NCBI GenBank assembly: GCA_028821235.1
Contig: JAPPGV010000026.1
Coordinates: forward strand, 1-49,464
DNA length: 49,464 nt
Reading direction: 5' to 3'
From: a bacterium
GTDB taxonomy: Bacteria; Actinomycetota; Acidimicrobiia; Spongiisociales; Spongiisociaceae
Shown: positions 1 through 49,464 of the stretch, in pieces
How the letters are laid out: each line of letters starts with the position of its first letter
Position numbering within the stretch: the first letter of the stretch is position 1
Program-made: the position numbers and the translations under genes
The notes under the pieces: generated by a model
What the model was told of the DNA's origin: nothing
Databases searched by the model: none
What the model saw: only the letters and a program-made list of their open reading frames with translations

Positions 1-40
1 TCCAAACATGGCTCTGACCAGGGAATAAATAGCAAATAAA

Positions 41-396
41 GGTGGAGGTGCGGGGAATCGAACCCCGGTCCGTCGGTACTTCGGTGGCGGCATCTCCGAG
101 CGCAGCCGATGGCGAGCCTTCAGGCGGTCGGACTCCATCGGCGAGTGACCGTCCGCCCTACACCCGGATTGATCTCAACCCTCCTGTCCGGGCATCCCGG
201 AGGGTCCATCCTGCTGAGCGACGCCCACTCCGAAGGGGGCAGGAACCCCTCCGGGGGACGGGCTACCTTTCTCTAGGCAGCCAGTGCAAGGTTTGGCTTG
301 GCACTTATGGTTGTTACCGGCTGTTTAACGAGGACTCCGGTGACCTCGGCTCGCTTCCAACACCTCTACTACCGACGTCGAAACCTGTTCACCCCC
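41..396 (-). ncRNA. ssrA: transfer-messenger RNA (tmRNA)
   Basis: Rescues stalled ribosomes by acting first as tRNA-Ala and then as a short message that adds a degradation tag. On the minus strand the RNA begins GGGGGUGAACAGGUUUCGAC, the usual tmRNA 5' end. It finishes with a T arm (GGUUCGAUUCC) and CACCUCC, which pairs with the 5' GGGGGUG through one G-U pair. Only ACC of the 3' ACCA is encoded; the next base is T, so the last A must be added. The resume codon is GCC at 302-300, preceded by AUAAGU, the same layout as in Mycobacterium. The tag reads AKPNLALAA followed by UAG (275-273), which is short at nine residues. It lies next to its partner smpB. Confidence 0.95.
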
Positions 397-442
397 AATA
401 GAGATTGTTCGATCAGTGTACACCCGTCCCGTGACAAGCGAC

Positions 443-466
443 CTCGCCCCTAACCCTCGGGGAGTC
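443..466 (-). terminator. possible hairpin between smpB and ssrA
   Basis: Just after the smpB stop codon, minus-strand CUCCCC and GGGGCGAG can pair around a short loop with one bulge. There is no U run, so termination is uncertain. A TACACT -10-like box for ssrA follows at about 414-419. Confidence 0.3.
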
Positions 467-946
467 TCACGTCGACCGGCGGCGGTCCGACATGGCCCGG
501 CGTGCCTCCCGCTCCATTTCACGGGCCTTCAGCTTCTGCCGCTTGTCGTAGCGACGGGAACCCCGGCCGATCCCGATCAGCACCTTGACCCGCCCGTTCT
601 TCCAGTACATCTTGACCGGAACGATGGTGAGACCTCGCTCCTGGACGCGGCTGTTGATCCGCCCGATCTCCCGGCTGTGGAGGAGCAGCTTGCGCTCCCG
701 CTTGGCCTCGTGGCCACCGTGCCGGGCCATCTCGTAGGGAGCGATATGCATGCCCAGCAGCCACACCTCGCCCCGGCGTACCAGGCCGTAGGCCTCTCGC
801 AACTGGACCTGGCCCGCTCGCAGGCTCTTCACCTCGGAGCCGGTCAGCACGATGCCGGCCTCGTACTCCTCGTCGAACACGTAATCAAACCGCGCCCGGC
901 GGTTGGAAGCGATAACCGAGCCCGCTTTCTTCTTCTCACGGTTCAC
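467..946 (-). CDS. smpB: SsrA-binding protein SmpB
   Basis: Binds tmRNA and brings it to stalled ribosomes. The 159-residue protein has the full SmpB pattern: an N-terminal KKAGSVIASNRRARFDY stretch, the core EAGIVLTGSEVKSLRAGQ, then HIAPYE, and a basic C-terminal tail (KRQKLKAREMEREARR) that enters the mRNA channel. I chose the GTG at 946 because GAGGTGAG stands just before it and because the upstream M23 peptidase gene ends at 951, only four bases away. A longer in-frame reading exists but runs backwards into that gene. It is the last protein gene before ssrA. Confidence 0.95.
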   Translation of the reverse strand: MNREKKKAGSVIASNRRARFDYVFDEEYEAGIVLTGSEVKSLRAGQVQLREAYGLVRRGEVWLLGMHIAPYEMARHGGHEAKRERKLLLHSREIGRINSRVQERGLTIVPVKMYWKNGRVKVLIGIGRGSRRYDKRQKLKAREMEREARRAMSDRRRST

Positions 947-950
947 GATC

Positions 951-2162
951 TCACCTCGGCAGGTAGAGCATCGGGTCCACCGGGCTGCCCACCTCCCGCA
1001 CCTCGAAGTGCAAGTGGGGACCGGTACAGAAGCCGGTGCATCCGACGTACGCCACCACCTCGCCGGCCAGCACCTCCTCGCCCTCGCTGGCCGCGATCCG
1101 GGACGCATGGGCATAGAGGGTCGATAGGCCCCCGCCGTGGTCCACCACCACGGTCCGCCCGTAGCCTCCCCAGGTCCCCGCCAGGATCACCGTGCCGTTG
1201 GCGGCGGCGTGGATGGGCTCCCCGGTACTGCCCCGAAGGTCGATCCCGGTGTGCAGGCGGCGATCACCGAATATGGGATGGATGCGCCACCCGTAAGGTG
1301 AGGTGAGGGCGCCGCCCACCGGCCAGGCCAGGACGCCCGGCGCCCGCCCCTCGCGGACCTGGCGCCGGAGGATCTCGAGCTCGATCCTCTTGGACTCGGC
1401 CTCCAGGGCGGCCACGTGATCCTCATGGTCCTCGATCTCGCCGATCACCTCGGCCAGCAACTCCTCCTGCCGAATCAACTCCTCGCCGAGCTGCTCCCGC
1501 GCCGACGCCACCTCCGCGCGATACTGGTGGGCCAGGGTTTGCTCCGCCTCCAGCCGGGTGAGCAGCTCTGCTTCGCGCTCCTGTTCCCGCACCAGCTCCT
1601 CCTGGCGGGTCACCTCCTGGCGCTCCAGGATCTCGAGCGAGTGCAGCAGCAACTCCGTGTCCTCCAGCAGGCGGCGCGAATACTCCAGCCGGATCGAGTT
1701 GGACTCCGGATCCCAGGCGCCCGCGAACAGGGAGTTGATCCCGGTCGCGCTGCTCATGTACATCTCGACCGTTCGCTCCCGGAGGGACTCCCCGGTGACC
1801 CGCTGGTCCAGCCTGGTCCTGGCCAGTTCGGCGTCCATCAACCTGACCCGGCGGCTGAGGCCCGTGAAGGCATCCCGGCTCACCGCCACCGCCGCGTCCG
1901 CCGAGGTCAACTGATCCTCCGCCGCCCAGAGTCGAACCCTCAACTCCTCCATGCGGGCTTCCGTTTCCTCGATCTGCTCCACGTAGGCCGTGCGCTCCGC
2001 CTCCGCGCCCTCGATCAGCCGTTCAAGCTCGGCCATCTGCCGCTCGACCTGATCGAGACGCTGCTCCTCGTCCTGGGCCTCGACCAGCACCGGCGCGGCC
2101 GCCATGACCCCCAGCACGGCCAGCACCAATGCCCCGACCAGCCCCAGCCGGCGCACGGTCAC
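951..2162 (-). CDS. EnvC-like M23 peptidase with coiled coil
   Basis: Secreted cell-wall hydrolase or hydrolase activator, 403 residues. Residues 1-30 form a signal peptide (hydrophobic stretch ending in APVLVEA). Residues about 32-270 are heptad-rich coiled coil, and the rest is an M23/LytM domain with zinc-site motifs HTGIDL and HLHFEV, so the metal ligands look intact. It starts with GTG overlapping the ftsX stop codon (GTGA). This position next to ftsEX implies activation by the FtsEX complex, as for EnvC in E. coli or PcsB in streptococci. In mycobacteria the FtsX partner is instead an NlpC/P60 protein (RipC), so the M23 type is worth noting. It may degrade peptidoglycan directly, because the catalytic residues are retained. 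Confidence 0.88.
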   Translation of the reverse strand: MTVRRLGLVGALVLAVLGVMAAAPVLVEAQDEEQRLDQVERQMAELERLIEGAEAERTAYVEQIEETEARMEELRVRLWAAEDQLTSADAAVAVSRDAFTGLSRRVRLMDAELARTRLDQRVTGESLRERTVEMYMSSATGINSLFAGAWDPESNSIRLEYSRRLLEDTELLLHSLEILERQEVTRQEELVREQEREAELLTRLEAEQTLAHQYRAEVASAREQLGEELIRQEELLAEVIGEIEDHEDHVAALEAESKRIELEILRRQVREGRAPGVLAWPVGGALTSPYGWRIHPIFGDRRLHTGIDLRGSTGEPIHAAANGTVILAGTWGGYGRTVVVDHGGGLSTLYAHASRIAASEGEEVLAGEVVAYVGCTGFCTGPHLHFEVREVGSPVDPMLYLPR

Positions 2163-3031
2163 ACCCTCAGAAAGCGTCTCAGCCCGAGGCTGCTCCCGAT
2201 GAATCCCGCCAGACCGCCGAACGCAAGGATCAGGATGGCCCGGCTCAGCAGGAACCCCTGGTCAACCTGGAAGCGGATCAGAATATCGGTGGGGATTCGC
2301 TCCAGCAGGTTGTGACTCGCGAACACCGCCGCCGCAGCCAGCCCGCCTCCCAGCAGGCCGACCGTGGCGCCTTCGATGATGAACGGGACGCGGATGAACC
2401 AGTTGCCGGCGCCCACCAGCTTCATGATGGCGATCTCCTCCCGCCGGGCGTAGATGGCCATGCGGATGGTGTTGGCGATCAATACCACCGCCGACGCCCC
2501 CATGAGCACCACCAGGCCGAAACCGATGGAGTTGAGCACTCCGGTGAGGCTGAGCAGCCGCTCGATCCCCTCGCTGAACACCGATAGGCGCCTGAGGAGC
2601 GGGTGGCCCACCAACCGGAACTGGACCTCCTGGTAGGTCGAGATGTCCTCGAGCTCCACCCGGATCGAGGCGGGAAGATCGGCCGCCGTCACCGTCGCAG
2701 CCAGCGCCGGCTGGTCGCTGTAGATCTCCAGGAACTCCTGGTAGGCGCCCGCCTTGTCCATGTACCAGGCGTTCTTCACCTCGGGATAGTCGTTGATCTG
2801 AGCCAGGAGCTCGCTGTGGGCCACCGGACCGCCCTCGTCCTTGAGGAAGATGATCAGGTGGTCTCCCTGCTGCCACTGCAGGGTGTTGACCCGCACCAAT
2901 TCGTTGAACACCAGCGCGCCGAACGCCAGCGCCAGGGACACGAACACGGCCAGGACGGCGCCGGTCGCCACCAGGGCATTGCGGCGCAGATTGACGAAGG
3001 CCTCGCCGATCAGAAAGAGAAAGGTGCTCAC
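2159..3031 (-). CDS. ftsX: cell division protein FtsX
   Basis: Membrane component of the FtsEX ABC-type complex that controls septal peptidoglycan hydrolysis. The 290-residue protein has one N-terminal membrane segment (about 21-45), an extracellular domain of roughly 110 residues, and three C-terminal segments in the FtsX/MacB core, with the cytoplasmic RREEIAIMKLVGA loop that contacts FtsE. The GTG start overlaps the ftsE stop (GTGA), and the downstream M23 gene start overlaps its own stop, so all three genes are translationally coupled. Confidence 0.95.
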   Translation of the reverse strand: MSTFLFLIGEAFVNLRRNALVATGAVLAVFVSLALAFGALVFNELVRVNTLQWQQGDHLIIFLKDEGGPVAHSELLAQINDYPEVKNAWYMDKAGAYQEFLEIYSDQPALAATVTAADLPASIRVELEDISTYQEVQFRLVGHPLLRRLSVFSEGIERLLSLTGVLNSIGFGLVVLMGASAVVLIANTIRMAIYARREEIAIMKLVGAGNWFIRVPFIIEGATVGLLGGGLAAAAVFASHNLLERIPTDILIRFQVDQGFLLSRAILILAFGGLAGFIGSSLGLRRFLRV

Positions 3032-3720
3032 GTCTCTTCGGACGACTCGTAGCCCGACTCGCCTTGATCCCGGACCACCCGTCCCCGGTCGAGCTGCACC
3101 ACCCGGCGGCGCATCGCGTCCACGATGGCGAAGTCGTGGGTGGCCATCATCACCGTCGTGCCGGTGCGGTTGATCCGGTCTAGCAGCCTCATGATGCCCA
3201 CCGACGTGGCGGGGTCGAGGTTGCCGGTCGGCTCATCGGCAAGCAGGATCGGCGGCCGGTTGACGAAGGCCCGGGCGATGGACACCCGTTGCTGCTCGCC
3301 TCCGGACAGCTGCCGGGGGTAGCGGTCGGTCTTGGCCGACAGCCCCACGAGCTCCAGCACCGTGTTCACCTGGCGGCGCACGATGGAGCGCGGGCATCCG
3401 GTCACCTTGAGGGCGAAGGCCACGTTCTCGGCCACGGTCTTGGTGGGCAGCAGCTTGAAGTCCTGGAAGATGGTTCCGACCGTGCGGCGGAGGTACGGAA
3501 CCCGCCAGGTGGGCAGCTTGGTGATGTCCTTGCCGGCCACCCAGATCTTGCCCCGGGTCACCTTCTCCTCGCGCAGGCACATCCGGATCAGCGTGGACTT
3601 CCCCGAGCCTGACGGACCCACCAGGAAGACGAACTCCCCCTTGCGAACGTCCATGCTCACTTCCTGGACTGCCACCACCCCACCGTCGTAGACCTTGGCA
3701 ACATTATGCAGTCGGATCAT
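3028..3720 (-). CDS. ftsE: cell division ATP-binding protein FtsE
   Basis: ATPase of the FtsEX complex, 230 residues. Visible motifs are Walker [11 protein letters not shown]-loop FQDFKLL, signature LSGGEQQR, Walker [10 protein letters not shown] and the switch histidine in MMATHD. The ATG at 3720 is the first codon of the run. A promoter lies about 45-70 bases upstream, making ftsE the head of an ftsE-ftsX-M23-smpB transcript that runs into ssrA. Confidence 0.96.
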
Positions 3721-3763
3721 GAACGTCCCTGTCCCACCGAGTCCGGAAGCGTACGGGATGCTG

Positions 3764-3791
3764 AGACTACCAACGGGTCCCCACTACTCAA
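3764..3791 (-). promoter_or_regulatory. promoter of the ftsEX operon
   Basis: Minus-strand TTGAGT (3791-3786) and TAGTCT (3769-3764) are separated by 16 bases, a good sigma-A-type pair. Transcription would start near 3757, leaving a leader of about 37 bases before ftsE. Confidence 0.5.
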
Positions 3792-3796
3792 AGGGT

Positions 3797-4943
3797 TTAG
3801 GAGCGGGTGTCAACCCCGGCGTCCCTCCGATCCTTCCGCTCCCGGTTGGCCCGGCGCCAGTGCAGGTAGGACTCGGTGAGCCTTCCGAGGCCGCCGTCCA
3901 GCACGCCCTGGACATTGCCGACCTCCAGCCCGGTCCTGAGGTCCTTCACCTGCTGGTAGGGCTGGAGGACGTAGGAGCGGATCTGGCGCCCCCAGGCAGC
4001 TTCGGTCTGCTCCCCGCGAATCTCATCCAGTTCCTGTTGCTGGCGGACACGGGCCAACTCGGCCAGCTTCGCCCTGAGGAGGGCCATGGCCCTGGCCCGG
4101 TTCTGGAGCTGGGAGCGCTCCGCCTGGCAGGCCACCACGATGCCCGTCGGCAGGTGGGTGAGCCGGACCGCCGAGTCGGTGGTGTTCACGTGCTGGCCAC
4201 CGGCGCCCTGGGAGCGGTAGGTGTCGATCCGCAGGTCGTCCGGACTGATCTCGACGGCGGCATCCTCCACCAGCGGCACCACGTCCACCCCGGCGAAGGA
4301 GGTGTGGCGGCGGGAGTTGGAGTCGAAGGGTGATATGCGCACCAGGCGATGGACACCGCGCTCGGCCTCGAGAACCGCGTACGCATGCTCTCCCTCGGCA
4401 GTCAGGGTGGCCGACTTGATACCCGCCTCCTCGCCCGACTGGAGGTCGTCGATCTCGTGTTCGAAGCCGAGCTCGGTCAGGTAGCGGACGTACATACGGA
4501 CCATCATCTCCGCCCAGTCCTGGGCGTCGACGCCCCCGGCGCCGGCGTGCACGCTGAGGATGGCGGCATGGTCGTCGTACTCGCCGAAGTAGAGCGACTC
4601 CTCCTCGAGATCCGCGATCCGCCGCTCGGTGGCGTCAAGGTCGCGAGCCACCTCGTCGAGGGTGGCACGGTCGCCTTCCTCTCGGGCCAGGTCGACAAGG
4701 ATGCCCGCGTCGTCCAGGTCGTTCTCCATGGCCTCCACCCTGTTCACCAGGCGCTCGATCCGGCCCAGCCGGCGGGTCAGGCGGGTGGCTCGGTCAGGAT
4801 CGTCCCAGAGGTCGGGAAGGGAGACCTGTGCCCTCAGCTCGACCAGGTCGGCGAGCTTGGAATCGACATCAAAGGAACCTCCGGGCGTCCGAGAGGCGGG
4901 CGCGCAGGTCGTCGATGAGCGGGCGCGGGTCGGTTCGGTCCAT
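3797..4943 (-). CDS. prfB: peptide chain release factor 2 (programmed +1 frameshift)
   Basis: Terminates translation at UGA and UAA. The reading must be joined: codons 1-24 run from ATG 4943 to CTT 4872, then one base (T4871) is skipped and translation continues from 4870 to the TAA at 3797, giving about 381 residues. The in-frame TGA at 4871-4869 follows CTT and a GGAGG sequence three bases further up, exactly the arrangement of the classic RF2 autoregulatory frameshift. The GGQ motif (GAGGQHVNTTDSAVRLTH) and the stop-recognition SPF (ISPFDSNSRRHTS) are both present. The downstream frame stays open far upstream, to 5434, but that extension is not the protein start. TAACCT about 10 bases before the ATG may be the -10 box. 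Confidence 0.93.
4868..4883 (-). promoter_or_regulatory. RF2 programmed frameshift site
   Basis: On the minus strand the message reads CGGAGGTTCCTTTGATG. The GGAGG can pair with the 16S rRNA tail three bases before the CTT slip codon, and TGA sits in the A site. Low RF2 slows termination and favours the +1 shift, so the protein regulates itself. Confidence 0.9.
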
Positions 4944-5111
4944 GACGGACGGGAGGTTAGCCCCGATTCTTCGTGCGTCTGGGATTCGCGCCGTGAATGG
5001 TCGGGAGCCGGCTTCCAGACCGGTGCGCTGTGAACATCAAGATTCGGGGGAGCAGGCCGACTCCGGGCCCGCGGAGGCGTGATCACGGCCTGATTAGGAA
5101 CGCTTCCCGCA

Positions 5112-5123
5112 TAGAATCCCGGT
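5112..5123 (+). promoter_or_regulatory. -10 box of a leaderless transcript
   Basis: TAGAAT at 5112-5117 is followed by six bases and then the ATG at 5124. The expected transcription start falls on the start codon itself, and no ribosome binding site is present. No clear -35 box. Confidence 0.5.
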
Positions 5124-5456
5124 ATGGACCGACTGCTTGCCGCGATCACCAGGAAATGCCGAGCCGCCATCGCTGAGTGGGCGGCCCGGCGCGAGGGAGC
5201 GCGCCACCTCCCCCGCGACATCTTCACGGCGGCCCGCCATATCGTGGGCCCCACCGGGTATGCCTTTTCCGGCGCCTGGCAGCGACTCGATGAGGACGGC
5301 GCCAAATACCTACGATCCTTCGATCCCCGGATACCGCCCAGCGTCTTCCTGTCCCCCAGCGACCTGACCAGATCCGTCCATCCGGTACCCCTGGCAGAAC
5401 GCTGCATCGAAGATTGGGACCAACCACCGGGCAACCAGGACGAGAGTTCCCGATGA
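5124..5456 (+). CDS. hypothetical protein, 110 residues
   Basis: I do not recognise this gene. The product is basic at the N-terminus (RLLAAITRKCRAAI), mixed in the middle and acidic at the end (CIEDWDQPPGNQDESS). It has no signal peptide or membrane segment. It is supported as real by the TAGAAT box six bases before its ATG, by occupying the gap between divergent prfB and convergent secA, and by an ATGA overlap with the next small gene, which suggests coupled translation. Confidence 0.55.
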   Translation: MDRLLAAITRKCRAAIAEWAARREGARHLPRDIFTAARHIVGPTGYAFSGAWQRLDEDGAKYLRSFDPRIPPSVFLSPSDLTRSVHPVPLAERCIEDWDQPPGNQDESSR

Positions 5457-5659
5457 GGCTACGTCAGATCTTCCGGATACTCACGGGCAAATCCGGGGCC
5501 GATAGGCATCGCCCGCGGCCCTTGTCGACCGAGACCGACCGCGCCACCTTCGATAGGAGCAACCTTGCCGTGGGTTATGGCCCTGGGGGGACTGCCGGAT
5601 ACAAGAAACCCGAGCCCACCCCGGCACCTTCCGAGAAACCACGCCGGAAGAAGCGCTAG
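5453..5659 (+). CDS. hypothetical protein, 68 residues
   Basis: Small basic protein starting at an ATG that overlaps the stop of the preceding gene (ATGA). The N-terminus (MRLRQIFRILTGKSG) could form an amphipathic helix. The rest is low complexity and ends in a proline and lysine/arginine tail (PSEKPRRKKR). No family is recognised. The coupling to the 110-residue gene is the main reason to believe it is expressed. Confidence 0.5.
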   Translation: MRLRQIFRILTGKSGADRHRPRPLSTETDRATFDRSNLAVGYGPGGTAGYKKPEPTPAPSEKPRRKKR

Positions 5660-5773
5660 GAGCGCCGGGCACCCAGGCAGTCGCGGTTGGCGGAACGCTG
5701 CATCGACGTCGTCGGCGCCCCAGCCAACTCCTAGAGCCGAATTGCTTGACAACCTTTCCGACCCCCCCGGGAT

Positions 5774-8422
<2,649 letters not shown>

Positions 8423-8566
8423 GATTCACCGTTTCTCGTCTATCGGGCAGGAGGACACGTCAGGTCGACCCGCCGGGTCATGCTATCCGCCGCAGGAGCG
8501 TGTGAGAACCCCTACCCCGGGCCGTAGCGGCTACCGGCGCTCACGCACGGAATGGGTGTGGTCCGG

Positions 8567-9118
8567 CTAGGCGGGCTCTATCAACTCCAGCCACCCGCCT
8601 TTGGACCGGTGGATGACGTTCAGATCCCCCGTCTCGACGTTGGAGAAGAGAACCACGGTCTCTCCCATCTCATCCATGACGATGGCCGCCTCCTCGGGAG
8701 TCATCGGCTTGCCGACCGGCCGCTGCACCCGAGTGATGGACGCGTGCCGGTCATCGGGTCGGTCGGACCGCCGGCGGCGACCGCCCGCGCGAACGTCGGG
8801 CTTCGGACGGTGGCGGCGGCGGTCGCTGAGCTTCTGCGAGAGCCGGCGCAACCGGCGTTCGAAGTGCTCCGATGCGGCATCGATGGAACGGCTTACGGTG
8901 TCACCCTCGCCCGTCGCCCTGACCACCTGGCCGGCCGCACGAGCGGACAGCTCGGCCCGGAAGCGGTGGTCGGTGTCATGGCTGTTGACCCTGGTGACGT
9001 TCACATCGATCTCACCGAGTCGGTCGAAGAACTTGGCCGTCCGGCTGACCCGCCCTACTGCATGGGCACGGGTCTCATCCGTGAACCGGATTCCTCGCCC
9101 GCGTATCCGGACTTCCAT
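8567..9118 (-). CDS. hpf: ribosome hibernation-promoting factor, long form
   Basis: Promotes 100S ribosome dimers in slow growth. The 183-residue protein has an N-terminal S30AE fold (about 1-100), an arginine-rich linker, and the C-terminal dimerisation domain (about 130-180: KPMTPEEAAIVMDEMGETVVLFSNVETG). This two-domain build is the long HPF form. The ATG at 9118 has a TAACAT box six bases upstream inside a perfect palindrome, so the message is probably leaderless and regulated. The promoter lies within the 3' end of the upstream comF-like gene, with which it overlaps by 44 bases. Confidence 0.93.
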   Translation of the reverse strand: MEVRIRGRGIRFTDETRAHAVGRVSRTAKFFDRLGEIDVNVTRVNSHDTDHRFRAELSARAAGQVVRATGEGDTVSRSIDAASEHFERRLRRLSQKLSDRRRHRPKPDVRAGGRRRRSDRPDDRHASITRVQRPVGKPMTPEEAAIVMDEMGETVVLFSNVETGDLNVIHRSKGGWLELIEPA

Positions 9119-9731
9119 GATCCGATGTTAATCGGATACCGCCTCCACCCGATCGGGAGCGGGTGAGGGTGATGGCCGCGGTGACGGCGCCCCGGCAGGC
9201 TGCGGCTGCCGAGCTCAGGGTGGCGCCGGTGGTCAGCACATCGTCCACCAGCACCGCTCCCCCCGGCGGCCGCGACACCGACCGGAACCGCAGGCCACCG
9301 CGGCGCCTGGACCGTATCTGGCTGCGGTGGAGCATGGGGGCGCGCAGCACGTCGGCCACGGGCAGGCCGGCTGTCCGGGCTAGAGCCACGGCCAGTGCCC
9401 TACCCGGGTCGGTACCGAACCTGGCCCGGCGAGGCAGCGACCTGGGTACCGGTACCAGGGCGGTCGCGCCGGTGGGAAGGAGATCGACCAGGAGGGGAGC
9501 CAGCCCCGAGGCGACCCGGTCGGCTCCCCGGTACTTCATGGCGTGGACGGCCTTGCGGATCGGACCCCCGTGTTCCAGCAGCGAGCGCACCAGCACGCCC
9601 GACGGGAGCCTGACCTCGCCGCCGGGCCGCAGGGACGCCGCGCAGGCGGGGCATACCGACGATCTCCTCTCCGGATCCCTCCGCGAAGTTCCTGCCGACG
9701 GGTTCCACCACCCGCACACCACACACACCAT
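9075..9731 (-). CDS. ComF-family phosphoribosyltransferase-like protein
   Basis: ComF proteins carry a zinc ribbon and a phosphoribosyltransferase domain and act in DNA uptake or nucleotide salvage. From the ATG at 9731 the product has 218 residues. Cysteine pairs CVVC (about 3-6) and CPAC form the ribbon, HAMKYRG is the usual ComF sequence, and AVLVDDVLTTGATL is the PRPP-binding loop. A longer frame upstream lacks ComF features, so I start at MVCVVCGWW. The 3' end overlaps hpf by 44 bases and carries the hpf promoter. Confidence 0.8.
   Translation of the reverse strand: MVCVVCGWWNPSAGTSRRDPERRSSVCPACAASLRPGGEVRLPSGVLVRSLLEHGGPIRKAVHAMKYRGADRVASGLAPLLVDLLPTGATALVPVPRSLPRRARFGTDPGRALAVALARTAGLPVADVLRAPMLHRSQIRSRRRGGLRFRSVSRPPGGAVLVDDVLTTGATLSSAAAACRGAVTAAITLTRSRSGGGGIRLTSDHGSPDTRARNPVHG
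9120..9137 (-). promoter_or_regulatory. palindromic operator over the hpf -10 box
   Basis: ATCCGAT GTTA ATCGGAT is a perfect 7-4-7 inverted repeat. Its centre holds minus-strand TAACAT (9130-9125), followed by six bases and the hpf start codon. A dimeric regulator bound here would block the promoter. No -35 consensus was seen. Confidence 0.45.
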
Positions 9732-9790
9732 GCCCCCTGTTGTATCCGGACCCTGTGACAGTCTGCCCCCGCGCCGACCGACCATGGATG

Positions 9791-11155
9791 TCAGGCGGAG
9801 TCGATCACCTTCCGCACCCTGTCCACGAGTTCGTCCAACGACCCGGAGTCGGGTGCTTCGGCGTTGAGACGGAGCAAGGGTTCGGTGTTGGAGGGCCGGA
9901 CGTTGAACCAGCTGTCTCCCAGATCGACCGTCAGCCCGTCGAGATGGTCCAGAGAGGCGCCGGCGAATGCGGACGCCACTGCCCGGATCGCCGCCGTCGG
10001 GTCGGTCACCACGGTGTTGATCTCCCCCGACATGGCGTACGGCTCGTAGCCGCGCCTCAACTCCGACAGAGGCACACCGGCCTCGGTCAGGACGGTCAGC
10101 AACACCAGCATGGCCAGCGTCGCGCTGTCCGCCCCGTAGTTGTCGCCGAAGTAGTAGTGCCCCGAGTGCTCACCCCCGAAGACCGCATCCTCATCCGCCA
10201 TGACCGCCTTGATGAACGAATGACCCACCCTGGTCCGGACCGGCACCCCCCCGGCGGACCGGATGGCCTCGGCGACGCTCCTCGAGCAGATCAGGTTGTG
10301 CACGATCCGGGCGCCCGGCCGCCGGGCCAGGAACCAGCCCGCGATGATGGCGGTGGTGGTGCTCCCCGGGAGAGGAACACCCTGCTCGTCAACGAACACC
10401 GCCCGGTCGCCGTCCCCGTCGAAGGCCACTCCCACGTCGGCCTCCCGCGTGCGGACGAGGCGGACCAGGTCGGTGAGGTTGTCGGGGTTCAGGGGGTCGG
10501 CCGGATGGTGGGGAAAGGAGCCGTCGGGCTCCAGGTAGAGGCCCATCAGGGTGGACGAGGGCAACTGCCGGAAGAGCGGGCCTACCACGAGCCCGGCCAT
10601 CCCGTTCCCGGCGTCGACCGCCACCCGAAGCGCCCCGATGCCCCCCGGATCGACGATTCCGAGCACATGCTCCAGGTAACCGGGCAGGGCGTCTCTCCGT
10701 ATGACCCCGCCTCTGGCCTCCCCCCGGGAGTCCCCGGTCCACGAGCGCGCCACATCCCGGATTCGTTCCAGCCCCGAGCCCGACCCGATCGGCGCCGCCC
10801 CGCGATGGCAGAACTTGAGACCGTTGTAACCGGCCGGGTTGTGGGACGCGGTAACGACGGCGGCGGGAACCCCGTACAGGCCGGAGTGGTAGTAGACCAC
10901 CTCGGTGGGAAGCAGGCCCAGGTCGGCCACATCGCATCCCTGCGACCGGACTCCCTTCCGGAAAGCAGCCGCCAGTGACTCTGACGAGGACCGGCAGTCT
11001 CGTCCCAGGGCTACCGTCGAGGCGCCGGTGACCCGGGCGAAGCCCACCCCGATGCGCTCGACGATCTCCTCGTCGAGATCCCCCCTGTCCACCCGACCCC
11101 GGACGTCGTAGGCCAGGAAGATTCGGTCGAAAGGGTCTGGGTCAGGGCTTCCCAC
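9791..11155 (-). CDS. manB: phosphomannomutase / phosphoglucomutase
   Basis: Interconverts hexose 6- and 1-phosphates to feed nucleotide-sugar synthesis. The 454-residue protein has the four alpha-D-phosphohexomutase landmarks: phosphoserine loop TASHNP, metal loop AFDGDGDR, sugar loop GGEHSGHYYF and phosphate-binding RPSNTEPLLR. The start is a GTG (11155). Its place beside glycosyltransferases, a DUF5719-like gene and fbiAB is the conserved actinobacterial neighbourhood, which favours a role in mannose or glucose donors for envelope glycans. Confidence 0.9.
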   Translation of the reverse strand: MGSPDPDPFDRIFLAYDVRGRVDRGDLDEEIVERIGVGFARVTGASTVALGRDCRSSSESLAAAFRKGVRSQGCDVADLGLLPTEVVYYHSGLYGVPAAVVTASHNPAGYNGLKFCHRGAAPIGSGSGLERIRDVARSWTGDSRGEARGGVIRRDALPGYLEHVLGIVDPGGIGALRVAVDAGNGMAGLVVGPLFRQLPSSTLMGLYLEPDGSFPHHPADPLNPDNLTDLVRLVRTREADVGVAFDGDGDRAVFVDEQGVPLPGSTTTAIIAGWFLARRPGARIVHNLICSRSVAEAIRSAGGVPVRTRVGHSFIKAVMADEDAVFGGEHSGHYYFGDNYGADSATLAMLVLLTVLTEAGVPLSELRRGYEPYAMSGEINTVVTDPTAAIRAVASAFAGASLDHLDGLTVDLGDSWFNVRPSNTEPLLRLNAEAPDSGSLDELVDRVRKVIDSA

Positions 11156-11167
11156 GAGATATCCCGA

Positions 11168-11223
11168 CTACTGGTCTGTCTGCGTGCCAGCCTGCCGTGC
11201 TCTGGCGGCCATACCACACCGCC
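11168..11223. repeat. short copy of an inverted-repeat element
   Basis: This 56-bp stretch between manB and the next gene shares its end and internal blocks with the longer element at 29491-29658. Read on the minus strand, it has a 16-base block (11223-11208) identical to 29512-29527. It then has CGCCAGAGCAC (11207-11197), identical to 29621-29631, and the terminal arm CTACTGGTCTGTCTG (11168-11182) differs from the other copy at one base. About 90 bases of the long copy are missing here. Confidence 0.6.
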
Positions 11224-11296
11224 TTCCCGGCCGGCGTGGAGTGAGGCATTTGCGGCGGTCGCCGAGTCCGATCCTACACTCGCCCCGGTAACGAAC

Positions 11297-11995
11297 ATGA
11301 CCCCACCGCAGATCACCATCATCATCCCGGTCCACAACGAGGCCGGCTTCATGGGACCCGCCCTGGCCCGTATCCGGGAGCAGGTGGAGGCGGTGACGCC
11401 CCGGTACCGGATCATCCTGGTCGAGAACGGATCGACCGACGCCACCCATGCCGAGGCCCTGTCCGAGGCGTCCTCCGATCCCCGCCTGGACGTGATCCGG
11501 ATCGACGGCGCCGACTACGGGCTTGCCATCCGCACCGGTATGGAGGCGGCCGGGAACCTGGGATGGCTGGTGGTGTTCGACATCGACTACCACTCTCGAG
11601 AATTCCTGCAAAGGGTCGCTGAGCTCGACGGATCGGCCGATGTGGTGATCGCCTCGAAGCGGGACCCCGGTTCCCTGGACCGGCGACCGTGGATACGACG
11701 CCTGGCCACCCGAGTGTTCAACCTGGCACTCCGGGCCGTGGTCGGATCCGGGCTGAGCGACACCCACGGCATCAAGGCGCTCCGGGCTCCCGTAGCCCAG
11801 GCGCTCCTCCCACGAGTGCGCCTCACCAAGGACCTGTTCGACACCGAACTGGTGCTTCGGGCCGAGCGGGCCGGGCACCGCATCATCGAGGTTCCTATCA
11901 CCGTGGAGGAGTTGCGGGAAGCCCGCTCCTCGCTGCTCCGGCGGGTCCCGCGCACCCTCCGGGGACTGATCGCGCTGCGCCGGAGCCTCGGGTAA
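11297..11995 (+). CDS. family 2 glycosyltransferase, polyprenol-phosphate sugar synthase type
   Basis: Likely transfers a sugar from a nucleotide donor to polyprenyl phosphate or a glycan. The 232-residue protein opens with the GT-A nucleotide-binding strand ITIIIPVHNEAG, followed by VENGSTD and the DxD-like motif FDIDYH. It lacks the C-terminal membrane segments found in some relatives. TACACT at 11275-11280 sits about 17 bases before the ATG and may be its -10 box, divergent from manB. Donor and acceptor cannot be read from the sequence. Confidence 0.78.
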   Translation: MTPPQITIIIPVHNEAGFMGPALARIREQVEAVTPRYRIILVENGSTDATHAEALSEASSDPRLDVIRIDGADYGLAIRTGMEAAGNLGWLVVFDIDYHSREFLQRVAELDGSADVVIASKRDPGSLDRRPWIRRLATRVFNLALRAVVGSGLSDTHGIKALRAPVAQALLPRVRLTKDLFDTELVLRAERAGHRIIEVPITVEELREARSSLLRRVPRTLRGLIALRRSLG

Positions 11996-11999
11996 CGGC

Positions 12000-14540
12000 T
12001 CAGCCGTATCCCGAACGGCCGGTGCCCCGCAGGGCGGGGTCGCGGAGCCCCTCGGGCGGTAGCCGGGCGGGAGCCATCCGCCGGCGTACGAGAGCGACCA
12101 ACCAGATGACCAGGACGATCGCTCCGGCGAGGGTCAACGCAAATCCCGCCATCTCCACCCAGGTGTTCTCGAAACGCAGTTCTACCTCGCTATCGGTCGG
12201 GACCACCACCATGAAGGCCGGGGTGGCCCGCCACGGACCCTCGGCGCCGTAGGCCGTCCAGTTCGGGAAGTAGGACACCTTGATCAGGTGGGGAAGGCCC
12301 ACGCCGGTGGTTGTGAACGCCACGCGGTGATCCTCCAGCACCACGTCGGACACCTCGACGTCCGAGTCGGTCGTGACCGGGACGGTGGCGCCGTCGAGGT
12401 CGGGAGTGGTCCGCTCCCAGTGCGAGGGACCGCCCGCCACGATCCATTGGTCCACGAGGCTGATGTCCTCGTACCAGTCGAGGGCCACGTCGACGAAGTG
12501 CGGCTCGGTGTCCTGGGTGAAGGTGGTCACCAGCGAGGTGAGGAGCCCGGAGCCTGACTCCTCGAAGACCCAGGGCTGGTTGACCGCCACCTCCACGAGA
12601 GAGCTCTCCGGAAGGGAATAGATCCGGAACGGGGGCGAATCCTGAACGAAGGTGAAGTCCGGATGCCGGTCGGCCCTGTCCTTGGCCGTGTCGGTGTAGG
12701 CAACGTAGTAGGACACGTTGAAGAGGCGCATATGCACGGCGCCCCGGTCGATGTCGCGGCTGTGGTAGGCCAGGCCGGGAATCGGGTTGGAGGGGGAACT
12801 GCTCAACTCGGACGCGTTGAGGAAGTGGAAGGGGGTGGTGACCGAGGACTCGAAGTAGAGGCCCTCCATCGAGGGGTGGGTGCCCTCCGTCCAGTAGGGG
12901 AACAGCATCGGCGCCATGGGGGTGCCGTACTTGTTGAGCTCGCTGTTGGCTTCCCATTGCACCCGCCCGGGCGGCAGGGCGCCCACTGCCGACATCACCC
13001 CCTCGTACTCGGGCCAGGTCGCCTTACCCTCGTAACCGAGGTAGTTCCAGCGTGCCCAGGCGCCCACGTAGTTCTCCTCGGTGACCACCCCCACGAAGAT
13101 GACTCCCGTGATCGCCACGGACGCCAGGACGGGAAGGACCGTCCGGGTGGCGGGCCGCGGGCGGCGTCCCACCAGCCATAGCAGGAGGACCCCGGCCGCC
13201 GCCACCAGCATGTCGGGGCCCGAGATCCGCTCCACGAGCGGCTCCAGCCGCAACGTACCGACCCAGGCGGGCACGCCCTCGATGTTCCAGGCGGGTTCCC
13301 CGATACGAGGCCCGAACACCAGCACCAGGACGGCGCCCACGATGCCGCTCTGCACCCACCAGGTGGGCAGGCGCTCCGGGAGCCTGCGGATGGCCGCCAC
13401 GACCAGCAGGCCGACCGCGATACCGGCGAAGAGGTGCAGGCCGTAGAACCAGTGGGGAAGGGCACGGCCGTTCCAGAGCTTTGCTCCCTGGCTGAGAAGG
13501 AAGAAGGCGGGGATCGGCACCAGCGTCAAGGCAGCCGGCGCGAGGGCCCGCCCGGTCCGCCGCAAGGCCATCACCAGCCCGATCACGCCCAGGATGGCCA
13601 CCGGCCACAGTTCCACCGGCACAAGCTCGTCGAACCCCGCCAGGGGCTGCCAGTTCATCTCGGTCGTGTACCGGAGCCGGATGATCAGGGGCAACGCCCA
13701 GAATGCAGCCAGCATGAAGCCCACCGCCCAGGTTCCCGGAACGATCCACCAGGACAGCCCGGAGCGAGCCCCCTCCGGGCGAGCGCCGGTCCGGAGACGC
13801 CCCCACCACCCCGAGCGCGCCACCTGCACGAACAGCGTCGCCAGCAGCACGATCAGCGATGCGAACACCACGCCCATGGTCGGGATCACATGGCAGAGCG
13901 CGGTCCCGGCCAGCGCGGCGGCCGCGCCCACGAAGTACCTGCGATCGTCGTGCACCGCCCTGAGCAGGCAGCCCAGGTAGACCAGGGAGAAGGCGAACGA
14001 CCATGAATACGAGAACTCCCCGGCCAGGCTGGATGCGATGGTGCCGCCGAAGATGTTGGGGGTGGGGGTCTCCATGAAGGCGTAGACGCCTCCCGCCGCC
14101 GCGGCGACCGCGGCGACCGGACGGGCGAAACCCATTGACCGGACGAGGAAGTACGTGGCCGGAGCGAGCGCGACCAGCCCCACGACCGTCACCGTCTTGA
14201 ACGCCACCCCGTAGGGGAGTGCCAGGTCGAGGGCCACGATCACCAGCGAGGGAAGGGGGAAGTAGAAGTAGAAGATCGGGAACCCGGCGAACCAGTGGTT
14301 CGACCAGCCCATGATCCGACCGGACGGGAGCAGGACGTCCCGCAGGTAGGCGGGGCCGAGTACGTGAGCGCCCATGTCGCCGCCCGTCGGGGTGTTGGCG
14401 ACCAGCAGCAGGTGGGGGGCCACCGCCACCAGGGTCGCCAGCGAGACCATGGCCACCAAGATGGCCGAGGTCCGGGTGGACCATCCCTGCGAACCCACCT
14501 CGTCCTCTATCGGCCCGGCCGGCTCGGCGGTCCCCGTCAT
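12000..14540 (-). CDS. large multi-pass membrane protein (PTPS-related / GT-C-like)
   Basis: 846 residues from the ATG at 14540, which overlaps the stop of the upstream thioredoxin-like gene (ATGA). An N-terminal membrane anchor is followed by a loop with GGDMGAHV and WFAGFPIFYFYFPLP, a pattern I associate with the PTPS-related membrane domain (PF10131) and GT-C-like glycosyltransferases, where an acidic residue in the first loop is catalytic. About 11 more membrane helices follow, then a lumenal region of roughly 330 residues and a final membrane helix with a basic tail (VRRRMAPAR). Its neighbours are envelope glycosylation genes, so a polyprenol-linked sugar transferase is plausible but not shown. 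Confidence 0.65.
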   Translation of the reverse strand: MTGTAEPAGPIEDEVGSQGWSTRTSAILVAMVSLATLVAVAPHLLLVANTPTGGDMGAHVLGPAYLRDVLLPSGRIMGWSNHWFAGFPIFYFYFPLPSLVIVALDLALPYGVAFKTVTVVGLVALAPATYFLVRSMGFARPVAAVAAAAGGVYAFMETPTPNIFGGTIASSLAGEFSYSWSFAFSLVYLGCLLRAVHDDRRYFVGAAAALAGTALCHVIPTMGVVFASLIVLLATLFVQVARSGWWGRLRTGARPEGARSGLSWWIVPGTWAVGFMLAAFWALPLIIRLRYTTEMNWQPLAGFDELVPVELWPVAILGVIGLVMALRRTGRALAPAALTLVPIPAFFLLSQGAKLWNGRALPHWFYGLHLFAGIAVGLLVVAAIRRLPERLPTWWVQSGIVGAVLVLVFGPRIGEPAWNIEGVPAWVGTLRLEPLVERISGPDMLVAAAGVLLLWLVGRRPRPATRTVLPVLASVAITGVIFVGVVTEENYVGAWARWNYLGYEGKATWPEYEGVMSAVGALPPGRVQWEANSELNKYGTPMAPMLFPYWTEGTHPSMEGLYFESSVTTPFHFLNASELSSSPSNPIPGLAYHSRDIDRGAVHMRLFNVSYYVAYTDTAKDRADRHPDFTFVQDSPPFRIYSLPESSLVEVAVNQPWVFEESGSGLLTSLVTTFTQDTEPHFVDVALDWYEDISLVDQWIVAGGPSHWERTTPDLDGATVPVTTDSDVEVSDVVLEDHRVAFTTTGVGLPHLIKVSYFPNWTAYGAEGPWRATPAFMVVVPTDSEVELRFENTWVEMAGFALTLAGAIVLVIWLVALVRRRMAPARLPPEGLRDPALRGTGRSGYG

Positions 14541-14917
14541 ACCCGCATCTTCCGGACCGCCCTCCGGAGGGCCGGCGGCTTCGGTACCTGGACGAACGAG
14601 GCCACTTGCCTGCCGTCGGCGCCGACCACCGCGCCCACCGGCAGGTCGGCCACCCCGACCCGGGCCAGCAGGTCGGAATGCTCCTCCCAACTCCGCTCCG
14701 TGAAGCCCGACTCGCCCAGGACCTCCCGATAGACCAGGCGGGCCTCATCGCACGCATCACACCCGGCGGCAGTGAACAGGTAGACGCCGGGGCCGTCGAG
14801 GTTCCCCTCCACGGAGAGCGGAGTGCGGGGCCGCCTCGGACGGAAAACGGCCGCCGCAAACACCACTCCTACCGCCAGCAGGACCACCAGCAGGCGAACC
14901 ACGAAGTCCTCAGCCAC
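14537..14917 (-). CDS. membrane-anchored thioredoxin-like protein
   Basis: 126 residues with one N-terminal membrane helix (about 7-24), then a thioredoxin-fold segment with the CxxC motif GCDACDEA and a proline before a beta strand (ADLPVGAVVG) resembling the cis-Pro loop. It probably faces outside and handles disulfides or a thiol substrate. The GTG start overlaps the end of the DUF5719-like gene by eight bases, and its stop overlaps the start of the membrane protein gene, so the three genes form one unit. Confidence 0.7.
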   Translation of the reverse strand: MAEDFVVRLLVVLLAVGVVFAAAVFRPRRPRTPLSVEGNLDGPGVYLFTAAGCDACDEARLVYREVLGESGFTERSWEEHSDLLARVGVADLPVGAVVGADGRQVASFVQVPKPPALRRAVRKMRV

Positions 14918-16217
14918 TCGGGATCGCCCCCGAGAACATCGCCCGGCCGGACACGGTCGCCAGCCACCCCACCGTTAGCGGGCCTTGGGCGGTGACCCGC
15001 AGGCCGGCGACCTCCGAGGCCGCGATGTGGATGGTGCGGACCGAGTTGGGGGGAATCTCGATCACGTTGGCACGCGTCCTTCCCTCGGGCGTGAGCGTCC
15101 GGTAGGTGGCGGTCAACTCGGTAACCCCGGCGTTGAGCAGCCTGAGCCGGCTCCCGGACGGGACCACGCCCGGGCCCGGAACCAACCATCCGGTTGCCGT
15201 GGTCTGAGCGCCCACGGTCGCGGCGATGCCGGTCTCCGATCGAGCCACGATGGCCGCGCCGAAGGGTCCGTCGCCGGTCACCCGCACCCCGAACCCGGAC
15301 GAACTCAACCCCTCCAGTGACACCCGCACCTGCCCGGGCCCCTCGATACGCCCCACCTGGGTGGGCAACTGCGCGCCGGACTCGTCGAACGCCTCGATCA
15401 GGAAGTTGACCGGAATCGAAGCTTCATTGGTCAGGACCAGGTCACTCCGTAGCCCGACCGCGCCGGCTACCGGGAACTCCCATCCGTCACCGGCGCCGGT
15501 GCCCGGCCAGACGGCCACATCAGCGCCGGTATCCAGCAACATGACCGGAATGACCGAACCCGCGACCGGTCGGACGATTATCGACAGGGACTCCCGGCGG
15601 GGCAGTATTTCCTCGAGCGCCACGACCCGCGTGCGCCGGGCCGGAACCGTCAATCCCTCCAGAGTCTCTCCGGCCTCGACACCCAACTCGCTGAATGCCC
15701 AGAGGTCGACCCGGGCGTCGGCGGTGAACGGGTTGAAGAGCCGGAGGACCAGGCTCTCGCCCTCGAGCGTGGAACCTCCCGGTAGATGCCAGGAGTCCGG
15801 AATCCCCCCTGAGCACAGGTCGCCCGCCAGCAGACCCTCACCCGCCGTCACCACCCCGACCGAGCCCACGCTCGTAGAGAACTCCACCATCGCGGAACTG
15901 GCGCCGACCGGACGGGGGTTCTCCACCCGGGCCGCCGTGTCTGTGTCGATCAAGCCCGACACCCTGTCCTCCACCTCGCCGCCCTCGAGGAAGGAGAGAT
16001 CGAAGCCGGTCGGGCCTTCGCCCATCACGCTGTACGACGAGTTCCTGAGGCTGTCGGAGCGCGACCAGGGACAGTGGGCGAAATGGGATGGCCCCACGGT
16101 CGGCGCCTCCGCGCGGCTGATGTCCTCCACGGCCGGAACCGGCGGCCCCGGGGCGGGTTGCATGGTCGCGAACAAGACGGCCACGGCGGCCACGGCCAGA
16201 CCGAGTATGCGGGTCAT
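14910..16217 (-). CDS. DUF5719-like secreted protein
   Basis: 435 residues with an N-terminal signal or anchor helix (MTRILGLAVAAVAVLFATMQ) and the remainder predicted outside the cell, rich in beta strands and containing repeated sandwich-like units (for example LVLRLFNPFTADARVDLWAF and LVLTNEASIPVNFLIEAF). It sits between a membrane glycosyltransferase and a thioredoxin-like gene, the same place DUF5719 proteins occupy near manB and fbiAB in other actinobacteria. Function is unknown. The assignment rests mainly on this context and the domain style. The ATG overlaps the glycosyltransferase stop. Confidence 0.6.
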   Translation of the reverse strand: MTRILGLAVAAVAVLFATMQPAPGPPVPAVEDISRAEAPTVGPSHFAHCPWSRSDSLRNSSYSVMGEGPTGFDLSFLEGGEVEDRVSGLIDTDTAARVENPRPVGASSAMVEFSTSVGSVGVVTAGEGLLAGDLCSGGIPDSWHLPGGSTLEGESLVLRLFNPFTADARVDLWAFSELGVEAGETLEGLTVPARRTRVVALEEILPRRESLSIIVRPVAGSVIPVMLLDTGADVAVWPGTGAGDGWEFPVAGAVGLRSDLVLTNEASIPVNFLIEAFDESGAQLPTQVGRIEGPGQVRVSLEGLSSSGFGVRVTGDGPFGAAIVARSETGIAATVGAQTTATGWLVPGPGVVPSGSRLRLLNAGVTELTATYRTLTPEGRTRANVIEIPPNSVRTIHIAASEVAGLRVTAQGPLTVGWLATVSGRAMFSGAIPSG

Positions 16218-19000
16218 GCCGGTCCGTCCCCGGCCTCACGCCTGGACCGGACCAGTGACAGGCCCGCCAGCAGGATCACCATGACGCCTGCCGCCCGCGC
16301 CTGGAACCGGTACGAACCCATCCCTCCGAAGGTGGCGACTCCCGCCTCCGCCGGCACGCGATTGGCCCAGCCGTCCTGTTGCCAGGCGCCCGGGCCCCAT
16401 CGGTGGTCGGCGTTCTCCGCGATCCGGACCGAGCCTCCGGCCTGCCGGCCCTCGTAGTCGGGCGCCACCCACGACCACGCCACCCCGCGATCGGTCATTG
16501 CCCGGTAGGCGGGGACGTCGTTCTCCCATACGCCTCCGGACTCCCCCACGAAGAGGCCGGCAAGAGGTCTCATATCCAACTGCGCGCTCATAGCGTCCGC
16601 AATCGGGCTCGGACCGGTAGCCGCCACCCAGCGGATACCGAACCGCGCCAGCAACTCTCCCGGGCGAAGCTCCTGCCCGGCAATCAACCCGACCAGCGTC
16701 TCCTCGAGGGCCGCATCTCCCAGGCGCGCCTCCGGCAGCCAGGCCTGCGGGTAGTCCAGGACACCGCCGATAAGGCGGTAGGGCGTGCCATCGGGCAGCA
16801 CCCGATGCTGCCCCGGAAGGGTTTCCGGCGGCCCGGTGAGCAGCACCCGGTCGGGGCCATGGGCCTCGGCCCGGCTGGACGCGAACGCGAAGGCGCCGAA
16901 CCGGTCGTCAGGCAGCCCCATGCGGCCGGCCGGCGCCGCGATCAGGGAGGTCACACCGACCACTATGGCCGCCACCATCGCCGCGTACGCGGCCGCCGTC
17001 CGGGGCAGCGAGACGTCGATACCGAGCGAGGCGGGCGCGTCGAGAGCGCCGGCCACGACCAGTGCGGCTCCCGCAGCAGTGGCGATCAGGCCGGCGGCCG
17101 TGGTTTCCTGGCCCGCGCCCGCAGAACCGGCCCGCGCCACGAGAAAACCGACCGATCCGATCACCGTACCCGTCACGGCGACCGAGAGCGGCCGGCCCCG
17201 GGCAACCACCATGGCCGCCGTGCCCGCCACCAGCAGCGGAACGGCCGCCCACCATGACGGATCGGGGTGGAACGGCGCGCCGCTCCCCAGCACCCCGGCC
17301 ACGCCGCGTCCGCTCAACCACGGCATCAACACGGGCAGGGCGAGCACCGATCCGGCCGCGCCTACGACCAGGGGGCGGCCGCGCCGCGTCACTGGCGCCC
17401 AGACCAGTCCGAACAATATGGGAATCACGATCGAGAGCGGGACGAAGACAGCCGAGGCAGCGGTGGCGAGGCCCACCCTGGCGAGGCGCCCCGTCCAGCC
17501 CCGGACGGTCTCCGGATCACGCCCCACCACTCCCGCCAATGACCAGGGGAGCCCGCCGAGCGCCAGGAGGCCGGGCCAGTAGCCTTCCGCGGCCAGCCAC
17601 AGCACCGGGAACCCGGCTACGAAGACCGCCCCGGCCACCAGGCAGGCTCCGCGACTGAGGCCGAGCCTCCGGATCAGGGTCACCGTGCCGGCCACACCCG
17701 CGGCGACCGCGCCCACCGTGAGAATGCCGGCGGCCCCGCCCCGACCACCCAGAAGCAGCTGGATCGCGGCGGTGGCGCCGACCGAGGGATGCATGGGCTC
17801 GGGACTGCCCAGCCCGCCCGGATGCCATCCACCGGCATAGGCGCGCAGGGTGTCCCAGGCCGACTCGGCCAGCGGCAGCAGGTATCCGGTCGCCGGCAGC
17901 CCCTCGGCAATGATGGAGCGGGTGAGCACGAGGACCAGCGCCACCCCCAGCACGGTCGTTATCACATCCGGTCTCTGCCAGAAGGCGGGCGGGGCGCGAT
18001 CGTCCGGCTCCTCCTGCTCAGCGCCGGCGCCGAGCAGGGCGCCCAACTCGGCCGCGATCTCGCGCAGTTCCAGCGAGCCGCGGACCTGGAACCGGAACAG
18101 CTCGGCATCGGACTCCATGGAAGTCGCGGGGGCGCGCCGCCGGGCCTGCAGGGTCGAGGGTAGGTAGAGAAGGTTCCAGGCCCAGGTGCGGGCCCAGTCC
18201 ACCGGTCCGGTGAGAGAGCCTTTCCCGAGCCGGTAGAGCCAGGTAGCCAGACCCACCAGGAACAGGGCGGGTAGAACCCACGTAAGGGTCACCAGGGAGT
18301 AGGTCTTGAGCATGATCCGGAGCCTTCCGGCCTGCTCCCGCCAAGTAGTGGGCCGCTTGGCGCCGCCGGCCCGGCTGAAGACCTCGGAACCCGGGCTCAC
18401 GACCACCCGGCCGCCCACCACCCGTGCCCTCTGGCAGATGTCCAGGCCGAAGGAGAGGTAGGGCAGGGAGTGATCCAACCCGCCCAGACCCTCGGCCAGG
18501 TCCCTTCTGACGAGCAGCGAGGCCGGCTCCAGGAACGCCACGTCCCGGATGACGTCGAACTGCTCCTGGTCGATCTCCCCGGTCTCGAGGCCCGTGTACG
18601 GGAACCCGAACACATCGGTAGGCCCGCCCACGGACAGCAGCCGGTCGGGATGGTCCGTATCGAGGACCTTCGACCCCACCACGGACGCCTCCAGGCTCTC
18701 GGCGGCGTCGATCAGCGCTACCAGCGCGTCGGGCCGGGCCGTGGTACGGGAGTCGAGCATCCACAGGTAGTCGACCGGACCGTCAACTGCGTCCAGGGCC
18801 TCCGACAGCCGTCGGGCCGTCTTGGGCCCGTTCGCATCCGGCGTGACACCCGGCCGCCGCTCGGCGATGACCACCACGTCCTCGACCTCGTAGACTTGGG
18901 AGTCGATGCTTGCCAGCACTTCGGCGACGTCGTCTCCCCGGCGGGCCACCACCAGCGCCAGGACGCGCGGCTTCGGTGACGGTGGAGAGGACTGTGTCAT
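16214..19000 (-). CDS. family 2 glycosyltransferase with C-terminal membrane domain
   Basis: 928 residues. Residues about 10-230 are a GT-A domain (VLALVVARRGDDVAEVLASIDSQ, DYLWMLDSRTTARPDAL, AFLEPASLLVRRDLAEGLGGLD, and SFGLDICQRARVVGG late in the fold). A first membrane segment follows at about 240, and after a cytoplasmic linker there is a hydrophobic multi-helix region. The C-terminal quarter is soluble and followed by a last helix. It is divergent from fbiA and coupled to the DUF5719-like gene. Such proteins build cell-surface glycans; the substrate is unknown. Confidence 0.72.
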   Translation of the reverse strand: MTQSSPPSPKPRVLALVVARRGDDVAEVLASIDSQVYEVEDVVVIAERRPGVTPDANGPKTARRLSEALDAVDGPVDYLWMLDSRTTARPDALVALIDAAESLEASVVGSKVLDTDHPDRLLSVGGPTDVFGFPYTGLETGEIDQEQFDVIRDVAFLEPASLLVRRDLAEGLGGLDHSLPYLSFGLDICQRARVVGGRVVVSPGSEVFSRAGGAKRPTTWREQAGRLRIMLKTYSLVTLTWVLPALFLVGLATWLYRLGKGSLTGPVDWARTWAWNLLYLPSTLQARRRAPATSMESDAELFRFQVRGSLELREIAAELGALLGAGAEQEEPDDRAPPAFWQRPDVITTVLGVALVLVLTRSIIAEGLPATGYLLPLAESAWDTLRAYAGGWHPGGLGSPEPMHPSVGATAAIQLLLGGRGGAAGILTVGAVAAGVAGTVTLIRRLGLSRGACLVAGAVFVAGFPVLWLAAEGYWPGLLALGGLPWSLAGVVGRDPETVRGWTGRLARVGLATAASAVFVPLSIVIPILFGLVWAPVTRRGRPLVVGAAGSVLALPVLMPWLSGRGVAGVLGSGAPFHPDPSWWAAVPLLVAGTAAMVVARGRPLSVAVTGTVIGSVGFLVARAGSAGAGQETTAAGLIATAAGAALVVAGALDAPASLGIDVSLPRTAAAYAAMVAAIVVGVTSLIAAPAGRMGLPDDRFGAFAFASSRAEAHGPDRVLLTGPPETLPGQHRVLPDGTPYRLIGGVLDYPQAWLPEARLGDAALEETLVGLIAGQELRPGELLARFGIRWVAATGPSPIADAMSAQLDMRPLAGLFVGESGGVWENDVPAYRAMTDRGVAWSWVAPDYEGRQAGGSVRIAENADHRWGPGAWQQDGWANRVPAEAGVATFGGMGSYRFQARAAGVMVILLAGLSLVRSRREAGDGPA

Positions 19001-19063
19001 GGATACCCCATTGTGTTACGGAATGAACTACAAGACAACAACCGTCACCCCGGCGCCCGGTCC

Positions 19064-19999
19064 GTGACGCGCCGCGTCGTCCTCCTGTCCGGCGGGGTCG
19101 GAGGCGCCCGCCTGGCTCGTGGGTTCGAGCACCTGGAGGGTGTCGAGTCCACGGTGGTGGTGAACGTGGGCGACGACGACACCTTCTACGGGTGGTCGGT
19201 GTCCCCCGACCTGGACACGGTGCTCTACACACTGGCGGGACAGGAAGGGACCGCCGGCTGGGGTCGAGCCGGTGACACCATGGTGCTGATGGACCATCTG
19301 GCAAGCTTCGGGGTCGACACCCGTTTCCGGATCGGAGACGCCGACGCCGCCCTCAACCTCTACCGGACCCTGCGGCTACGGGACGGCGATCCCCTCCACG
19401 CCATCACCGCCGATCTGGCGGGAATGATGGGGGTGGAGTCGACGATCATTCCCGCCACTGACGATCGTCTCCGGACCGAGGTGTTGACCGGCCCCGGCCG
19501 TTGGACGGCGTTCCAGGAGTACTTCGTGCTGCGTGGCCACCGCGACGATGTCGCCGAGCTGAGGTTCGTGGGCGAGGCTACGGCCCGGCCCGCCCCGGGG
19601 GTCGTGGATGCCATCGCGGACGCCGACGCGGTGGTCATCGCACCTTCCAACCCGCCCCTGTCCGTCTGGCCCATCCTGGCCGTCCGCGAGATCGCGGCCG
19701 CGGTCCGGGGAGCCCGCCGGGTGATGGCGGTCAGCCCGCTGTTCGGAGGCCGGGCGCTCAAGGGACCGGCCGACCGGGTGTTGACTTCGCTGGGACTCCC
19801 GCCGGGCAACGCCGGGGTGGCAGCGGCCTATCCGGGCCTGATACATGACTTCTTCATCGACAGCGCCGACCGGGCCGACGTGCCCGCCCTGACCCGCTCG
19901 GGGTTGTCGGTCCACGCCGGACCCACCCGCATCGCGGAGGTGGAACAGGCGGTCGGGTTGGCCAGACGGATGATCGGCTTGCTGGGACTCGATACATGA
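19064..19999 (+). CDS. fbiA: F420 biosynthesis 2-phospho-L-lactate-type transferase
   Basis: Joins the phospho-three-carbon unit to the deazaflavin Fo, making (dehydro)F420-0. The 311-residue CofD/FbiA protein begins VVLLSGGVGGARLARG, then NVGDDDTFYGWSVSPDLDTVLYTL, and contains APSNPPLSVWPIL, all typical of the family. I chose the GTG at 19064, just before the first beta strand; an upstream start would add an unconserved tail. The stop overlaps the fbiB start (ATGA). F420 made here could serve the luciferase-like oxidoreductase at 40463-41386. Confidence 0.93.
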   Translation: MTRRVVLLSGGVGGARLARGFEHLEGVESTVVVNVGDDDTFYGWSVSPDLDTVLYTLAGQEGTAGWGRAGDTMVLMDHLASFGVDTRFRIGDADAALNLYRTLRLRDGDPLHAITADLAGMMGVESTIIPATDDRLRTEVLTGPGRWTAFQEYFVLRGHRDDVAELRFVGEATARPAPGVVDAIADADAVVIAPSNPPLSVWPILAVREIAAAVRGARRVMAVSPLFGGRALKGPADRVLTSLGLPPGNAGVAAAYPGLIHDFFIDSADRADVPALTRSGLSVHAGPTRIAEVEQAVGLARRMIGLLGLDT

Positions 20000-20697
20000 C
20001 CATCTCGATAATCCCCGTCAAGGGCGTTCCCGAGGCCGAGCCCGGTGATGACGTGGCCGAACTGCTGATCGGAGGGCTGGCGGAGTCCCGGCTGGAGCCG
20101 GCGGACGGGGACGTGCTGGTCGTGACCCACAAGCTGGTATCGAAGGCCGAGGGTCGTATCGAGGACATCGGCGACGACCCGGAGGCCCGTCTCCGGCTGA
20201 TCGAGCGGGAGGCGTCGGCCGTGCTCCGCCGCCGTGACGAGCTGGTGATCACGGAGACGCATCACGGGTTCGTGTGCGCCAACGCCGGAGTCGACAAGTC
20301 CAACGTCCGCGCCGGCTCCGCGGTGCTCCTCCCCATCGCTCCTGACCGGTCAGCGCGGCGGATCCGTACCCGTCTCCGGCAGGTCTTCGGGGTGACGATC
20401 GGCGTGATCATCACCGACACGTTCGGAAGGGCGTGGCGCCACGGCCTGACCGATGTGGCGATCGGCGTGGCCGGTATCCCGGCCGTGGTCGACTACCGGG
20501 GAACATTGGACACCCACGGGAACACCCTCGAAGTGACGGAGGTGGCGCTGGCGGACGAGCTGGCCGCGGCGGCCGACCTGGTGATGGGCAAGGCGAAGGG
20601 CATTCCCGCCGCCCTGATTCGTGGGGCGGATTACCCGCCGGGTGAGGGCTCGAGCGCCGACCTGGTACGGAGCCCCGGCCAAGACATGTTCCGCTAG
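19996..20697 (+). CDS. fbiB: coenzyme F420:L-glutamate ligase
   Basis: Adds glutamate residues to F420-0. The 233-residue protein corresponds to the CofE domain alone, with HKLVSKAEG, ETHHGFVCANAGVDKSN, DTFGRAWRHGLTDVAIG and PAVVDYRGTLDTHGN clearly recognisable. Mycobacterial FbiB carries an extra C-terminal nitroreductase-like domain that reduces dehydro-F420; it is absent here, so that step must be done by another protein or not be needed. The gene is translationally coupled to fbiA and is followed by a short convergent gap with a heptamer repeat. Confidence 0.92.
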   Translation: MTISIIPVKGVPEAEPGDDVAELLIGGLAESRLEPADGDVLVVTHKLVSKAEGRIEDIGDDPEARLRLIEREASAVLRRRDELVITETHHGFVCANAGVDKSNVRAGSAVLLPIAPDRSARRIRTRLRQVFGVTIGVIITDTFGRAWRHGLTDVAIGVAGIPAVVDYRGTLDTHGNTLEVTEVALADELAAAADLVMGKAKGIPAALIRGADYPPGEGSSADLVRSPGQDMFR

Positions 20698-20732
20698 CAC
20701 ACGCCCGGGTCAGTGGCCAGTGGTATATAACA

Positions 20733-20754
20733 CCAACTAGCAACTAGCAACTAA
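20733..20754 (-). repeat. TAGTTGC heptamer repeat at the end of the epimerase gene
   Basis: Three tandem heptamers on the minus strand (TAGTTGC, TAGTTGC, TAGTTGG). The first supplies the TAG stop codon (20753-20751) of the epimerase gene. The same unit is found at 40459-40479 and 47445-47472. A further seven-base pattern, ACTGGCC/ACTGACC, lies next to it (20704-20724) and recurs at 32413-32428. Confidence 0.8.
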
Positions 20755-21710
20755 TTCGTAGCGAACCAGTCGACCGTGGCCTTGATGCCCTCGTCAAAGG
20801 AGGTGCGGGGCCTCCAATCCAGCTCTCGACGTGCCCGGCTGCATTCGAGGGCGGAACGGGGAACGTCGCCGGCACGCGGTGGTCCGTGGTTCGCTCCGCC
20901 ACCGAAGCGGGCTTCTCGGGCCACCGCCCTGAACACCTCCAGGGTGCTGGTCTCGACGCCGGTGCCGATGTTGTAGACACCTCCCCCTCCCGTGTCCCCC
21001 GCCAGTACCAGCGCATCCACCACGTCCTCGACGTACACGTAGTCCCTGGTGTCATCGCCGGTTCCGAAGATGGTCGGGCGGGTCCTGTCCATGCAGGCCT
21101 TGGCGAAGATCGCCACAACACCTCCCTCGCCCGAGGAGTCCTGGCGTGGCCCGTAGACGTTGGCCGGGCGGACGACCGCGTAGTCCAGGTCTCGGAGCCG
21201 CTTCCACAGGTCCAGGTACTGCTCGGCCACCAGCTTGGAGAGGCCATAGGGCGACGCCGGATGCTTGGGGGTGTCCTCCGGTGTGGGGAGCGGGGCGTCC
21301 GGGCCGTAGATGGCGCCCCCGGTGGAGACGAACACCAGGCGGGGCATGCCGGCCAGCCGGGTCGCCTCCAGCAGGTTGAGGGTACCGGTGACATTGATGT
21401 CCGCATCCAGGCCCGGATCGGCCACGGAGACCGCCACCGATGTCTGGGCGGCCAGATGGAAGATCCGGTCAGGGGCGAACTTGGCGACTGCGGACGCCAG
21501 ATGCTCGGAGCGGATGTCCATCTGATGGACGCTCACCTTCCCGAACCGGCGGGCGTCGGCCAGGCGGGACAGGCGGCCCGACGAGAGGTCATCCACCACC
21601 AGGACCGACCAGCGGTCGGAGATCAGCCGGTAGACCAGGCTCGACCCCAGAAAGCCCGCACCCCCGGTCACCAGGGCTCGCCCTTGGGTGGGACCCCGGC
21701 TCCAGATCAT
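20751..21710 (-). CDS. NAD-dependent sugar nucleotide epimerase/dehydratase
   Basis: Extended short-chain dehydrogenase of 319 residues, similar to UDP-glucose 4-epimerases. It has the NAD-binding TGGAGFLGSS, HLAAQTSVAVSV, the STGGAIYG segment and the catalytic YGLSK. RPANVYGPRQ and the late DYVYVEDVVDAL complete the family pattern. It starts at an ATG overlapping the stop of the sugar dehydrogenase gene, so the two probably act on the same nucleotide sugar. The exact sugar (galactose, glucuronate or xylose series) is not resolved. Confidence 0.85.
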   Translation of the reverse strand: MIWSRGPTQGRALVTGGAGFLGSSLVYRLISDRWSVLVVDDLSSGRLSRLADARRFGKVSVHQMDIRSEHLASAVAKFAPDRIFHLAAQTSVAVSVADPGLDADINVTGTLNLLEATRLAGMPRLVFVSTGGAIYGPDAPLPTPEDTPKHPASPYGLSKLVAEQYLDLWKRLRDLDYAVVRPANVYGPRQDSSGEGGVVAIFAKACMDRTRPTIFGTGDDTRDYVYVEDVVDALVLAGDTGGGGVYNIGTGVETSTLEVFRAVAREARFGGGANHGPPRAGDVPRSALECSRARRELDWRPRTSFDEGIKATVDWFATN

Positions 21711-23050
21711 GACCGGCCCGTCCCCACGCCCCGGTAGGAGAGCCCCGCGGCCCGGACGGCCGCCGCATCCAGAAGGTTACGGGCATCCACCACCACCGAG
21801 CCCCGCATCACCGCCTTGACGGCCACCGGGTCGACCTGCCGGAATTGGGGCCACTCGGTCGCGACCAGCAGGACATCGGCCCCGTCCGCCGCGGCCAGCG
21901 GATCGGGCGACAACTCCATCCCCGGCATCGACAGAGAGGCCCGCGGGTCGTAGGCCCGGACGGCCGCGCCCGCTGCGGTCAGCCTCAGGGCGAGATCGGC
22001 AGCCGGCGACTCCCGGACGTCGTCCGTCCCCGCCTTGAACGCCAGACCCCACAGACCCACCGTCGCGCCGGACAGGTTCCCACCCACGGCGTCCGCGACC
22101 TTGCCGACGATCCTTCGCCTCTGGTCCTCGTTGACCTCCATCACAGCCCGGAGTAAGCGGAAGTCGTACCCGTGCCGTTCTGCCATCCCGCTCAGCGCGC
22201 GCGTGTCCTTCGGCAGGCAGGATCCACCGTAACCGGGTCCCGGCGCGAGGTAGTAGGAACCGATCCGGTGATCGCGGCCCACTCCCCTGAGCACGGCGGC
22301 CGCGTCAGCGCCTACTTCCTCGCACAGATTGGCGATCGAGTTCACGAAGCTGACCCGGGTGGCCAGATAGGCGTTGGCGGCGTACTTGATCATCTCCGCC
22401 GAGGCGGGATCGACCAGTACCCGCTCGCCCGGAAGGTCGCGGTACACGCCGGATGCGAGGACTTCCGCCGTGTGGGGGTCGGTCGAGCCGATGACGATCC
22501 GGTCCGGGTTCAAGAAGTCCTCCACCGCCGAGCCTTCCCGCAGGAACTCGGGATTGGATACAACCCCGACATCCCGTTCCGCGACAGCCGGCATCTGCGA
22601 GATCCGCCGGACGGTACCCACCGGAACGGTGGACTTGATGACCAGGACCGATCCGGCGGACAACGAGGGCGCCACGTCGGCGATCGCACGGTCCAGGGTG
22701 GAAGTGTCCACCGTTCCGCGATCGTCCGAGGGAGTGGGCAGGGCGATGAAGACCACCGACGCACCGTTCACGGCCTCCCGGTTGGATGCGTGGAAGCTGA
22801 GCCGCCCCGTAGCCCTGCCCTCGGATATGAGCGCCGCCAGGCCCGGCTCGTAGATTGGAACCCGTCCGGCCCGGAGGGCATCGAGTCTGGCCTCATCCCA
22901 CTCGCCCAGCCGGACTTCATGGCCAAGCCGAACCAGCCCGCCTGCCTGCACCAGGCCCACGTAGCCGGCCCCGATCACCCCTATCCGCATCTCGCGCAAG
23001 GCACTCGCCCCTGCCGGCCCCTCCCCGTCGTCCGCACCCGGACGGCTCAT
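21707..23050 (-). CDS. UDP-glucose / GDP-mannose 6-dehydrogenase family
   Basis: Oxidises C6 of a nucleotide sugar to a uronic acid in two NAD-dependent steps. The 447-residue protein has the Rossmann start MRIGVIGAGYVGLVQAGG, FIALPTPSDDRGTVD, SNPEFLREGSAVEDF, the central KYAANAYLATRVSFVNSIAN and the catalytic cysteine in GYGGSCLPKDT. ATG 23050 is preferred because GGAGG lies seven bases before it. The gene follows the LCP ligase and overlaps the epimerase, so this is likely a surface polysaccharide unit. Confidence 0.92.
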   Translation of the reverse strand: MSRPGADDGEGPAGASALREMRIGVIGAGYVGLVQAGGLVRLGHEVRLGEWDEARLDALRAGRVPIYEPGLAALISEGRATGRLSFHASNREAVNGASVVFIALPTPSDDRGTVDTSTLDRAIADVAPSLSAGSVLVIKSTVPVGTVRRISQMPAVAERDVGVVSNPEFLREGSAVEDFLNPDRIVIGSTDPHTAEVLASGVYRDLPGERVLVDPASAEMIKYAANAYLATRVSFVNSIANLCEEVGADAAAVLRGVGRDHRIGSYYLAPGPGYGGSCLPKDTRALSGMAERHGYDFRLLRAVMEVNEDQRRRIVGKVADAVGGNLSGATVGLWGLAFKAGTDDVRESPAADLALRLTAAGAAVRAYDPRASLSMPGMELSPDPLAAADGADVLLVATEWPQFRQVDPVAVKAVMRGSVVVDARNLLDAAAVRAAGLSYRGVGTGRS

Positions 23051-23051
23051 G

Positions 23052-24464
23052 TCAACCTCCGAGGACCGCATCGGCGGCCAGCGCGTCTGCGCCCAGGATC
23101 ACCACCGCATCCAGGCTGTCGTCCACCGAGCCTGCCTCCACCAACCCGAAGCCCAGCATCTCCACTACCTTCCGGCCGATCTCGTGGTCATAAGGACGCA
23201 CTCGCACCACCGTGTTGTCGAAGTCGAATGAGGCGGCGTCCCCCACCCCGACCGAGCCGGACACTCCGTCATGGTCCTCGAACCAGGCCGCCCACTGGCT
23301 GGCCTGTGCATTGCCACCGTTGCCGTTCAACACCTTCAGGCGGAGTTCCTGCTGCTGCTCCGATGCGCCGGTCGGCACAGCAGCACCGATGAAAGCGGCC
23401 AGGACCTCGTTCGCCTCGGGTTGTCTCGGATGCAGGTAGTAGACGCCGTTCTCCGTACTCTCCCATACCGGCAGCGAGTAGACCTGGATGTTGCCCCTGT
23501 TCAGGTTGCGCGCCGCCCAGCCCAGTTCCAGGAGACGCTGGGCGTCCAGACCGGCATCGATCACCAGATGCTCCCCGGCGGCTCGGAGCACGGCCGGTAT
23601 GTCGAACACGATCGTCCAGCGCTTGGCGGACTCCAGCATGGCGAACAGAAGGCTCTGCTGCCGGCGGATCCTGCCCAGATCGTTGGCGTCGATGCTGACC
23701 CAGGCGTTGCCCCGGCGCTCCTGGTAACCCCGGGACCGGGCGTAGGCCAGCGCCTCCTTACCGTCCAGGAGTTGAACGCCGGCTTCGACGTCAAGGCCCG
23801 ACTTGAGGTCGCGGGCCGGGTAGGCGAAGGTGATCTCGACCCCTCCCAGGGCATCGACGATGCTGGCGAACCCGTAGAAGTCCATCTCCACGTAGTGGTC
23901 GATCTGGACGCCGGTCAACTCTTCCACCGTGGAGACCATCAGGTCGCCGCCACCCAGCGCGAGGGCGGCGTTCAGCTTGACAAGCCCGTATCCGCCTATA
24001 TCGACCTGCAGGTCACGGGGCAGGCTGAGAACCCTGGCCTCATCACCGTCGAGGGTGGCGAGCATGATCACATCGGCCCGGTTGCCGTCCAGCCGGTCGT
24101 TGATCTCCAACTCGTCCGGGAGACCCTCGCGCGTGTCGCCCCCGACCACGAGGAAGGTGACCGGCGCCAGGGGCTCGGGTGGCGACTCCTCAACGGCAGG
24201 TGTGCCGGGGTTGGCAGGGATGGTGGAACCCGTTGGTTCGGTCACCACGGGCACCACCGGCTCCGGCTCCCGGGCCAGGCTCGGGATGGAAGTGGTCGGA
24301 ATCGCCTCGATGGCCTCCCGAGCACCCACCAGGTAATAGAGGATCCCCCCGAAGACCACCACGTTGATGGCGATCAGACCGATGATGAGGCGCATCCAAC
24401 GCCGTCGGGTAGGCGACGGTTCGGACGCGGCTGCGTTCTCGTTGGTGGAGTCTTGGGTGCTCAT
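23052..24464 (-). CDS. LytR-CpsA-Psr (LCP) family glycopolymer ligase
   Basis: Attaches polysaccharide or teichoic-type polymers from a lipid carrier to peptidoglycan. The 470-residue protein has a short cytoplasmic tail, one membrane helix (about 24-46), a Pro/Glu-rich linker, then the LCP domain with RADVIMLATLDGDEARVLSLPRD, VDALGGVEI and GKEALAYARSRG, which carry the conserved Arg and Asp residues. A C-terminal LytR_C-like domain follows (about 375-470). The next two genes make or modify a uronic-acid sugar, consistent with attachment of a charged glycan. The ATG is followed by MSTQDSTNEN and preceded by GGAGG-like TCCTCCC on the plus strand. Confidence 0.88.
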   Translation of the reverse strand: MSTQDSTNENAAASEPSPTRRRWMRLIIGLIAINVVVFGGILYYLVGAREAIEAIPTTSIPSLAREPEPVVPVVTEPTGSTIPANPGTPAVEESPPEPLAPVTFLVVGGDTREGLPDELEINDRLDGNRADVIMLATLDGDEARVLSLPRDLQVDIGGYGLVKLNAALALGGGDLMVSTVEELTGVQIDHYVEMDFYGFASIVDALGGVEITFAYPARDLKSGLDVEAGVQLLDGKEALAYARSRGYQERRGNAWVSIDANDLGRIRRQQSLLFAMLESAKRWTIVFDIPAVLRAAGEHLVIDAGLDAQRLLELGWAARNLNRGNIQVYSLPVWESTENGVYYLHPRQPEANEVLAAFIGAAVPTGASEQQQELRLKVLNGNGGNAQASQWAAWFEDHDGVSGSVGVGDAASFDFDNTVVRVRPYDHEIGRKVVEMLGFGLVEAGSVDDSLDAVVILGADALAADAVLGG

Positions 24465-24496
24465 GGGAGGACAGCCGATGTTACTCAGCCCGGCTG

Positions 24497-24685
24497 TCAT
24501 CCACAGCACGCATCCATGGATGGCCCGGACCACGGATGGCCCGACCCTGCCACCTCCCCGATGACCTCGCCCTTGCGTTCCTTGCAGTCCGGACACACCC
24601 AGACTGCCGGCACCCTGGCGCCTTCCACCACCAGCGTGCGGTACTCGTGACCGCAGTCAGGGCAGGCGATCAGCAGAACCGGCAC
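24497..24685 (-). CDS. small zinc-ribbon protein, 62 residues
   Basis: Two CPDC knuckles (CPDCGHEYRT near residue 8 and CPDCKERKG near residue 31) form a likely zinc ribbon; the C-terminus ends DACCG. The start is GTG at 24685, preceded by GGAGGGA, and lies inside the last 29 bases of the upstream lyase gene, so it is the last member of that operon. Its function is unknown. Because it accompanies the putative coenzyme M genes it could deliver sulfur or metal, or bind the enzymes, but the sequence alone does not show this. Confidence 0.65.
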   Translation of the reverse strand: MPVLLIACPDCGHEYRTLVVEGARVPAVWVCPDCKERKGEVIGEVAGSGHPWSGPSMDACCG

Positions 24686-26213
24686 GGCTCCCTCCCCCTC
24701 CGCCTGTTCGGCTCTGCGCCAGGGCAGTGGCCTCGGTGATCAGGGAATCCCTGGCCGCGTCCTGGGCCGCTCGCGATGCTGTCCCCCATTCCCGGGAATG
24801 CCGTACCCGCAGTGACACCGACGCGCAGTGCTCGAGAACCCGGCGGGGCGCCGATCCGCCGATCGAGTCCCGGGAGGCGACCATGGCCGCCACGTCGTCC
24901 ATTTCCGGCTCCGACTTCGCCGGAACGGACCCGGTCGGCTCAAACCCGGCAGCGCGGGCCGCTTCGGCCAGACGGGCGGCCGAGACCTGCTCCTCCCCCG
25001 CCCCGGCAGCTTGCGCCACCGCCCGGGCAACGACTCGATAGGCGCTCCTGTAGTCGAGACCCCCTTCCAGGACCAGACGGTCTGCCAGATCGGTCGCCGT
25101 AGTGAAGTTCGTTGCCGCGTCCTCGGCCAGCCTCGCGACGTTCACCTCCAGGGAGCCGACCACCTCGGTTGCCAGGCGCACCAGCCGGGTGGCGAGTTCC
25201 ACCGCTCCCACCACCTCCCCGTACAGGTGGAGCCAGTTGTCGGTTCTGGCGGATGGAGTCCGCTGGGTGACCATCAGTCCGGTGACCCTGCCGATGAGGG
25301 TTCCGCAGCCGCCGCGGATCACCGCGAGAGCGTAGGGGTTGCGCTTCTGCGGCAAGAGCACTGACGCCCGCGACGACGATCCCCCCAAGGTCACGTAGCC
25401 GAACTGCGGGCTGGCAAAGATCTCGAGGTCCTCGGCCAGGCGATCGACCGCCAGTGCCGCCTGCATGGCTGCCACACCACAGTCGATCATCGGATCACCC
25501 GACCACATGCCGTCGCGGATGTGGGCGGTGGGCTGGTCGAAGCCCTGCCGCGCCGCCATGCGGGAGCGGTCCACCGGAATCGGCGTTCCGCCGACACCGC
25601 CGGACCCTGCGGGTGATTGGTTGATCAGCCGGTAGCAATGGCGGACCCGGTCGAGGTTCCGGATGCCCTGCTCGGCGAAGCCGGCCAGATAGTGGCCGAA
25701 TGTCGACGGCTGGGCGGGCTGCAGATAGGTGGTGTCGTTCCACAGCGCATCCGCCAACTCTTCGGACCGCCTGACCAGCACCTCGGTGCACGCGGCAACC
25801 GCTTCATGGAGCGCCAGGAGCCGGTCCCGGAGCGCCAGGCGGATGGCGATGCGTCCGGCTTCCCGCCTGGTACGGCCGGTCGGCAGCCATCCGGCCCGGG
25901 ATCCCAGGCGGCGCTCGAGCTCCCGTTCCCGGCTGTTGTAGGCGTCCCCGTAGACCGGATCGTAAGGGAAGGAAGCAGGATCGGTGTCCAGGAAGTCGAG
26001 CAGCTCCCGGCAGAGCGCCGCCGCCGCCGCCTTTGGCGCCACGCCGGCCGCGACCAGCTCGATAACGTGGCTGAGGTCGGCCAGGCACAAGCCCTCGTGA
26101 AGGATGGCGGCGTCCGCCACCTCGAGGCGGTAACCGGCCGCCACCAGCTCCGGGGATGGGCCTGATCCGAGCGGCCCATCCGCTCCCAGATAGCCCTCGG
26201 GCGGCTGGATCAT
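24657..26213 (-). CDS. aspartase/fumarase-superfamily lyase (ArgH-like), probable coenzyme M synthesis
   Basis: 518 residues from the ATG that overlaps the PLP-enzyme stop; an upstream extension of the frame only mirrors that enzyme. Superfamily regions are visible: DTTYLQPAQPSTFGHYL (the TxxQxAQP type), and the flexible loop ending in LLPQKRNP. In this loop the usual GSSxMP is ASVLLP, so Ser284 stays but the second Ser, normally the catalytic one, is Val285. In the bacterial CoM operon of Xanthobacter two such lyases (XcbC1, XcbD1) perform phosphate elimination and a decarboxylation-type step. The present gene best matches the ArgH-annotated one (XcbD1) by context. Housekeeping argininosuccinate lyase is unlikely given the lost residue and neighbours. 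Confidence 0.68.
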   Translation of the reverse strand: MIQPPEGYLGADGPLGSGPSPELVAAGYRLEVADAAILHEGLCLADLSHVIELVAAGVAPKAAAAALCRELLDFLDTDPASFPYDPVYGDAYNSRERELERRLGSRAGWLPTGRTRREAGRIAIRLALRDRLLALHEAVAACTEVLVRRSEELADALWNDTTYLQPAQPSTFGHYLAGFAEQGIRNLDRVRHCYRLINQSPAGSGGVGGTPIPVDRSRMAARQGFDQPTAHIRDGMWSGDPMIDCGVAAMQAALAVDRLAEDLEIFASPQFGYVTLGGSSSRASVLLPQKRNPYALAVIRGGCGTLIGRVTGLMVTQRTPSARTDNWLHLYGEVVGAVELATRLVRLATEVVGSLEVNVARLAEDAATNFTTATDLADRLVLEGGLDYRSAYRVVARAVAQAAGAGEEQVSAARLAEAARAAGFEPTGSVPAKSEPEMDDVAAMVASRDSIGGSAPRRVLEHCASVSLRVRHSREWGTASRAAQDAARDSLITEATALAQSRTGGGGGSRAGSADRLP

Positions 26214-27157
26214 GCCGCCGAACTCCCGTGGAAGAGGTTCAGGGTTCCGCCGGTGACCAGGAACAGCACCGGCCCCCGGACCTCGCCGGCCTGCCGGATG
26301 AGGTCGGCCAGCGCGCAGGAGCCGTACTCGGGATCGAGGAAGACGCCTTCCGTGCTGGCCATCAGCCTGGCGGCGGCGTCGACCTCCAGAGGGTCGGGGT
26401 CCAAGTGGTCGGTGACCTGCCACCGGACCGGGTACCGGTGAGCCACTTCCAGGATGTCGAGGGAGGCCTCGGATATGTCCTCGATACGGCGCTGGCACTC
26501 CTCGATGGGGCGATGGACCGCCGCGCCCACCACCCGCGGGCCGCCGGCCCGCCGCCGGTAGCCGGCCACCAGGCCGGCCATCGTGCCGCACGATCCCGCC
26601 GCCAGCCACATTGCCTCGAACCGGACTCCTGCCCCTTGCGCCTGGTCATCGATCTCGTCGACCGCGGCGACGTACCCCAGTGCCCCGACCGGACCGGCGC
26701 CGCCCCGGCCCACCACGTATGGACGGCGACCCTCTTCCCGCAGGCACGCTTCCACCCGGTCGAGGAGCGGATCGACGGAGGCTCGCACCGGGCTACCGGT
26801 GAAGCGGATCCGTAGGTTGTCCAAGCGGTCGAGCAGGTCGACCCCGCTGGTGCCTGCCGGTGGCCGGTCTCCGAACAGCACCAGTTCGCAATCGAGGCCT
26901 CTGGCGGCCGTGGCGGCGGCCGCGGCCAGGACCCAGTTGGAACGCGGTCCTCCGCCGGTCACGAACACGTCGGCGCCGGCCTCGCGGCAGGCGCCCATAT
27001 GGAACTCGATCGCCCGGGCCTTGTTGCCACCCAGGCCGACACCGGTCAGGTCGTCCCGCTTCAGCCAGATCGACGAGCCGAGTTCCTCGGAGAGCCGGGG
27101 CGCGAACGTGAGCGGCGTCGGCAGGTTCGCCAGGGCTATCCGAGCGGGGGCGGTCAA
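26210..27157 (-). CDS. xcbE1: D-cysteine desulfhydrase-like PLP enzyme, probable XcbE1-type
   Basis: Fold-type II PLP enzyme, 315 residues. It has the N-terminal TPLTFAPRLSEELGSSIWLKRDD, the PLP-lysine motif GLGGNKARA (Lys46), and a phosphate-binding AAGSCGTMAGLV. Related enzymes are D-cysteine desulfhydrase and ACC deaminase. In the known bacterial coenzyme M pathway a member of this family performs the thiolation step, so I propose that role. The start is TTG overlapping the stop of the upstream lyase (TTGA), and its stop overlaps the next lyase start. This close packing with two fumarase-superfamily genes is the main argument for CoM synthesis over amino acid degradation. Confidence 0.72.
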   Translation of the reverse strand: MTAPARIALANLPTPLTFAPRLSEELGSSIWLKRDDLTGVGLGGNKARAIEFHMGACREAGADVFVTGGGPRSNWVLAAAAATAARGLDCELVLFGDRPPAGTSGVDLLDRLDNLRIRFTGSPVRASVDPLLDRVEACLREEGRRPYVVGRGGAGPVGALGYVAAVDEIDDQAQGAGVRFEAMWLAAGSCGTMAGLVAGYRRRAGGPRVVGAAVHRPIEECQRRIEDISEASLDILEVAHRYPVRWQVTDHLDPDPLEVDAAARLMASTEGVFLDPEYGSCALADLIRQAGEVRGPVLFLVTGGTLNLFHGSSAA

Positions 27158-28500
27158 CCGGCCGCCCTTATCACCCGGTCCACGAACCGGGGCCCCGCAC
27201 CCATTACCCGGCCGAGGTCGGCCTGCTCCTCGATGTCCGACCGGCTCAGGTGGGCGGGAATCCGAGGATCGCGCATGAGCGCTTCGGTAAACGGGAGCCC
27301 CTCCTCGACGCCCCGCATGGCCGCCTCGTACACGATGTCGTGGGCGGTGTGCTTACCGACCCGGTCGGCCAGCAACCGCATGACCGGCTCGGCGAACACG
27401 GATCCCCCGCGGGCATCGATGTTGGCCCGCATCCGCTCTGCGTCGGCCTCGAGGCCCTCCACCAGCATCACCGCGTAGCGGGTGGCCGAGAGGGTCAGGG
27501 CTGCCGCCTCGGGGAGGGCGATCCACTCGGCCTTCCACGCTCGACCGTCCCGCTCGTGGAGCTGGATCATCGACTCGGTCATGACGGAGGCACCCGCGCG
27601 CACCAGCCTGGCCAGCGTGTCCAGGTGCTCCGACAACTCCGGGTTGCGCTTCTGGGGCATGGTGATGCTCCCCACGGTGCCCTCGATGAAGGGCTCCCGG
27701 ACCTCTCCTATCTCCAACCGCTGCAGCTCCATGATCTCGTTGCCGATCTTGGCGATGGTGGTAGCGACCATCGCCAGCAGGTGCACGAACTCGGCGGGTC
27801 CGTCCCTACTGGTGATCCAGGGGATCGAGGGAACGCCCAGATCCATCCGGCGGGCGAAGGCGTCCAGCAGATCGAGCGCCTGCTCGCCCCAGAACTCCAG
27901 CGTGCCGAGAGCGCCGCCCAACTGGACCACCTCCCATCGACTCCGCCCGTCCGCGAGCCGCTGCCGGTGCCTGCCCAGCTCCGCCGCCCAGACGGCCGTC
28001 TTGAAACCGAACGGGATGGGCAGGCCCGGCTGGGCGTGCGTGCGACCCATCATCGGGGTGGTGCGATGATCACGGGCCAGCACCAAGGCAGCGGCCTCCA
28101 GGCGGGCCAGGTCCCTCTCCAGCAGATCGCCGACGGATCGCATCACCGTGGCGGTCCAGGTGTCGGTCAGGTCCTGGACCGTTGCGCCGTAGTAGACCCA
28201 TTCCCGGGCGGGCTCCGGGAGGGTGGCTCGCAACACCCGGATCAGGCCCAGGGTGGAGTGGCCGGTCGCCCGGGTCTCCGTGGCGATGCGGTCCAGGTCG
28301 ATCTCGGCCCCGGTGGCATGGTCCCTGATGTGCCGGGCGGCCCCTGCCGGCACCAGGCCGACCTCGGCCTGGGCCTCGGCGAGGGTGGCGAGAATGTCAA
28401 GCCAGGCCCGGAAGCGGGACTCCTCCCCCAGGATGGACCGGGCCTCTTCGGTACTCCACAGGTGCCCGTAGACGACGGAGTCGCCCAGGTGGATGCTCAT
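27154..28500 (-). CDS. aspartase/fumarase-superfamily lyase (PurB/CMLE-like), probable coenzyme M synthesis
   Basis: 448 residues. The three superfamily regions are present: WVYYGATVQDLTDTW, MMGRTHAQPGLPIPFGFK, and the signature GSITMPQKRNPELSEHL. The normal GSSxMP is GSITMP: Ser278 stays but the position of the catalytic second serine is Ile279. The protein resembles adenylosuccinate lyase or carboxymuconate cycloisomerase, yet sits in an operon with a PLP enzyme and a second lyase. The Xanthobacter XcbC1 protein, also of this superfamily, eliminates phosphate from phosphosulfolactate to give sulfoacrylate; this gene is the better candidate for that step. ATG 28500 overlaps the preceding stop codon. 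Confidence 0.68.
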   Translation of the reverse strand: MSIHLGDSVVYGHLWSTEEARSILGEESRFRAWLDILATLAEAQAEVGLVPAGAARHIRDHATGAEIDLDRIATETRATGHSTLGLIRVLRATLPEPAREWVYYGATVQDLTDTWTATVMRSVGDLLERDLARLEAAALVLARDHRTTPMMGRTHAQPGLPIPFGFKTAVWAAELGRHRQRLADGRSRWEVVQLGGALGTLEFWGEQALDLLDAFARRMDLGVPSIPWITSRDGPAEFVHLLAMVATTIAKIGNEIMELQRLEIGEVREPFIEGTVGSITMPQKRNPELSEHLDTLARLVRAGASVMTESMIQLHERDGRAWKAEWIALPEAAALTLSATRYAVMLVEGLEADAERMRANIDARGGSVFAEPVMRLLADRVGKHTAHDIVYEAAMRGVEEGLPFTEALMRDPRIPAHLSRSDIEEQADLGRVMGAGPRFVDRVIRAAG

Positions 28501-29435
28501 CCGGCGGGAACGAGCGCGTCAAGGCCCACCAGCAACCGCAATGCCTGCCTCACCTCGTCGAGGTTGGCACCCCACGGCACCACCGCCCGGTTGCCGTCGA
28601 ACTCCACGCCCCGCTCCAGCATGCAGCACTTGATGAGCCAGCGACCATCCGGGCGGGCTTCCTCGACCCGCCGCTTGGGGCAGATGTCGACCTGGGTCGG
28701 TTCGCTGCCGTAGAAGTGACGGTGGAATTGCATCGAGCGCTCGCAGCCGATCATCACCCACTCATCGGGCGCCGGCGGCCGGGTGTCGAGATATGCCATG
28801 TCGGCTGCCAACTCGGTGCCGGCCCCGCGGCACGGGAGAAGGTAGGAGTCCGACGGGGCCGTAGCAGCCAGATCGTCGAAGGTGACCGCGTCAAGGACCA
28901 GGTCCACGGGTGGCATGTCCTCATCGAACTCCACCACCTGCCGGGCCTGGTCCAGCAACTTGGGCGGCAGGGGCGGGGTCACCTCGGTTACGAACACGCG
29001 CACCGGATCGGGCTCCCAGATGAAGTTGATGTGCTCGAACCGGCCCTTCACCACGAAGGCGGAGACGCCGGGGCGTCCATGGCTGATCGCCGCCCCGGCC
29101 AGGGCGGTGGCGTTCCCCACGTCAATCGTGGGATCCTCGATCAGCTGGGTGCGGTCGGGGCCCGACCAGACCTCGACATCCACCACCGGCACGAACAACT
29201 CGTCCGAAGCGGCCCGCGCCACCGCCGCCAGGCCCACCGCTTCGTCGTGGATGAGGGCGATGTAGTCGGTGCGCCGGTAGACCTCCCGCCCGCTGAGGTA
29301 CTCCCGCATGAAGTCGGGTTGCGGATCCTCGTCCACATGCTGGACCGACAATCCCCGGTAGGGATGGGCGCGGGCGTTGGCTGACGGTTGCTCGGCTGCC
29401 GCCGTGCTCGTGACGGTCCCGGATTCGGCGCGCAT
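28497..29435 (-). CDS. conserved-looking protein of unknown function, first gene of the CoM-type operon
   Basis: 312 residues; I do not recognise the family. There is no signal peptide, membrane helix or Rossmann GxGxxG. Notable stretches are EYLSGREVYRRTDYIALIHDEAVG, FVVKGRFEHINFIWEPDPVRV, QFHRHFYGSEPTQVDICPKR and RWLIKCCMLERGVEFDG, with three Cys in the last 70 residues. A TAGAAT -10 box lies six bases before the ATG, so this is the first gene and probably leaderless. Four genes follow with overlapping starts and stops. It may supply a step not covered by the lyases and PLP enzyme, for example the final reduction, or it may act as a scaffold. Confidence 0.7.
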   Translation of the reverse strand: MRAESGTVTSTAAAEQPSANARAHPYRGLSVQHVDEDPQPDFMREYLSGREVYRRTDYIALIHDEAVGLAAVARAASDELFVPVVDVEVWSGPDRTQLIEDPTIDVGNATALAGAAISHGRPGVSAFVVKGRFEHINFIWEPDPVRVFVTEVTPPLPPKLLDQARQVVEFDEDMPPVDLVLDAVTFDDLAATAPSDSYLLPCRGAGTELAADMAYLDTRPPAPDEWVMIGCERSMQFHRHFYGSEPTQVDICPKRRVEEARPDGRWLIKCCMLERGVEFDGNRAVVPWGANLDEVRQALRLLVGLDALVPAG

Positions 29436-29447
29436 GGGGTGATTCTA
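29436..29447 (-). promoter_or_regulatory. -10 box of the CoM-type operon
   Basis: Minus-strand TAGAAT (29447-29442), then CACCCC, then the ATG at 29435. This is the same spacing and box as at 5112, and implies a leaderless message. The -35 region is not recognisable. Confidence 0.5.
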
Positions 29448-29490
29448 GGAGAACCACGCCCCTCCCGGCGGCCCGGTCCACGGCCTAGGT

Positions 29491-29658
29491 CTAGTGGTCT
29501 GTCTGTGTAATGGCGGTGTGGTATGGCGAGGCAGCGGTGTTCCTCGCAAGGCCCGGTGACGAAGGCGTACCCGCAGCGGTACGTTGAGGAAGCGGAACGC
29601 AGCGACGGGGCGCCGATGGTCGCCAGAGCACCCGGTTGTTTCGCAGACAGACCACTAG
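29491..29658. repeat. 168-bp element with 15-bp perfect inverted ends
   Basis: CTAGTGGTCTGTCTG (29491-29505) and its exact reverse complement (29644-29658) flank about 140 bases of non-coding sequence. A shortened relative lies at 11168-11223. CTAG at both edges could be a target duplication, but it is palindromic, so this cannot be decided. The right arm overlaps the stop codon of the small membrane protein gene. It is likely a MITE-like remnant or a structured RNA; no transposase is nearby. Confidence 0.6.
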
Positions 29659-29873
29659 GTCTGGGACAGTGCCTGGAAAGCCGAGAGCACGATCGCTGTA
29701 GCGATCCCGACAGTGGATACGAACATGCCCAGGATCCAGCATGTCGATATGGTGATCCTCCGCTCCACAGTGAGCAGGGCGTCGGCTAGATCCGTACGGT
29801 TCTCGGCCTTCACCACGTCGTCCTTGGCGTCCACTAGGTCGACGAACCCTTCGGGGTATGACGTCGTTGCCAT
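29655..29873 (-). CDS. small membrane protein, 72 residues
   Basis: The start ATG at 29873 has AAGGAGAACCC upstream, a good ribosome binding site. Residues 1-40 are charged and helical (VDLVDAKDDVVKAENRTDLADALLTVERR), and residues about 41-66 form one membrane helix (ISTCWILGMFVSTVGIATAIV). This coiled-coil plus tail-anchor design is seen in many small proteins of unknown role, for example holin-like or CCDC90-like proteins. The stop codon TAG lies inside the right arm of the inverted-repeat element, suggesting that the element landed at or replaced the end of the gene. Confidence 0.6.
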   Translation of the reverse strand: MATTSYPEGFVDLVDAKDDVVKAENRTDLADALLTVERRITISTCWILGMFVSTVGIATAIVLSAFQALSQT

Positions 29874-30050
29874 GGGTTCTCCTTCCAACGGCCGGCGCGC
29901 CACCCCCGGCCGAGACCCGTCTTACGTTCCCGTCGCTTAAACAACGGAACAAAGCGTACCACAGTTGGAAGCCCGCCACCAGCCCGCAGGGGTGCCGAGC
30001 GTGGTCGAGTCATGAAGAACCCCGATCTGCCACAGCCGCCGGGTGTTGCA

Positions 30051-30086
30051 CCCAGGGCCGCCCCGGAGGGGACGGCCCTGGCTGGG
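30051..30086 (-). terminator. hairpin downstream of xecA
   Basis: CCAGGGCCG-CCCC / GGGG-A-CGGCCCTGG forms a stem of 13 pairs with one bulged A and a three-base loop. It lies 12 bases past the xecA stop on its strand. There is no U run, but the stem is strong. Confidence 0.6.
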
Positions 30087-30097
30087 TCTTGGTTCTG

Positions 30098-31204
30098 CTA
30101 GCCCAGTTCGCTGCGAACGATCTCCGCTCCCGAGACCATCGCGTGGAGCTTGTCCTGGGCGATGTAGCGCTGCAGGAGGATGAGCCCGCAGTCCGTGGTC
30201 ACGCCCAACTGGTTGGCCGGCACGTACTCGAGCAGCCGCCGGATCCGGCCGGCTACCTGCTCGGCCGTCTCGGTGATCGTCGACTTGACGTCGATCACAC
30301 CCGCCCAGAACTGGATGTTCTCGGGAACCGGATTGTCCCGGATCACCTCGAGCCCGGACAGGTCGTCCGAGCGCCGCCCGCAGTTCTCGAGGTTGAGGAC
30401 ATCGATGTTCGCCTCGTAGGACTTCGGGACCACCGAAGCGGTGGCAGCCGGCTCATCACCCTGGCGGATGGTCAGATCGAAGATCTCTCCGGCGCCGGCC
30501 GTGTCGTCCGGGTAGTAGGCCGGGGTGCCGCCCCAGTTGCCCCAGCAGATGTGGACGATGATCTTGGCGTTCTGGACGCCCTCCACGGCCCGGTCGAAGG
30601 CCTCGATGGCCCACGGTTCGTAGAAATACGGCCAGGTGAACTCGTCGAGCTGGATGAAGTCGATCCCCATGGCGTCGACCTCGAGGATGTCCTCGTTGAC
30701 CGCCGCGGCGATGTCCATGGCCCGCTCCGCGGGATCCTCGTAATGGAGGTCGTTGGTGGCCTGGGCAAGGACCTGGATACCGGTGTACTGGACCTTGGTG
30801 GCCTTGTTGGTGGCCTGCTTCAGGGCCCGGGCCTGCTCGACCATGATGGCGCCCCGCCGCTTGACCTCCTGGGTGAGGGTGCCGGCATGGAGGCGGCTGT
30901 AGATCGGGAACCCGAGGAAGCCACCCTTCAGGTCGTATCCGAGCCGCTTGTAGTAGTAGTAGAGGGCCTGATCGGCGTAGTTGTCGCCGTGGAGCCGCCC
31001 ATCGGTGATGATGTCGAGACCGGCGTTCTCCTGGTCCCTGGCCAGGGCGCCCACCGCATCCTCCAGCGCCTCCCGGATGTAGGCATCCGGCGGCTCCTGG
31101 TCCCCGGTCCAGTCCCGCACGCAGTTGGCGTCCCACCACCTCGGATTGGGGTAGTTCCCGACCATCGAGGTCGGGATCATGACCTCTTGACCCTTGATCT
31201 GCAT
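30098..31204 (-). CDS. xecA: epoxyalkane:coenzyme M transferase (MetE-fold)
   Basis: Opens an epoxide with the thiolate of coenzyme M to give a hydroxyalkyl-CoM. The 368-residue protein is a single cobalamin-independent methionine synthase-type barrel, close in length to Xanthobacter EaCoMT (about 377). Zinc ligands are visible: His and Cys in HICWGNWGG, Glu in NLENCGR and Cys in TTDCGL. It lacks the N-terminal half of a true MetE. Other clues are GNYPNPRWW and the neighbouring xecD and xecE. The ATG has GGAGGGA upstream. A MetE-like methyltransferase for some other thiol is the main alternative, but the full pathway context argues for EaCoMT. Confidence 0.83.
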   Translation of the reverse strand: MQIKGQEVMIPTSMVGNYPNPRWWDANCVRDWTGDQEPPDAYIREALEDAVGALARDQENAGLDIITDGRLHGDNYADQALYYYYKRLGYDLKGGFLGFPIYSRLHAGTLTQEVKRRGAIMVEQARALKQATNKATKVQYTGIQVLAQATNDLHYEDPAERAMDIAAAVNEDILEVDAMGIDFIQLDEFTWPYFYEPWAIEAFDRAVEGVQNAKIIVHICWGNWGGTPAYYPDDTAGAGEIFDLTIRQGDEPAATASVVPKSYEANIDVLNLENCGRRSDDLSGLEVIRDNPVPENIQFWAGVIDVKSTITETAEQVAGRIRRLLEYVPANQLGVTTDCGLILLQRYIAQDKLHAMVSGAEIVRSELG

Positions 31205-31386
31205 GTTCCCTCCATTCGAGAGAATCTCCGAGTCGCCCTCGGCGCGACCCGTCGGCCGGGCCCTGCAAGCTTCCCTTGTAGCCGACAGTCCACTGGCATG
31301 GACCCGTATAGGGCGAGAGTAGCAATGTGCCGGAAACGCGGTCGAGCGGTCTCGGGAAGGTGCTCAGAAGATATAGAGCGCGGTCG

Positions 31387-31456
31387 ACCCGCGATGTCAC
31401 GACCTGGGGTTTGGTTGTGGACTATCGGGCTAACGCGGACCTTCTCGATGCTCTTC
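31387..31456 (+). repeat. copy A of a 70-bp dispersed repeat
   Basis: Read on the plus strand, this stretch matches the minus strand of 41411-41480 throughout, including ATCGGGCTAACGCGGAC against ATCGGGCCAACCGGAC. It ends at the xecD stop codon. Copies B (33221-33290) and C (41411-41480) are in the opposite orientation. This copy is the most diverged. Confidence 0.6.
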
Positions 31457-32196
31457 TAGCGGAGCGACCAGCCTCCGTCCACGACCAGGCCGTGGCCGGT
31501 CATGTAGGAGAGGCGGCCGGACGCCAGGAGGGTGATCGCCTCGGCGATCTCCTCGGGCTGGGCTACCCGGCCGACGGGGATGCTGGTCTCGATGGCCGAC
31601 CGGAGCTCGGGCTGGTCGAGCCGCCACTTGGTCATCGGAGTCTCCGCCATGCCGGGACACACCGCGTTGGACCGGATGCCGTCCCCGGCGTAGTCCAGGG
31701 CAATCGAGCGGGCCAGCAGCAGCGCCGCCGCCTTCGAGACCGAGTACGCGGAGCGGGACGGGAACGGATCCATCCCGGCCACCGAAGCCACCGTGATTAT
31801 GTGACCGGACCGGCGGGGAACCATCGAGGAAAGGGCGGCGCGCGAGCACAGGTAGGCGCCCCGCACGTTGACCCCCATGACCCGGTCCCACTCCTCGACC
31901 GGGGTCTCGTGGAGGCGGGTGGCCGCCAAGGATCCGGTGATCCCGGCGTTGTTGACCAACACGTCGACCGGGCCAAGCGTCTCCTCGACGGCGGCGAAGG
32001 CCGCCGAGACCTCGCCTGCCACGGCTACGTCCACTCCCAGCCCCAGTCCATCGCCCGCGGCTTCGGAGGCGCCGGAAGGATCGAGGTCGAAGACACCCAG
32101 CCGGAACCCCTCGCTCCGGAGGCGCTCGCATGTTGCCAGCCCTATGCCCGACCCACCTCCCGTCACCACGGCCACACCCGGCGCCCGGTCCGCCAT
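31456..32196 (-). CDS. xecD: R-2-hydroxypropyl-CoM dehydrogenase
   Basis: NAD-dependent short-chain dehydrogenase oxidising the R-hydroxyalkyl-CoM to the keto form. The 246-residue protein has TGGGSGIG, NNAGITGS, Tyr151 and Lys155. From memory of Xanthobacter R-HPCDH, sulfonate-binding Arg152 and Arg196 lie in FPGRSAY and TQWRLDQPE. Here the same positions, offset by four, are Arg148 in FPSRSAY and Arg192 in TKWRLDQPE, and AVCPGMAETPMTKWRLDQPE is nearly the same as in that enzyme. The ATG at 32196 follows GGAGG with five bases between. It diverges from xecE across a 250-base gap, with a possible TATCCT -10 box at 32223-32228. Confidence 0.85.
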   Translation of the reverse strand: MADRAPGVAVVTGGGSGIGLATCERLRSEGFRLGVFDLDPSGASEAAGDGLGLGVDVAVAGEVSAAFAAVEETLGPVDVLVNNAGITGSLAATRLHETPVEEWDRVMGVNVRGAYLCSRAALSSMVPRRSGHIITVASVAGMDPFPSRSAYSVSKAAALLLARSIALDYAGDGIRSNAVCPGMAETPMTKWRLDQPELRSAIETSIPVGRVAQPEEIAEAITLLASGRLSYMTGHGLVVDGGWSLR

Positions 32197-32436
32197 CCAT
32201 ACCTCCAGAGAGTCGAGACCCAAGGATACGTCTGACCGCTCCGGGAATCCTGGAGGAGCGCTGCTCGGCCCTGAACGCGCCGCCGGCCGAACCCGACCTT
32301 CCAGGGTGACCGCGACCCTTCGATCGCCATGGCCCCCAGTGACGACCGACCTGACACACGATTGGATCGAGCTGTCCGAGGAGTCGTTACTCGAAGCCGG
32401 CCAATGCCCTGCTACTGGCCACTGACCACTGCGGCG

Positions 32437-32442
32437 TATCAT
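32437..32442 (+). promoter_or_regulatory. -10 box of xecE copy 1
   Basis: TATCAT is followed by seven bases and the ATG at 32450, so the message is probably leaderless. The paralogue at 42458 has TATGAT at the same distance. The ACTGGCCACTGACC heptamer pattern lies just upstream (32413-32428). Confidence 0.5.
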
Positions 32443-32449
32443 GTCCCGC

Positions 32450-33217
32450 ATGAGACTCGAAGGACGGACTGCTCTCATCACGGGAGCCGGCTCGGGTATC
32501 GGCCGGGCAACCGCCGTATTGTTCGCCGCCGAGGGCGCCGGCGTGGCGATACTCGACCGCGACGGCCAGGCCGCCGAGTCCGCCGCCTCGGATATCTCGG
32601 CCACAGGCGCCGAGGCACATCCGGTGGTGGCCGACGTGTCGTCACCGGAGGAGATCGCCGGCGCCGTGGACCGCGCCGCCCGGCTCCTCGGTCGCCTTGA
32701 CATCCTCTACAACAATGCCGGCGTCGGGTCCAGCGGATCGGTGGTTGACACCACCGAGGAGGACTGGGACCGCTGCTTCGCGGTGAACGTCAAGGGCACC
32801 TACCTGACCTCACGGGCCGCCATACCCCACCTGGAATCCGCAGGCGGCGGATCCATCATCAACCAGGCCTCGGTAGCCGCTCTGGTGGGGATCCAGGGAC
32901 TCGCTGCCTACTGTGCCGCCAAGGGAGCGGTGGTGTCCCTGACCCGAGCCATGGCCATCGACCTCGCTCCCGTTGGTATCCGGGTGAACGCGCTCTGCCC
33001 GGGCACCGTCTACACGCCGCTCATGGAGCCGCTCATGCGCGAGCGCGGCGGCGGAGATATCGAGCGTGGCCTGGAGATAACCGCCGCCAAGTATCTGATC
33101 GGACGTCTCGGAACGCCCATGGAGATCGCCCGGGCCGCGCTGTTCCTCGCATCGGACGATTCCAGCTTCGTCACCGGTACCGCCTTCACGGTCGACGGCG
33201 GTATGACGGCTCAGTAG
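32450..33217 (+). CDS. xecE: S-2-hydroxypropyl-CoM dehydrogenase-like SDR, copy 1
   Basis: 255 residues, the length of Xanthobacter S-HPCDH. It has TGAGSGIG, NNAGV, Ser141, Tyr154, Lys158 and a C-terminal stretch AAKYLIGRLGTPMEIARAALFL...DGGMTAQ very like that enzyme ([22 protein letters not shown]...DGGMTAI as I recall it). Of the two sulfonate-binding residues, Lys214 is kept but Arg211 is Thr211. The inner ATG at 32450 is preferred because an upstream ATG at 32441 would lie inside the -10 box. A second copy at 42458 is about 75 percent identical by eye. Together with xecD it would handle both enantiomers. Confidence 0.75.
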   Translation: MRLEGRTALITGAGSGIGRATAVLFAAEGAGVAILDRDGQAAESAASDISATGAEAHPVVADVSSPEEIAGAVDRAARLLGRLDILYNNAGVGSSGSVVDTTEEDWDRCFAVNVKGTYLTSRAAIPHLESAGGGSIINQASVAALVGIQGLAAYCAAKGAVVSLTRAMAIDLAPVGIRVNALCPGTVYTPLMEPLMRERGGGDIERGLEITAAKYLIGRLGTPMEIARAALFLASDDSSFVTGTAFTVDGGMTAQ

Positions 33218-33220
33218 GAA

Positions 33221-33290
33221 GGTACCGAAGAATGTCCGGTTGGCCCGATGCGTCGGCTGCGAAGACCCCAATCAACGCTTCCCGGGCCGG
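33221..33290 (-). repeat. copy B of a 70-bp dispersed repeat
   Basis: It begins four bases after the xecE stop. A 24-base core (33227-33250) is identical to 41420-41443. It includes AATGTCCGGTTGGCCC and is preceded by GGTAC in both. With copy A it forms inverted flanks around the xecD-xecE pair. Confidence 0.7.
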
Positions 33291-33338
33291 CGATAGAGTC
33301 CCGTCCCCGTCCCCTCCCGCACCCGTCTAGCCGCCCGG

Positions 33339-34253
33339 ATGGCCGTACATCTCGCTCCCGACAAGCTCGCCGACCTCGAGACGGCGGTCGGGATGGTGCG
33401 GCCCGGTTCGATGGTGGCACTCGGGGGAGGCCTCTCGGCCCGGCTCCCGATGGCGCTGGTCCGCGACCTGATCAGGGCCGGGATCGGAGACCTCCATGTG
33501 GTCGGTTCCGCCCACTCCATCGATGTGGACCTGCTGGCCGCCGCCGGAGCGATCTCGGTCTGCGAGGAGAGCTACGTGGGGTACGAGCAGGACCACGGTC
33601 TGGCGCCGGCCTTCCGGAGGGCGGCTCAGGAAGGGTCGCTGGAGGCACGGGAGAGCTGCTGCGACACCATCCTCACCCAACTCCGGGCCGCCGAGATGGG
33701 CCTCTCCTTCCTCCCCGTCCACGGCGTCAAGGGGACGGACATCGAGGGGCTGCATCCGGAGTACTCCCGCGTGATCTGTCCTTTCACCGGGCACGAGTAC
33801 GTGGCCGTGCCGCCCCTGGCCCCGGACGCGGCCCTGATCCACGCCCCCATCGGGGATCGTCAGGGGAACCTCCACATCGAGCAGCCCTACGTCCTTGACG
33901 AGCGGTTCGCGGTGGCCTCGGCCATGACGATCGCCACTGTCGATCGGATCGCCACCACCGACGAGGTGGCGGCGGCGGGCATCGTCATCCCCCACTACCG
34001 GGTGGCCGCGGTGGTCGAGGCGCCGTTCGGCGCCCATCCCAGTTCGTGCTATCCCGGTTATTCCTACGACCGCGCCCATCTGGCATCCTGGGTCAAGGCT
34101 GCCAGGACTCCCGAGGGCGCGCAGGATTACCTCCGCAGCCATGTCACCGGCGTCGACGAGGACGGCTACCGGCAGCTGGTCGGCGCCGACCGGCTGGAAC
34201 ATCTGACCGGATACCGGGCCTCCGACCAGGCATGGATGGAGATGTTCCGGTGA
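33339..34253 (+). CDS. CoA-transferase subunit A
   Basis: First subunit of a family I CoA-transferase, 304 residues. It has VRPGSMVALGGGLSARLPMALVRDLIRAG near the N-terminus and resembles glutaconate and short-chain acyl CoA-transferase A subunits. Immediately downstream, overlapping by GTGA, is subunit B. In this context it probably activates acetoacetate or another beta-keto acid released by XecC to its CoA thioester. No ribosome binding site is clear before ATG 33339. An IpdA-like ring-opening hydrolase is an alternative, discussed under subunit B. Confidence 0.75.
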   Translation: MAVHLAPDKLADLETAVGMVRPGSMVALGGGLSARLPMALVRDLIRAGIGDLHVVGSAHSIDVDLLAAAGAISVCEESYVGYEQDHGLAPAFRRAAQEGSLEARESCCDTILTQLRAAEMGLSFLPVHGVKGTDIEGLHPEYSRVICPFTGHEYVAVPPLAPDAALIHAPIGDRQGNLHIEQPYVLDERFAVASAMTIATVDRIATTDEVAAAGIVIPHYRVAAVVEAPFGAHPSSCYPGYSYDRAHLASWVKAARTPEGAQDYLRSHVTGVDEDGYRQLVGADRLEHLTGYRASDQAWMEMFR

Positions 34254-35059
34254 GTTACCGATTCGGACTCGACGAGCTATTCGTGGTCGAACTCGCCCGG
34301 ACCGTTCGAGATGCCGAGGTTGTATTCCACGGCTTCGGAAGCCCGTGCGCCACGGTTGCCATGCACCTCGCCAAGCGCACCCATGCCCCCCATGCGCTGC
34401 TGATCGAGGGCGCCACCTACGCGGTCAACCCCTCTCCTTCCTTCATCGCTCCGTCGAGTAATGACCACTCCCTGAAGCAGGGATCGGCCTACTCGATGCG
34501 TTTCGAGGAGGCGTTCGACATGTCGATCAGGGGCGACATGGACCTCATGTTCCTGTCGGGCATCCAGATCGACCCCTACGGGAACACCAACGTCACCGCG
34601 GTCGGCGGGATGCCACACCCGAAGGTGAAGCTGGGCGGTGGGGGCGGGGGATGCAACATGTCGGCCACGATCGGGCGCCTCACCCTGTGGACCACCAACC
34701 ACCGGTCCGGGCGCTGCCTGGTCGGGGAATGCGACTTCATCACCGACATCGGCCACCGGACGCCTGAGGGAACCCGATCCGCGCTGGGCTACCCGGGAGG
34801 CGGTCCGGACACGCTGGTCACCGAATTGGGCGTGTTCGACTACCCCGAGGGTCGGGCCCGGCTGCGGAGGCTGTTTCCGGACGTGACACTCGCGGAAGCG
34901 AAGGCCGTCACCGGCTTCGAGTTCGCCGTGGCGGCCGACCTCGCGCCGGTACAGACACCTTCGCGCCACCAGATCGATCTGGTGCGCGCCATCGACCCGC
35001 TCGGCGTCCGCCGGCGGGAGTTCCGGCCGGCCGAACTCGAACGGTCCTTCTCCCTGTGA
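34250..35059 (+). CDS. CoA-transferase subunit B
   Basis: 269 residues from a GTG overlapping the subunit A stop. Earlier in-frame starts would lie inside subunit A and are not conserved. Glu53 in LLIEGATYAVNP sits where the catalytic glutamate (Glu54) of glutaconate CoA-transferase B is found, so a true transferase is likely, rather than an IpdAB-type hydrolase. A glycine run GGGGGGCNMSA follows at about residue 127. Next is a CoA ligase, again overlapping by GTGA, making a three-gene CoA-activation unit. Confidence 0.75.
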   Translation: MSYRFGLDELFVVELARTVRDAEVVFHGFGSPCATVAMHLAKRTHAPHALLIEGATYAVNPSPSFIAPSSNDHSLKQGSAYSMRFEEAFDMSIRGDMDLMFLSGIQIDPYGNTNVTAVGGMPHPKVKLGGGGGGCNMSATIGRLTLWTTNHRSGRCLVGECDFITDIGHRTPEGTRSALGYPGGGPDTLVTELGVFDYPEGRARLRRLFPDVTLAEAKAVTGFEFAVAADLAPVQTPSRHQIDLVRAIDPLGVRRREFRPAELERSFSL

Positions 35060-37098
35060 CTCTCGACCGCGTGTTCAACCCGGCCCGGGTGGCGGTGGTG
35101 GGCGCCTCCGACCGTCCCGGCAAGGTCGGATCGGTCATCTGGCGCAACCTGGCGGCCTTCGAGGGCGAGAGAATCCCGGTCACCACCTCGGCGGACCGCG
35201 TCGGAGGCGTTCCGGCGGTCCCGAGCCTGACGGAGATAGAGGGCGAGGTCGACCTGGCGATCCTCGTGGTCCCTGCCCGGGCCGCTCCGGCCATCGCCCG
35301 CCAGGCCGCCGCCAAAGGTGTCGGCGGGATGGTGGTGCTGGCGGGCGGGTTCGCCGAGACCGGACCGGCCGGGGCTGCCCTCCAAGCCGAGCTGGTCGAG
35401 GCAGCCGGGCCGGTCCGGATCGTGGGGCCCAACTGCTTCGGGATCCAGAACATCGCGCTGGGCCTCAACGCGTCGATAACGATGGCGGGCGACATCGAGA
35501 CGGGGACGGTGGCCCTGGTCACCCAGTCGGGTGCCTACGGGATGGCGATCCACTCGCTGGCACTGGATGAGAACCTGCGCTTCGGGAAGGTGTACTCGTC
35601 AGGCAACAAGGCCGATATCGGCGACCACGAGGTGATCAGCTACCTCCATCAGGATCCCGGCACCCGCATCGTGTGCCTGCTCGCGGAGTCGGTGACCGAC
35701 GGGGCCGAGTTGGCCGCCGCCATCCGGACCGCCAGCCCGACCATGCCGGTGATCGTGACCAAGACCGGCCGCTCGGAGGCCGGGGCTCGAGCCGCGCTGT
35801 CCCACACCGGGGCCCTGGGTACCGACGACGCCGTCTTCCGGGCCGCCATGCGCCAAGCGGGGGCCATCACCGTCCGATCCGGTCTGGAGATGCTCGACGT
35901 GGCGCGGGTGCTGACCGCTCAGCCGCTCCCTCGAGGGGCCCGGGCGGCCATCATCACCAACTCGGGCGGCGTGGGCGTCGAGCTGGCCGACATGCTCGAG
36001 GATGAGGGAGTAGAGGTCCCCGAACTGTCGCCCGGCCTCCGGGATCACATCGCCGAACGGCTGCCTCCCATCGGAGGCGCCCGGAACCCGGTGGACATGA
36101 CCCCCATCTGGTCGCGCTTCGCGGAGCTCTATCCGTGGTTGACCGACACGCTGGCCCGCTCGGGCGAGATAGACCTGGTGATCCCGGTACTCCTGCAACG
36201 GGCGGCCATGGACGAGGCCACGCTGACCGGGCTGCGCGACACCGTGGCGGCGCTGAGGGCAGGAGGGAACCAGGTGCCCGTCTACTGCTGCTGGGTGACC
36301 CCGCGGGAGGCCCGCGGTAGGGCCGACGTCCTCCAGTCGGCCGGGATCCCGTGCCTGGAGTGGCCCGAGCGCGTGGCGCGAGCCGTCGGGCACGCGGTGC
36401 GCTACGCCGCCAACCGCCCGAGCATCGCCCCGCCCGTTCGGGTCGACCTCTCCGAGTCCTTCGGGCTGGCGGAAGGGCCGGTCCCGGCAACCGAGGCCGC
36501 CGCAATCCTGGCGCGCTACGGAATCAGGACCGTCGAGAGCGCGCTGTGTGCCACCGCCGACGAGGCTGTGGCGGCGGCGGAACTCCTGCCGGGTCCGGTC
36601 GTGATGAAGACCGCCGCCCCCTCGGTGGCCCACCGGACCGAGGCCGGAGGGGTCCGGATGGGCCTGGCCACCGCCGGCGACATCCGTGACGCCTACGGAG
36701 AGCTGTCAGCGCTCGGAGCCGAGGTGTTGGTCCAGCCGCGGTTGGGCGGGGTAGAGGTGGTGGTGGGCGCCCTGCGGGACCCGGTCTTCGGGCCGATGGT
36801 GATGGCCGGCCTGGGCGGGACCATGGTGGAACTGCTCGAGGACGTGGTCTTCGCGCTGGCTCCCGTGAGCAAGGCCGAGGCGATCGTGATGCTGGAGAGC
36901 CTGGCGGGCTTCCCGCTACTCGCCGGGTACAGGGGTGGACCCGAGGTTGACCTCGACGCGGTGGGAGAAGTGATAGCCGACGTGGCCCGCCTGGCCGCCG
37001 AACACCCCGAGGTGAGCGAGATCGACCTCAACCCGGTCCTGTGCACCGAGTCCGGCGCCACAGCTGTGGACTGGAAGCTCTACGTGAGCCAACCTTAG
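35056..37098 (+). CDS. acyl-CoA synthetase, NDP-forming (acetate-CoA ligase type)
   Basis: 680 residues with the fused architecture of ADP-forming acyl-CoA synthetases. It has a CoA-binding Rossmann domain (FNPARVAVVGASDRPGKVGSVIWRNL), then the succinyl-CoA ligase-like domain with TQSGAYGMAIHSLALDENLRFGKVYSSGNKADIGDHE, the phospho-histidine region ALSHTGALGTDDAVF, and a C-terminal ATP-grasp domain (VMKTAAPSVAHRTEAGGVRMGL). It could make an acyl-CoA from the acid, or run backward to make ATP. The GTG start overlaps the CoA-transferase B stop. The substrate is not visible, but beta-keto acids or propionate fit the context. Confidence 0.85.
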   Translation: MTLDRVFNPARVAVVGASDRPGKVGSVIWRNLAAFEGERIPVTTSADRVGGVPAVPSLTEIEGEVDLAILVVPARAAPAIARQAAAKGVGGMVVLAGGFAETGPAGAALQAELVEAAGPVRIVGPNCFGIQNIALGLNASITMAGDIETGTVALVTQSGAYGMAIHSLALDENLRFGKVYSSGNKADIGDHEVISYLHQDPGTRIVCLLAESVTDGAELAAAIRTASPTMPVIVTKTGRSEAGARAALSHTGALGTDDAVFRAAMRQAGAITVRSGLEMLDVARVLTAQPLPRGARAAIITNSGGVGVELADMLEDEGVEVPELSPGLRDHIAERLPPIGGARNPVDMTPIWSRFAELYPWLTDTLARSGEIDLVIPVLLQRAAMDEATLTGLRDTVAALRAGGNQVPVYCCWVTPREARGRADVLQSAGIPCLEWPERVARAVGHAVRYAANRPSIAPPVRVDLSESFGLAEGPVPATEAAAILARYGIRTVESALCATADEAVAAAELLPGPVVMKTAAPSVAHRTEAGGVRMGLATAGDIRDAYGELSALGAEVLVQPRLGGVEVVVGALRDPVFGPMVMAGLGGTMVELLEDVVFALAPVSKAEAIVMLESLAGFPLLAGYRGGPEVDLDAVGEVIADVARLAAEHPEVSEIDLNPVLCTESGATAVDWKLYVSQP

Positions 37099-37136
37099 GA
37101 GGGTCTGGGAACTCGGTTACGTAGCTCTTGCCATGC

Positions 37137-37553
37137 TCAGCGCTGCGGATCGAGGACGGACAATCCCCTGAATCCGTCTGCCCACTCGATGATCTTCCGG
37201 TCGGCGGTCGCCAGATGGAATCCGCCGATTATCGCGGTCGCCGTGATAAAGCGATCAGCGGGATCGGGATGGAACCCTTGGTCCCCCAACTCTGCAGCCC
37301 GGATAGCCACCTCATCGTCCACCGGAAGGATGTTCAAACCGTTGACTCGCAGTTTGTTGCGTAGAGACCGTGAAGGCGGAACCCTTCCGAGTCTCCCTCT
37401 CCCCTGCAACATGGCGATCTCCCAGAAAACGATCGAGGAGACCGCGACACTGCCCTCTACCCACGACGAGCCGAGCATCGACTTGAACTCTTCTCCGAGG
37501 CGATCGGAATCCATCACCGACCGAACCAGCACGTGGGTATCGAGCAGGATCAC
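37137..37553 (-). CDS. VapC-type PIN-domain toxin
   Basis: PIN-domain ribonuclease, 138 residues. Acidic residues of the active site are visible in ILLDTHVLVR, in VFWEIAML (Glu), and in PADRFITATAI; the last Asp region is HLATADRKII. The GTG start overlaps the antitoxin stop (GTGA). The pair lies convergent to the acyl-CoA synthetase and divergent from xecC, in the middle of the epoxide island, which could stabilise that segment. Confidence 0.88.
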   Translation of the reverse strand: MILLDTHVLVRSVMDSDRLGEEFKSMLGSSWVEGSVAVSSIVFWEIAMLQGRGRLGRVPPSRSLRNKLRVNGLNILPVDDEVAIRAAELGDQGFHPDPADRFITATAIIGGFHLATADRKIIEWADGFRGLSVLDPQR

Positions 37554-37843
37554 TGATGGGATGGGAGATCGGGGTCCAGTACCCGGTCGGGGTTGCTGAT
37601 GGCTTCCCAGTCCTCAGCAGGCACCGCCGGAGACATGATGTCTCCTGTAATGCTCATCCGGTCCCGGAACATCCCCAGCAACGGCACAGGCTTTCGAACA
37701 GGGGCCAACCGCGACACCGGCTTGCCGTGCTTCGTGATCACTATCTCCTCGCCGGTCTCGTTCACCTCGTCCATGAGCGCCAGACACCGGTTCTTGAACT
37801 CGCCCGCCGGCATGGTCCGCCGGCTCTGACCGATACCCGACAT
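37550..37843 (-). CDS. Phd/YefM-type antitoxin
   Basis: 97 residues. The N-terminal DNA-binding half has MPAGEFKNRCLALMDEVNETGEEIVITKHGKPVSRLAPV, the standard Phd/YefM pattern, and an acidic, Pro-rich toxin-binding tail follows. The ATG at 37843 is preceded by GGAGG eight bases before. An inverted repeat at 37873-37901 upstream is a likely autoregulatory operator, with TATACT inside as a -10 box. Confidence 0.87.
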   Translation of the reverse strand: MSGIGQSRRTMPAGEFKNRCLALMDEVNETGEEIVITKHGKPVSRLAPVRKPVPLLGMFRDRMSITGDIMSPAVPAEDWEAISNPDRVLDPDLPSHQ

Positions 37844-37872
37844 GCCCGAGACCTCCTGATCGTCACACGGAG

Positions 37873-40429
<2,557 letters not shown>

Positions 40430-40458
40430 ACGCTAGCCGCTCGTCATATTGCTAACCA

Positions 40459-40479
40459 GCAACTAGCTACTAGTAACTA
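40459..40479 (-). repeat. TAGTTGC heptamer repeat at the end of the F420 oxidoreductase gene
   Basis: Minus-strand units TAGTTAC, TAGTAGC, TAGTTGC, followed by TGGTTAG. The third unit's TAG (40465-40463) is the stop codon, and the preceding units encode the C-terminal residues LVTSS. It lies between convergent genes. Confidence 0.75.
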
Positions 40480-41386
40480 ACCCTGCCAGGAGGTCCCGGG
40501 TGGCTTCGGTCCCGATCCCGGTATCGAACGGGACGGCCCATACATCGGTAGCACCGGAGTCGAACAGGGCCCGGATGCGGGATCGGACGGTCCGCGCGCC
40601 TCCCGAGATGGCCAGATCTGCCGGCCCATCCACTCCTTCGCGATCGAAGAGCCGCTGGTAGTTGACGAGATTGCCGTACATACCGAACGTCCGGTTGGCC
40701 GCGGCCCTAGCCCGGTCCCGGTCTCCGTCGACCGCGACCGGAACCCCTGCCACCACGCGGGGCGAAGCCTTCCCCGCCGCCTGCGCGCCCTCGGTGACGG
40801 CTGGTAGCACCACCTCTTCCAGGGACTTCGGTCCGGCCAACCATGTGGTCACCCCGTCGGCCAGTTCCCCGCCCAGCCGACACATCGCCGGTGCGAGGGC
40901 TCCCACAATGACCGGCACGCGGGAAGTTCCGCGCACCGTTATCGCCGCCTCGACCCGGTAGTGATCCCCGCCGAAGCTCGCCTCGCCCTCTCCTAGCAAT
41001 CCTCCCAGGACGGTCAGGTACTCACGCAGGTGGCCTACCTGGCTCGAGTAGTCGAGGCCGTGCATCCCCTCGATCACGGGACGGTGCGAGACCCCCACCC
41101 CGAGCACGAACCGCCCTCCCGACAGGGATTGGACCGTTGCCGCGGATTGCGCCAGAGCCACGGGATGGCGGGGATAGGTGGGAACCACGCCCACCCCTAG
41201 CTCGATGCGCGACGTCCGCTGTGCCGCCGCGGCCAGCATGGTCATTGAGTCGATACCCCGGCTGAAGTGGATGCACCAGGCAGAGTTGAATCCGTCCTGC
41301 TCGGCGGCGACTGCTTCGGCGACCACTTCCTCCGGGGCCCGGAAAACGCCTACGGGCTCGCCGCCGATGAGAATCGAGATGCGCAT
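40463..41386 (-). CDS. luciferase-like F420-dependent oxidoreductase
   Basis: Luciferase-like monooxygenase family, 307 residues, of the subgroup that usually uses coenzyme F420. Evidence is ILIGGEPVGVFRAPEEVVAEAVAAEQDGFNSAWCIHFSRGIDSMTMLAAAAQRTSRIELGVGVVPTYPRHPVALAQSAATVQSLSGGRFVLGVGVSHRP, where GFDS-like and GVSHRP segments are typical; the latter lies in the F420 or flavin contact region. The ATG at 41386 has AGGAGCGACCC upstream. F420 is made by the fbiAB genes in this window. A role in the epoxide island, such as oxidising or reducing an intermediate, is possible but not shown. Its C-terminus is encoded by heptamer repeat sequence. Confidence 0.8.
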   Translation of the reverse strand: MRISILIGGEPVGVFRAPEEVVAEAVAAEQDGFNSAWCIHFSRGIDSMTMLAAAAQRTSRIELGVGVVPTYPRHPVALAQSAATVQSLSGGRFVLGVGVSHRPVIEGMHGLDYSSQVGHLREYLTVLGGLLGEGEASFGGDHYRVEAAITVRGTSRVPVIVGALAPAMCRLGGELADGVTTWLAGPKSLEEVVLPAVTEGAQAAGKASPRVVAGVPVAVDGDRDRARAAANRTFGMYGNLVNYQRLFDREGVDGPADLAISGGARTVRSRIRALFDSGATDVWAVPFDTGIGTEATRDLLAGLVTSS

Positions 41387-41410
41387 GGGTCGCTCCTGCC
41401 GGTCGCCTAG

Positions 41411-41480
41411 GAGGGTACTGAAGAATGTCCGGTTGGCCCGATGGTCGGCAACGAAGTCCCCGGTTGAGGCGTCGCGGGCC
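41411..41480 (-). repeat. copy C of a 70-bp dispersed repeat
   Basis: It lies between the F420 oxidoreductase and the alpha/beta hydrolase genes. It shares a 24-base identical core with copy B and diverges gradually on both sides. Its minus-strand reading ATCGGGCCAACCGGACA corresponds to copy A. Copies B and C are in direct orientation about 8.2 kb apart. Confidence 0.7.
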
Positions 41481-41509
41481 AACCCACCCTCGTCTTTTTC
41501 AGCACCCTT

Positions 41510-42250
41510 CTATCCGAGCGTGGCGGCCAGCAAGCGCAACAGCCGGGCCAGGGTGTCGCTCGCCGCGGCGTGATGGTACGAGCCGGAGTCGTCATCGAGG
41601 TAGTCGTGACCCACGCCGTCGTACAGGATCCATCTGCCGTGAGGGTTGAGCCGCTGGGCTTCGTCGACCCCTGCGGCGGGTACCAGGTCGTCGTCCGCCC
41701 CGTAGAGACCCAGGACCGGCATGGGGAGCATCTCCAGGGCCTCGATCACCGGCAGGCGCCGCTCCTCATCGCCGGCCAGCGGTGCATACGCCACGCAGAG
41801 CGCACCTACGGCCCTCTGCCGGTGGGCCGCGTAGATGATGGCGAACCGGCCCCCCACGTCGATCCCCAACACGCCGATCCTTCCGGGACGGGCCCATCCG
41901 GCCGGGTCGGCGAACGCGAAGGCCACCGCATCGTCGATGTCCGCCAGGGCGCGGCGGTCCCGGATCCCGTGGTAGGTGGCGACCAGCTCTTCGAACGGCG
42001 CCTTGGGTCCGGGATGAGCGCCCCGGGTCAGGTCGGGGACGAGAACGGCGTATCCGTTACGCGCCAACCGGCGGGCAAGGTCCTTGACGAAGGGCGTGAT
42101 CCCCTGGAGCGGGGGCAGCATCACCACCAGCGGGTAATCGCCGATCCGGTCCGGGCGGGACAGGTAGCCGGTGGAGAACCCGGCCCCGGAGGGCATCGCG
42201 AAGTCACGATAGAGAATCTCGATCGTTCCCTCATGCTGGAGAACCGCCAT
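41510..42250 (-). CDS. dienelactone hydrolase-family protein with Asp nucleophile position
   Basis: Alpha/beta hydrolase of 246 residues. The nucleophile elbow normally reads GxCxGG in dienelactone hydrolase, but here it is GIDVGGRFA, with Asp131. The rest of the triad is present: Asp187/188 in LYGADDDLVPA and His215 in GVGHDYLDD. An Asp nucleophile is the hallmark of alpha/beta epoxide hydrolases and haloalkane dehalogenases, which is striking next to an epoxide pathway, so a hydrolase for an epoxide or a related ester is a reasonable guess. The ATG at 42250 follows CAGGAGGTGGC. An inactive scaffold protein is the alternative. Confidence 0.75.
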   Translation of the reverse strand: MAVLQHEGTIEILYRDFAMPSGAGFSTGYLSRPDRIGDYPLVVMLPPLQGITPFVKDLARRLARNGYAVLVPDLTRGAHPGPKAPFEELVATYHGIRDRRALADIDDAVAFAFADPAGWARPGRIGVLGIDVGGRFAIIYAAHRQRAVGALCVAYAPLAGDEERRLPVIEALEMLPMPVLGLYGADDDLVPAAGVDEAQRLNPHGRWILYDGVGHDYLDDDSGSYHHAAASDTLARLLRLLAATLG

Positions 42251-42444
42251 GCCACCTCCTGTACGGCCCAGGTCAGAAACGGCGAACGGTTCAATCGTAG
42301 CCAGCGGAGGGGGTACGGCTGAACCCGCCGTCTCGTAGCTCCGAGACCGCCACCGAGGCCGGCGTCCGCCGACCGGTGGACGGATCGCTTCCGGGATCGA
42401 TTCCCGGCGCGCTCAGGAAAGCCGGAGCCGCCGTCGGAAGGGCG

Positions 42445-42450
42445 TATGAT
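42445..42450 (+). promoter_or_regulatory. -10 box of xecE copy 2
   Basis: TATGAT is followed by seven bases and ATG 42458. The same layout is found in front of the copy at 32450, suggesting that the promoter was duplicated with the gene. Confidence 0.5.
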
Positions 42451-42457
42451 CACCGCC

Positions 42458-43225
42458 ATGAGACTCCGAGGACGGGCCGCTGTCATAACCGGCGCCGGGT
42501 CGGGCATCGGCCGGGCCACCGCCGAGCTGTTCGCGAGCGAGGGCGCCGGGGTTGCGATACTCGACCGCGACGGGCCGGCCGCCGAGGCCGCCGCCTCAGC
42601 CATCTCGGCCACGGGCGGGGTGGCCCATCCGGTGGTCGCCGACGTGTCTTCGCCGGACGATGTCTCCCGAGCCATTGCCAGCTCCGCCCGACTCCTCGGA
42701 CGCCTCGACATCGTCTTCAACAACGCCGGCGTAGCACCATCCGGGTCGGTTCTGGATACGGACGAGGACGAGTGGGATCGGTGCTTCGCGGTCAACGCCA
42801 AGGGCGTCTACCTCACCTCTCGGGCCGCCATCCCCCACCTGCAGGCCGCAGGCGGCGGATCGATCATCAACCAGGCATCCGTAGCCGCCATGATCGGGAT
42901 GGCAAACTTCTCCGCCTACAGCGCCGCCAAGGGTGCCGTGGTCTCTCTCACCCGTGCCATGGCGATCGACCTCGCTCCCTTTGGGATCAGGGTGAACGCC
43001 CTCTGCCCCGGCGCCGTCCACACACCGGTCATGGAGCCGCTCATGCGCAACCACGGCCGTGGCAGCCTCGAGCGGGGACTGGAGATGACGGCCGCCAAGC
43101 ACCCGATCGGGCGCCTCGGGACGCCGAGGGAGATTGCCGGCGCCGCGCTGTTCCTGGCATCGGACGACGCCGCCTTCGTCACCGGTGCCACCCTCCCGGT
43201 GGACGGTGGCAGAACCGCCTGTTAG
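42458..43225 (+). CDS. xecE: S-2-hydroxypropyl-CoM dehydrogenase-like SDR, copy 2
   Basis: 255 residues, a close paralogue of the gene at 32450 (about 75 percent identical by eye), with TGAGSGIG, NNAGVAPSG, Tyr154 in AYSAAKGAVVSL and Lys158. At the sulfonate-binding positions it also has Thr211 and Lys214 (EMTAAKHPIG). I use ATG 42458 because it lies seven bases after the TATGAT box. The two copies probably arose by duplication within the island and may differ in chain length or enantiomer preference. Differences cluster around the mid-protein substrate region (AMIGMANFSAY against ALVGIQGLAAY). Confidence 0.72.
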   Translation: MRLRGRAAVITGAGSGIGRATAELFASEGAGVAILDRDGPAAEAAASAISATGGVAHPVVADVSSPDDVSRAIASSARLLGRLDIVFNNAGVAPSGSVLDTDEDEWDRCFAVNAKGVYLTSRAAIPHLQAAGGGSIINQASVAAMIGMANFSAYSAAKGAVVSLTRAMAIDLAPFGIRVNALCPGAVHTPVMEPLMRNHGRGSLERGLEMTAAKHPIGRLGTPREIAGAALFLASDDAAFVTGATLPVDGGRTAC

Positions 43226-43269
43226 CCGGCTCAGGACACTCCTGACGGATCGTACCGCCGGAGTCGGGA

Positions 43270-43953
43270 TCAGTTGTCCCGCAACTCCGAGACCGCCGCC
43301 GAGGTCAGCGTCCGCCGGCCGGTAGCCGTCTCCACCACCAGACCCCCGTCCGGTGAGATGTCGACCGCCGTCCCGGCGCCGTCCGGGACCCAGGTGACCG
43401 GTCGCCCCAGTGTGGAGCATCGACGGCGGTATTCGTCACGCGGCCAATCACCCGGCTCGTCGGCCACCAGTGCCAGGAACTCCTCGACCCACCGCTCCGC
43501 GATCTCCGCCCCGGCCTCCCGGCCGGGATCGGAGTCGAACACGGCGCCCGTTCCCTCCGGAGCATCGGGCCAGAACAGGTTGGCGCCCCATCCCGCCACC
43601 ACCGCGTCGCCCGAGGCTTCGGTGAGCAGGCCGCCCAGCTTCAGCCGCCCGCGTATCAGGTCGTTGGGCCATTTGAGCGTCATGTCCCGTCCCGGATCGC
43701 CGAGCGCCCGCAGGGCCGCCACGCCGGCCACCAGCGTCAGGAGCGGCCATGAGGAGGAGGGCCAGTGCGGTCGGACTCCGAGGGAAGCCGCCAGCGCTCG
43801 CGGGGCGTTCGACCACCGCGCACCCGAGCGCCCCCTCCCCCTGGTCTGCGACCGCGCCACCACCAGCAGGGGCATCGATCCGCGCCGGGACCACACCTCG
43901 TCCTGGGTGGAGGTGGTCCGGTCGAGTATCAGCGTCTCGTAGGGTGTAGCCAT
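43270..43953 (-). CDS. birA: biotin-[acetyl-CoA-carboxylase] ligase
   Basis: Attaches biotin to carboxylase carrier domains. The 227-residue protein is a monofunctional ligase without an N-terminal DNA-binding domain. It has STQDEV, the biotin loop GRGRSGARWSN, LKWPNDLI with the catalytic Lys, and KLGGLLTEASGD. A small SH3-like C-terminal domain is recognisable. It is divergent from and next to the acyl-CoA carboxylase genes, whose BCCP domain (EAMKMEN) is its natural target. Confidence 0.93.
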   Translation of the reverse strand: MATPYETLILDRTTSTQDEVWSRRGSMPLLVVARSQTRGRGRSGARWSNAPRALAASLGVRPHWPSSSWPLLTLVAGVAALRALGDPGRDMTLKWPNDLIRGRLKLGGLLTEASGDAVVAGWGANLFWPDAPEGTGAVFDSDPGREAGAEIAERWVEEFLALVADEPGDWPRDEYRRRCSTLGRPVTWVPDGAGTAVDISPDGGLVVETATGRRTLTSAAVSELRDN

Positions 43954-44123
43954 CGGCAGCCGGTCCGGGTCTAAGGGTCGAGTTCGAAGGATACGCGGCG
44001 CCGGCGCCGGGCCGAACGGTGACGCGTCCGGCTCCGCGCGCGGAGAATCGTTGCGGACGTGTGTAACGCCTAACCTTGAACGCCGCCAGAGCGGCAGTAC
44101 AAACCACTGAGAGCCGGAAGACT

Positions 44124-45674
44124 TTGGGAACCGAGCAGCGCATCGAACAGCTCCGAGAACTCCGCCGCCAAGCCGAGGGCGGAGGATCCCGCCGCGCCGT
44201 GGACCGCCAGCGCGAGAAGGGCAAGCTGACCGCCCGGGAGCGGATCGCGCTCCTCCTCGACCAGGGGAGCTTCCAGGAGATCGACACCTTCGTGCGGCAC
44301 CAGTCGCGCGGCTTCGGGCTCGAGGATCGGCGCCCGCTCGGGGATGCCGTGGTGACGGGCTACGGAACCGTCAACGGCCGGACCGTCTTCGTTTTCGCCG
44401 AGGACTTCACCGTTTTCGGCGGGAGCCTCGGCAAGGCCGTGGCCGACAAGATCACCAAGGTCATGGACATGGCCATGAAGGTCGGGGCTCCGGTGGTCGG
44501 GCTGAAGGACTCCGGCGGTGCGCGCATCCAGGAGGGCGTGCAGTCGCTGGACGGCTACGGGAGGATCTTCTATCGCAACGTGATGGCCTCCGGGGTGATC
44601 CCCCAGGTGTCGGTCATCATGGGCCCGTGCGCGGGAGGGGCGGTCTACTCCCCCGCCATCACCGACTTCGTCTACCAGGTGGGCGGCACCAGCCACCTGT
44701 TCATCACCGGTCCGGACGTGATCAAGGCGGTGACCGGCGAGGAAGTCACCTTCGAGGACCTGGGCGGCGCCAACACCCACGCCTCCATCTCGGGAGTCAC
44801 CCATTTCGTCTCCGAGACCGGCGCCGATGCCCTGGACGACGTCCGCTACCTGCTGTCGTTCCTCCCCCAGAACAACATGACGCCGCCCCCCTACTTCCCG
44901 CCCGACGACTCACCGGACCGGGCCGACGACCGGCTGGACTCGATCATCCCCGACTCGCCCAACCAACCCTATGACATGGTGGAGGTCATCGAATCGGTGG
45001 TGGACGACGGCGAGTTCTATCAAGTCCACGAGCACTGGGCCCAGAACATCGTGGTGGGGCTGGCCCGCTTGGCCGGTCACTCCACGGGCATCGTGGCGAA
45101 CCAGCCGAGCCATCTGGCGGGGACGCTCGATATCGGGGCTTCGCAGAAGGCGGCCCGGTTCGTCCGGATGTGCGATGCCTTCAACATTCCCATCCTCACG
45201 TTCGTGGACGTGCCCGGATTCCTGCCCGGTGTGGAGCAGGAGCACGGCGGCATCATCCGCCACGGCGCCAAGCTGCTCTACGCCTACTGCGAGGCCACCG
45301 TGCCCAGGGTCACCGTGATCACCCGCAAGTCCTATGGAGGCGCCTACCTGGTCATGAACGCCCGCGGCGTGGGCGCCGACCTGGTCTACGCCTGGCCGTC
45401 GGCCGAGATCGCCGTGATGGGCGCCCAGGGTGCGGTCAACATCATCCATCGCAAGGAGATCGCCACCGCCGCCGATCCCGATGCCAAGCGGGACGATCTC
45501 GTAGAGGAGTACGAGGACCGCTTCGCCAACCCCTACGTAGCTTCCGAATTGGGCCTGGTGGACAGCGTCATCGAGCCCCGAGAGACCAGGGTGCTTCTCA
45601 TCAAGGCGTTCGACATGCTCCGCGACAAGCGTGACTCGCTACCGCCCAAGAAGCACGGCAACATCCCCCTCTAG
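44124..45674 (+). CDS. pccB: acyl-CoA carboxylase beta subunit (propionyl-CoA type)
   Basis: Carboxyltransferase that moves CO2 from carboxybiotin to an acyl-CoA. From TTG 44124 (with GGAAG before it) it has 516 residues; an earlier TTG at 44076 lies against a possible -10 box (TAACCT). Motifs are [84 protein letters not shown] and [15 protein letters not shown]. The propionyl-CoA carboxylase subfamily is suggested by length and these motifs. Specificity for propionyl-, acetyl- or another acyl-CoA cannot be fixed. It is followed nine bases later by the alpha subunit. Confidence 0.9.
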
Positions 45675-45683
45675 GAGGCCCTT

Positions 45684-47447
45684 GTGCCGAAGCAGAGCCT
45701 GAGCATGGACTCCCTCCTGGTCGCCAACCGGGGGGAGATCGCGGTACGGGTGATCCGGACCGCGGCCGAGCTGGGGTTGCGGACGATCGCGGTGTACTCG
45801 GAACTCGACCGCGACGCCCTGCATGTCGAGCTGGCCGACGAGGCGTGGAACATCGGCGGGCCTCCGGCCTCGGAGTCCTACCTGAACGCCCGGCGCATCA
45901 TCGACGTCGCCCGGCGCTCCGGCGCTGCCGCGATCCATCCCGGATACGGATTCCTCTCGGAGAACGCCGGATTCGCGCGCCTGGTGGAGGATGCGGGCAT
46001 CACCTGGGTGGGGCCGCCGGCCCGCGCCATCGAGTTGATGGGCGACAAGATCCGGTCCCGCCAGACCGCGGAGCAGGCCGGGGTGGCTCCGGTGCCGGGA
46101 ACCACAGACGCTGTCCTCAGCCTGAAGGAGGCCGCCCCGATCGCGTCGCGGATCGGCTACCCGATCGCGGTGAAGGCCTCTCACGGCGGCGGGGGCAAGG
46201 GTCTGCGGGTCGCCGCCAACCGCAAGGAACTCGGCAACGCCATCGAGGGCGCCCGGAGGGAGGCGGAGGCGTACTTCGGCAACCCGGCGGTCTACCTCGA
46301 GGCATACCTCGATCGGGCCCGCCATATCGAGGCCCAGATCATCGTCGACCGGCACGGCAACGCCCGCTTCCTCGGTGAGCGGGACTGCTCCGTGCAGCGC
46401 CGTCACCAGAAGCTCATCGAGGAGGCGCCCTCCACGCTGCTCACCCCTGAAGGCCGGAGGGGACTCGGCGAGGCCGCCCTCGCCATCGCAGAGGCCTGCG
46501 ACTACACCAACGCCGGCACCGTCGAGTTCCTGGTCCGGCCCGACGGGACGTTCTACTTCCTCGAGATGAACACCCGCCTCCAGGTCGAGCACACGGTGAC
46601 CGAGATGGTGACCGGACTCGACCTCGTGGCCGAGCAGCTGGCGATCGCCGACGGCCATCCGCTCTCCTTCGACGAGGCCCCGGTGGTCGGCCACGCCATC
46701 GAGTTGCGCGTCAACGCCGAGGACCCGGCCAACCGGTTCCGCCCCTCGCCTGGGACCGTAACCGAGTACCAGGAGCCCGGAGGCCCGGGCGTGCGGGTGG
46801 ACTCGTGGATCACGCCGGGCACCACGGTCAGCCAGTACTACGACAACCTGCTGGCCAAGCTGGTGGTGTGGGGCCGGACCAGGGAAGCCGCGATAGCCCG
46901 GGCCGAACGTGCCCTCGACGAGTACCGCGTGGCGGGCGTGGCCACCACGCTGCCGGCCCACCGAGCTGTGCTGTCCCACCCGGTCTTCGTCAGCGGCGAG
47001 GCCCACACCCGGTTCGTGGAAGAGGAGCTGATGCTCGACCCCGAGCCGTTCGACCGGGGTGAGGCCCGACCCACCGAGGATCGGGGGCCGGGCCGCGAGA
47101 TGACGGTGGAGGTGGGCGGGCGCAAGTTCGACGTGACCTTCTGGTCCCCGGCGGCGCCGGACCCGGCCGGCGGGGATCGCCCGATGCGGCGCCCACCGCA
47201 GCGGCGGGCCGCCGGAGGGCCGGCTTCCACCGAGCCCGGGATGGTGCTGTCCCCCATGCAGGGAACCATCGTCAAGGTGTCGGTCAAGGCGGGAGACCGG
47301 GTGACGGCCGATCAGCAGATCTGCGTCCTCGAGGCGATGAAGATGGAGAACGAGATCAAGAGTCCTATGGACGGGGAGCTGGTGGAGCTGAAGGTCCGGC
47401 CGGGTGACACCGTCCGCACCAACGAGCTCATAGCCATCATCCGCTAG
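45684..47447 (+). CDS. pccA: acyl-CoA carboxylase alpha subunit (biotin carboxylase + BCCP)
   Basis: 587 residues. Residues about 10-460 are the biotin carboxylase domain (LLVANRGEIAVRVIRTA, HPGYGFLSENAGFARL, ATP-grasp glycine loop KASHGGGGKGLR, EMNTRLQVEHTVTEM). The last about 75 residues form a biotin carrier domain with the biotin lysine in EAMKMENEIKSP. The linker (PMRRPPQRRAAGG) is Pro/Arg rich. The GTG start has AGGAGG upstream. Together with the beta subunit it makes a complete carboxylase, which would feed C3 or C4 products from the island into central metabolism. The TAG stop (47445-47447) is the first unit of a heptamer repeat. Confidence 0.92.
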   Translation: MPKQSLSMDSLLVANRGEIAVRVIRTAAELGLRTIAVYSELDRDALHVELADEAWNIGGPPASESYLNARRIIDVARRSGAAAIHPGYGFLSENAGFARLVEDAGITWVGPPARAIELMGDKIRSRQTAEQAGVAPVPGTTDAVLSLKEAAPIASRIGYPIAVKASHGGGGKGLRVAANRKELGNAIEGARREAEAYFGNPAVYLEAYLDRARHIEAQIIVDRHGNARFLGERDCSVQRRHQKLIEEAPSTLLTPEGRRGLGEAALAIAEACDYTNAGTVEFLVRPDGTFYFLEMNTRLQVEHTVTEMVTGLDLVAEQLAIADGHPLSFDEAPVVGHAIELRVNAEDPANRFRPSPGTVTEYQEPGGPGVRVDSWITPGTTVSQYYDNLLAKLVVWGRTREAAIARAERALDEYRVAGVATTLPAHRAVLSHPVFVSGEAHTRFVEEELMLDPEPFDRGEARPTEDRGPGREMTVEVGGRKFDVTFWSPAAPDPAGGDRPMRRPPQRRAAGGPASTEPGMVLSPMQGTIVKVSVKAGDRVTADQQICVLEAMKMENEIKSPMDGELVELKVRPGDTVRTNELIAIIR

Positions 47448-47472
47448 TTGCTAGTTGCTAGTTGCTAGTTGC
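47445..47472 (+). repeat. TAGTTGC heptamer repeat at the end of pccA
   Basis: Four perfect tandem copies of TAGTTGC followed by a partial TAACAAT. The first TAG is the pccA stop codon. More TAG/CTA-rich sequence continues to about 47505. Confidence 0.85.
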
Positions 47473-47547
47473 TAACAATCAATAAACGGTGCCTAATAGT
47501 AACTATGGACCAGTCGCCGGCGTCGAGATCTCGTCAGGGCCTTGCTT

Positions 47548-47569
47548 GGTTAGTCTGACTAGACTAACC
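47548..47569 (+). promoter_or_regulatory. perfect palindromic operator of the second antitoxin gene
   Basis: GGTTAGTCT GACT AGACTAACC is a perfect 9-4-9 inverted repeat, 18 bases before the antitoxin ATG. TAGACT inside it (47560-47565) may be the -10 box. It is a likely binding site for the antitoxin or toxin-antitoxin complex. Confidence 0.65.
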
Positions 47570-47587
47570 AGGACCGACAGGCAGGCG

Positions 47588-47824
47588 ATGAGCGAACGGA
47601 TAGTCAACATATATGAGGCCAAGACCAACCTCTCGAAACTCCTCAAACGCGTGGAGGAGGGCGAGGAGGTCGTGATCGGACGCGCCGGGAGACCGGTCGC
47701 TCGGCTCTGTGCCTACCAGCCCCGCAGGGCGCCCCGGACGCCCGGGCGCCTGGCGGGCAAGGTCAAGATGGCCCCCGACTTCTCGGATACGCCCGAGTGG
47801 CTGATCGACGCCTTCGAGGGCTGA
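47588..47824 (+). CDS. Phd/YefM-type antitoxin
   Basis: 78 residues from ATG 47588. VNIYEAKTNLSKLLKRVEEGEEVVIGRAGRPVARL is the family pattern, followed by a Pro-rich stretch and an acidic C-terminal (DFSDTPEWLIDAFEG) that would occupy the toxin site. A frame further upstream is open but lies before the operator, so the ATG after the palindrome is preferred. The toxin gene follows after three bases. Confidence 0.88.
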   Translation: MSERIVNIYEAKTNLSKLLKRVEEGEEVVIGRAGRPVARLCAYQPRRAPRTPGRLAGKVKMAPDFSDTPEWLIDAFEG

Positions 47825-47827
47825 GGG

Positions 47828-48199
47828 TTGGACCTACTGCTCGACACCTGCACGCTGCTGTGGTGGGTCAACGGAGACGAACTCTCGCCCGACGCTCAGC
47901 ATGCCATCGCGGATCCCGGCAACCGGGTCTGGATCAGTGCCGTGAGCATCTGGGAGATCGCCGTCAAGCAGTCGCTCGGAAAACTCGAACTGGGCGGCGA
48001 CCTCGACGCGGTGATCGAAGAGGACTTCCTGCAGCTACCGGTAACCTTCGCCCATGCCCGACAAGTCGCTCGGCTGCCCCTCCATCACCGGGACCCCTTC
48101 GATCGGATGCTGATCGCGCAAGCCAGATCTGAGGAATTCACGCTCGTCACCCGCGACCGCCAGCTCGCGCAGTACGCCGTCAGGCTCCTGAAGTCCTGA
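47828..48199 (+). CDS. VapC-type PIN-domain toxin
   Basis: 123 residues, TTG start. LLLDTCTLLWWVNG, SIWEIAVKQSLGKL and RDPFDRMLIAQARSEEFTLVTRD hold the acidic active-site residues of a PIN ribonuclease, and the WWVNG / FDRMLIAQ pattern is typical of the VapC family with a Phd-type partner. It is coupled with the antitoxin. A degenerate tandem sequence (GTTGACG GTTGATA GTCGTTG GCCGTTA, about 48213-48245) lies downstream, resembling a worn heptamer repeat. Confidence 0.9.
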   Translation: MDLLLDTCTLLWWVNGDELSPDAQHAIADPGNRVWISAVSIWEIAVKQSLGKLELGGDLDAVIEEDFLQLPVTFAHARQVARLPLHHRDPFDRMLIAQARSEEFTLVTRDRQLAQYAVRLLKS

Positions 48200-48408
48200 C
48201 CCTCGGGAGACACCGGTTGACGGTTGATAGTCGTTGGCCGTTAGTCGTCACCGAACCCAACTGGATACCAGCTACGTACAACCAGCGGCCAAAGGCGTCG
48301 GCTACGGCGGACGCCCCTACCGGGGACTCTTGCGGTGCCCTGACCTTCTGCCAAGCCGGCCAAGCCCATCTCGCCTCCGATTAGAAGGCGCGGCGGCAAT
48401 CCACCGGT

Positions 48409-48813
48409 TCAGGCTTCCAAGCTGTTCAGGAACACGGGAGCGTTGACGATTCGCACTCCCATGATTCTCTCCAGGGGTAGAAGATGGCGTCGGTCTCCGG
48501 TGACCAGGTAGTCGGCGGAGGCTTCGACCGCGCACGCCAGGACACGGTTGTCGGCCTCATTGCCCTCGATAATCGGAGGAATCCGGTCCGGGTCCAGGAA
48601 GGTCGCCCGGTTCCTGAGCGTGGCCAGAACTCCGTCCAGTTGCTCACCTTCCCATCCGAACTTTCTCTCCAGCACCCCTGCGGTCTCTTGGAGGATGAAC
48701 GGCGATAGATACCACTCGAACCGGCCTCGGCGAGCGAGGTCGAGGACGATCCGTTCGTTTCCCGGGAAGTTAAGAGCCGAGACGATGACGTTGGTGTCGA
48801 GAACTGCCCTCAC
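48409..48813 (-). CDS. PIN-family toxin (COG1569 type)
   Basis: 134 residues, GTG start overlapping the antitoxin stop (GTGA). RAVLDTNVIVSAL, SPFILQETAGVL, EADNRVLACAVEASADYLVTGDRRHLL are the landmarks of the second PIN toxin family, with acidic residues in each. It would cleave RNA when free of its partner. Confidence 0.87.
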   Translation of the reverse strand: MRAVLDTNVIVSALNFPGNERIVLDLARRGRFEWYLSPFILQETAGVLERKFGWEGEQLDGVLATLRNRATFLDPDRIPPIIEGNEADNRVLACAVEASADYLVTGDRRHLLPLERIMGVRIVNAPVFLNSLEA

Positions 48814-49064
48814 GCCCGCGTTGAGGGCGCCTCAGCGCGATACTCCTCCACCAGACGGCCCACATCGGCCGGACCGAGGCCCCGCTCCCTGGCCCGCGCC
48901 TCCCCATAACGGAGCACTTGACGCCAAGCCGACTCTTCCACATAGCGGAGCAATGCCTCTCGTATCAGCTCGCTCCGGCTCCGTCCCTCCTCCGCCGCCA
49001 CGTCGCGGATCTGCTTCGCAAGCTCGGGCGGCAAGGAAAAGGTCATCGTGCTGGTAGTCCTCAT
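48810..49064 (-). CDS. ribbon-helix-helix antitoxin (CopG family)
   Basis: 84 residues from ATG 49064 (an inner Met also exists). The N-terminal ribbon and helices read TMTFSLPPELAKQIRDVAAEEGRSRSELIREALLRYVEE, a clear MetJ/Arc/CopG fold. The C-terminal part is acidic and Arg rich and would bind the PIN toxin. A longer open frame upstream (to 49436) has no family signal. The palindrome CTGTATACAG lies 14 bases upstream and may be its operator. Confidence 0.88.
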   Translation of the reverse strand: MRTTSTMTFSLPPELAKQIRDVAAEEGRSRSELIREALLRYVEESAWRQVLRYGEARARERGLGPADVGRLVEEYRAEAPSTRA

Positions 49065-49464
49065 GGTATCGAGCGCCTCTGTATACAGTCTTACCGAGTC
49101 ATAGCAGGATACCACACCCGCCCAACCTCCTGGCGGCGACGCCTCATCCGGCAGAACGACAGAACCGGACATCACCCGTCCATGAACGAGGCCCCGGGCA
49201 CGTCCGGAGATTCTCGCGTTCTGCAGGAAGGGGGTTGAATCCGTCACACCCTCGCTATACGTTGCCCATTGCCAAGCACCAACGCTGGCCGGAAGCTTCT
49301 CACCGATCGGTCCGGTCAAGTCCGAGGGAACATGACAGCTCATGGAGCGAGAGCCGATCGCCGGCATCCAGCCGGGCATGGCCGACCACGCTCCAACCAA
49401 GGTGGTGGAGGCGGGGTGTCCCTGTCTTGTTGTCAAGCCGCTTGGGTTAGTTTTTCGGGTTGGT
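49065..49464. other. 400-base end region without a supported gene
   Basis: Apart from the CTGTATACAG site, I see no gene. Open frames on either strand lack family features. GGCGGGTGTGGTATC (minus strand, 49122-49108) resembles the conserved block of the 11168 and 29491 elements with one added G. Minus-strand TTGACAACAAGACAGGGACA near 49416-49435 recalls, to me, flanks of insertion sequences, but this is only an impression. Confidence 0.4.
49079..49088 (-). promoter_or_regulatory. palindromic site before the CopG antitoxin
   Basis: CTGTATACAG is a perfect 10-base palindrome 14 bases upstream of ATG 49064, overlapping a TATACA -10-like box. RHH proteins commonly bind such sites. Confidence 0.45.

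Follow-up and report, generated by a model that had tools for sequence, protein, structure and literature searches.

In Xanthobacter autotrophicus Py2, the xecACDE-xcbABCDE cluster resides on plasmid pXAUT01, which also carries a toluene-4-monooxygenase (T4MO)-type monooxygenase; the upstream annotation includes an AMP-dependent synthetase and a CoA ligase. The ethene/vinyl chloride cluster of Nocardioides sp. JS614 is located on plasmid pNOCA01 and contains an EtnE-type transferase, an aldehyde dehydrogenase, and a four-gene monooxygenase. No 2-ketopropyl-CoM oxidoreductase/carboxylase (2-KPCC) was placed in the 41 kb of JS614 sequence read, where XecC has a flavoprotein match of 31% across 188 residues. 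In a report on methanotrophs, clusters from Methylohalobius crimeensis and others comprise a transferase, an SDR, a CoA transferase pair, a ligase, a flavoprotein, and CoM genes, and the epoxide is proposed to be a co-oxidation product of methane monooxygenase (PMC11507031).

The window analyzed here is a 49,464-nucleotide contig from an uncultured actinobacterium whose close relatives probably live in marine sponges. Its CoM and epoxide genes form a block of about 17 kb (24589-41516). A genome of the same genus (G012) is collinear with the window at 12729-24588 and 41517-45678, with nothing collinear between apart from SDR cross-matches. G012 has no xcb or xec gene at that site and gave no genome-wide match to XecA, XecC, or XcbA. 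The block is therefore a chromosomal island, whereas the Py2 cluster is on a plasmid. The analysis upholds, and strengthens, the proposal of an initial annotation that genes for CoM synthesis and epoxide carboxylation (XecA, XecC, and XecD type) lie together on the chromosome, and the housekeeping neighbors it named (SecA, phosphoglucomutase/phosphomannomutase, CofD, and F420 ligase) are present upstream, as are a release factor, FtsX, and a tmRNA (41-396) that is the sole RNA gene detected in the window by ARAGORN. The region it described (24497-43225) indeed contains XecA, XecC, XcbB, and three SDR genes, and in it the genes for two lyases and a PLP enzyme form an operon. The comparison with island-free G012 sets the edges of the block, so the last two genes of that region belong to the flank. 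They were rejected as island members, and 93-94% homologues occupy the same site in G012. The genes are as follows:

24657..26213, minus strand: XcbC-like lyase, aspartase/fumarase superfamily (best family NCBIfam CoM_syn_XcbC, 399 bits, cut-off of 575 not reached; 55% identity to the JS614 homologue, 38% to Py2 XcbC)
26210..27157, minus strand: XcbE-like PLP enzyme (best family NCBIfam CoM_syn_XcbE, 223 bits, under the cut-off of 450; 45% to JS614, 40% to Py2)
27154..28500, minus strand: predicted XcbD (NCBIfam CoM_syn_XcbD, 665.4 bits, cut-off 600; 56% to JS614, 46% to Py2)
28497..29435, minus strand: predicted XcbA (DUF7714; NCBIfam CoM_XcbA_fam, 367.6 bits, cut-off 150; 55% to JS614)
30098..31204, minus strand: predicted XecA, epoxyalkane:CoM transferase (76% to Py2 XecA, 49% to JS614 EtnE)
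31456..32196, minus strand: SDR1, XecD-like 2-(R)-hydroxypropyl-CoM dehydrogenase (best solved match 2cfc; start codon chosen in this analysis; 48% to the XecD-type SDR of Py2)
32441..33217, plus strand: SDR2, island dehydrogenase, no clear XecE (60% to the JS614 cluster SDR)
33339..34253, plus strand: CoA transferase subunit A (PF01144; 64% to the JS614 cluster gene)
34250..35059, plus strand: CoA transferase subunit B (PF01144; 64% to the JS614 cluster gene)
35056..37098, plus strand: NDP-forming acyl-CoA synthetase (Succ_CoA_lig and ATP-grasp domains; 49% to the JS614 cluster gene)
37137..37846, minus strand: PIN toxin and Phd/YefM antitoxin, between the ligase and XecC
37986..39569, plus strand: predicted XecC, 2-KPCC (795.9 bits to 1mo9; 67% to Py2 XecC)
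39566..40429, plus strand: predicted XcbB, phosphosulfolactate synthase (TIGR03849, the ComA model, 296 bits, cut-off 280; 54% to Py2)
40463..41386, minus strand: F420-dependent luciferase-like oxidoreductase (TIGR03564, 284.7 bits, cut-off 234.25)
41510-42250: dienelactone-hydrolase-like hydrolase, flank, outside the island
42446-43225: SDR3, flank, outside the island

Judged by sequence, no member of the xcbA-E set for making CoM in bacteria is missing from the window, and Py2 has all five genes as well. XcbA, XcbB, and XcbD score above curated cut-offs. The names XcbC and XcbE are less sure because, for each, the Xcb model is the best family yet its score lies under the cut-off; for the PLP enzyme, the next families reach 197 and 192 bits. 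The PLP enzyme and the two aspartase/fumarase-type lyases occupy 24657-28500 on the minus strand, and XcbB is the sole ComA match in the genome. XcbA, which the initial annotation overlooked, makes the set complete. It has matches in six plasmid records, from Nocardioides JS614, Mycolicibacterium NBB4 (two), Xanthobacter Py2, and Methylocystis iwaonis (two). Its predicted structure is confident (pLDDT 90.6). A Foldseek search with this model gave no convincing relative (rank 1, E 8.1e-4, TM 0.13 to the query), the best VIA match (Z 7.2 over 100 residues) was inside the noise described for that tool, and a profile search for solved relatives was empty up to E 0.1. XcbB would couple phosphoenolpyruvate with sulfite, and the remaining Xcb enzymes would perform phosphate elimination, decarboxylation, thiol addition, and reduction/cleavage to give CoM; this step list for the bacterial route reportedly originates with Wu et al. 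2022.

The initial annotation had chosen the clustering of XecA and XecC relative to characterized enzymes as the point on which its assignments would turn, and both group with the Py2 enzymes. XecA joins Py2 XecA and not EtnE (43 rows, SH-aLRT 99). The zinc ligands His218, Cys220, and Cys339 are kept in 57/57 rows of at least 40% identity; the same residues occur in all nine more distant MetE-like rows, so they are not discriminating by themselves. The window XecA is thus predicted to be an epoxyalkane:CoM transferase of the Py2 type. The XecC score against the solved Py2 enzyme compares with 110 bits for the next family. The window copy has Cys82, His84, Cys87, His137, Met140, Phe501, His506, and Gln509. 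We take Cys82-x4-Cys87 with His84, the replacement of a His-Glu dyad by Phe501/His506, and the active-site residues His137, Met140, and Gln509 to be the marks of this enzyme. In an alignment of 87 rows, in which some genomes are present twice, these positions are invariant except for His506 (71/87, with Tyr in 16). Ordinary flavoproteins from relatives' loci (three examined) end in HPTxxE, unlike XecC. The window XecC is accordingly assigned by sequence as a 2-KPCC, with carboxylating activity predicted. In the XecC tree, it falls with Py2 2-KPCC on a mainly Pseudomonadota side (41 rows, SH-aLRT 100). Other actinobacterial XecC clusters, from Amycolatopsis sp. 2-2 (complete chromosome) and from Thermocrispum, Kineosporia, and Mycobacterium sp. 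SM1 (contigs), resemble the island in having XecC with SDR1, and SDR2, CoA transferase, or xcb genes near; in the tree, their XecC proteins fall on the opposite side (37 rows, SH-aLRT 100).

SDR1 gave 219 bits to 2cfc, a 2-(R)-hydroxypropyl-CoM dehydrogenase, vs. 167 for the next match. It keeps the catalytic XecD residues Ser142, Tyr155, and Lys159 as well as Arg152 and Arg196, which bind the sulfonate. SDR1 thus has the XecD residues and is XecD-like, with its function predicted. The initial annotation's two XecE-like enzymes did not survive the corresponding comparison. We take Arg211 and Lys214 to be the signature residues of S-hydroxypropyl-CoM dehydrogenase (XecE); Thr replaces Arg211 in both SDR2 and SDR3, Lys214 is kept, and SDR3 is also present in island-free G012. 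Partners of SDR2 at 58% identity or more have Thr at 211 and Lys at 214, and those at 42-50% (Pseudomonadota and one Chloroflexota) have Arg/Lys at 211 and Lys/Arg at 214. With the tested XecE Arg absent from every SDR in the window, the S-isomer may go unhandled; in the Py2 cluster, XecD is accompanied by an SDR that has the tested XecE residues. The island supplies diverged XecC, XecD, and Xcb enzymes, with which it could be tested which SDR takes which stereoisomer.

Gene content, family tests, residue tests, and synteny make it likely that the island encodes CoM-dependent epoxide carboxylation and also provides the cofactor; substrate, activity, and role in the cell are predicted. The CoM thiol would open a short 1,2-epoxide, most likely epoxypropane, via XecA, and SDR1 would convert the R-2-hydroxyalkyl-CoM to the ketone. 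XecC would then cleave the ketone reductively with NADPH and CO2 to yield acetoacetate and free CoM, and the acid would become a CoA ester through the CoA transferase pair and/or the acyl-CoA ligase, neither of which has a match in the 41 kb read from Py2. XecC alone leaves the substrate unfixed because its relatives also adjoin ethene-type monooxygenase genes. The close similarity of the CoA transferase, ligase, and SDR2 to the JS614 ethene cluster points instead to epoxyethane, or a different epoxide that yields an aldehyde, as the main substrate, as in ethene/vinyl chloride degraders or, for detoxification, in ethene-co-oxidizing methanotrophs. As described in the methanotroph report, the similar clusters there, like the island, contain no alkene monooxygenase, and a use against epoxyethane was proposed (PMC11507031). 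We consider the epoxyethane role unlikely for the island. XecA is of the Py2 type and not EtnE, although the likeness to Py2 extends to methanotroph transferases (72-80% to that of the window), and SDR1 bears the XecD signature. No match to the aldehyde dehydrogenase of the ethene cluster was found in the window, where the JS614 flavoprotein hits XecC only (26%); this favors a route through a ketone (epoxypropane-type) rather than an aldehyde (epoxyethane-type).

The genes scanned in the window agree with the earlier statement that it contains no monooxygenase. The luciferase-like gene was set aside as an alkene oxygenase or sulfite-releasing SsuD, as it scores above the cut-off of an F420-dependent subfamily; it reached 37.8 bits against the alkanesulfonate monooxygenase model (cut-off 518.2). 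Homologues of at least 45% identity occur at 16 of 78 XecC loci in the DNA read, 10 of them from this lineage or L040. In the rest of the assembly, another contig (C146) carries a complete T4MO-type operon, with alpha, TmoB, effector, beta, and reductase genes identified by Pfam and a Rieske-like ferredoxin by an ORF motif; a homologous gene order in Rhodococcus koreensis has the ferredoxin position annotated as Rieske. The alpha subunit gave 553 bits to toluene/o-xylene monooxygenase and is 47% identical to the Py2 hydroxylase, and the tetranucleotide correlation of C146 with the window is 0.98 (0.99 between window halves). These features would suit a self-contained alkene oxidizer like Py2, in which this monooxygenase makes the epoxide. 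That reading appears improbable, however, since PF02332 is found in just 2/15 family genomes vs. 11/15 for XecA. A neighboring C146 gene is limited to the same two genomes, whose reported contamination is 4.99 and 8, and the C146 operon is perhaps contamination. In its closest plasmid relative, from Rhodococcus koreensis (67%), the 21.5 kb read contains no annotated epoxide genes. A search of the family for copper-type (AMO/pMMO) monooxygenases gave 0 matches, with the positive control likewise silent. For the epoxypropane-type pathway, the epoxide may be supplied by a neighbor, the host, or some oxygenase, and the pathway may support scavenging or detoxification instead of alkene-based growth; the island raises the question of which epoxide these cells meet.

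XecA and XecC were found in 11 of the 15 genomes of the family (Spongiisociaceae). In the DNA read at each locus (the G008 locus in part), xcbA-E are present in the same order in nine of these 11, including that of the window and two in which the genes are split over two contigs. A genome from another family (G245) also has the island gene order; the G002 locus has XecA and XecC, with XcbB and XcbC absent from that locus. Chance is excluded by the XecC score of 795.9 bits against the Py2 enzyme and by the recurrence of the gene order across the family loci read. By sequence affinity the island is a mosaic, in which XecC and XcbB are Pseudomonadota-like and the remaining xcb genes, the SDRs, and the CoA transferase are actinobacteria-like. 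In the DNA read, CoA transferase subunits A and B were found at 48/78 and 46/78 XecC loci, respectively. The PIN/Phd pair is a passenger outside the pathway; a PIN homologue occurs in L003 (94%) and in none of the remaining family loci checked. A literature search found no report of CoM synthesis and epoxide carboxylation genes from this lineage. The pathway itself was already known, and the island adds another actinobacterial carrier. The rarity ascribed to it earlier is at odds with 78 XecC loci in GTDB contigs, one of them on the complete Amycolatopsis chromosome, so the oddness of a nonplasmid actinobacterial location had also been overstated. CoM with epoxide carboxylation, hitherto a trait of mainly alkene degraders and some methanotrophs, would become fixed in an actinobacterial family that is uncultured.

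Nit1C-type clusters in members of the same family and class also contain xcb operons, and no close XecA accompanies them. Their retention could mean that CoM acts mostly as a general thiol or belongs to a different pathway, with XecA and XecC acting on unknown electrophiles. For the island, we judge this very unlikely: the Nit1C-linked operons are about 37-48% identical to that of the window, and most of the family has the island CoM genes in a collinear arrangement with XecA, XecC, and SDR1. With epoxide carboxylation retained as the preferred reading, we offer a broader proposal tentatively, at somewhat less than even confidence. Acidimicrobiia that are probably sponge-associated would keep this pathway on the chromosome as a near-core trait while having no oxygenase of their own to make epoxides, using or disarming epoxides supplied by host or symbionts, and bacterial CoM would not be confined to epoxide chemistry. 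The latter part follows from the xcb operons that sit in Nit1C-type clusters without a close XecA, a second, unexplained setting for bacterial CoM synthesis. These clusters contain FdrA/AllG/AllH-like genes and carbamate kinase, with nitrile hydratase in two genomes.

The CoM/epoxide block forms an island in the chromosome. A genome of the same genus (G012) aligns collinearly with the window at positions 12729–24588 (89%) and 41517–45678 (93%), and no G012 alignment was found between 24588 and 41517 apart from SDR cross-matches. In G001, from another genus, the LytR, hydrolase, and BirA genes are adjacent on a 3.0-Mb contig without the island. The island genes, called from six-frame ORFs and profile searches, span 24657–41386:

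Minus strand, ends overlapping: xcbC, xcbE, xcbD, and xcbA (28497–29435)
Minus strand: xecA and the dehydrogenase gene SDR1
Plus strand: the dehydrogenase gene SDR2, two CoA-transferase subunits, an NDP-forming acyl-CoA ligase, xecC, and xcbB
Minus strand, after xcbB: an F420-dependent luciferase-like oxidoreductase

Between the ligase gene and xecC lies a toxin–antitoxin pair, PIN and Phd/YefM (37137–37846); a PIN homologue is also present in locus L003 and was not found in the other family loci checked.

XcbD (665.4 bits vs. 600), the XcbA family (367.6 vs. 150), and the phosphosulfolactate synthase XcbB (296.1 vs. 280) scored above their NCBIfam cut-offs; XcbC (399 vs. 575) and XcbE (223 vs. 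450) were identified as the best NCBIfam family yet fell below the threshold. ComA gave a single match across the whole genome. Five cysteines of XcbA (202, 231, 252, 270, and 271) are invariant among 43 sequences, which may point to a metal or Fe-S site. The predicted XcbA structure was confident, and fold searches gave no convincing structural relative. The control genome of Methanosarcina acetivorans contains an XcbA-family match (PF24830 over its cut-off, NF052538 under); the last CoM step in this methanogen is described as undocumented, or as possibly carried out by MA3299 (PMC12713407).

The identity of XecC is supported by a score of 795.9 bits to the solved Py2 enzyme (1mo9), the next-best solved family being glutathione reductase (~110 bits). 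Cys82, His84, Cys87, His137, Met140, Phe501, and Gln509 are invariant in an 87-row alignment in which some genomes appear twice, and position 506 is His in 71 rows and Tyr in 16. The window XecC carries all eight tested residues, His506 included. In three further flavoproteins, taken from the loci of relatives, the motif is the usual HPTxxE. The window's XecA shares 76% identity with its Py2 counterpart and 49% with EtnE of Nocardioides sp. JS614. Every one of the 57 rows with ≥40% identity retains its zinc ligands, and because the 9 MetE-like rows at greater distance all keep them too, tree placement carries more weight. In the tree, where four XecA rows have long terminal branches, the window XecA groups with Py2 XecA (43 rows, SH-aLRT 99) and EtnE forms a separate 6-row set (SH-aLRT 99).

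Among solved structures, SDR1 matches R-hydroxypropyl-CoM dehydrogenase best (219 bits against 167 for the runner-up), and it retains Ser142, Arg152, Tyr155, Lys159, and Arg196; SDR1 rows from L114 and L106 have only gaps at the tested columns. The initial annotation recognized two XecE-like enzymes. At the position of XecE Arg211, both SDR2 and the flanking SDR3 (42446–43225) have Thr, with Lys at 214. SDR2-type partners of at least 58% identity all share this pattern, and those of 42–50% identity (Pseudomonadota and one Chloroflexota) have Arg/Lys at 211 and Lys/Arg at 214; three rows of at most 45% identity in L063 and L070 fit neither. SDR3 is a generic SDR hit, since its best match (4gh5, 192.7) barely exceeds another SDR (190.9), and the XecE-like assignments are therefore unsupported.

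By sequence comparison the island is a mosaic of Pseudomonadota-like and actinobacteria-like genes. In blastp searches against the two references, XecA, XecC, and XcbB were nearest Py2, and XcbA, XcbC, XcbD, XcbE, the CoA transferase, the ligase, and SDR2/3 were nearest JS614. Among the loci counted, identities to Pseudomonadota copies and to copies of the mainly actinobacterial set were 50–60% (7 copies) and 31–40% (13) for XcbB, 39–42% (8) and 52–57% (12) for XcbA, and 41–51% (12) and 31–68% (26) for SDR1. In trees built by a quick method without bootstrap and rooted for drawing only, the lineage's XecC grouped with mostly Pseudomonadota sequences (41 rows, SH-aLRT 100), most other actinobacterial XecC were set apart (37 rows, SH-aLRT 100), and its XecA fell in a 17-row set of Actinomycetota and unassigned MAGs (SH-aLRT 98).

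XcbA was detected in 13/15 family genomes and XecA and XecC in 11/15 each (8/10 each at ≥90% completeness and ≤5% contamination). XcbA occurred in 20/395 sampled class genomes, 13 of them from this family, and exceeded the NCBIfam cut-off in 9/396 phylum genomes. Eleven genomes have both XecA and XecC; in the DNA covered, nine of them show xcbA–E, XecA, SDR1, SDR2, CoA transferase, ligase, and XecC in the window's order, two of the nine being split over two contigs. G008, outside these nine, was covered in part. The remaining island copy (L118, G002:C120:2000–21999) has xcbA, D, E, xecA, and xecC; xcbB and xcbC were not found at this locus, where the gaps hold other reading frames and no N. 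Beyond the family, a scan of GTDB species genomes gave at least 78 XecC loci (best 80 of 84 relatives) spread over methanotrophs and other Proteobacteria as well as numerous Actinobacteria, among them one on a complete Amycolatopsis chromosome, so the system belongs to an established kind and is more common than initially thought. XecC, XecA, and all of XcbA–E co-occur in at least 15 of the 78, a lower bound because of contig ends and the 10-kb flank limit.

The window XecC is 99–100% identical to that of MAG RHO1_bin_64. The name of this MAG and those of close relatives (CO36404bin_8, SB0661, SB0664, and APA_bin_98) have prefixes fitting sponge species listed in PMC8163846, from which we infer a probable sponge association of the lineage. 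Among the matches listed in the open-access literature, there was no report of CoM/epoxide metabolism in sponge Acidimicrobiia; a 2015 study files a phosphosulfolactate synthase transcript from a sponge holobiont under methane-related genes (PMC4412061).

In the proposed mechanism, CoM would be made from phosphoenolpyruvate and sulfite (the bacterial pathway was reportedly described by Wu et al. in 2022). XecA would open the epoxide, SDR1 would oxidize the product, XecC would perform reductive carboxylation to a β-keto acid, and the CoA transferase or ligase would activate the acid to its CoA form. In JS614, a PAPS reductase gene adjoins xcbC (L083:7384–8073) and is a possible source of the sulfite needed by XcbB. 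The aldehyde dehydrogenase of ethene clusters had no match within the window, which favors epoxypropane over epoxyethane as the likely substrate. Contig C146 of the same assembly encodes a complete six-component T4MO-type monooxygenase and is syntenic with a G002 contig. PF02332 and a neighboring C146 gene occur in the same 2/15 family genomes, with reported contamination of 4.99 and 8; the region represents an accessory segment or else contamination common to both genomes. The operon (L080, L131; G000:C146:1149–7815) is preceded by two SnoaL-like genes and a DJ-1/PfpI gene, the same arrangement as on a Rhodococcus koreensis plasmid. AMO-type enzymes had no match in a family search in which no positive control matched either.

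Other xcb operons, ~37–48% identical to the window's, occur without xec genes in L103 (G004:C4:1–20000), L104 (G005), L105 (G204), L107 (G353), L110 (G380), and L111 (G387); xcbE was not found in L110/L111. L108 (G206) and L109 (G221), on short contigs, have xcbB and xcbA together and no other xcb gene placed. Close XecA was found in none of these eight genomes, four of which are <80% complete; four have matches of 30–38% identity and four have none. These operons suggest that CoM serves another purpose in bacteria as well. L103 has a cluster, which we take to be Nit1C-type, with MSMEG_0565 glycosyltransferase, MSMEG_0568 radical SAM, and MSMEG_0567 GNAT proteins over NCBIfam cut-offs, AIR-synthase-like and FdrA proteins under them, and also AllG, AllH, and carbamate kinase. 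L104 (5 kb) shows xcb genes only. Homologues of the cluster genes are present in L105, L110, and L111 and in part in L107, and L110/L111 also carry nitrile hydratase genes.

Follow-up and report, generated by a model that had tools for sequence, protein, structure and literature searches.

Two nearby genes in the DNA studied here encode lyases of the aspartase/fumarase superfamily whose signature loop lacks the second of its usual two serines, and this raises the question of whether the enzymes have lost their catalytic base or have changed elsewhere in the active site. The original prediction, made for the same 49,464-nucleotide stretch (the whole of the DNA analysed, below called the window), took the second serine to be the base and held that its loss from both genes fitted unusual chemistry such as phosphate elimination or decarboxylation. 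The loops and the residues Ile279 and Val285 are exactly as it gave them. Translation of the 448-aa protein, XcbD, gives the SS-loop GSITMPQKRNP at residues 277-287 (27640..27672, minus strand), in which Ser278 (codon 27667-27669, minus strand) aligns with the catalytic-base position and Ile279 (codon 27664-27666, minus strand) stands where the second serine was. The 518-aa protein, XcbC, has ASVLLPQKRNP at residues 283-293 (25335..25367, minus strand), with Ser284 (codon 25362-25364, minus strand) at the aligned base position and Val285 (codon 25359-25361, minus strand) in place of the second serine. Neither loop needs a gap when aligned by phmmer with argininosuccinate lyase, EDDS lyase and 3c8t, which rules out an alignment gap as the source of the missing serine.

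The full SS-loop GSSxxPxKxN is thus absent from XcbC and XcbD, with its first Ser and its Pro, Lys and Asn present, and the loops are variants of the signature, since the domain (Lyase_1, PF00206, 116 and 100 bits) and the fold put both proteins in the aspartase/fumarase superfamily. Both serines are intact in FumC (GSSIMPGKVNP), ArgH (GSSAMPHKKNP) and PurB (GSSAMPHKTN) of the same genome, and SS occupies these two positions in 31/31 other superfamily members, taken from 12 genomes of the phylum together with the genome's own FumC, ArgH and PurB. The absence of the second serine from both lyases is not due to chance.

A coenzyme M biosynthesis locus

The two genes are xcbD (27154..28500, minus strand) and xcbC (24657..26213, minus strand) of bacterial coenzyme M synthesis, a system that is already known. 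XcbD matches NF052536 (CoM_syn_XcbD) with 665 bits, above the cut-off of 600. XcbC, translated from an ATG at 26213 that falls within the end of xcbE, reaches 399 bits with NF052535 (CoM_syn_XcbC), below the cut-off of 575; the proteins of Nocardioides JS614, Mycolicibacterium NBB4 and Methylocystis score 392-423 and Xanthobacter XcbC1 scores 742, and among those scored only the Xanthobacter type passes this strict cut-off, which the window XcbC fails while belonging to the same clade. The counterpart of xcbC in a sister MAG is 96% identical. Against the ArgH model XcbC scores 227 bits, under the cut-off of 279.5, and XcbD scores 256 against the PurB model, under the cut-off of 326. Between the two lyase genes, a place conserved among relatives, lies a gene with a TTG start for an xcbE-like PLP enzyme of the D-cysteine desulfhydrase family (26210..27157, minus strand); its best family is NF052537, with 223 bits against a cut-off of 450, and the XcbE proteins of Nocardioides and Xanthobacter score 315 and 523. 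An xcbA-family protein (DUF7714, PF24830) is encoded at 28497..29435 on the minus strand (NF052538, 368 bits, cut-off 150), and xcbB, for a phosphosulfolactate synthase of the ComA family, lies apart from the other xcb genes at 39566..40429 on the plus strand (PF02679, 267 bits, cut-off 25).

The window also holds genes for an epoxyalkane:coenzyme M transferase (30098..31204, minus strand; 76% identity over 351 aa to Xaut_5047) and a 2-ketopropyl-CoM oxidoreductase/carboxylase homologue (37887..39569, plus strand; 67% identity over 521 aa to Xaut_5048), together with two SDRs (PF13561) that are, from their context, candidate hydroxyalkyl-CoM dehydrogenases (31456..32199, minus strand, start inferred; 32441..33217, plus strand). 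Two CoA-transferase subunits (PF01144; 33339..35059, plus strand) are encoded here as they are in the alkene clusters of Nocardioides JS614 and Mycolicibacterium NBB4, and two di-iron monooxygenase subunits are found elsewhere in the genome, outside the window. The closest relatives are MAGs named Acidimicrobiia, which we take from their isolate names to be of sponge origin, and the source bacterium is probably sponge-associated.

The same families are present in Xanthobacter autotrophicus Py2 as XcbC1 (Xaut_5053) and XcbD1 (Xaut_5054), accompanied by XcbA, XcbB, XcbE and epoxide gene neighbours. In one report, XcbC1 eliminates phosphate from phosphosulfolactate to give sulfoacrylate, and XcbD1 is presumed to add a cosubstrate to sulfoacrylate (PMC8727900); another describes the bacterial CoM pathway as completed in Xanthobacter (PMC12068725). 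Gene order is A-D-E-C in the window, with XcbB about 10 kb off on the other strand, and A-B-C-D-E in Py2. The A-D-E-C arrangement occurs in characterised or alkene-growing strains. It is found in the CoM genes of both Nocardioides JS614 and Mycolicibacterium chubuense NBB4, at 53-63% identity and with CoA-transferase neighbours, and their loops (ASVLMP/ASVLLP and GSITMP) are of the window type; XcbB lies directly upstream of XcbA in both, whereas in the window it adjoins the 2-KPCC homologue. As to the product of XcbD, the sources conflict: the NCBIfam name implies a cysteine adduct, whereas the abstract of the 2022 Xcb paper (PNAS) reportedly lists a decarboxylation step.

The catalytic base

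The second serine proved not to be the base: in duck delta-crystallin, CreD and AspB that role belongs to the first. PDB entry 1k7w carries S283A duck delta-2 crystallin in its title, and its sequence TGASLMPQKK has GAS at 282-284, with Ala at position 283 of the chain; the catalytic serine that was mutated is therefore the first of the two. In the nitrosuccinate lyase CreD the general base is Ser302, the alpha-carboxylate is held by Lys308 and Asn310, and the second serine, Ser303, binds the beta-carboxylate together with Thr122 and Ser123 (PMC13411527). The base of the aspartase AspB is Ser318, acting with Met321, Lys324 and Asn326 (PMC11744663). Base and lysine are six residues apart in each of these references, a spacing that maps to Ser284 of XcbC and Ser278 of XcbD, both invariant. 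Judged by alignment, the base serine is retained in both enzymes, and since the first serine is present in every XcbC and XcbD examined their chemistry need not be base-less. A lysine at the second position can be ruled out as a substitute base, being found only in Xanthobacter XcbC1. The XcbC/XcbD-type identity of the genes stood; decarboxylation cannot be read from the serine loss alone, since Tad1, the solved trans-aconitate decarboxylase of the superfamily, has serine at that position, and the loss is likewise ruled out as a requirement for decarboxylation.

Loss of the second serine in both families

Homologues were collected with the patterns [LM]PQKRNPY and LAED[LF][EM]I[FW], which leave the second-serine position free; greedy ORF calling in high-GC loci produced many antisense ORFs, which are noise. 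In the 85 readable XcbC loops the second position is V (71), I (11), A (2) or K (1), and in the 79 XcbD loops I (77) or F (2); it is never Ser in either family, and the first Ser is present in 85/85 and 79/79. The characterised Py2 pair, which the original prediction had named for alignment, is likewise without the second serine (Lys in XcbC1, loop RASKILPQKRNP; Ile in XcbD1, loop GSITMPHKRNP) and has the first. The prediction thus withstands the refutation it had set for itself, a pair that still had the serine. Window XcbC is only 38% identical to XcbC1, with Val rather than Lys at the second position. Outside the Xcb families the serine is present in the nearest lyases: L022 (491 bits with the XcbD model, GSSTMPHKRNP), L023 (GSSTMPHKHNP), L124 (TSSIMPQKKNP) and L148-L157 (SS).

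Maximum-likelihood trees, both made by a quick method and with Xanthobacter XcbC1 and XcbD1 on long branches, each place one change between Ser and non-Ser, the one basal to the XcbC clade (SH-aLRT 100) and the other basal to the XcbD clade (SH-aLRT 98). Window XcbC clusters with XcbC1 of Xanthobacter and separately from ArgH-like lyases (SH-aLRT 100), as window XcbD does with XcbD1 and separately from PcaB/PurB-like lyases (SH-aLRT 98). Because XcbC arose from ArgH-side ancestors and XcbD from PcaB/PurB-side ones, with one change per tree, these phylogenies indicate that the loss is a trait of each family and goes back to two independent events.

Other active-site changes and predicted structures

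The second serine is not the only residue to differ. In XcbD it is replaced by Ile279 in 33/35 proteins and by Phe in 2/35, whereas 21/21 relatives have Ser. Its C1 partner, Ser/Thr in all 21 of these relatives, is Val108 in 35/35 XcbD proteins, and Tyr103 stands in place of a conserved His in 33/35. Thr107, Arg317, His155, Glu291, Lys284 and Asn286 are unchanged, and by its spacing from the loop lysine Arg317 equals CreD Arg341 and Tad1 Arg360. Compared with Tad1, CreD and PcaB (3-carboxymuconate cycloisomerase), XcbD has the base serine, Lys284, Asn286, Arg317 and Thr107 in common and departs at Ile279, Val108 and Tyr103. XcbC has the fold of argininosuccinate lyase, delta-crystallin and EDDS lyase together with base Ser284, Thr162, Lys290 and Asn292, whereas the second serine, His162, Glu296, Lys/Arg325 and Asn116 of that group are all replaced. 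The ASL catalytic pair His162/Glu296 and the SS pair are absent from XcbC, which has Tyr163/Ala297 instead: His162 (duck numbering) is Tyr163 in 41/41, Glu296 is Ala297 (Ala/Ser/Val/Thr across the family), Lys325 (Lys/Arg) is Asp325 in 41/41 and Asn116 (duck numbering) is Arg117, and Arg95 and Arg282, both invariant or nearly so, have been gained. The His, Glu and Lys replaced in XcbC are those of the H160-E294-K323 network, which supports catalysis in goose delta-crystallin (PMC2779060). The active-site substitutions are fixed across phyla, and all ORFs are intact.

AlphaFold2 models reached a pLDDT of 91 for XcbD and 86 for XcbC, in which SS-loop residues 279-291 and both ends fall below 50. 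By Foldseek, the best fold match of XcbD is Tad1 (9h3i, TM 0.91/0.94), with 3c8t, PcaB and CreD near, and XcbC has EDDS lyase and argininosuccinate lyase as neighbours, duck delta-1 crystallin giving TM 0.79/0.91.

Proposed remodelling for a sulfonate and its alternatives

The pair are the XcbC and XcbD of a coenzyme M pathway serving epoxide carboxylation, the base has been kept, and we consider it probable that the second pocket was remodelled for a sulfonate. In fumarate-type lyases the second serine helps to bind the beta-carboxylate of the substrate, and XcbD has lost the other hydroxyl of that pocket as well (Val108). Phosphosulfolactate and sulfoacrylate have a sulfonate at the place of this carboxylate, and since both substrates share this feature we infer that the second-serine loss would represent parallel pocket remodelling with conserved base chemistry. 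In aspartase, it is at the beta-carboxylate that the enediolate forms (PMC11744663). From the aligned residues, a stepwise scheme can be proposed in which the serine would act as base in both enzymes and the Lys/Asn pair (Lys284/Asn286 in XcbD, Lys290/Asn292 in XcbC) would hold the alpha-carboxylate. Ser284 of XcbC would take the C3 proton beside the sulfonate, with phosphate departing from C2 to leave sulfoacrylate; Tyr163, Ala297 and Asp325 would stand in for the His-Glu-Lys/Arg relay known from argininosuccinate lyase, phosphate as leaving group would need no His acid, and the new arginines 95, 117 and 282 would match a substrate with much negative charge. For XcbD the scheme has a cosubstrate, cysteine if the NCBI family name is right, that would add to C2 of sulfoacrylate, His155/Glu291 activating the cosubstrate, possibly a thiol, and Ser278 giving the proton back to C3. 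Precedents for C-S chemistry are the superfamily member FlcB, which adds cysteine to fumarate (cited in PMC13411527), and a reversible S-(2-succino) lyase (PMC9706529). Against a sulfonate pocket, dropping hydroxyl donors offers no obvious route to bind the extra sulfonate oxygen, and the chemically mixed second position of XcbC (V, I, A; Lys in Xanthobacter) may simply be relaxed.

A rather unlikely alternative, though the strongest of those we weighed, is that the loss reflects altered SS-loop dynamics, or the lack of an aci-carboxylate intermediate owing to the ease with which phosphate leaves, rather than recognition of the sulfonate itself. CreD Ser303 may also serve loop dynamics (PMC13411527), the model shows the XcbC loop as disordered, and the whole relay is gone from XcbC, as expected if protonation of the leaving group is dispensable. 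XcbD, however, has the relay (His155, Glu291) and has lost the same serine and its pocket partner (Val108), so the leaving-group argument does not cover both enzymes. It is improbable that the lost serine was the base and that both enzymes now rely on some other base and follow a different chemistry. This would agree with the inactivity of the CreD second-serine mutant S303A, by which the residue matters (PMC13411527), with the disappearance of the serine from both families, and with the phosphate elimination reported for XcbC1 (PMC8727900), but it is the first serine that is documented as the base, and no XcbC or XcbD examined lacks it; nor does position 285 of XcbC, where V, I, A and K all occur, behave like a catalytic site. 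We give practically no credence to the idea that these are decayed or duplicated housekeeping lyases under relaxed constraint. The score of XcbC under its curated cut-off is what speaks for it, and it is refuted by the separate FumC, ArgH and PurB with intact loops, by the presence of XcbC in 9/10 genomes of the genus searched (source genome counted), by the fixed substitutions and by the intact ORFs; with the family matches, this bears out the assignment of both genes as XcbC/XcbD-type.

Returning to the sulfonate-remodelling reading, a more tentative extension is that the second-serine loss, with the change of C1 Ser/Thr to Val in XcbD, is a convergent signature of lyases that take a sulfonate in place of a beta-carboxylate, having arisen twice in one pathway, and could serve to identify further lyases that act on sulfonates; we regard this as possible, with the balance slightly against it. 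Correcting the assignment of the catalytic residue turns a seeming loss of the base into a testable switch of specificity, in which the base stays and the carboxylate pocket changes. Two lyases of a single pathway, only distantly related to each other, have independently fixed the same change, which lends itself to simple reciprocal mutants. Loss of the second serine would provide a sequence marker for lyases that may use sulfonates beyond coenzyme M synthesis and, if the reading is true, this marker could reach XcbC-like genes that have Ala or Val and are not accompanied by XcbD. The locus also places a full set of coenzyme M and epoxide-carboxylation genes in an uncultured Acidimicrobiia lineage.

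Divergence among XcbC and related lyases

Among the XcbC proteins seen, only the characterised XcbC1 of Xanthobacter (locus L001, 6466-7983) carries a charged residue, lysine, at the position of the second serine, and this protein sits on a long branch in the tree. Genome G405, from an organism closely related to that of the window, encodes two EDDS-lyase-like lyases (locus L124, 6151-7707 and 17554-18951), separated by about 10 kb, which share the loop TSSIMPQKKNP and score 269-286 bits against the XcbC model.

Composition of the xcb clusters

XcbD is directly followed by XcbC in loci L075, L076, L077, L083, L084, L086, L087, L101, L108, L109, L114, L115 and L118, and no match to XcbE was found inside any of these loci. 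A pyridine-nucleotide-disulphide oxidoreductase is encoded just downstream of XcbC in L077 and within about 5 kb of it in L084. For Mycolicibacterium chubuense NBB4, the XcbD copy of plasmid pMYCCH.01 (L003, 9001-10357) appears from its sequence to be frameshifted past about codon 120, because the tblastn match is split, two pieces being needed to cover the gene, and the annotated CDS begins at 9368; pMYCCH.02 carries an intact copy. In the window itself, two ORFs at 19013-20697, their translations judged by eye, look like candidate F420 biosynthesis genes, cofD and cofE.

XcbC-like lyases in other gene contexts

Genome G097 holds an XcbC-like gene (TSVIMPQKKNPYSLA; L139, 1500-3737, and L160, around 6393-13884) that is followed directly by XcbB/ComA and then by an ATP-grasp protein and a glycosyltransferase, with neither XcbD nor XcbE at these two loci. 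This arrangement looks like a different sulfonate pathway. Alanine occupies the second-serine position in a group of XcbC-like lyases at L138 and L140-L147 (genomes of family f29), L162 (7966-9462), L163 (7711-9210) and L165 (8166-9665). These lyases score about 394-421 bits against the XcbC model; XcbB, XcbD and XcbE are all absent from their vicinity, and in the loci examined their neighbours are a P-type ATPase for heavy metals and an aldehyde dehydrogenase. A ComA-family gene lies elsewhere in the genome in eight of nine of these genomes, and it is possible that sulfoacrylate is put to another use there.

Follow-up and report, generated by a model that had tools for sequence, protein, structure and literature searches.

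XcbA (DUF7714), a protein kept beside XcbD in bacterial coenzyme M-type operons, and a second genomic setting of these operons

The window analyzed here is a stretch of 49,464 nucleotides (contig JAPPGV010000026.1 of assembly GCA_028821235.1, from a bacterium of the class Acidimicrobiia) that carries a coenzyme M (CoM)-type operon. XcbB, XcbC, XcbD, and XcbE are all encoded in the window along with XcbA, and the features are as follows.

24657–26213, minus strand: xcbC, argininosuccinate-lyase type, with an ATG at 26213; its best NCBIfam match is XcbC (398 bits, below the cut-off of 575)
26210–27157, minus strand: xcbE, PLP-dependent enzyme of the D-cysteine desulfhydrase type, TTG start; its best NCBIfam match is XcbE (223 bits, below the cut-off of 450)
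27154–28500, minus strand: xcbD, fumarase/ASL superfamily (NF052536, 665 bits, cut-off 600)
28497–29435, minus strand: xcbA (DUF7714), 312 aa, ATG start, assigned by profile matches
29492–29657, no strand assigned: MITE-like insertion between the EaCoMT gene and xcbA, about 165 nt long and bounded by perfect 12-nt terminal inverted repeats
30098–31204, minus strand: epoxyalkane:CoM transferase (EaCoMT, XecA type), Pfam Meth_synt_2, named by homology
39566–40429, plus strand: xcbB, phosphosulfolactate synthase (ComA) (TIGR03849, 296 bits, cut-off 280)

The only Pfam family matched by the open reading frame at 28497–29435 is DUF7714 (PF24830; 3.4e-80, 269.6 bits against a cut-off of 25), and the NCBIfam model "XcbA family protein" (NF052538) matches it with 367.6 bits (cut-off 150, 4.3e-110), so this is a real gene and chance is excluded. 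A misread frame was likewise ruled out by the Pfam and NCBIfam matches together with the relatives described below, and the identity of the protein as XcbA is nearly certain. A first-pass annotation of this DNA had called the protein unrecognized, which is correct for its function, given in neither Pfam nor NCBIfam, but not for its family, which has a name in both. The same annotation regarded the gene as first in its operon and strongly coupled. The coupling is evident in three successive 4-nt overlaps at the junctions xcbA/xcbD, xcbD/xcbE, and xcbE/xcbC, and xcbA does lead this overlapping xcbA-D-E-C run. However, two genes of the same strand are located upstream, that for EaCoMT at a distance of 662 nt and one for an SDR, so xcbA need not open the transcript. 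The window EaCoMT and the annotated 2-hydroxypropyl-CoM lyase of Xanthobacter autotrophicus Py2 match the same open reading frames in relatives. The MITE-like insertion is missing from the relatives L021 and L024, and the contigs of L018 and L019 start inside it. Elsewhere in the genome of the window (G000 contig C146, 4561–5739; L131), a monooxygenase hydroxylase alpha-like protein that shares 28% identity with the alkene monooxygenase alpha subunit annotated in Nocardioides JS614 is, by sequence, a candidate source of epoxide.

A search of plasmid proteins identified Xaut_5051 on pXAUT01 of Py2 as 41% identical to the window XcbA, and this gene directly precedes those for a phosphosulfolactate synthase, two fumarate lyases, and a PLP enzyme. 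Judged by sequence, the window gene is the orthologue of Xaut_5051, the first xcb gene of Py2, which we take to be xcbA1, a name consistent with the position of the gene. The plasmid has four DUF7714 matches, two of which are adjacent halves; the other copies on pXAUT01 (L098) lie at 85933–86783 and 293908–294756, and one copy is split into two adjacent frames. Members of the family are also present beside xcbB in Mycolicibacterium rhodesiae JS60 and M. vinylchloridicum. For vinyl-chloride mycobacteria, a 308-aa hypothetical gene beside xcbB1 was called xcbF1 in 2021 (PMC8727900), and the DUF7714 gene found at this place in two loci (L052 and L053) is 54% identical to the window XcbA. Position and length indicate that the actinobacterial DUF7714 gene is probably this "xcbF1", which was put forward as a new gene in a paper whose section 15 makes no link to the Py2 XcbA. 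Given Xaut_5051, the mycobacterial relatives, and the earlier xcbF1 naming, the window gene is a known orphan and the proposal that it is new does not hold. A literature search for DUF7714 found no paper.

The profile matches and the operon confirm that XcbA belongs to a CoM-type pathway and that its function falls outside the four enzyme types listed in the first-pass annotation (sulfite addition, two lyase steps, and PLP thiolation). Homologues widespread in genomes without xcb or xec genes, the result named beforehand as a refutation, were not seen among 296 bacterial genomes. When these 296 genomes, drawn from the phylum, were searched for PF24830 and XcbD, PF24830 was present in nine, and XcbD was present at a minimum of 51% identity in the same nine (next-best match 41%; Fisher 2e-17 with kinship ignored). 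Co-occurrence, which had been suggested as a check, holds with the xcb genes but not with the xec/EaCoMT genes. A scan of a species-genome collection, performed with conserved peptides of the family and for this reason under-sampling its distant members, confirmed 87 relatives, 80 of which were kept; some of these contigs seem to belong to genomes that are also in the phylum sample. XcbD is present in 79 of the 80 loci, and xcbA stands immediately before xcbD in 77; among the 60 loci having xcbA and xcbB both on the plus strand, xcbB is immediately ahead of xcbA in 57. NF052538 matches every one of 75 aligned relatives. Additionally, XcbD scores above the cut-off in 8 of 121 genomes of a methanotroph order, and XcbA is found in all eight. 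At one locus (L040, 150–1031), no xcbD was found next to xcbA; the XcbA encoded there is of the alkene-side type, and the contig also carries AllG, OsmC, and nitrile-hydratase genes. In the control genome of Methanosarcina acetivorans, a divergent DUF7714 protein scores above the Pfam cut-off and below the XcbA cut-off; since this organism is described as using another CoM route (PMC12068725), DUF7714 is not strictly tied to XcbD. We consider a role for XcbA in CoM-type biosynthesis highly probable.

Two places in the pathway had been offered for XcbA, as a replacement for a known step or as a new enzyme for the last reduction. Because XcbB, XcbC, XcbD, and XcbE are all in the window, XcbA does not replace a known step. 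The CoM pathway is summarized in the literature as five steps ending in a reduction, and XcbA could be a reductase if these five steps map one to one on XcbA through XcbE. It would then catalyze the final, CoM-releasing reduction with electrons from thiols or an Fe–S donor in place of NAD(P)H, a role that would suit the five invariant cysteines discussed below and the description of XcbA in PMC11507031 as the functional counterpart of sulfoacetaldehyde dehydrogenase. A late reductase would, however, be expected to go with XcbE, and the genomes that have XcbA without XcbE speak against the last step. In 11 genomes, XcbE is missing from the XcbA locus; a search of these at 1e-15 gave no XcbE match in ten, where XcbA and XcbD nevertheless persist, and one weak XcbE-like match in the eleventh (G300), while XcbE was found in three of three controls. 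Also weighing against a final reduction are the position of xcbA directly ahead of xcbD in nearly all loci and the absence from the XcbA sequence of the dinucleotide-binding motif GxGxx[GAS], a motif test that agrees with the first-pass observation of no Rossmann motif. Catalysis of the last reduction by XcbA is thus unlikely. The xcbA-D operons whose genomes have no detected XcbE are those of L064, L067, L074, L089–L091, and L094–L097. Their end product may be something other than CoM; alternatively, a non-homologous enzyme may stand in for XcbE, or the gene may fall in a gap of a draft genome.

The explanation that we favor, with a probability of roughly 0.55, is that XcbA is a soluble, conserved protein that serves as an enzyme, or as a subunit of one, in bacterial CoM biosynthesis and works with XcbD. 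Its retention where XcbE was not found places it with XcbD in midpathway instead of at the last reduction, and the XcbD stage is indicated by the near-constant xcbA-xcbD pair, the one-to-one occurrence, and the persistence without XcbE taken together; adjacency of the two genes alone is no proof of a joint reaction. The more specific statement, that XcbA acts with XcbD and before XcbE, is an evenly balanced one. XcbB and XcbC would make sulfoacrylate, and XcbA together with XcbD would turn this compound into the XcbE substrate in the decarboxylation/thiolation stretch of the pathway, with the XcbA conversion using a cysteine-lined site.

Structure prediction and fold search, also proposed as a check, yielded a confident model but no convincing match in the PDB. 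The AlphaFold2 model, made with 72 sequences, has a pLDDT of 92.6 (95.8 for the N-terminal part alone) and comprises a beta-rich N-terminal part (about residues 20–142) and an alpha/beta C-terminal part (143–311). When the PDB was searched by sequence with two profiles, no credible match for XcbA emerged, and comparison of the whole model and of the N-terminal part with the PDB by Foldseek and VIA returned weak or generic rows only. For the C-terminal half the best Z is 7.5, which is within the stated background of the tool; for the N-terminal part it is 3.6. The top Foldseek row is for PUA and SPOUT methyltransferases of the RsmE type (E 5e-4), yet TM is 0.13 and rmsd is 17.6, and these rows rank first without superposing on the XcbA model. 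C202, C231, C252, C270, and C271 are present in the window protein and unchanged in all 75 aligned relatives, which come from both sides of the XcbA tree; in the predicted secondary structure, each of these cysteines stands at the end of a beta-strand of the C-terminal half or after it. Y53, D105, G131, H135, K159, D217, R233, S234, P287, W288, and G289 are likewise present in the window protein and invariant in these relatives, and R50 and H238 each show one variation. On the predicted model, the combination of invariant cysteines with H135, H238, D105, K159, and D217 suggests a metal, an Fe–S cluster, or a reactive thiol, and we put the use of metal or thiol chemistry by XcbA at about even odds. 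The invariant or near-invariant polar residues R50, D105, H135, K159, D217, C231, R233, and S234 look catalytic, which makes it doubtful that XcbA is instead a noncatalytic accessory, such as a chaperone, a protein that delivers sulfite or cysteine, or a CoM-binding protein that keeps hold of XcbD. Such an accessory would nonetheless account for the near-constant pairing with XcbD and would be compatible with a DUF7714 protein in M. acetivorans, given its different described route (PMC12068725).

XcbA also draws attention to a second setting of the operon. The neighborhood of xcb in 35 loci of lower identity (L063–L097) is unlike that of the other loci, with clusters of conserved open reading frames that match the MSMEG_0565 glycosyltransferase, the MSMEG_0568 radical SAM protein, and the MSMEG_0567 acetyltransferase, together with sll0787 AIR-synthase-like and FdrA matches that are both under the cut-off. 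Further neighbors are carbamate kinase, AllG, AllH, OsmC, an FAD oxidoreductase, a weak DsrE-like protein, and, in part of the loci, a nitrile-hydratase alpha chain with the motif CTLCSC in 14 of 15 matches. Across the 35 loci, AIR synthase occurs in 29, AllG in 27, OsmC in 23, radical SAM and acetyltransferase in 19 each, carbamate kinase in 17, FdrA and glycosyltransferase in 16 each, nitrile hydratase in 12, and EaCoMT in one (L069). In the other 45 loci, each nitrogen-type marker occurs 0 to 2 times and EaCoMT 26 times. One or more nitrogen-type markers are found in 34 of the 35 loci (all except L069), with L078 and L093 having a single one. According to PMC11049912, the nit1C cyanide/nitrile cluster includes genes of the nitDEF type (radical SAM, acetyltransferase, and AIR synthase), and oxalurate breakdown is the described role of AllFGH together with carbamate kinase (PMC12625717). 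Of these 35 loci, 34 could be traced to a genome, and a search of these 34 genomes for EaCoMT found it at a minimum of 45% identity in two (those of L069 and L085); L069 lies on the alkene side of the XcbA tree.

In the tree (86 rows), a branch supported at 100/99 sets 34 nit1C-labeled rows apart, and all 34 carry nit1C-type, nitrile-hydratase, or AllFGH/carbamate-kinase markers; EaCoMT was found in 1 of 32 searched genomes of this clade (L085). Two more nit1C-labeled rows, L040 and L066, fall outside this group, and the label therefore requires three changes on the tree. A locus on a Methylocystis plasmid (L100) belongs to the nit1C-type clade, and its cluster also has a nitrilase. Because the other loci gave no match to this nitrilase, we do not claim the full nit1C set. 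The xcb operons in a nitrogen-marker setting and without a nearby EaCoMT are L063–L097 (except L069), L010–L015, L017, and L100. CoM-type operons are found in many actinobacteria, on the Methylocystis plasmid, and in draft genomes labeled Acidobacteria, Dormibacterota, and Bacillota. The known use of the cofactor, in alkene degradation, appears to be missing from many bacteria with XcbA-marked operons.

The nitrogen-gene setting and the almost constant absence of EaCoMT from these genomes lead us to propose, tentatively, that XcbA marks a second, undescribed bacterial use of CoM or of a sister sulfonate thiol in a nitrogen-scavenging cluster, which combines nit1C-type genes with carbamate kinase, subunits of oxamate carbamoyltransferase and, in some loci, the nitrile-hydratase alpha chain. 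As a pure inference, the thiol would trap cyanide or a nitrile in the form of a thiocyanate, the thiocyanate would be hydrated to an S-carbamoyl thiol, and the carbamoyl group would be passed to phosphate to give carbamoyl phosphate and, from it, ATP and ammonia. Under this proposal, XcbA would be a new cysteine-rich enzyme fold, as judged from the predicted model. Among the literature matches listed, none by its title linked CoM biosynthesis to nit1C, nitrile hydratase, or oxamate carbamoyltransferase. Operons in a setting without known alkene use point to a second bacterial role of the cofactor. The gene itself was already known as XcbA, and its interest lies in this second setting and in an assignment that can be tested, since the near-perfect pairing with XcbD allows a clear test for a family without a function in Pfam or NCBIfam.

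The window protein scores above the cut-offs of both PF24830 and NF052538, neither of which carries a function. The methanogen CoM synthase, ComF/MMP16, is also a CoM-biosynthesis protein with conserved cysteines that are implicated in catalysis (PMC12068725). It showed no sequence match to the window XcbA, for which a Pfam search at E values up to 10 returned DUF7714 only. The closest parallel in operon type is that of Py2, where XcbA1 is of the same family and xcbB, xcbC, xcbD, and xcbE are accompanied by a nearby EaCoMT gene. The two operons differ in gene order, which is A-B-C-D-E in Py2 and A-D-E-C with xcbB apart in the window, and the XcbA proteins of Py2 and the methanotrophs form their own branch of the tree.
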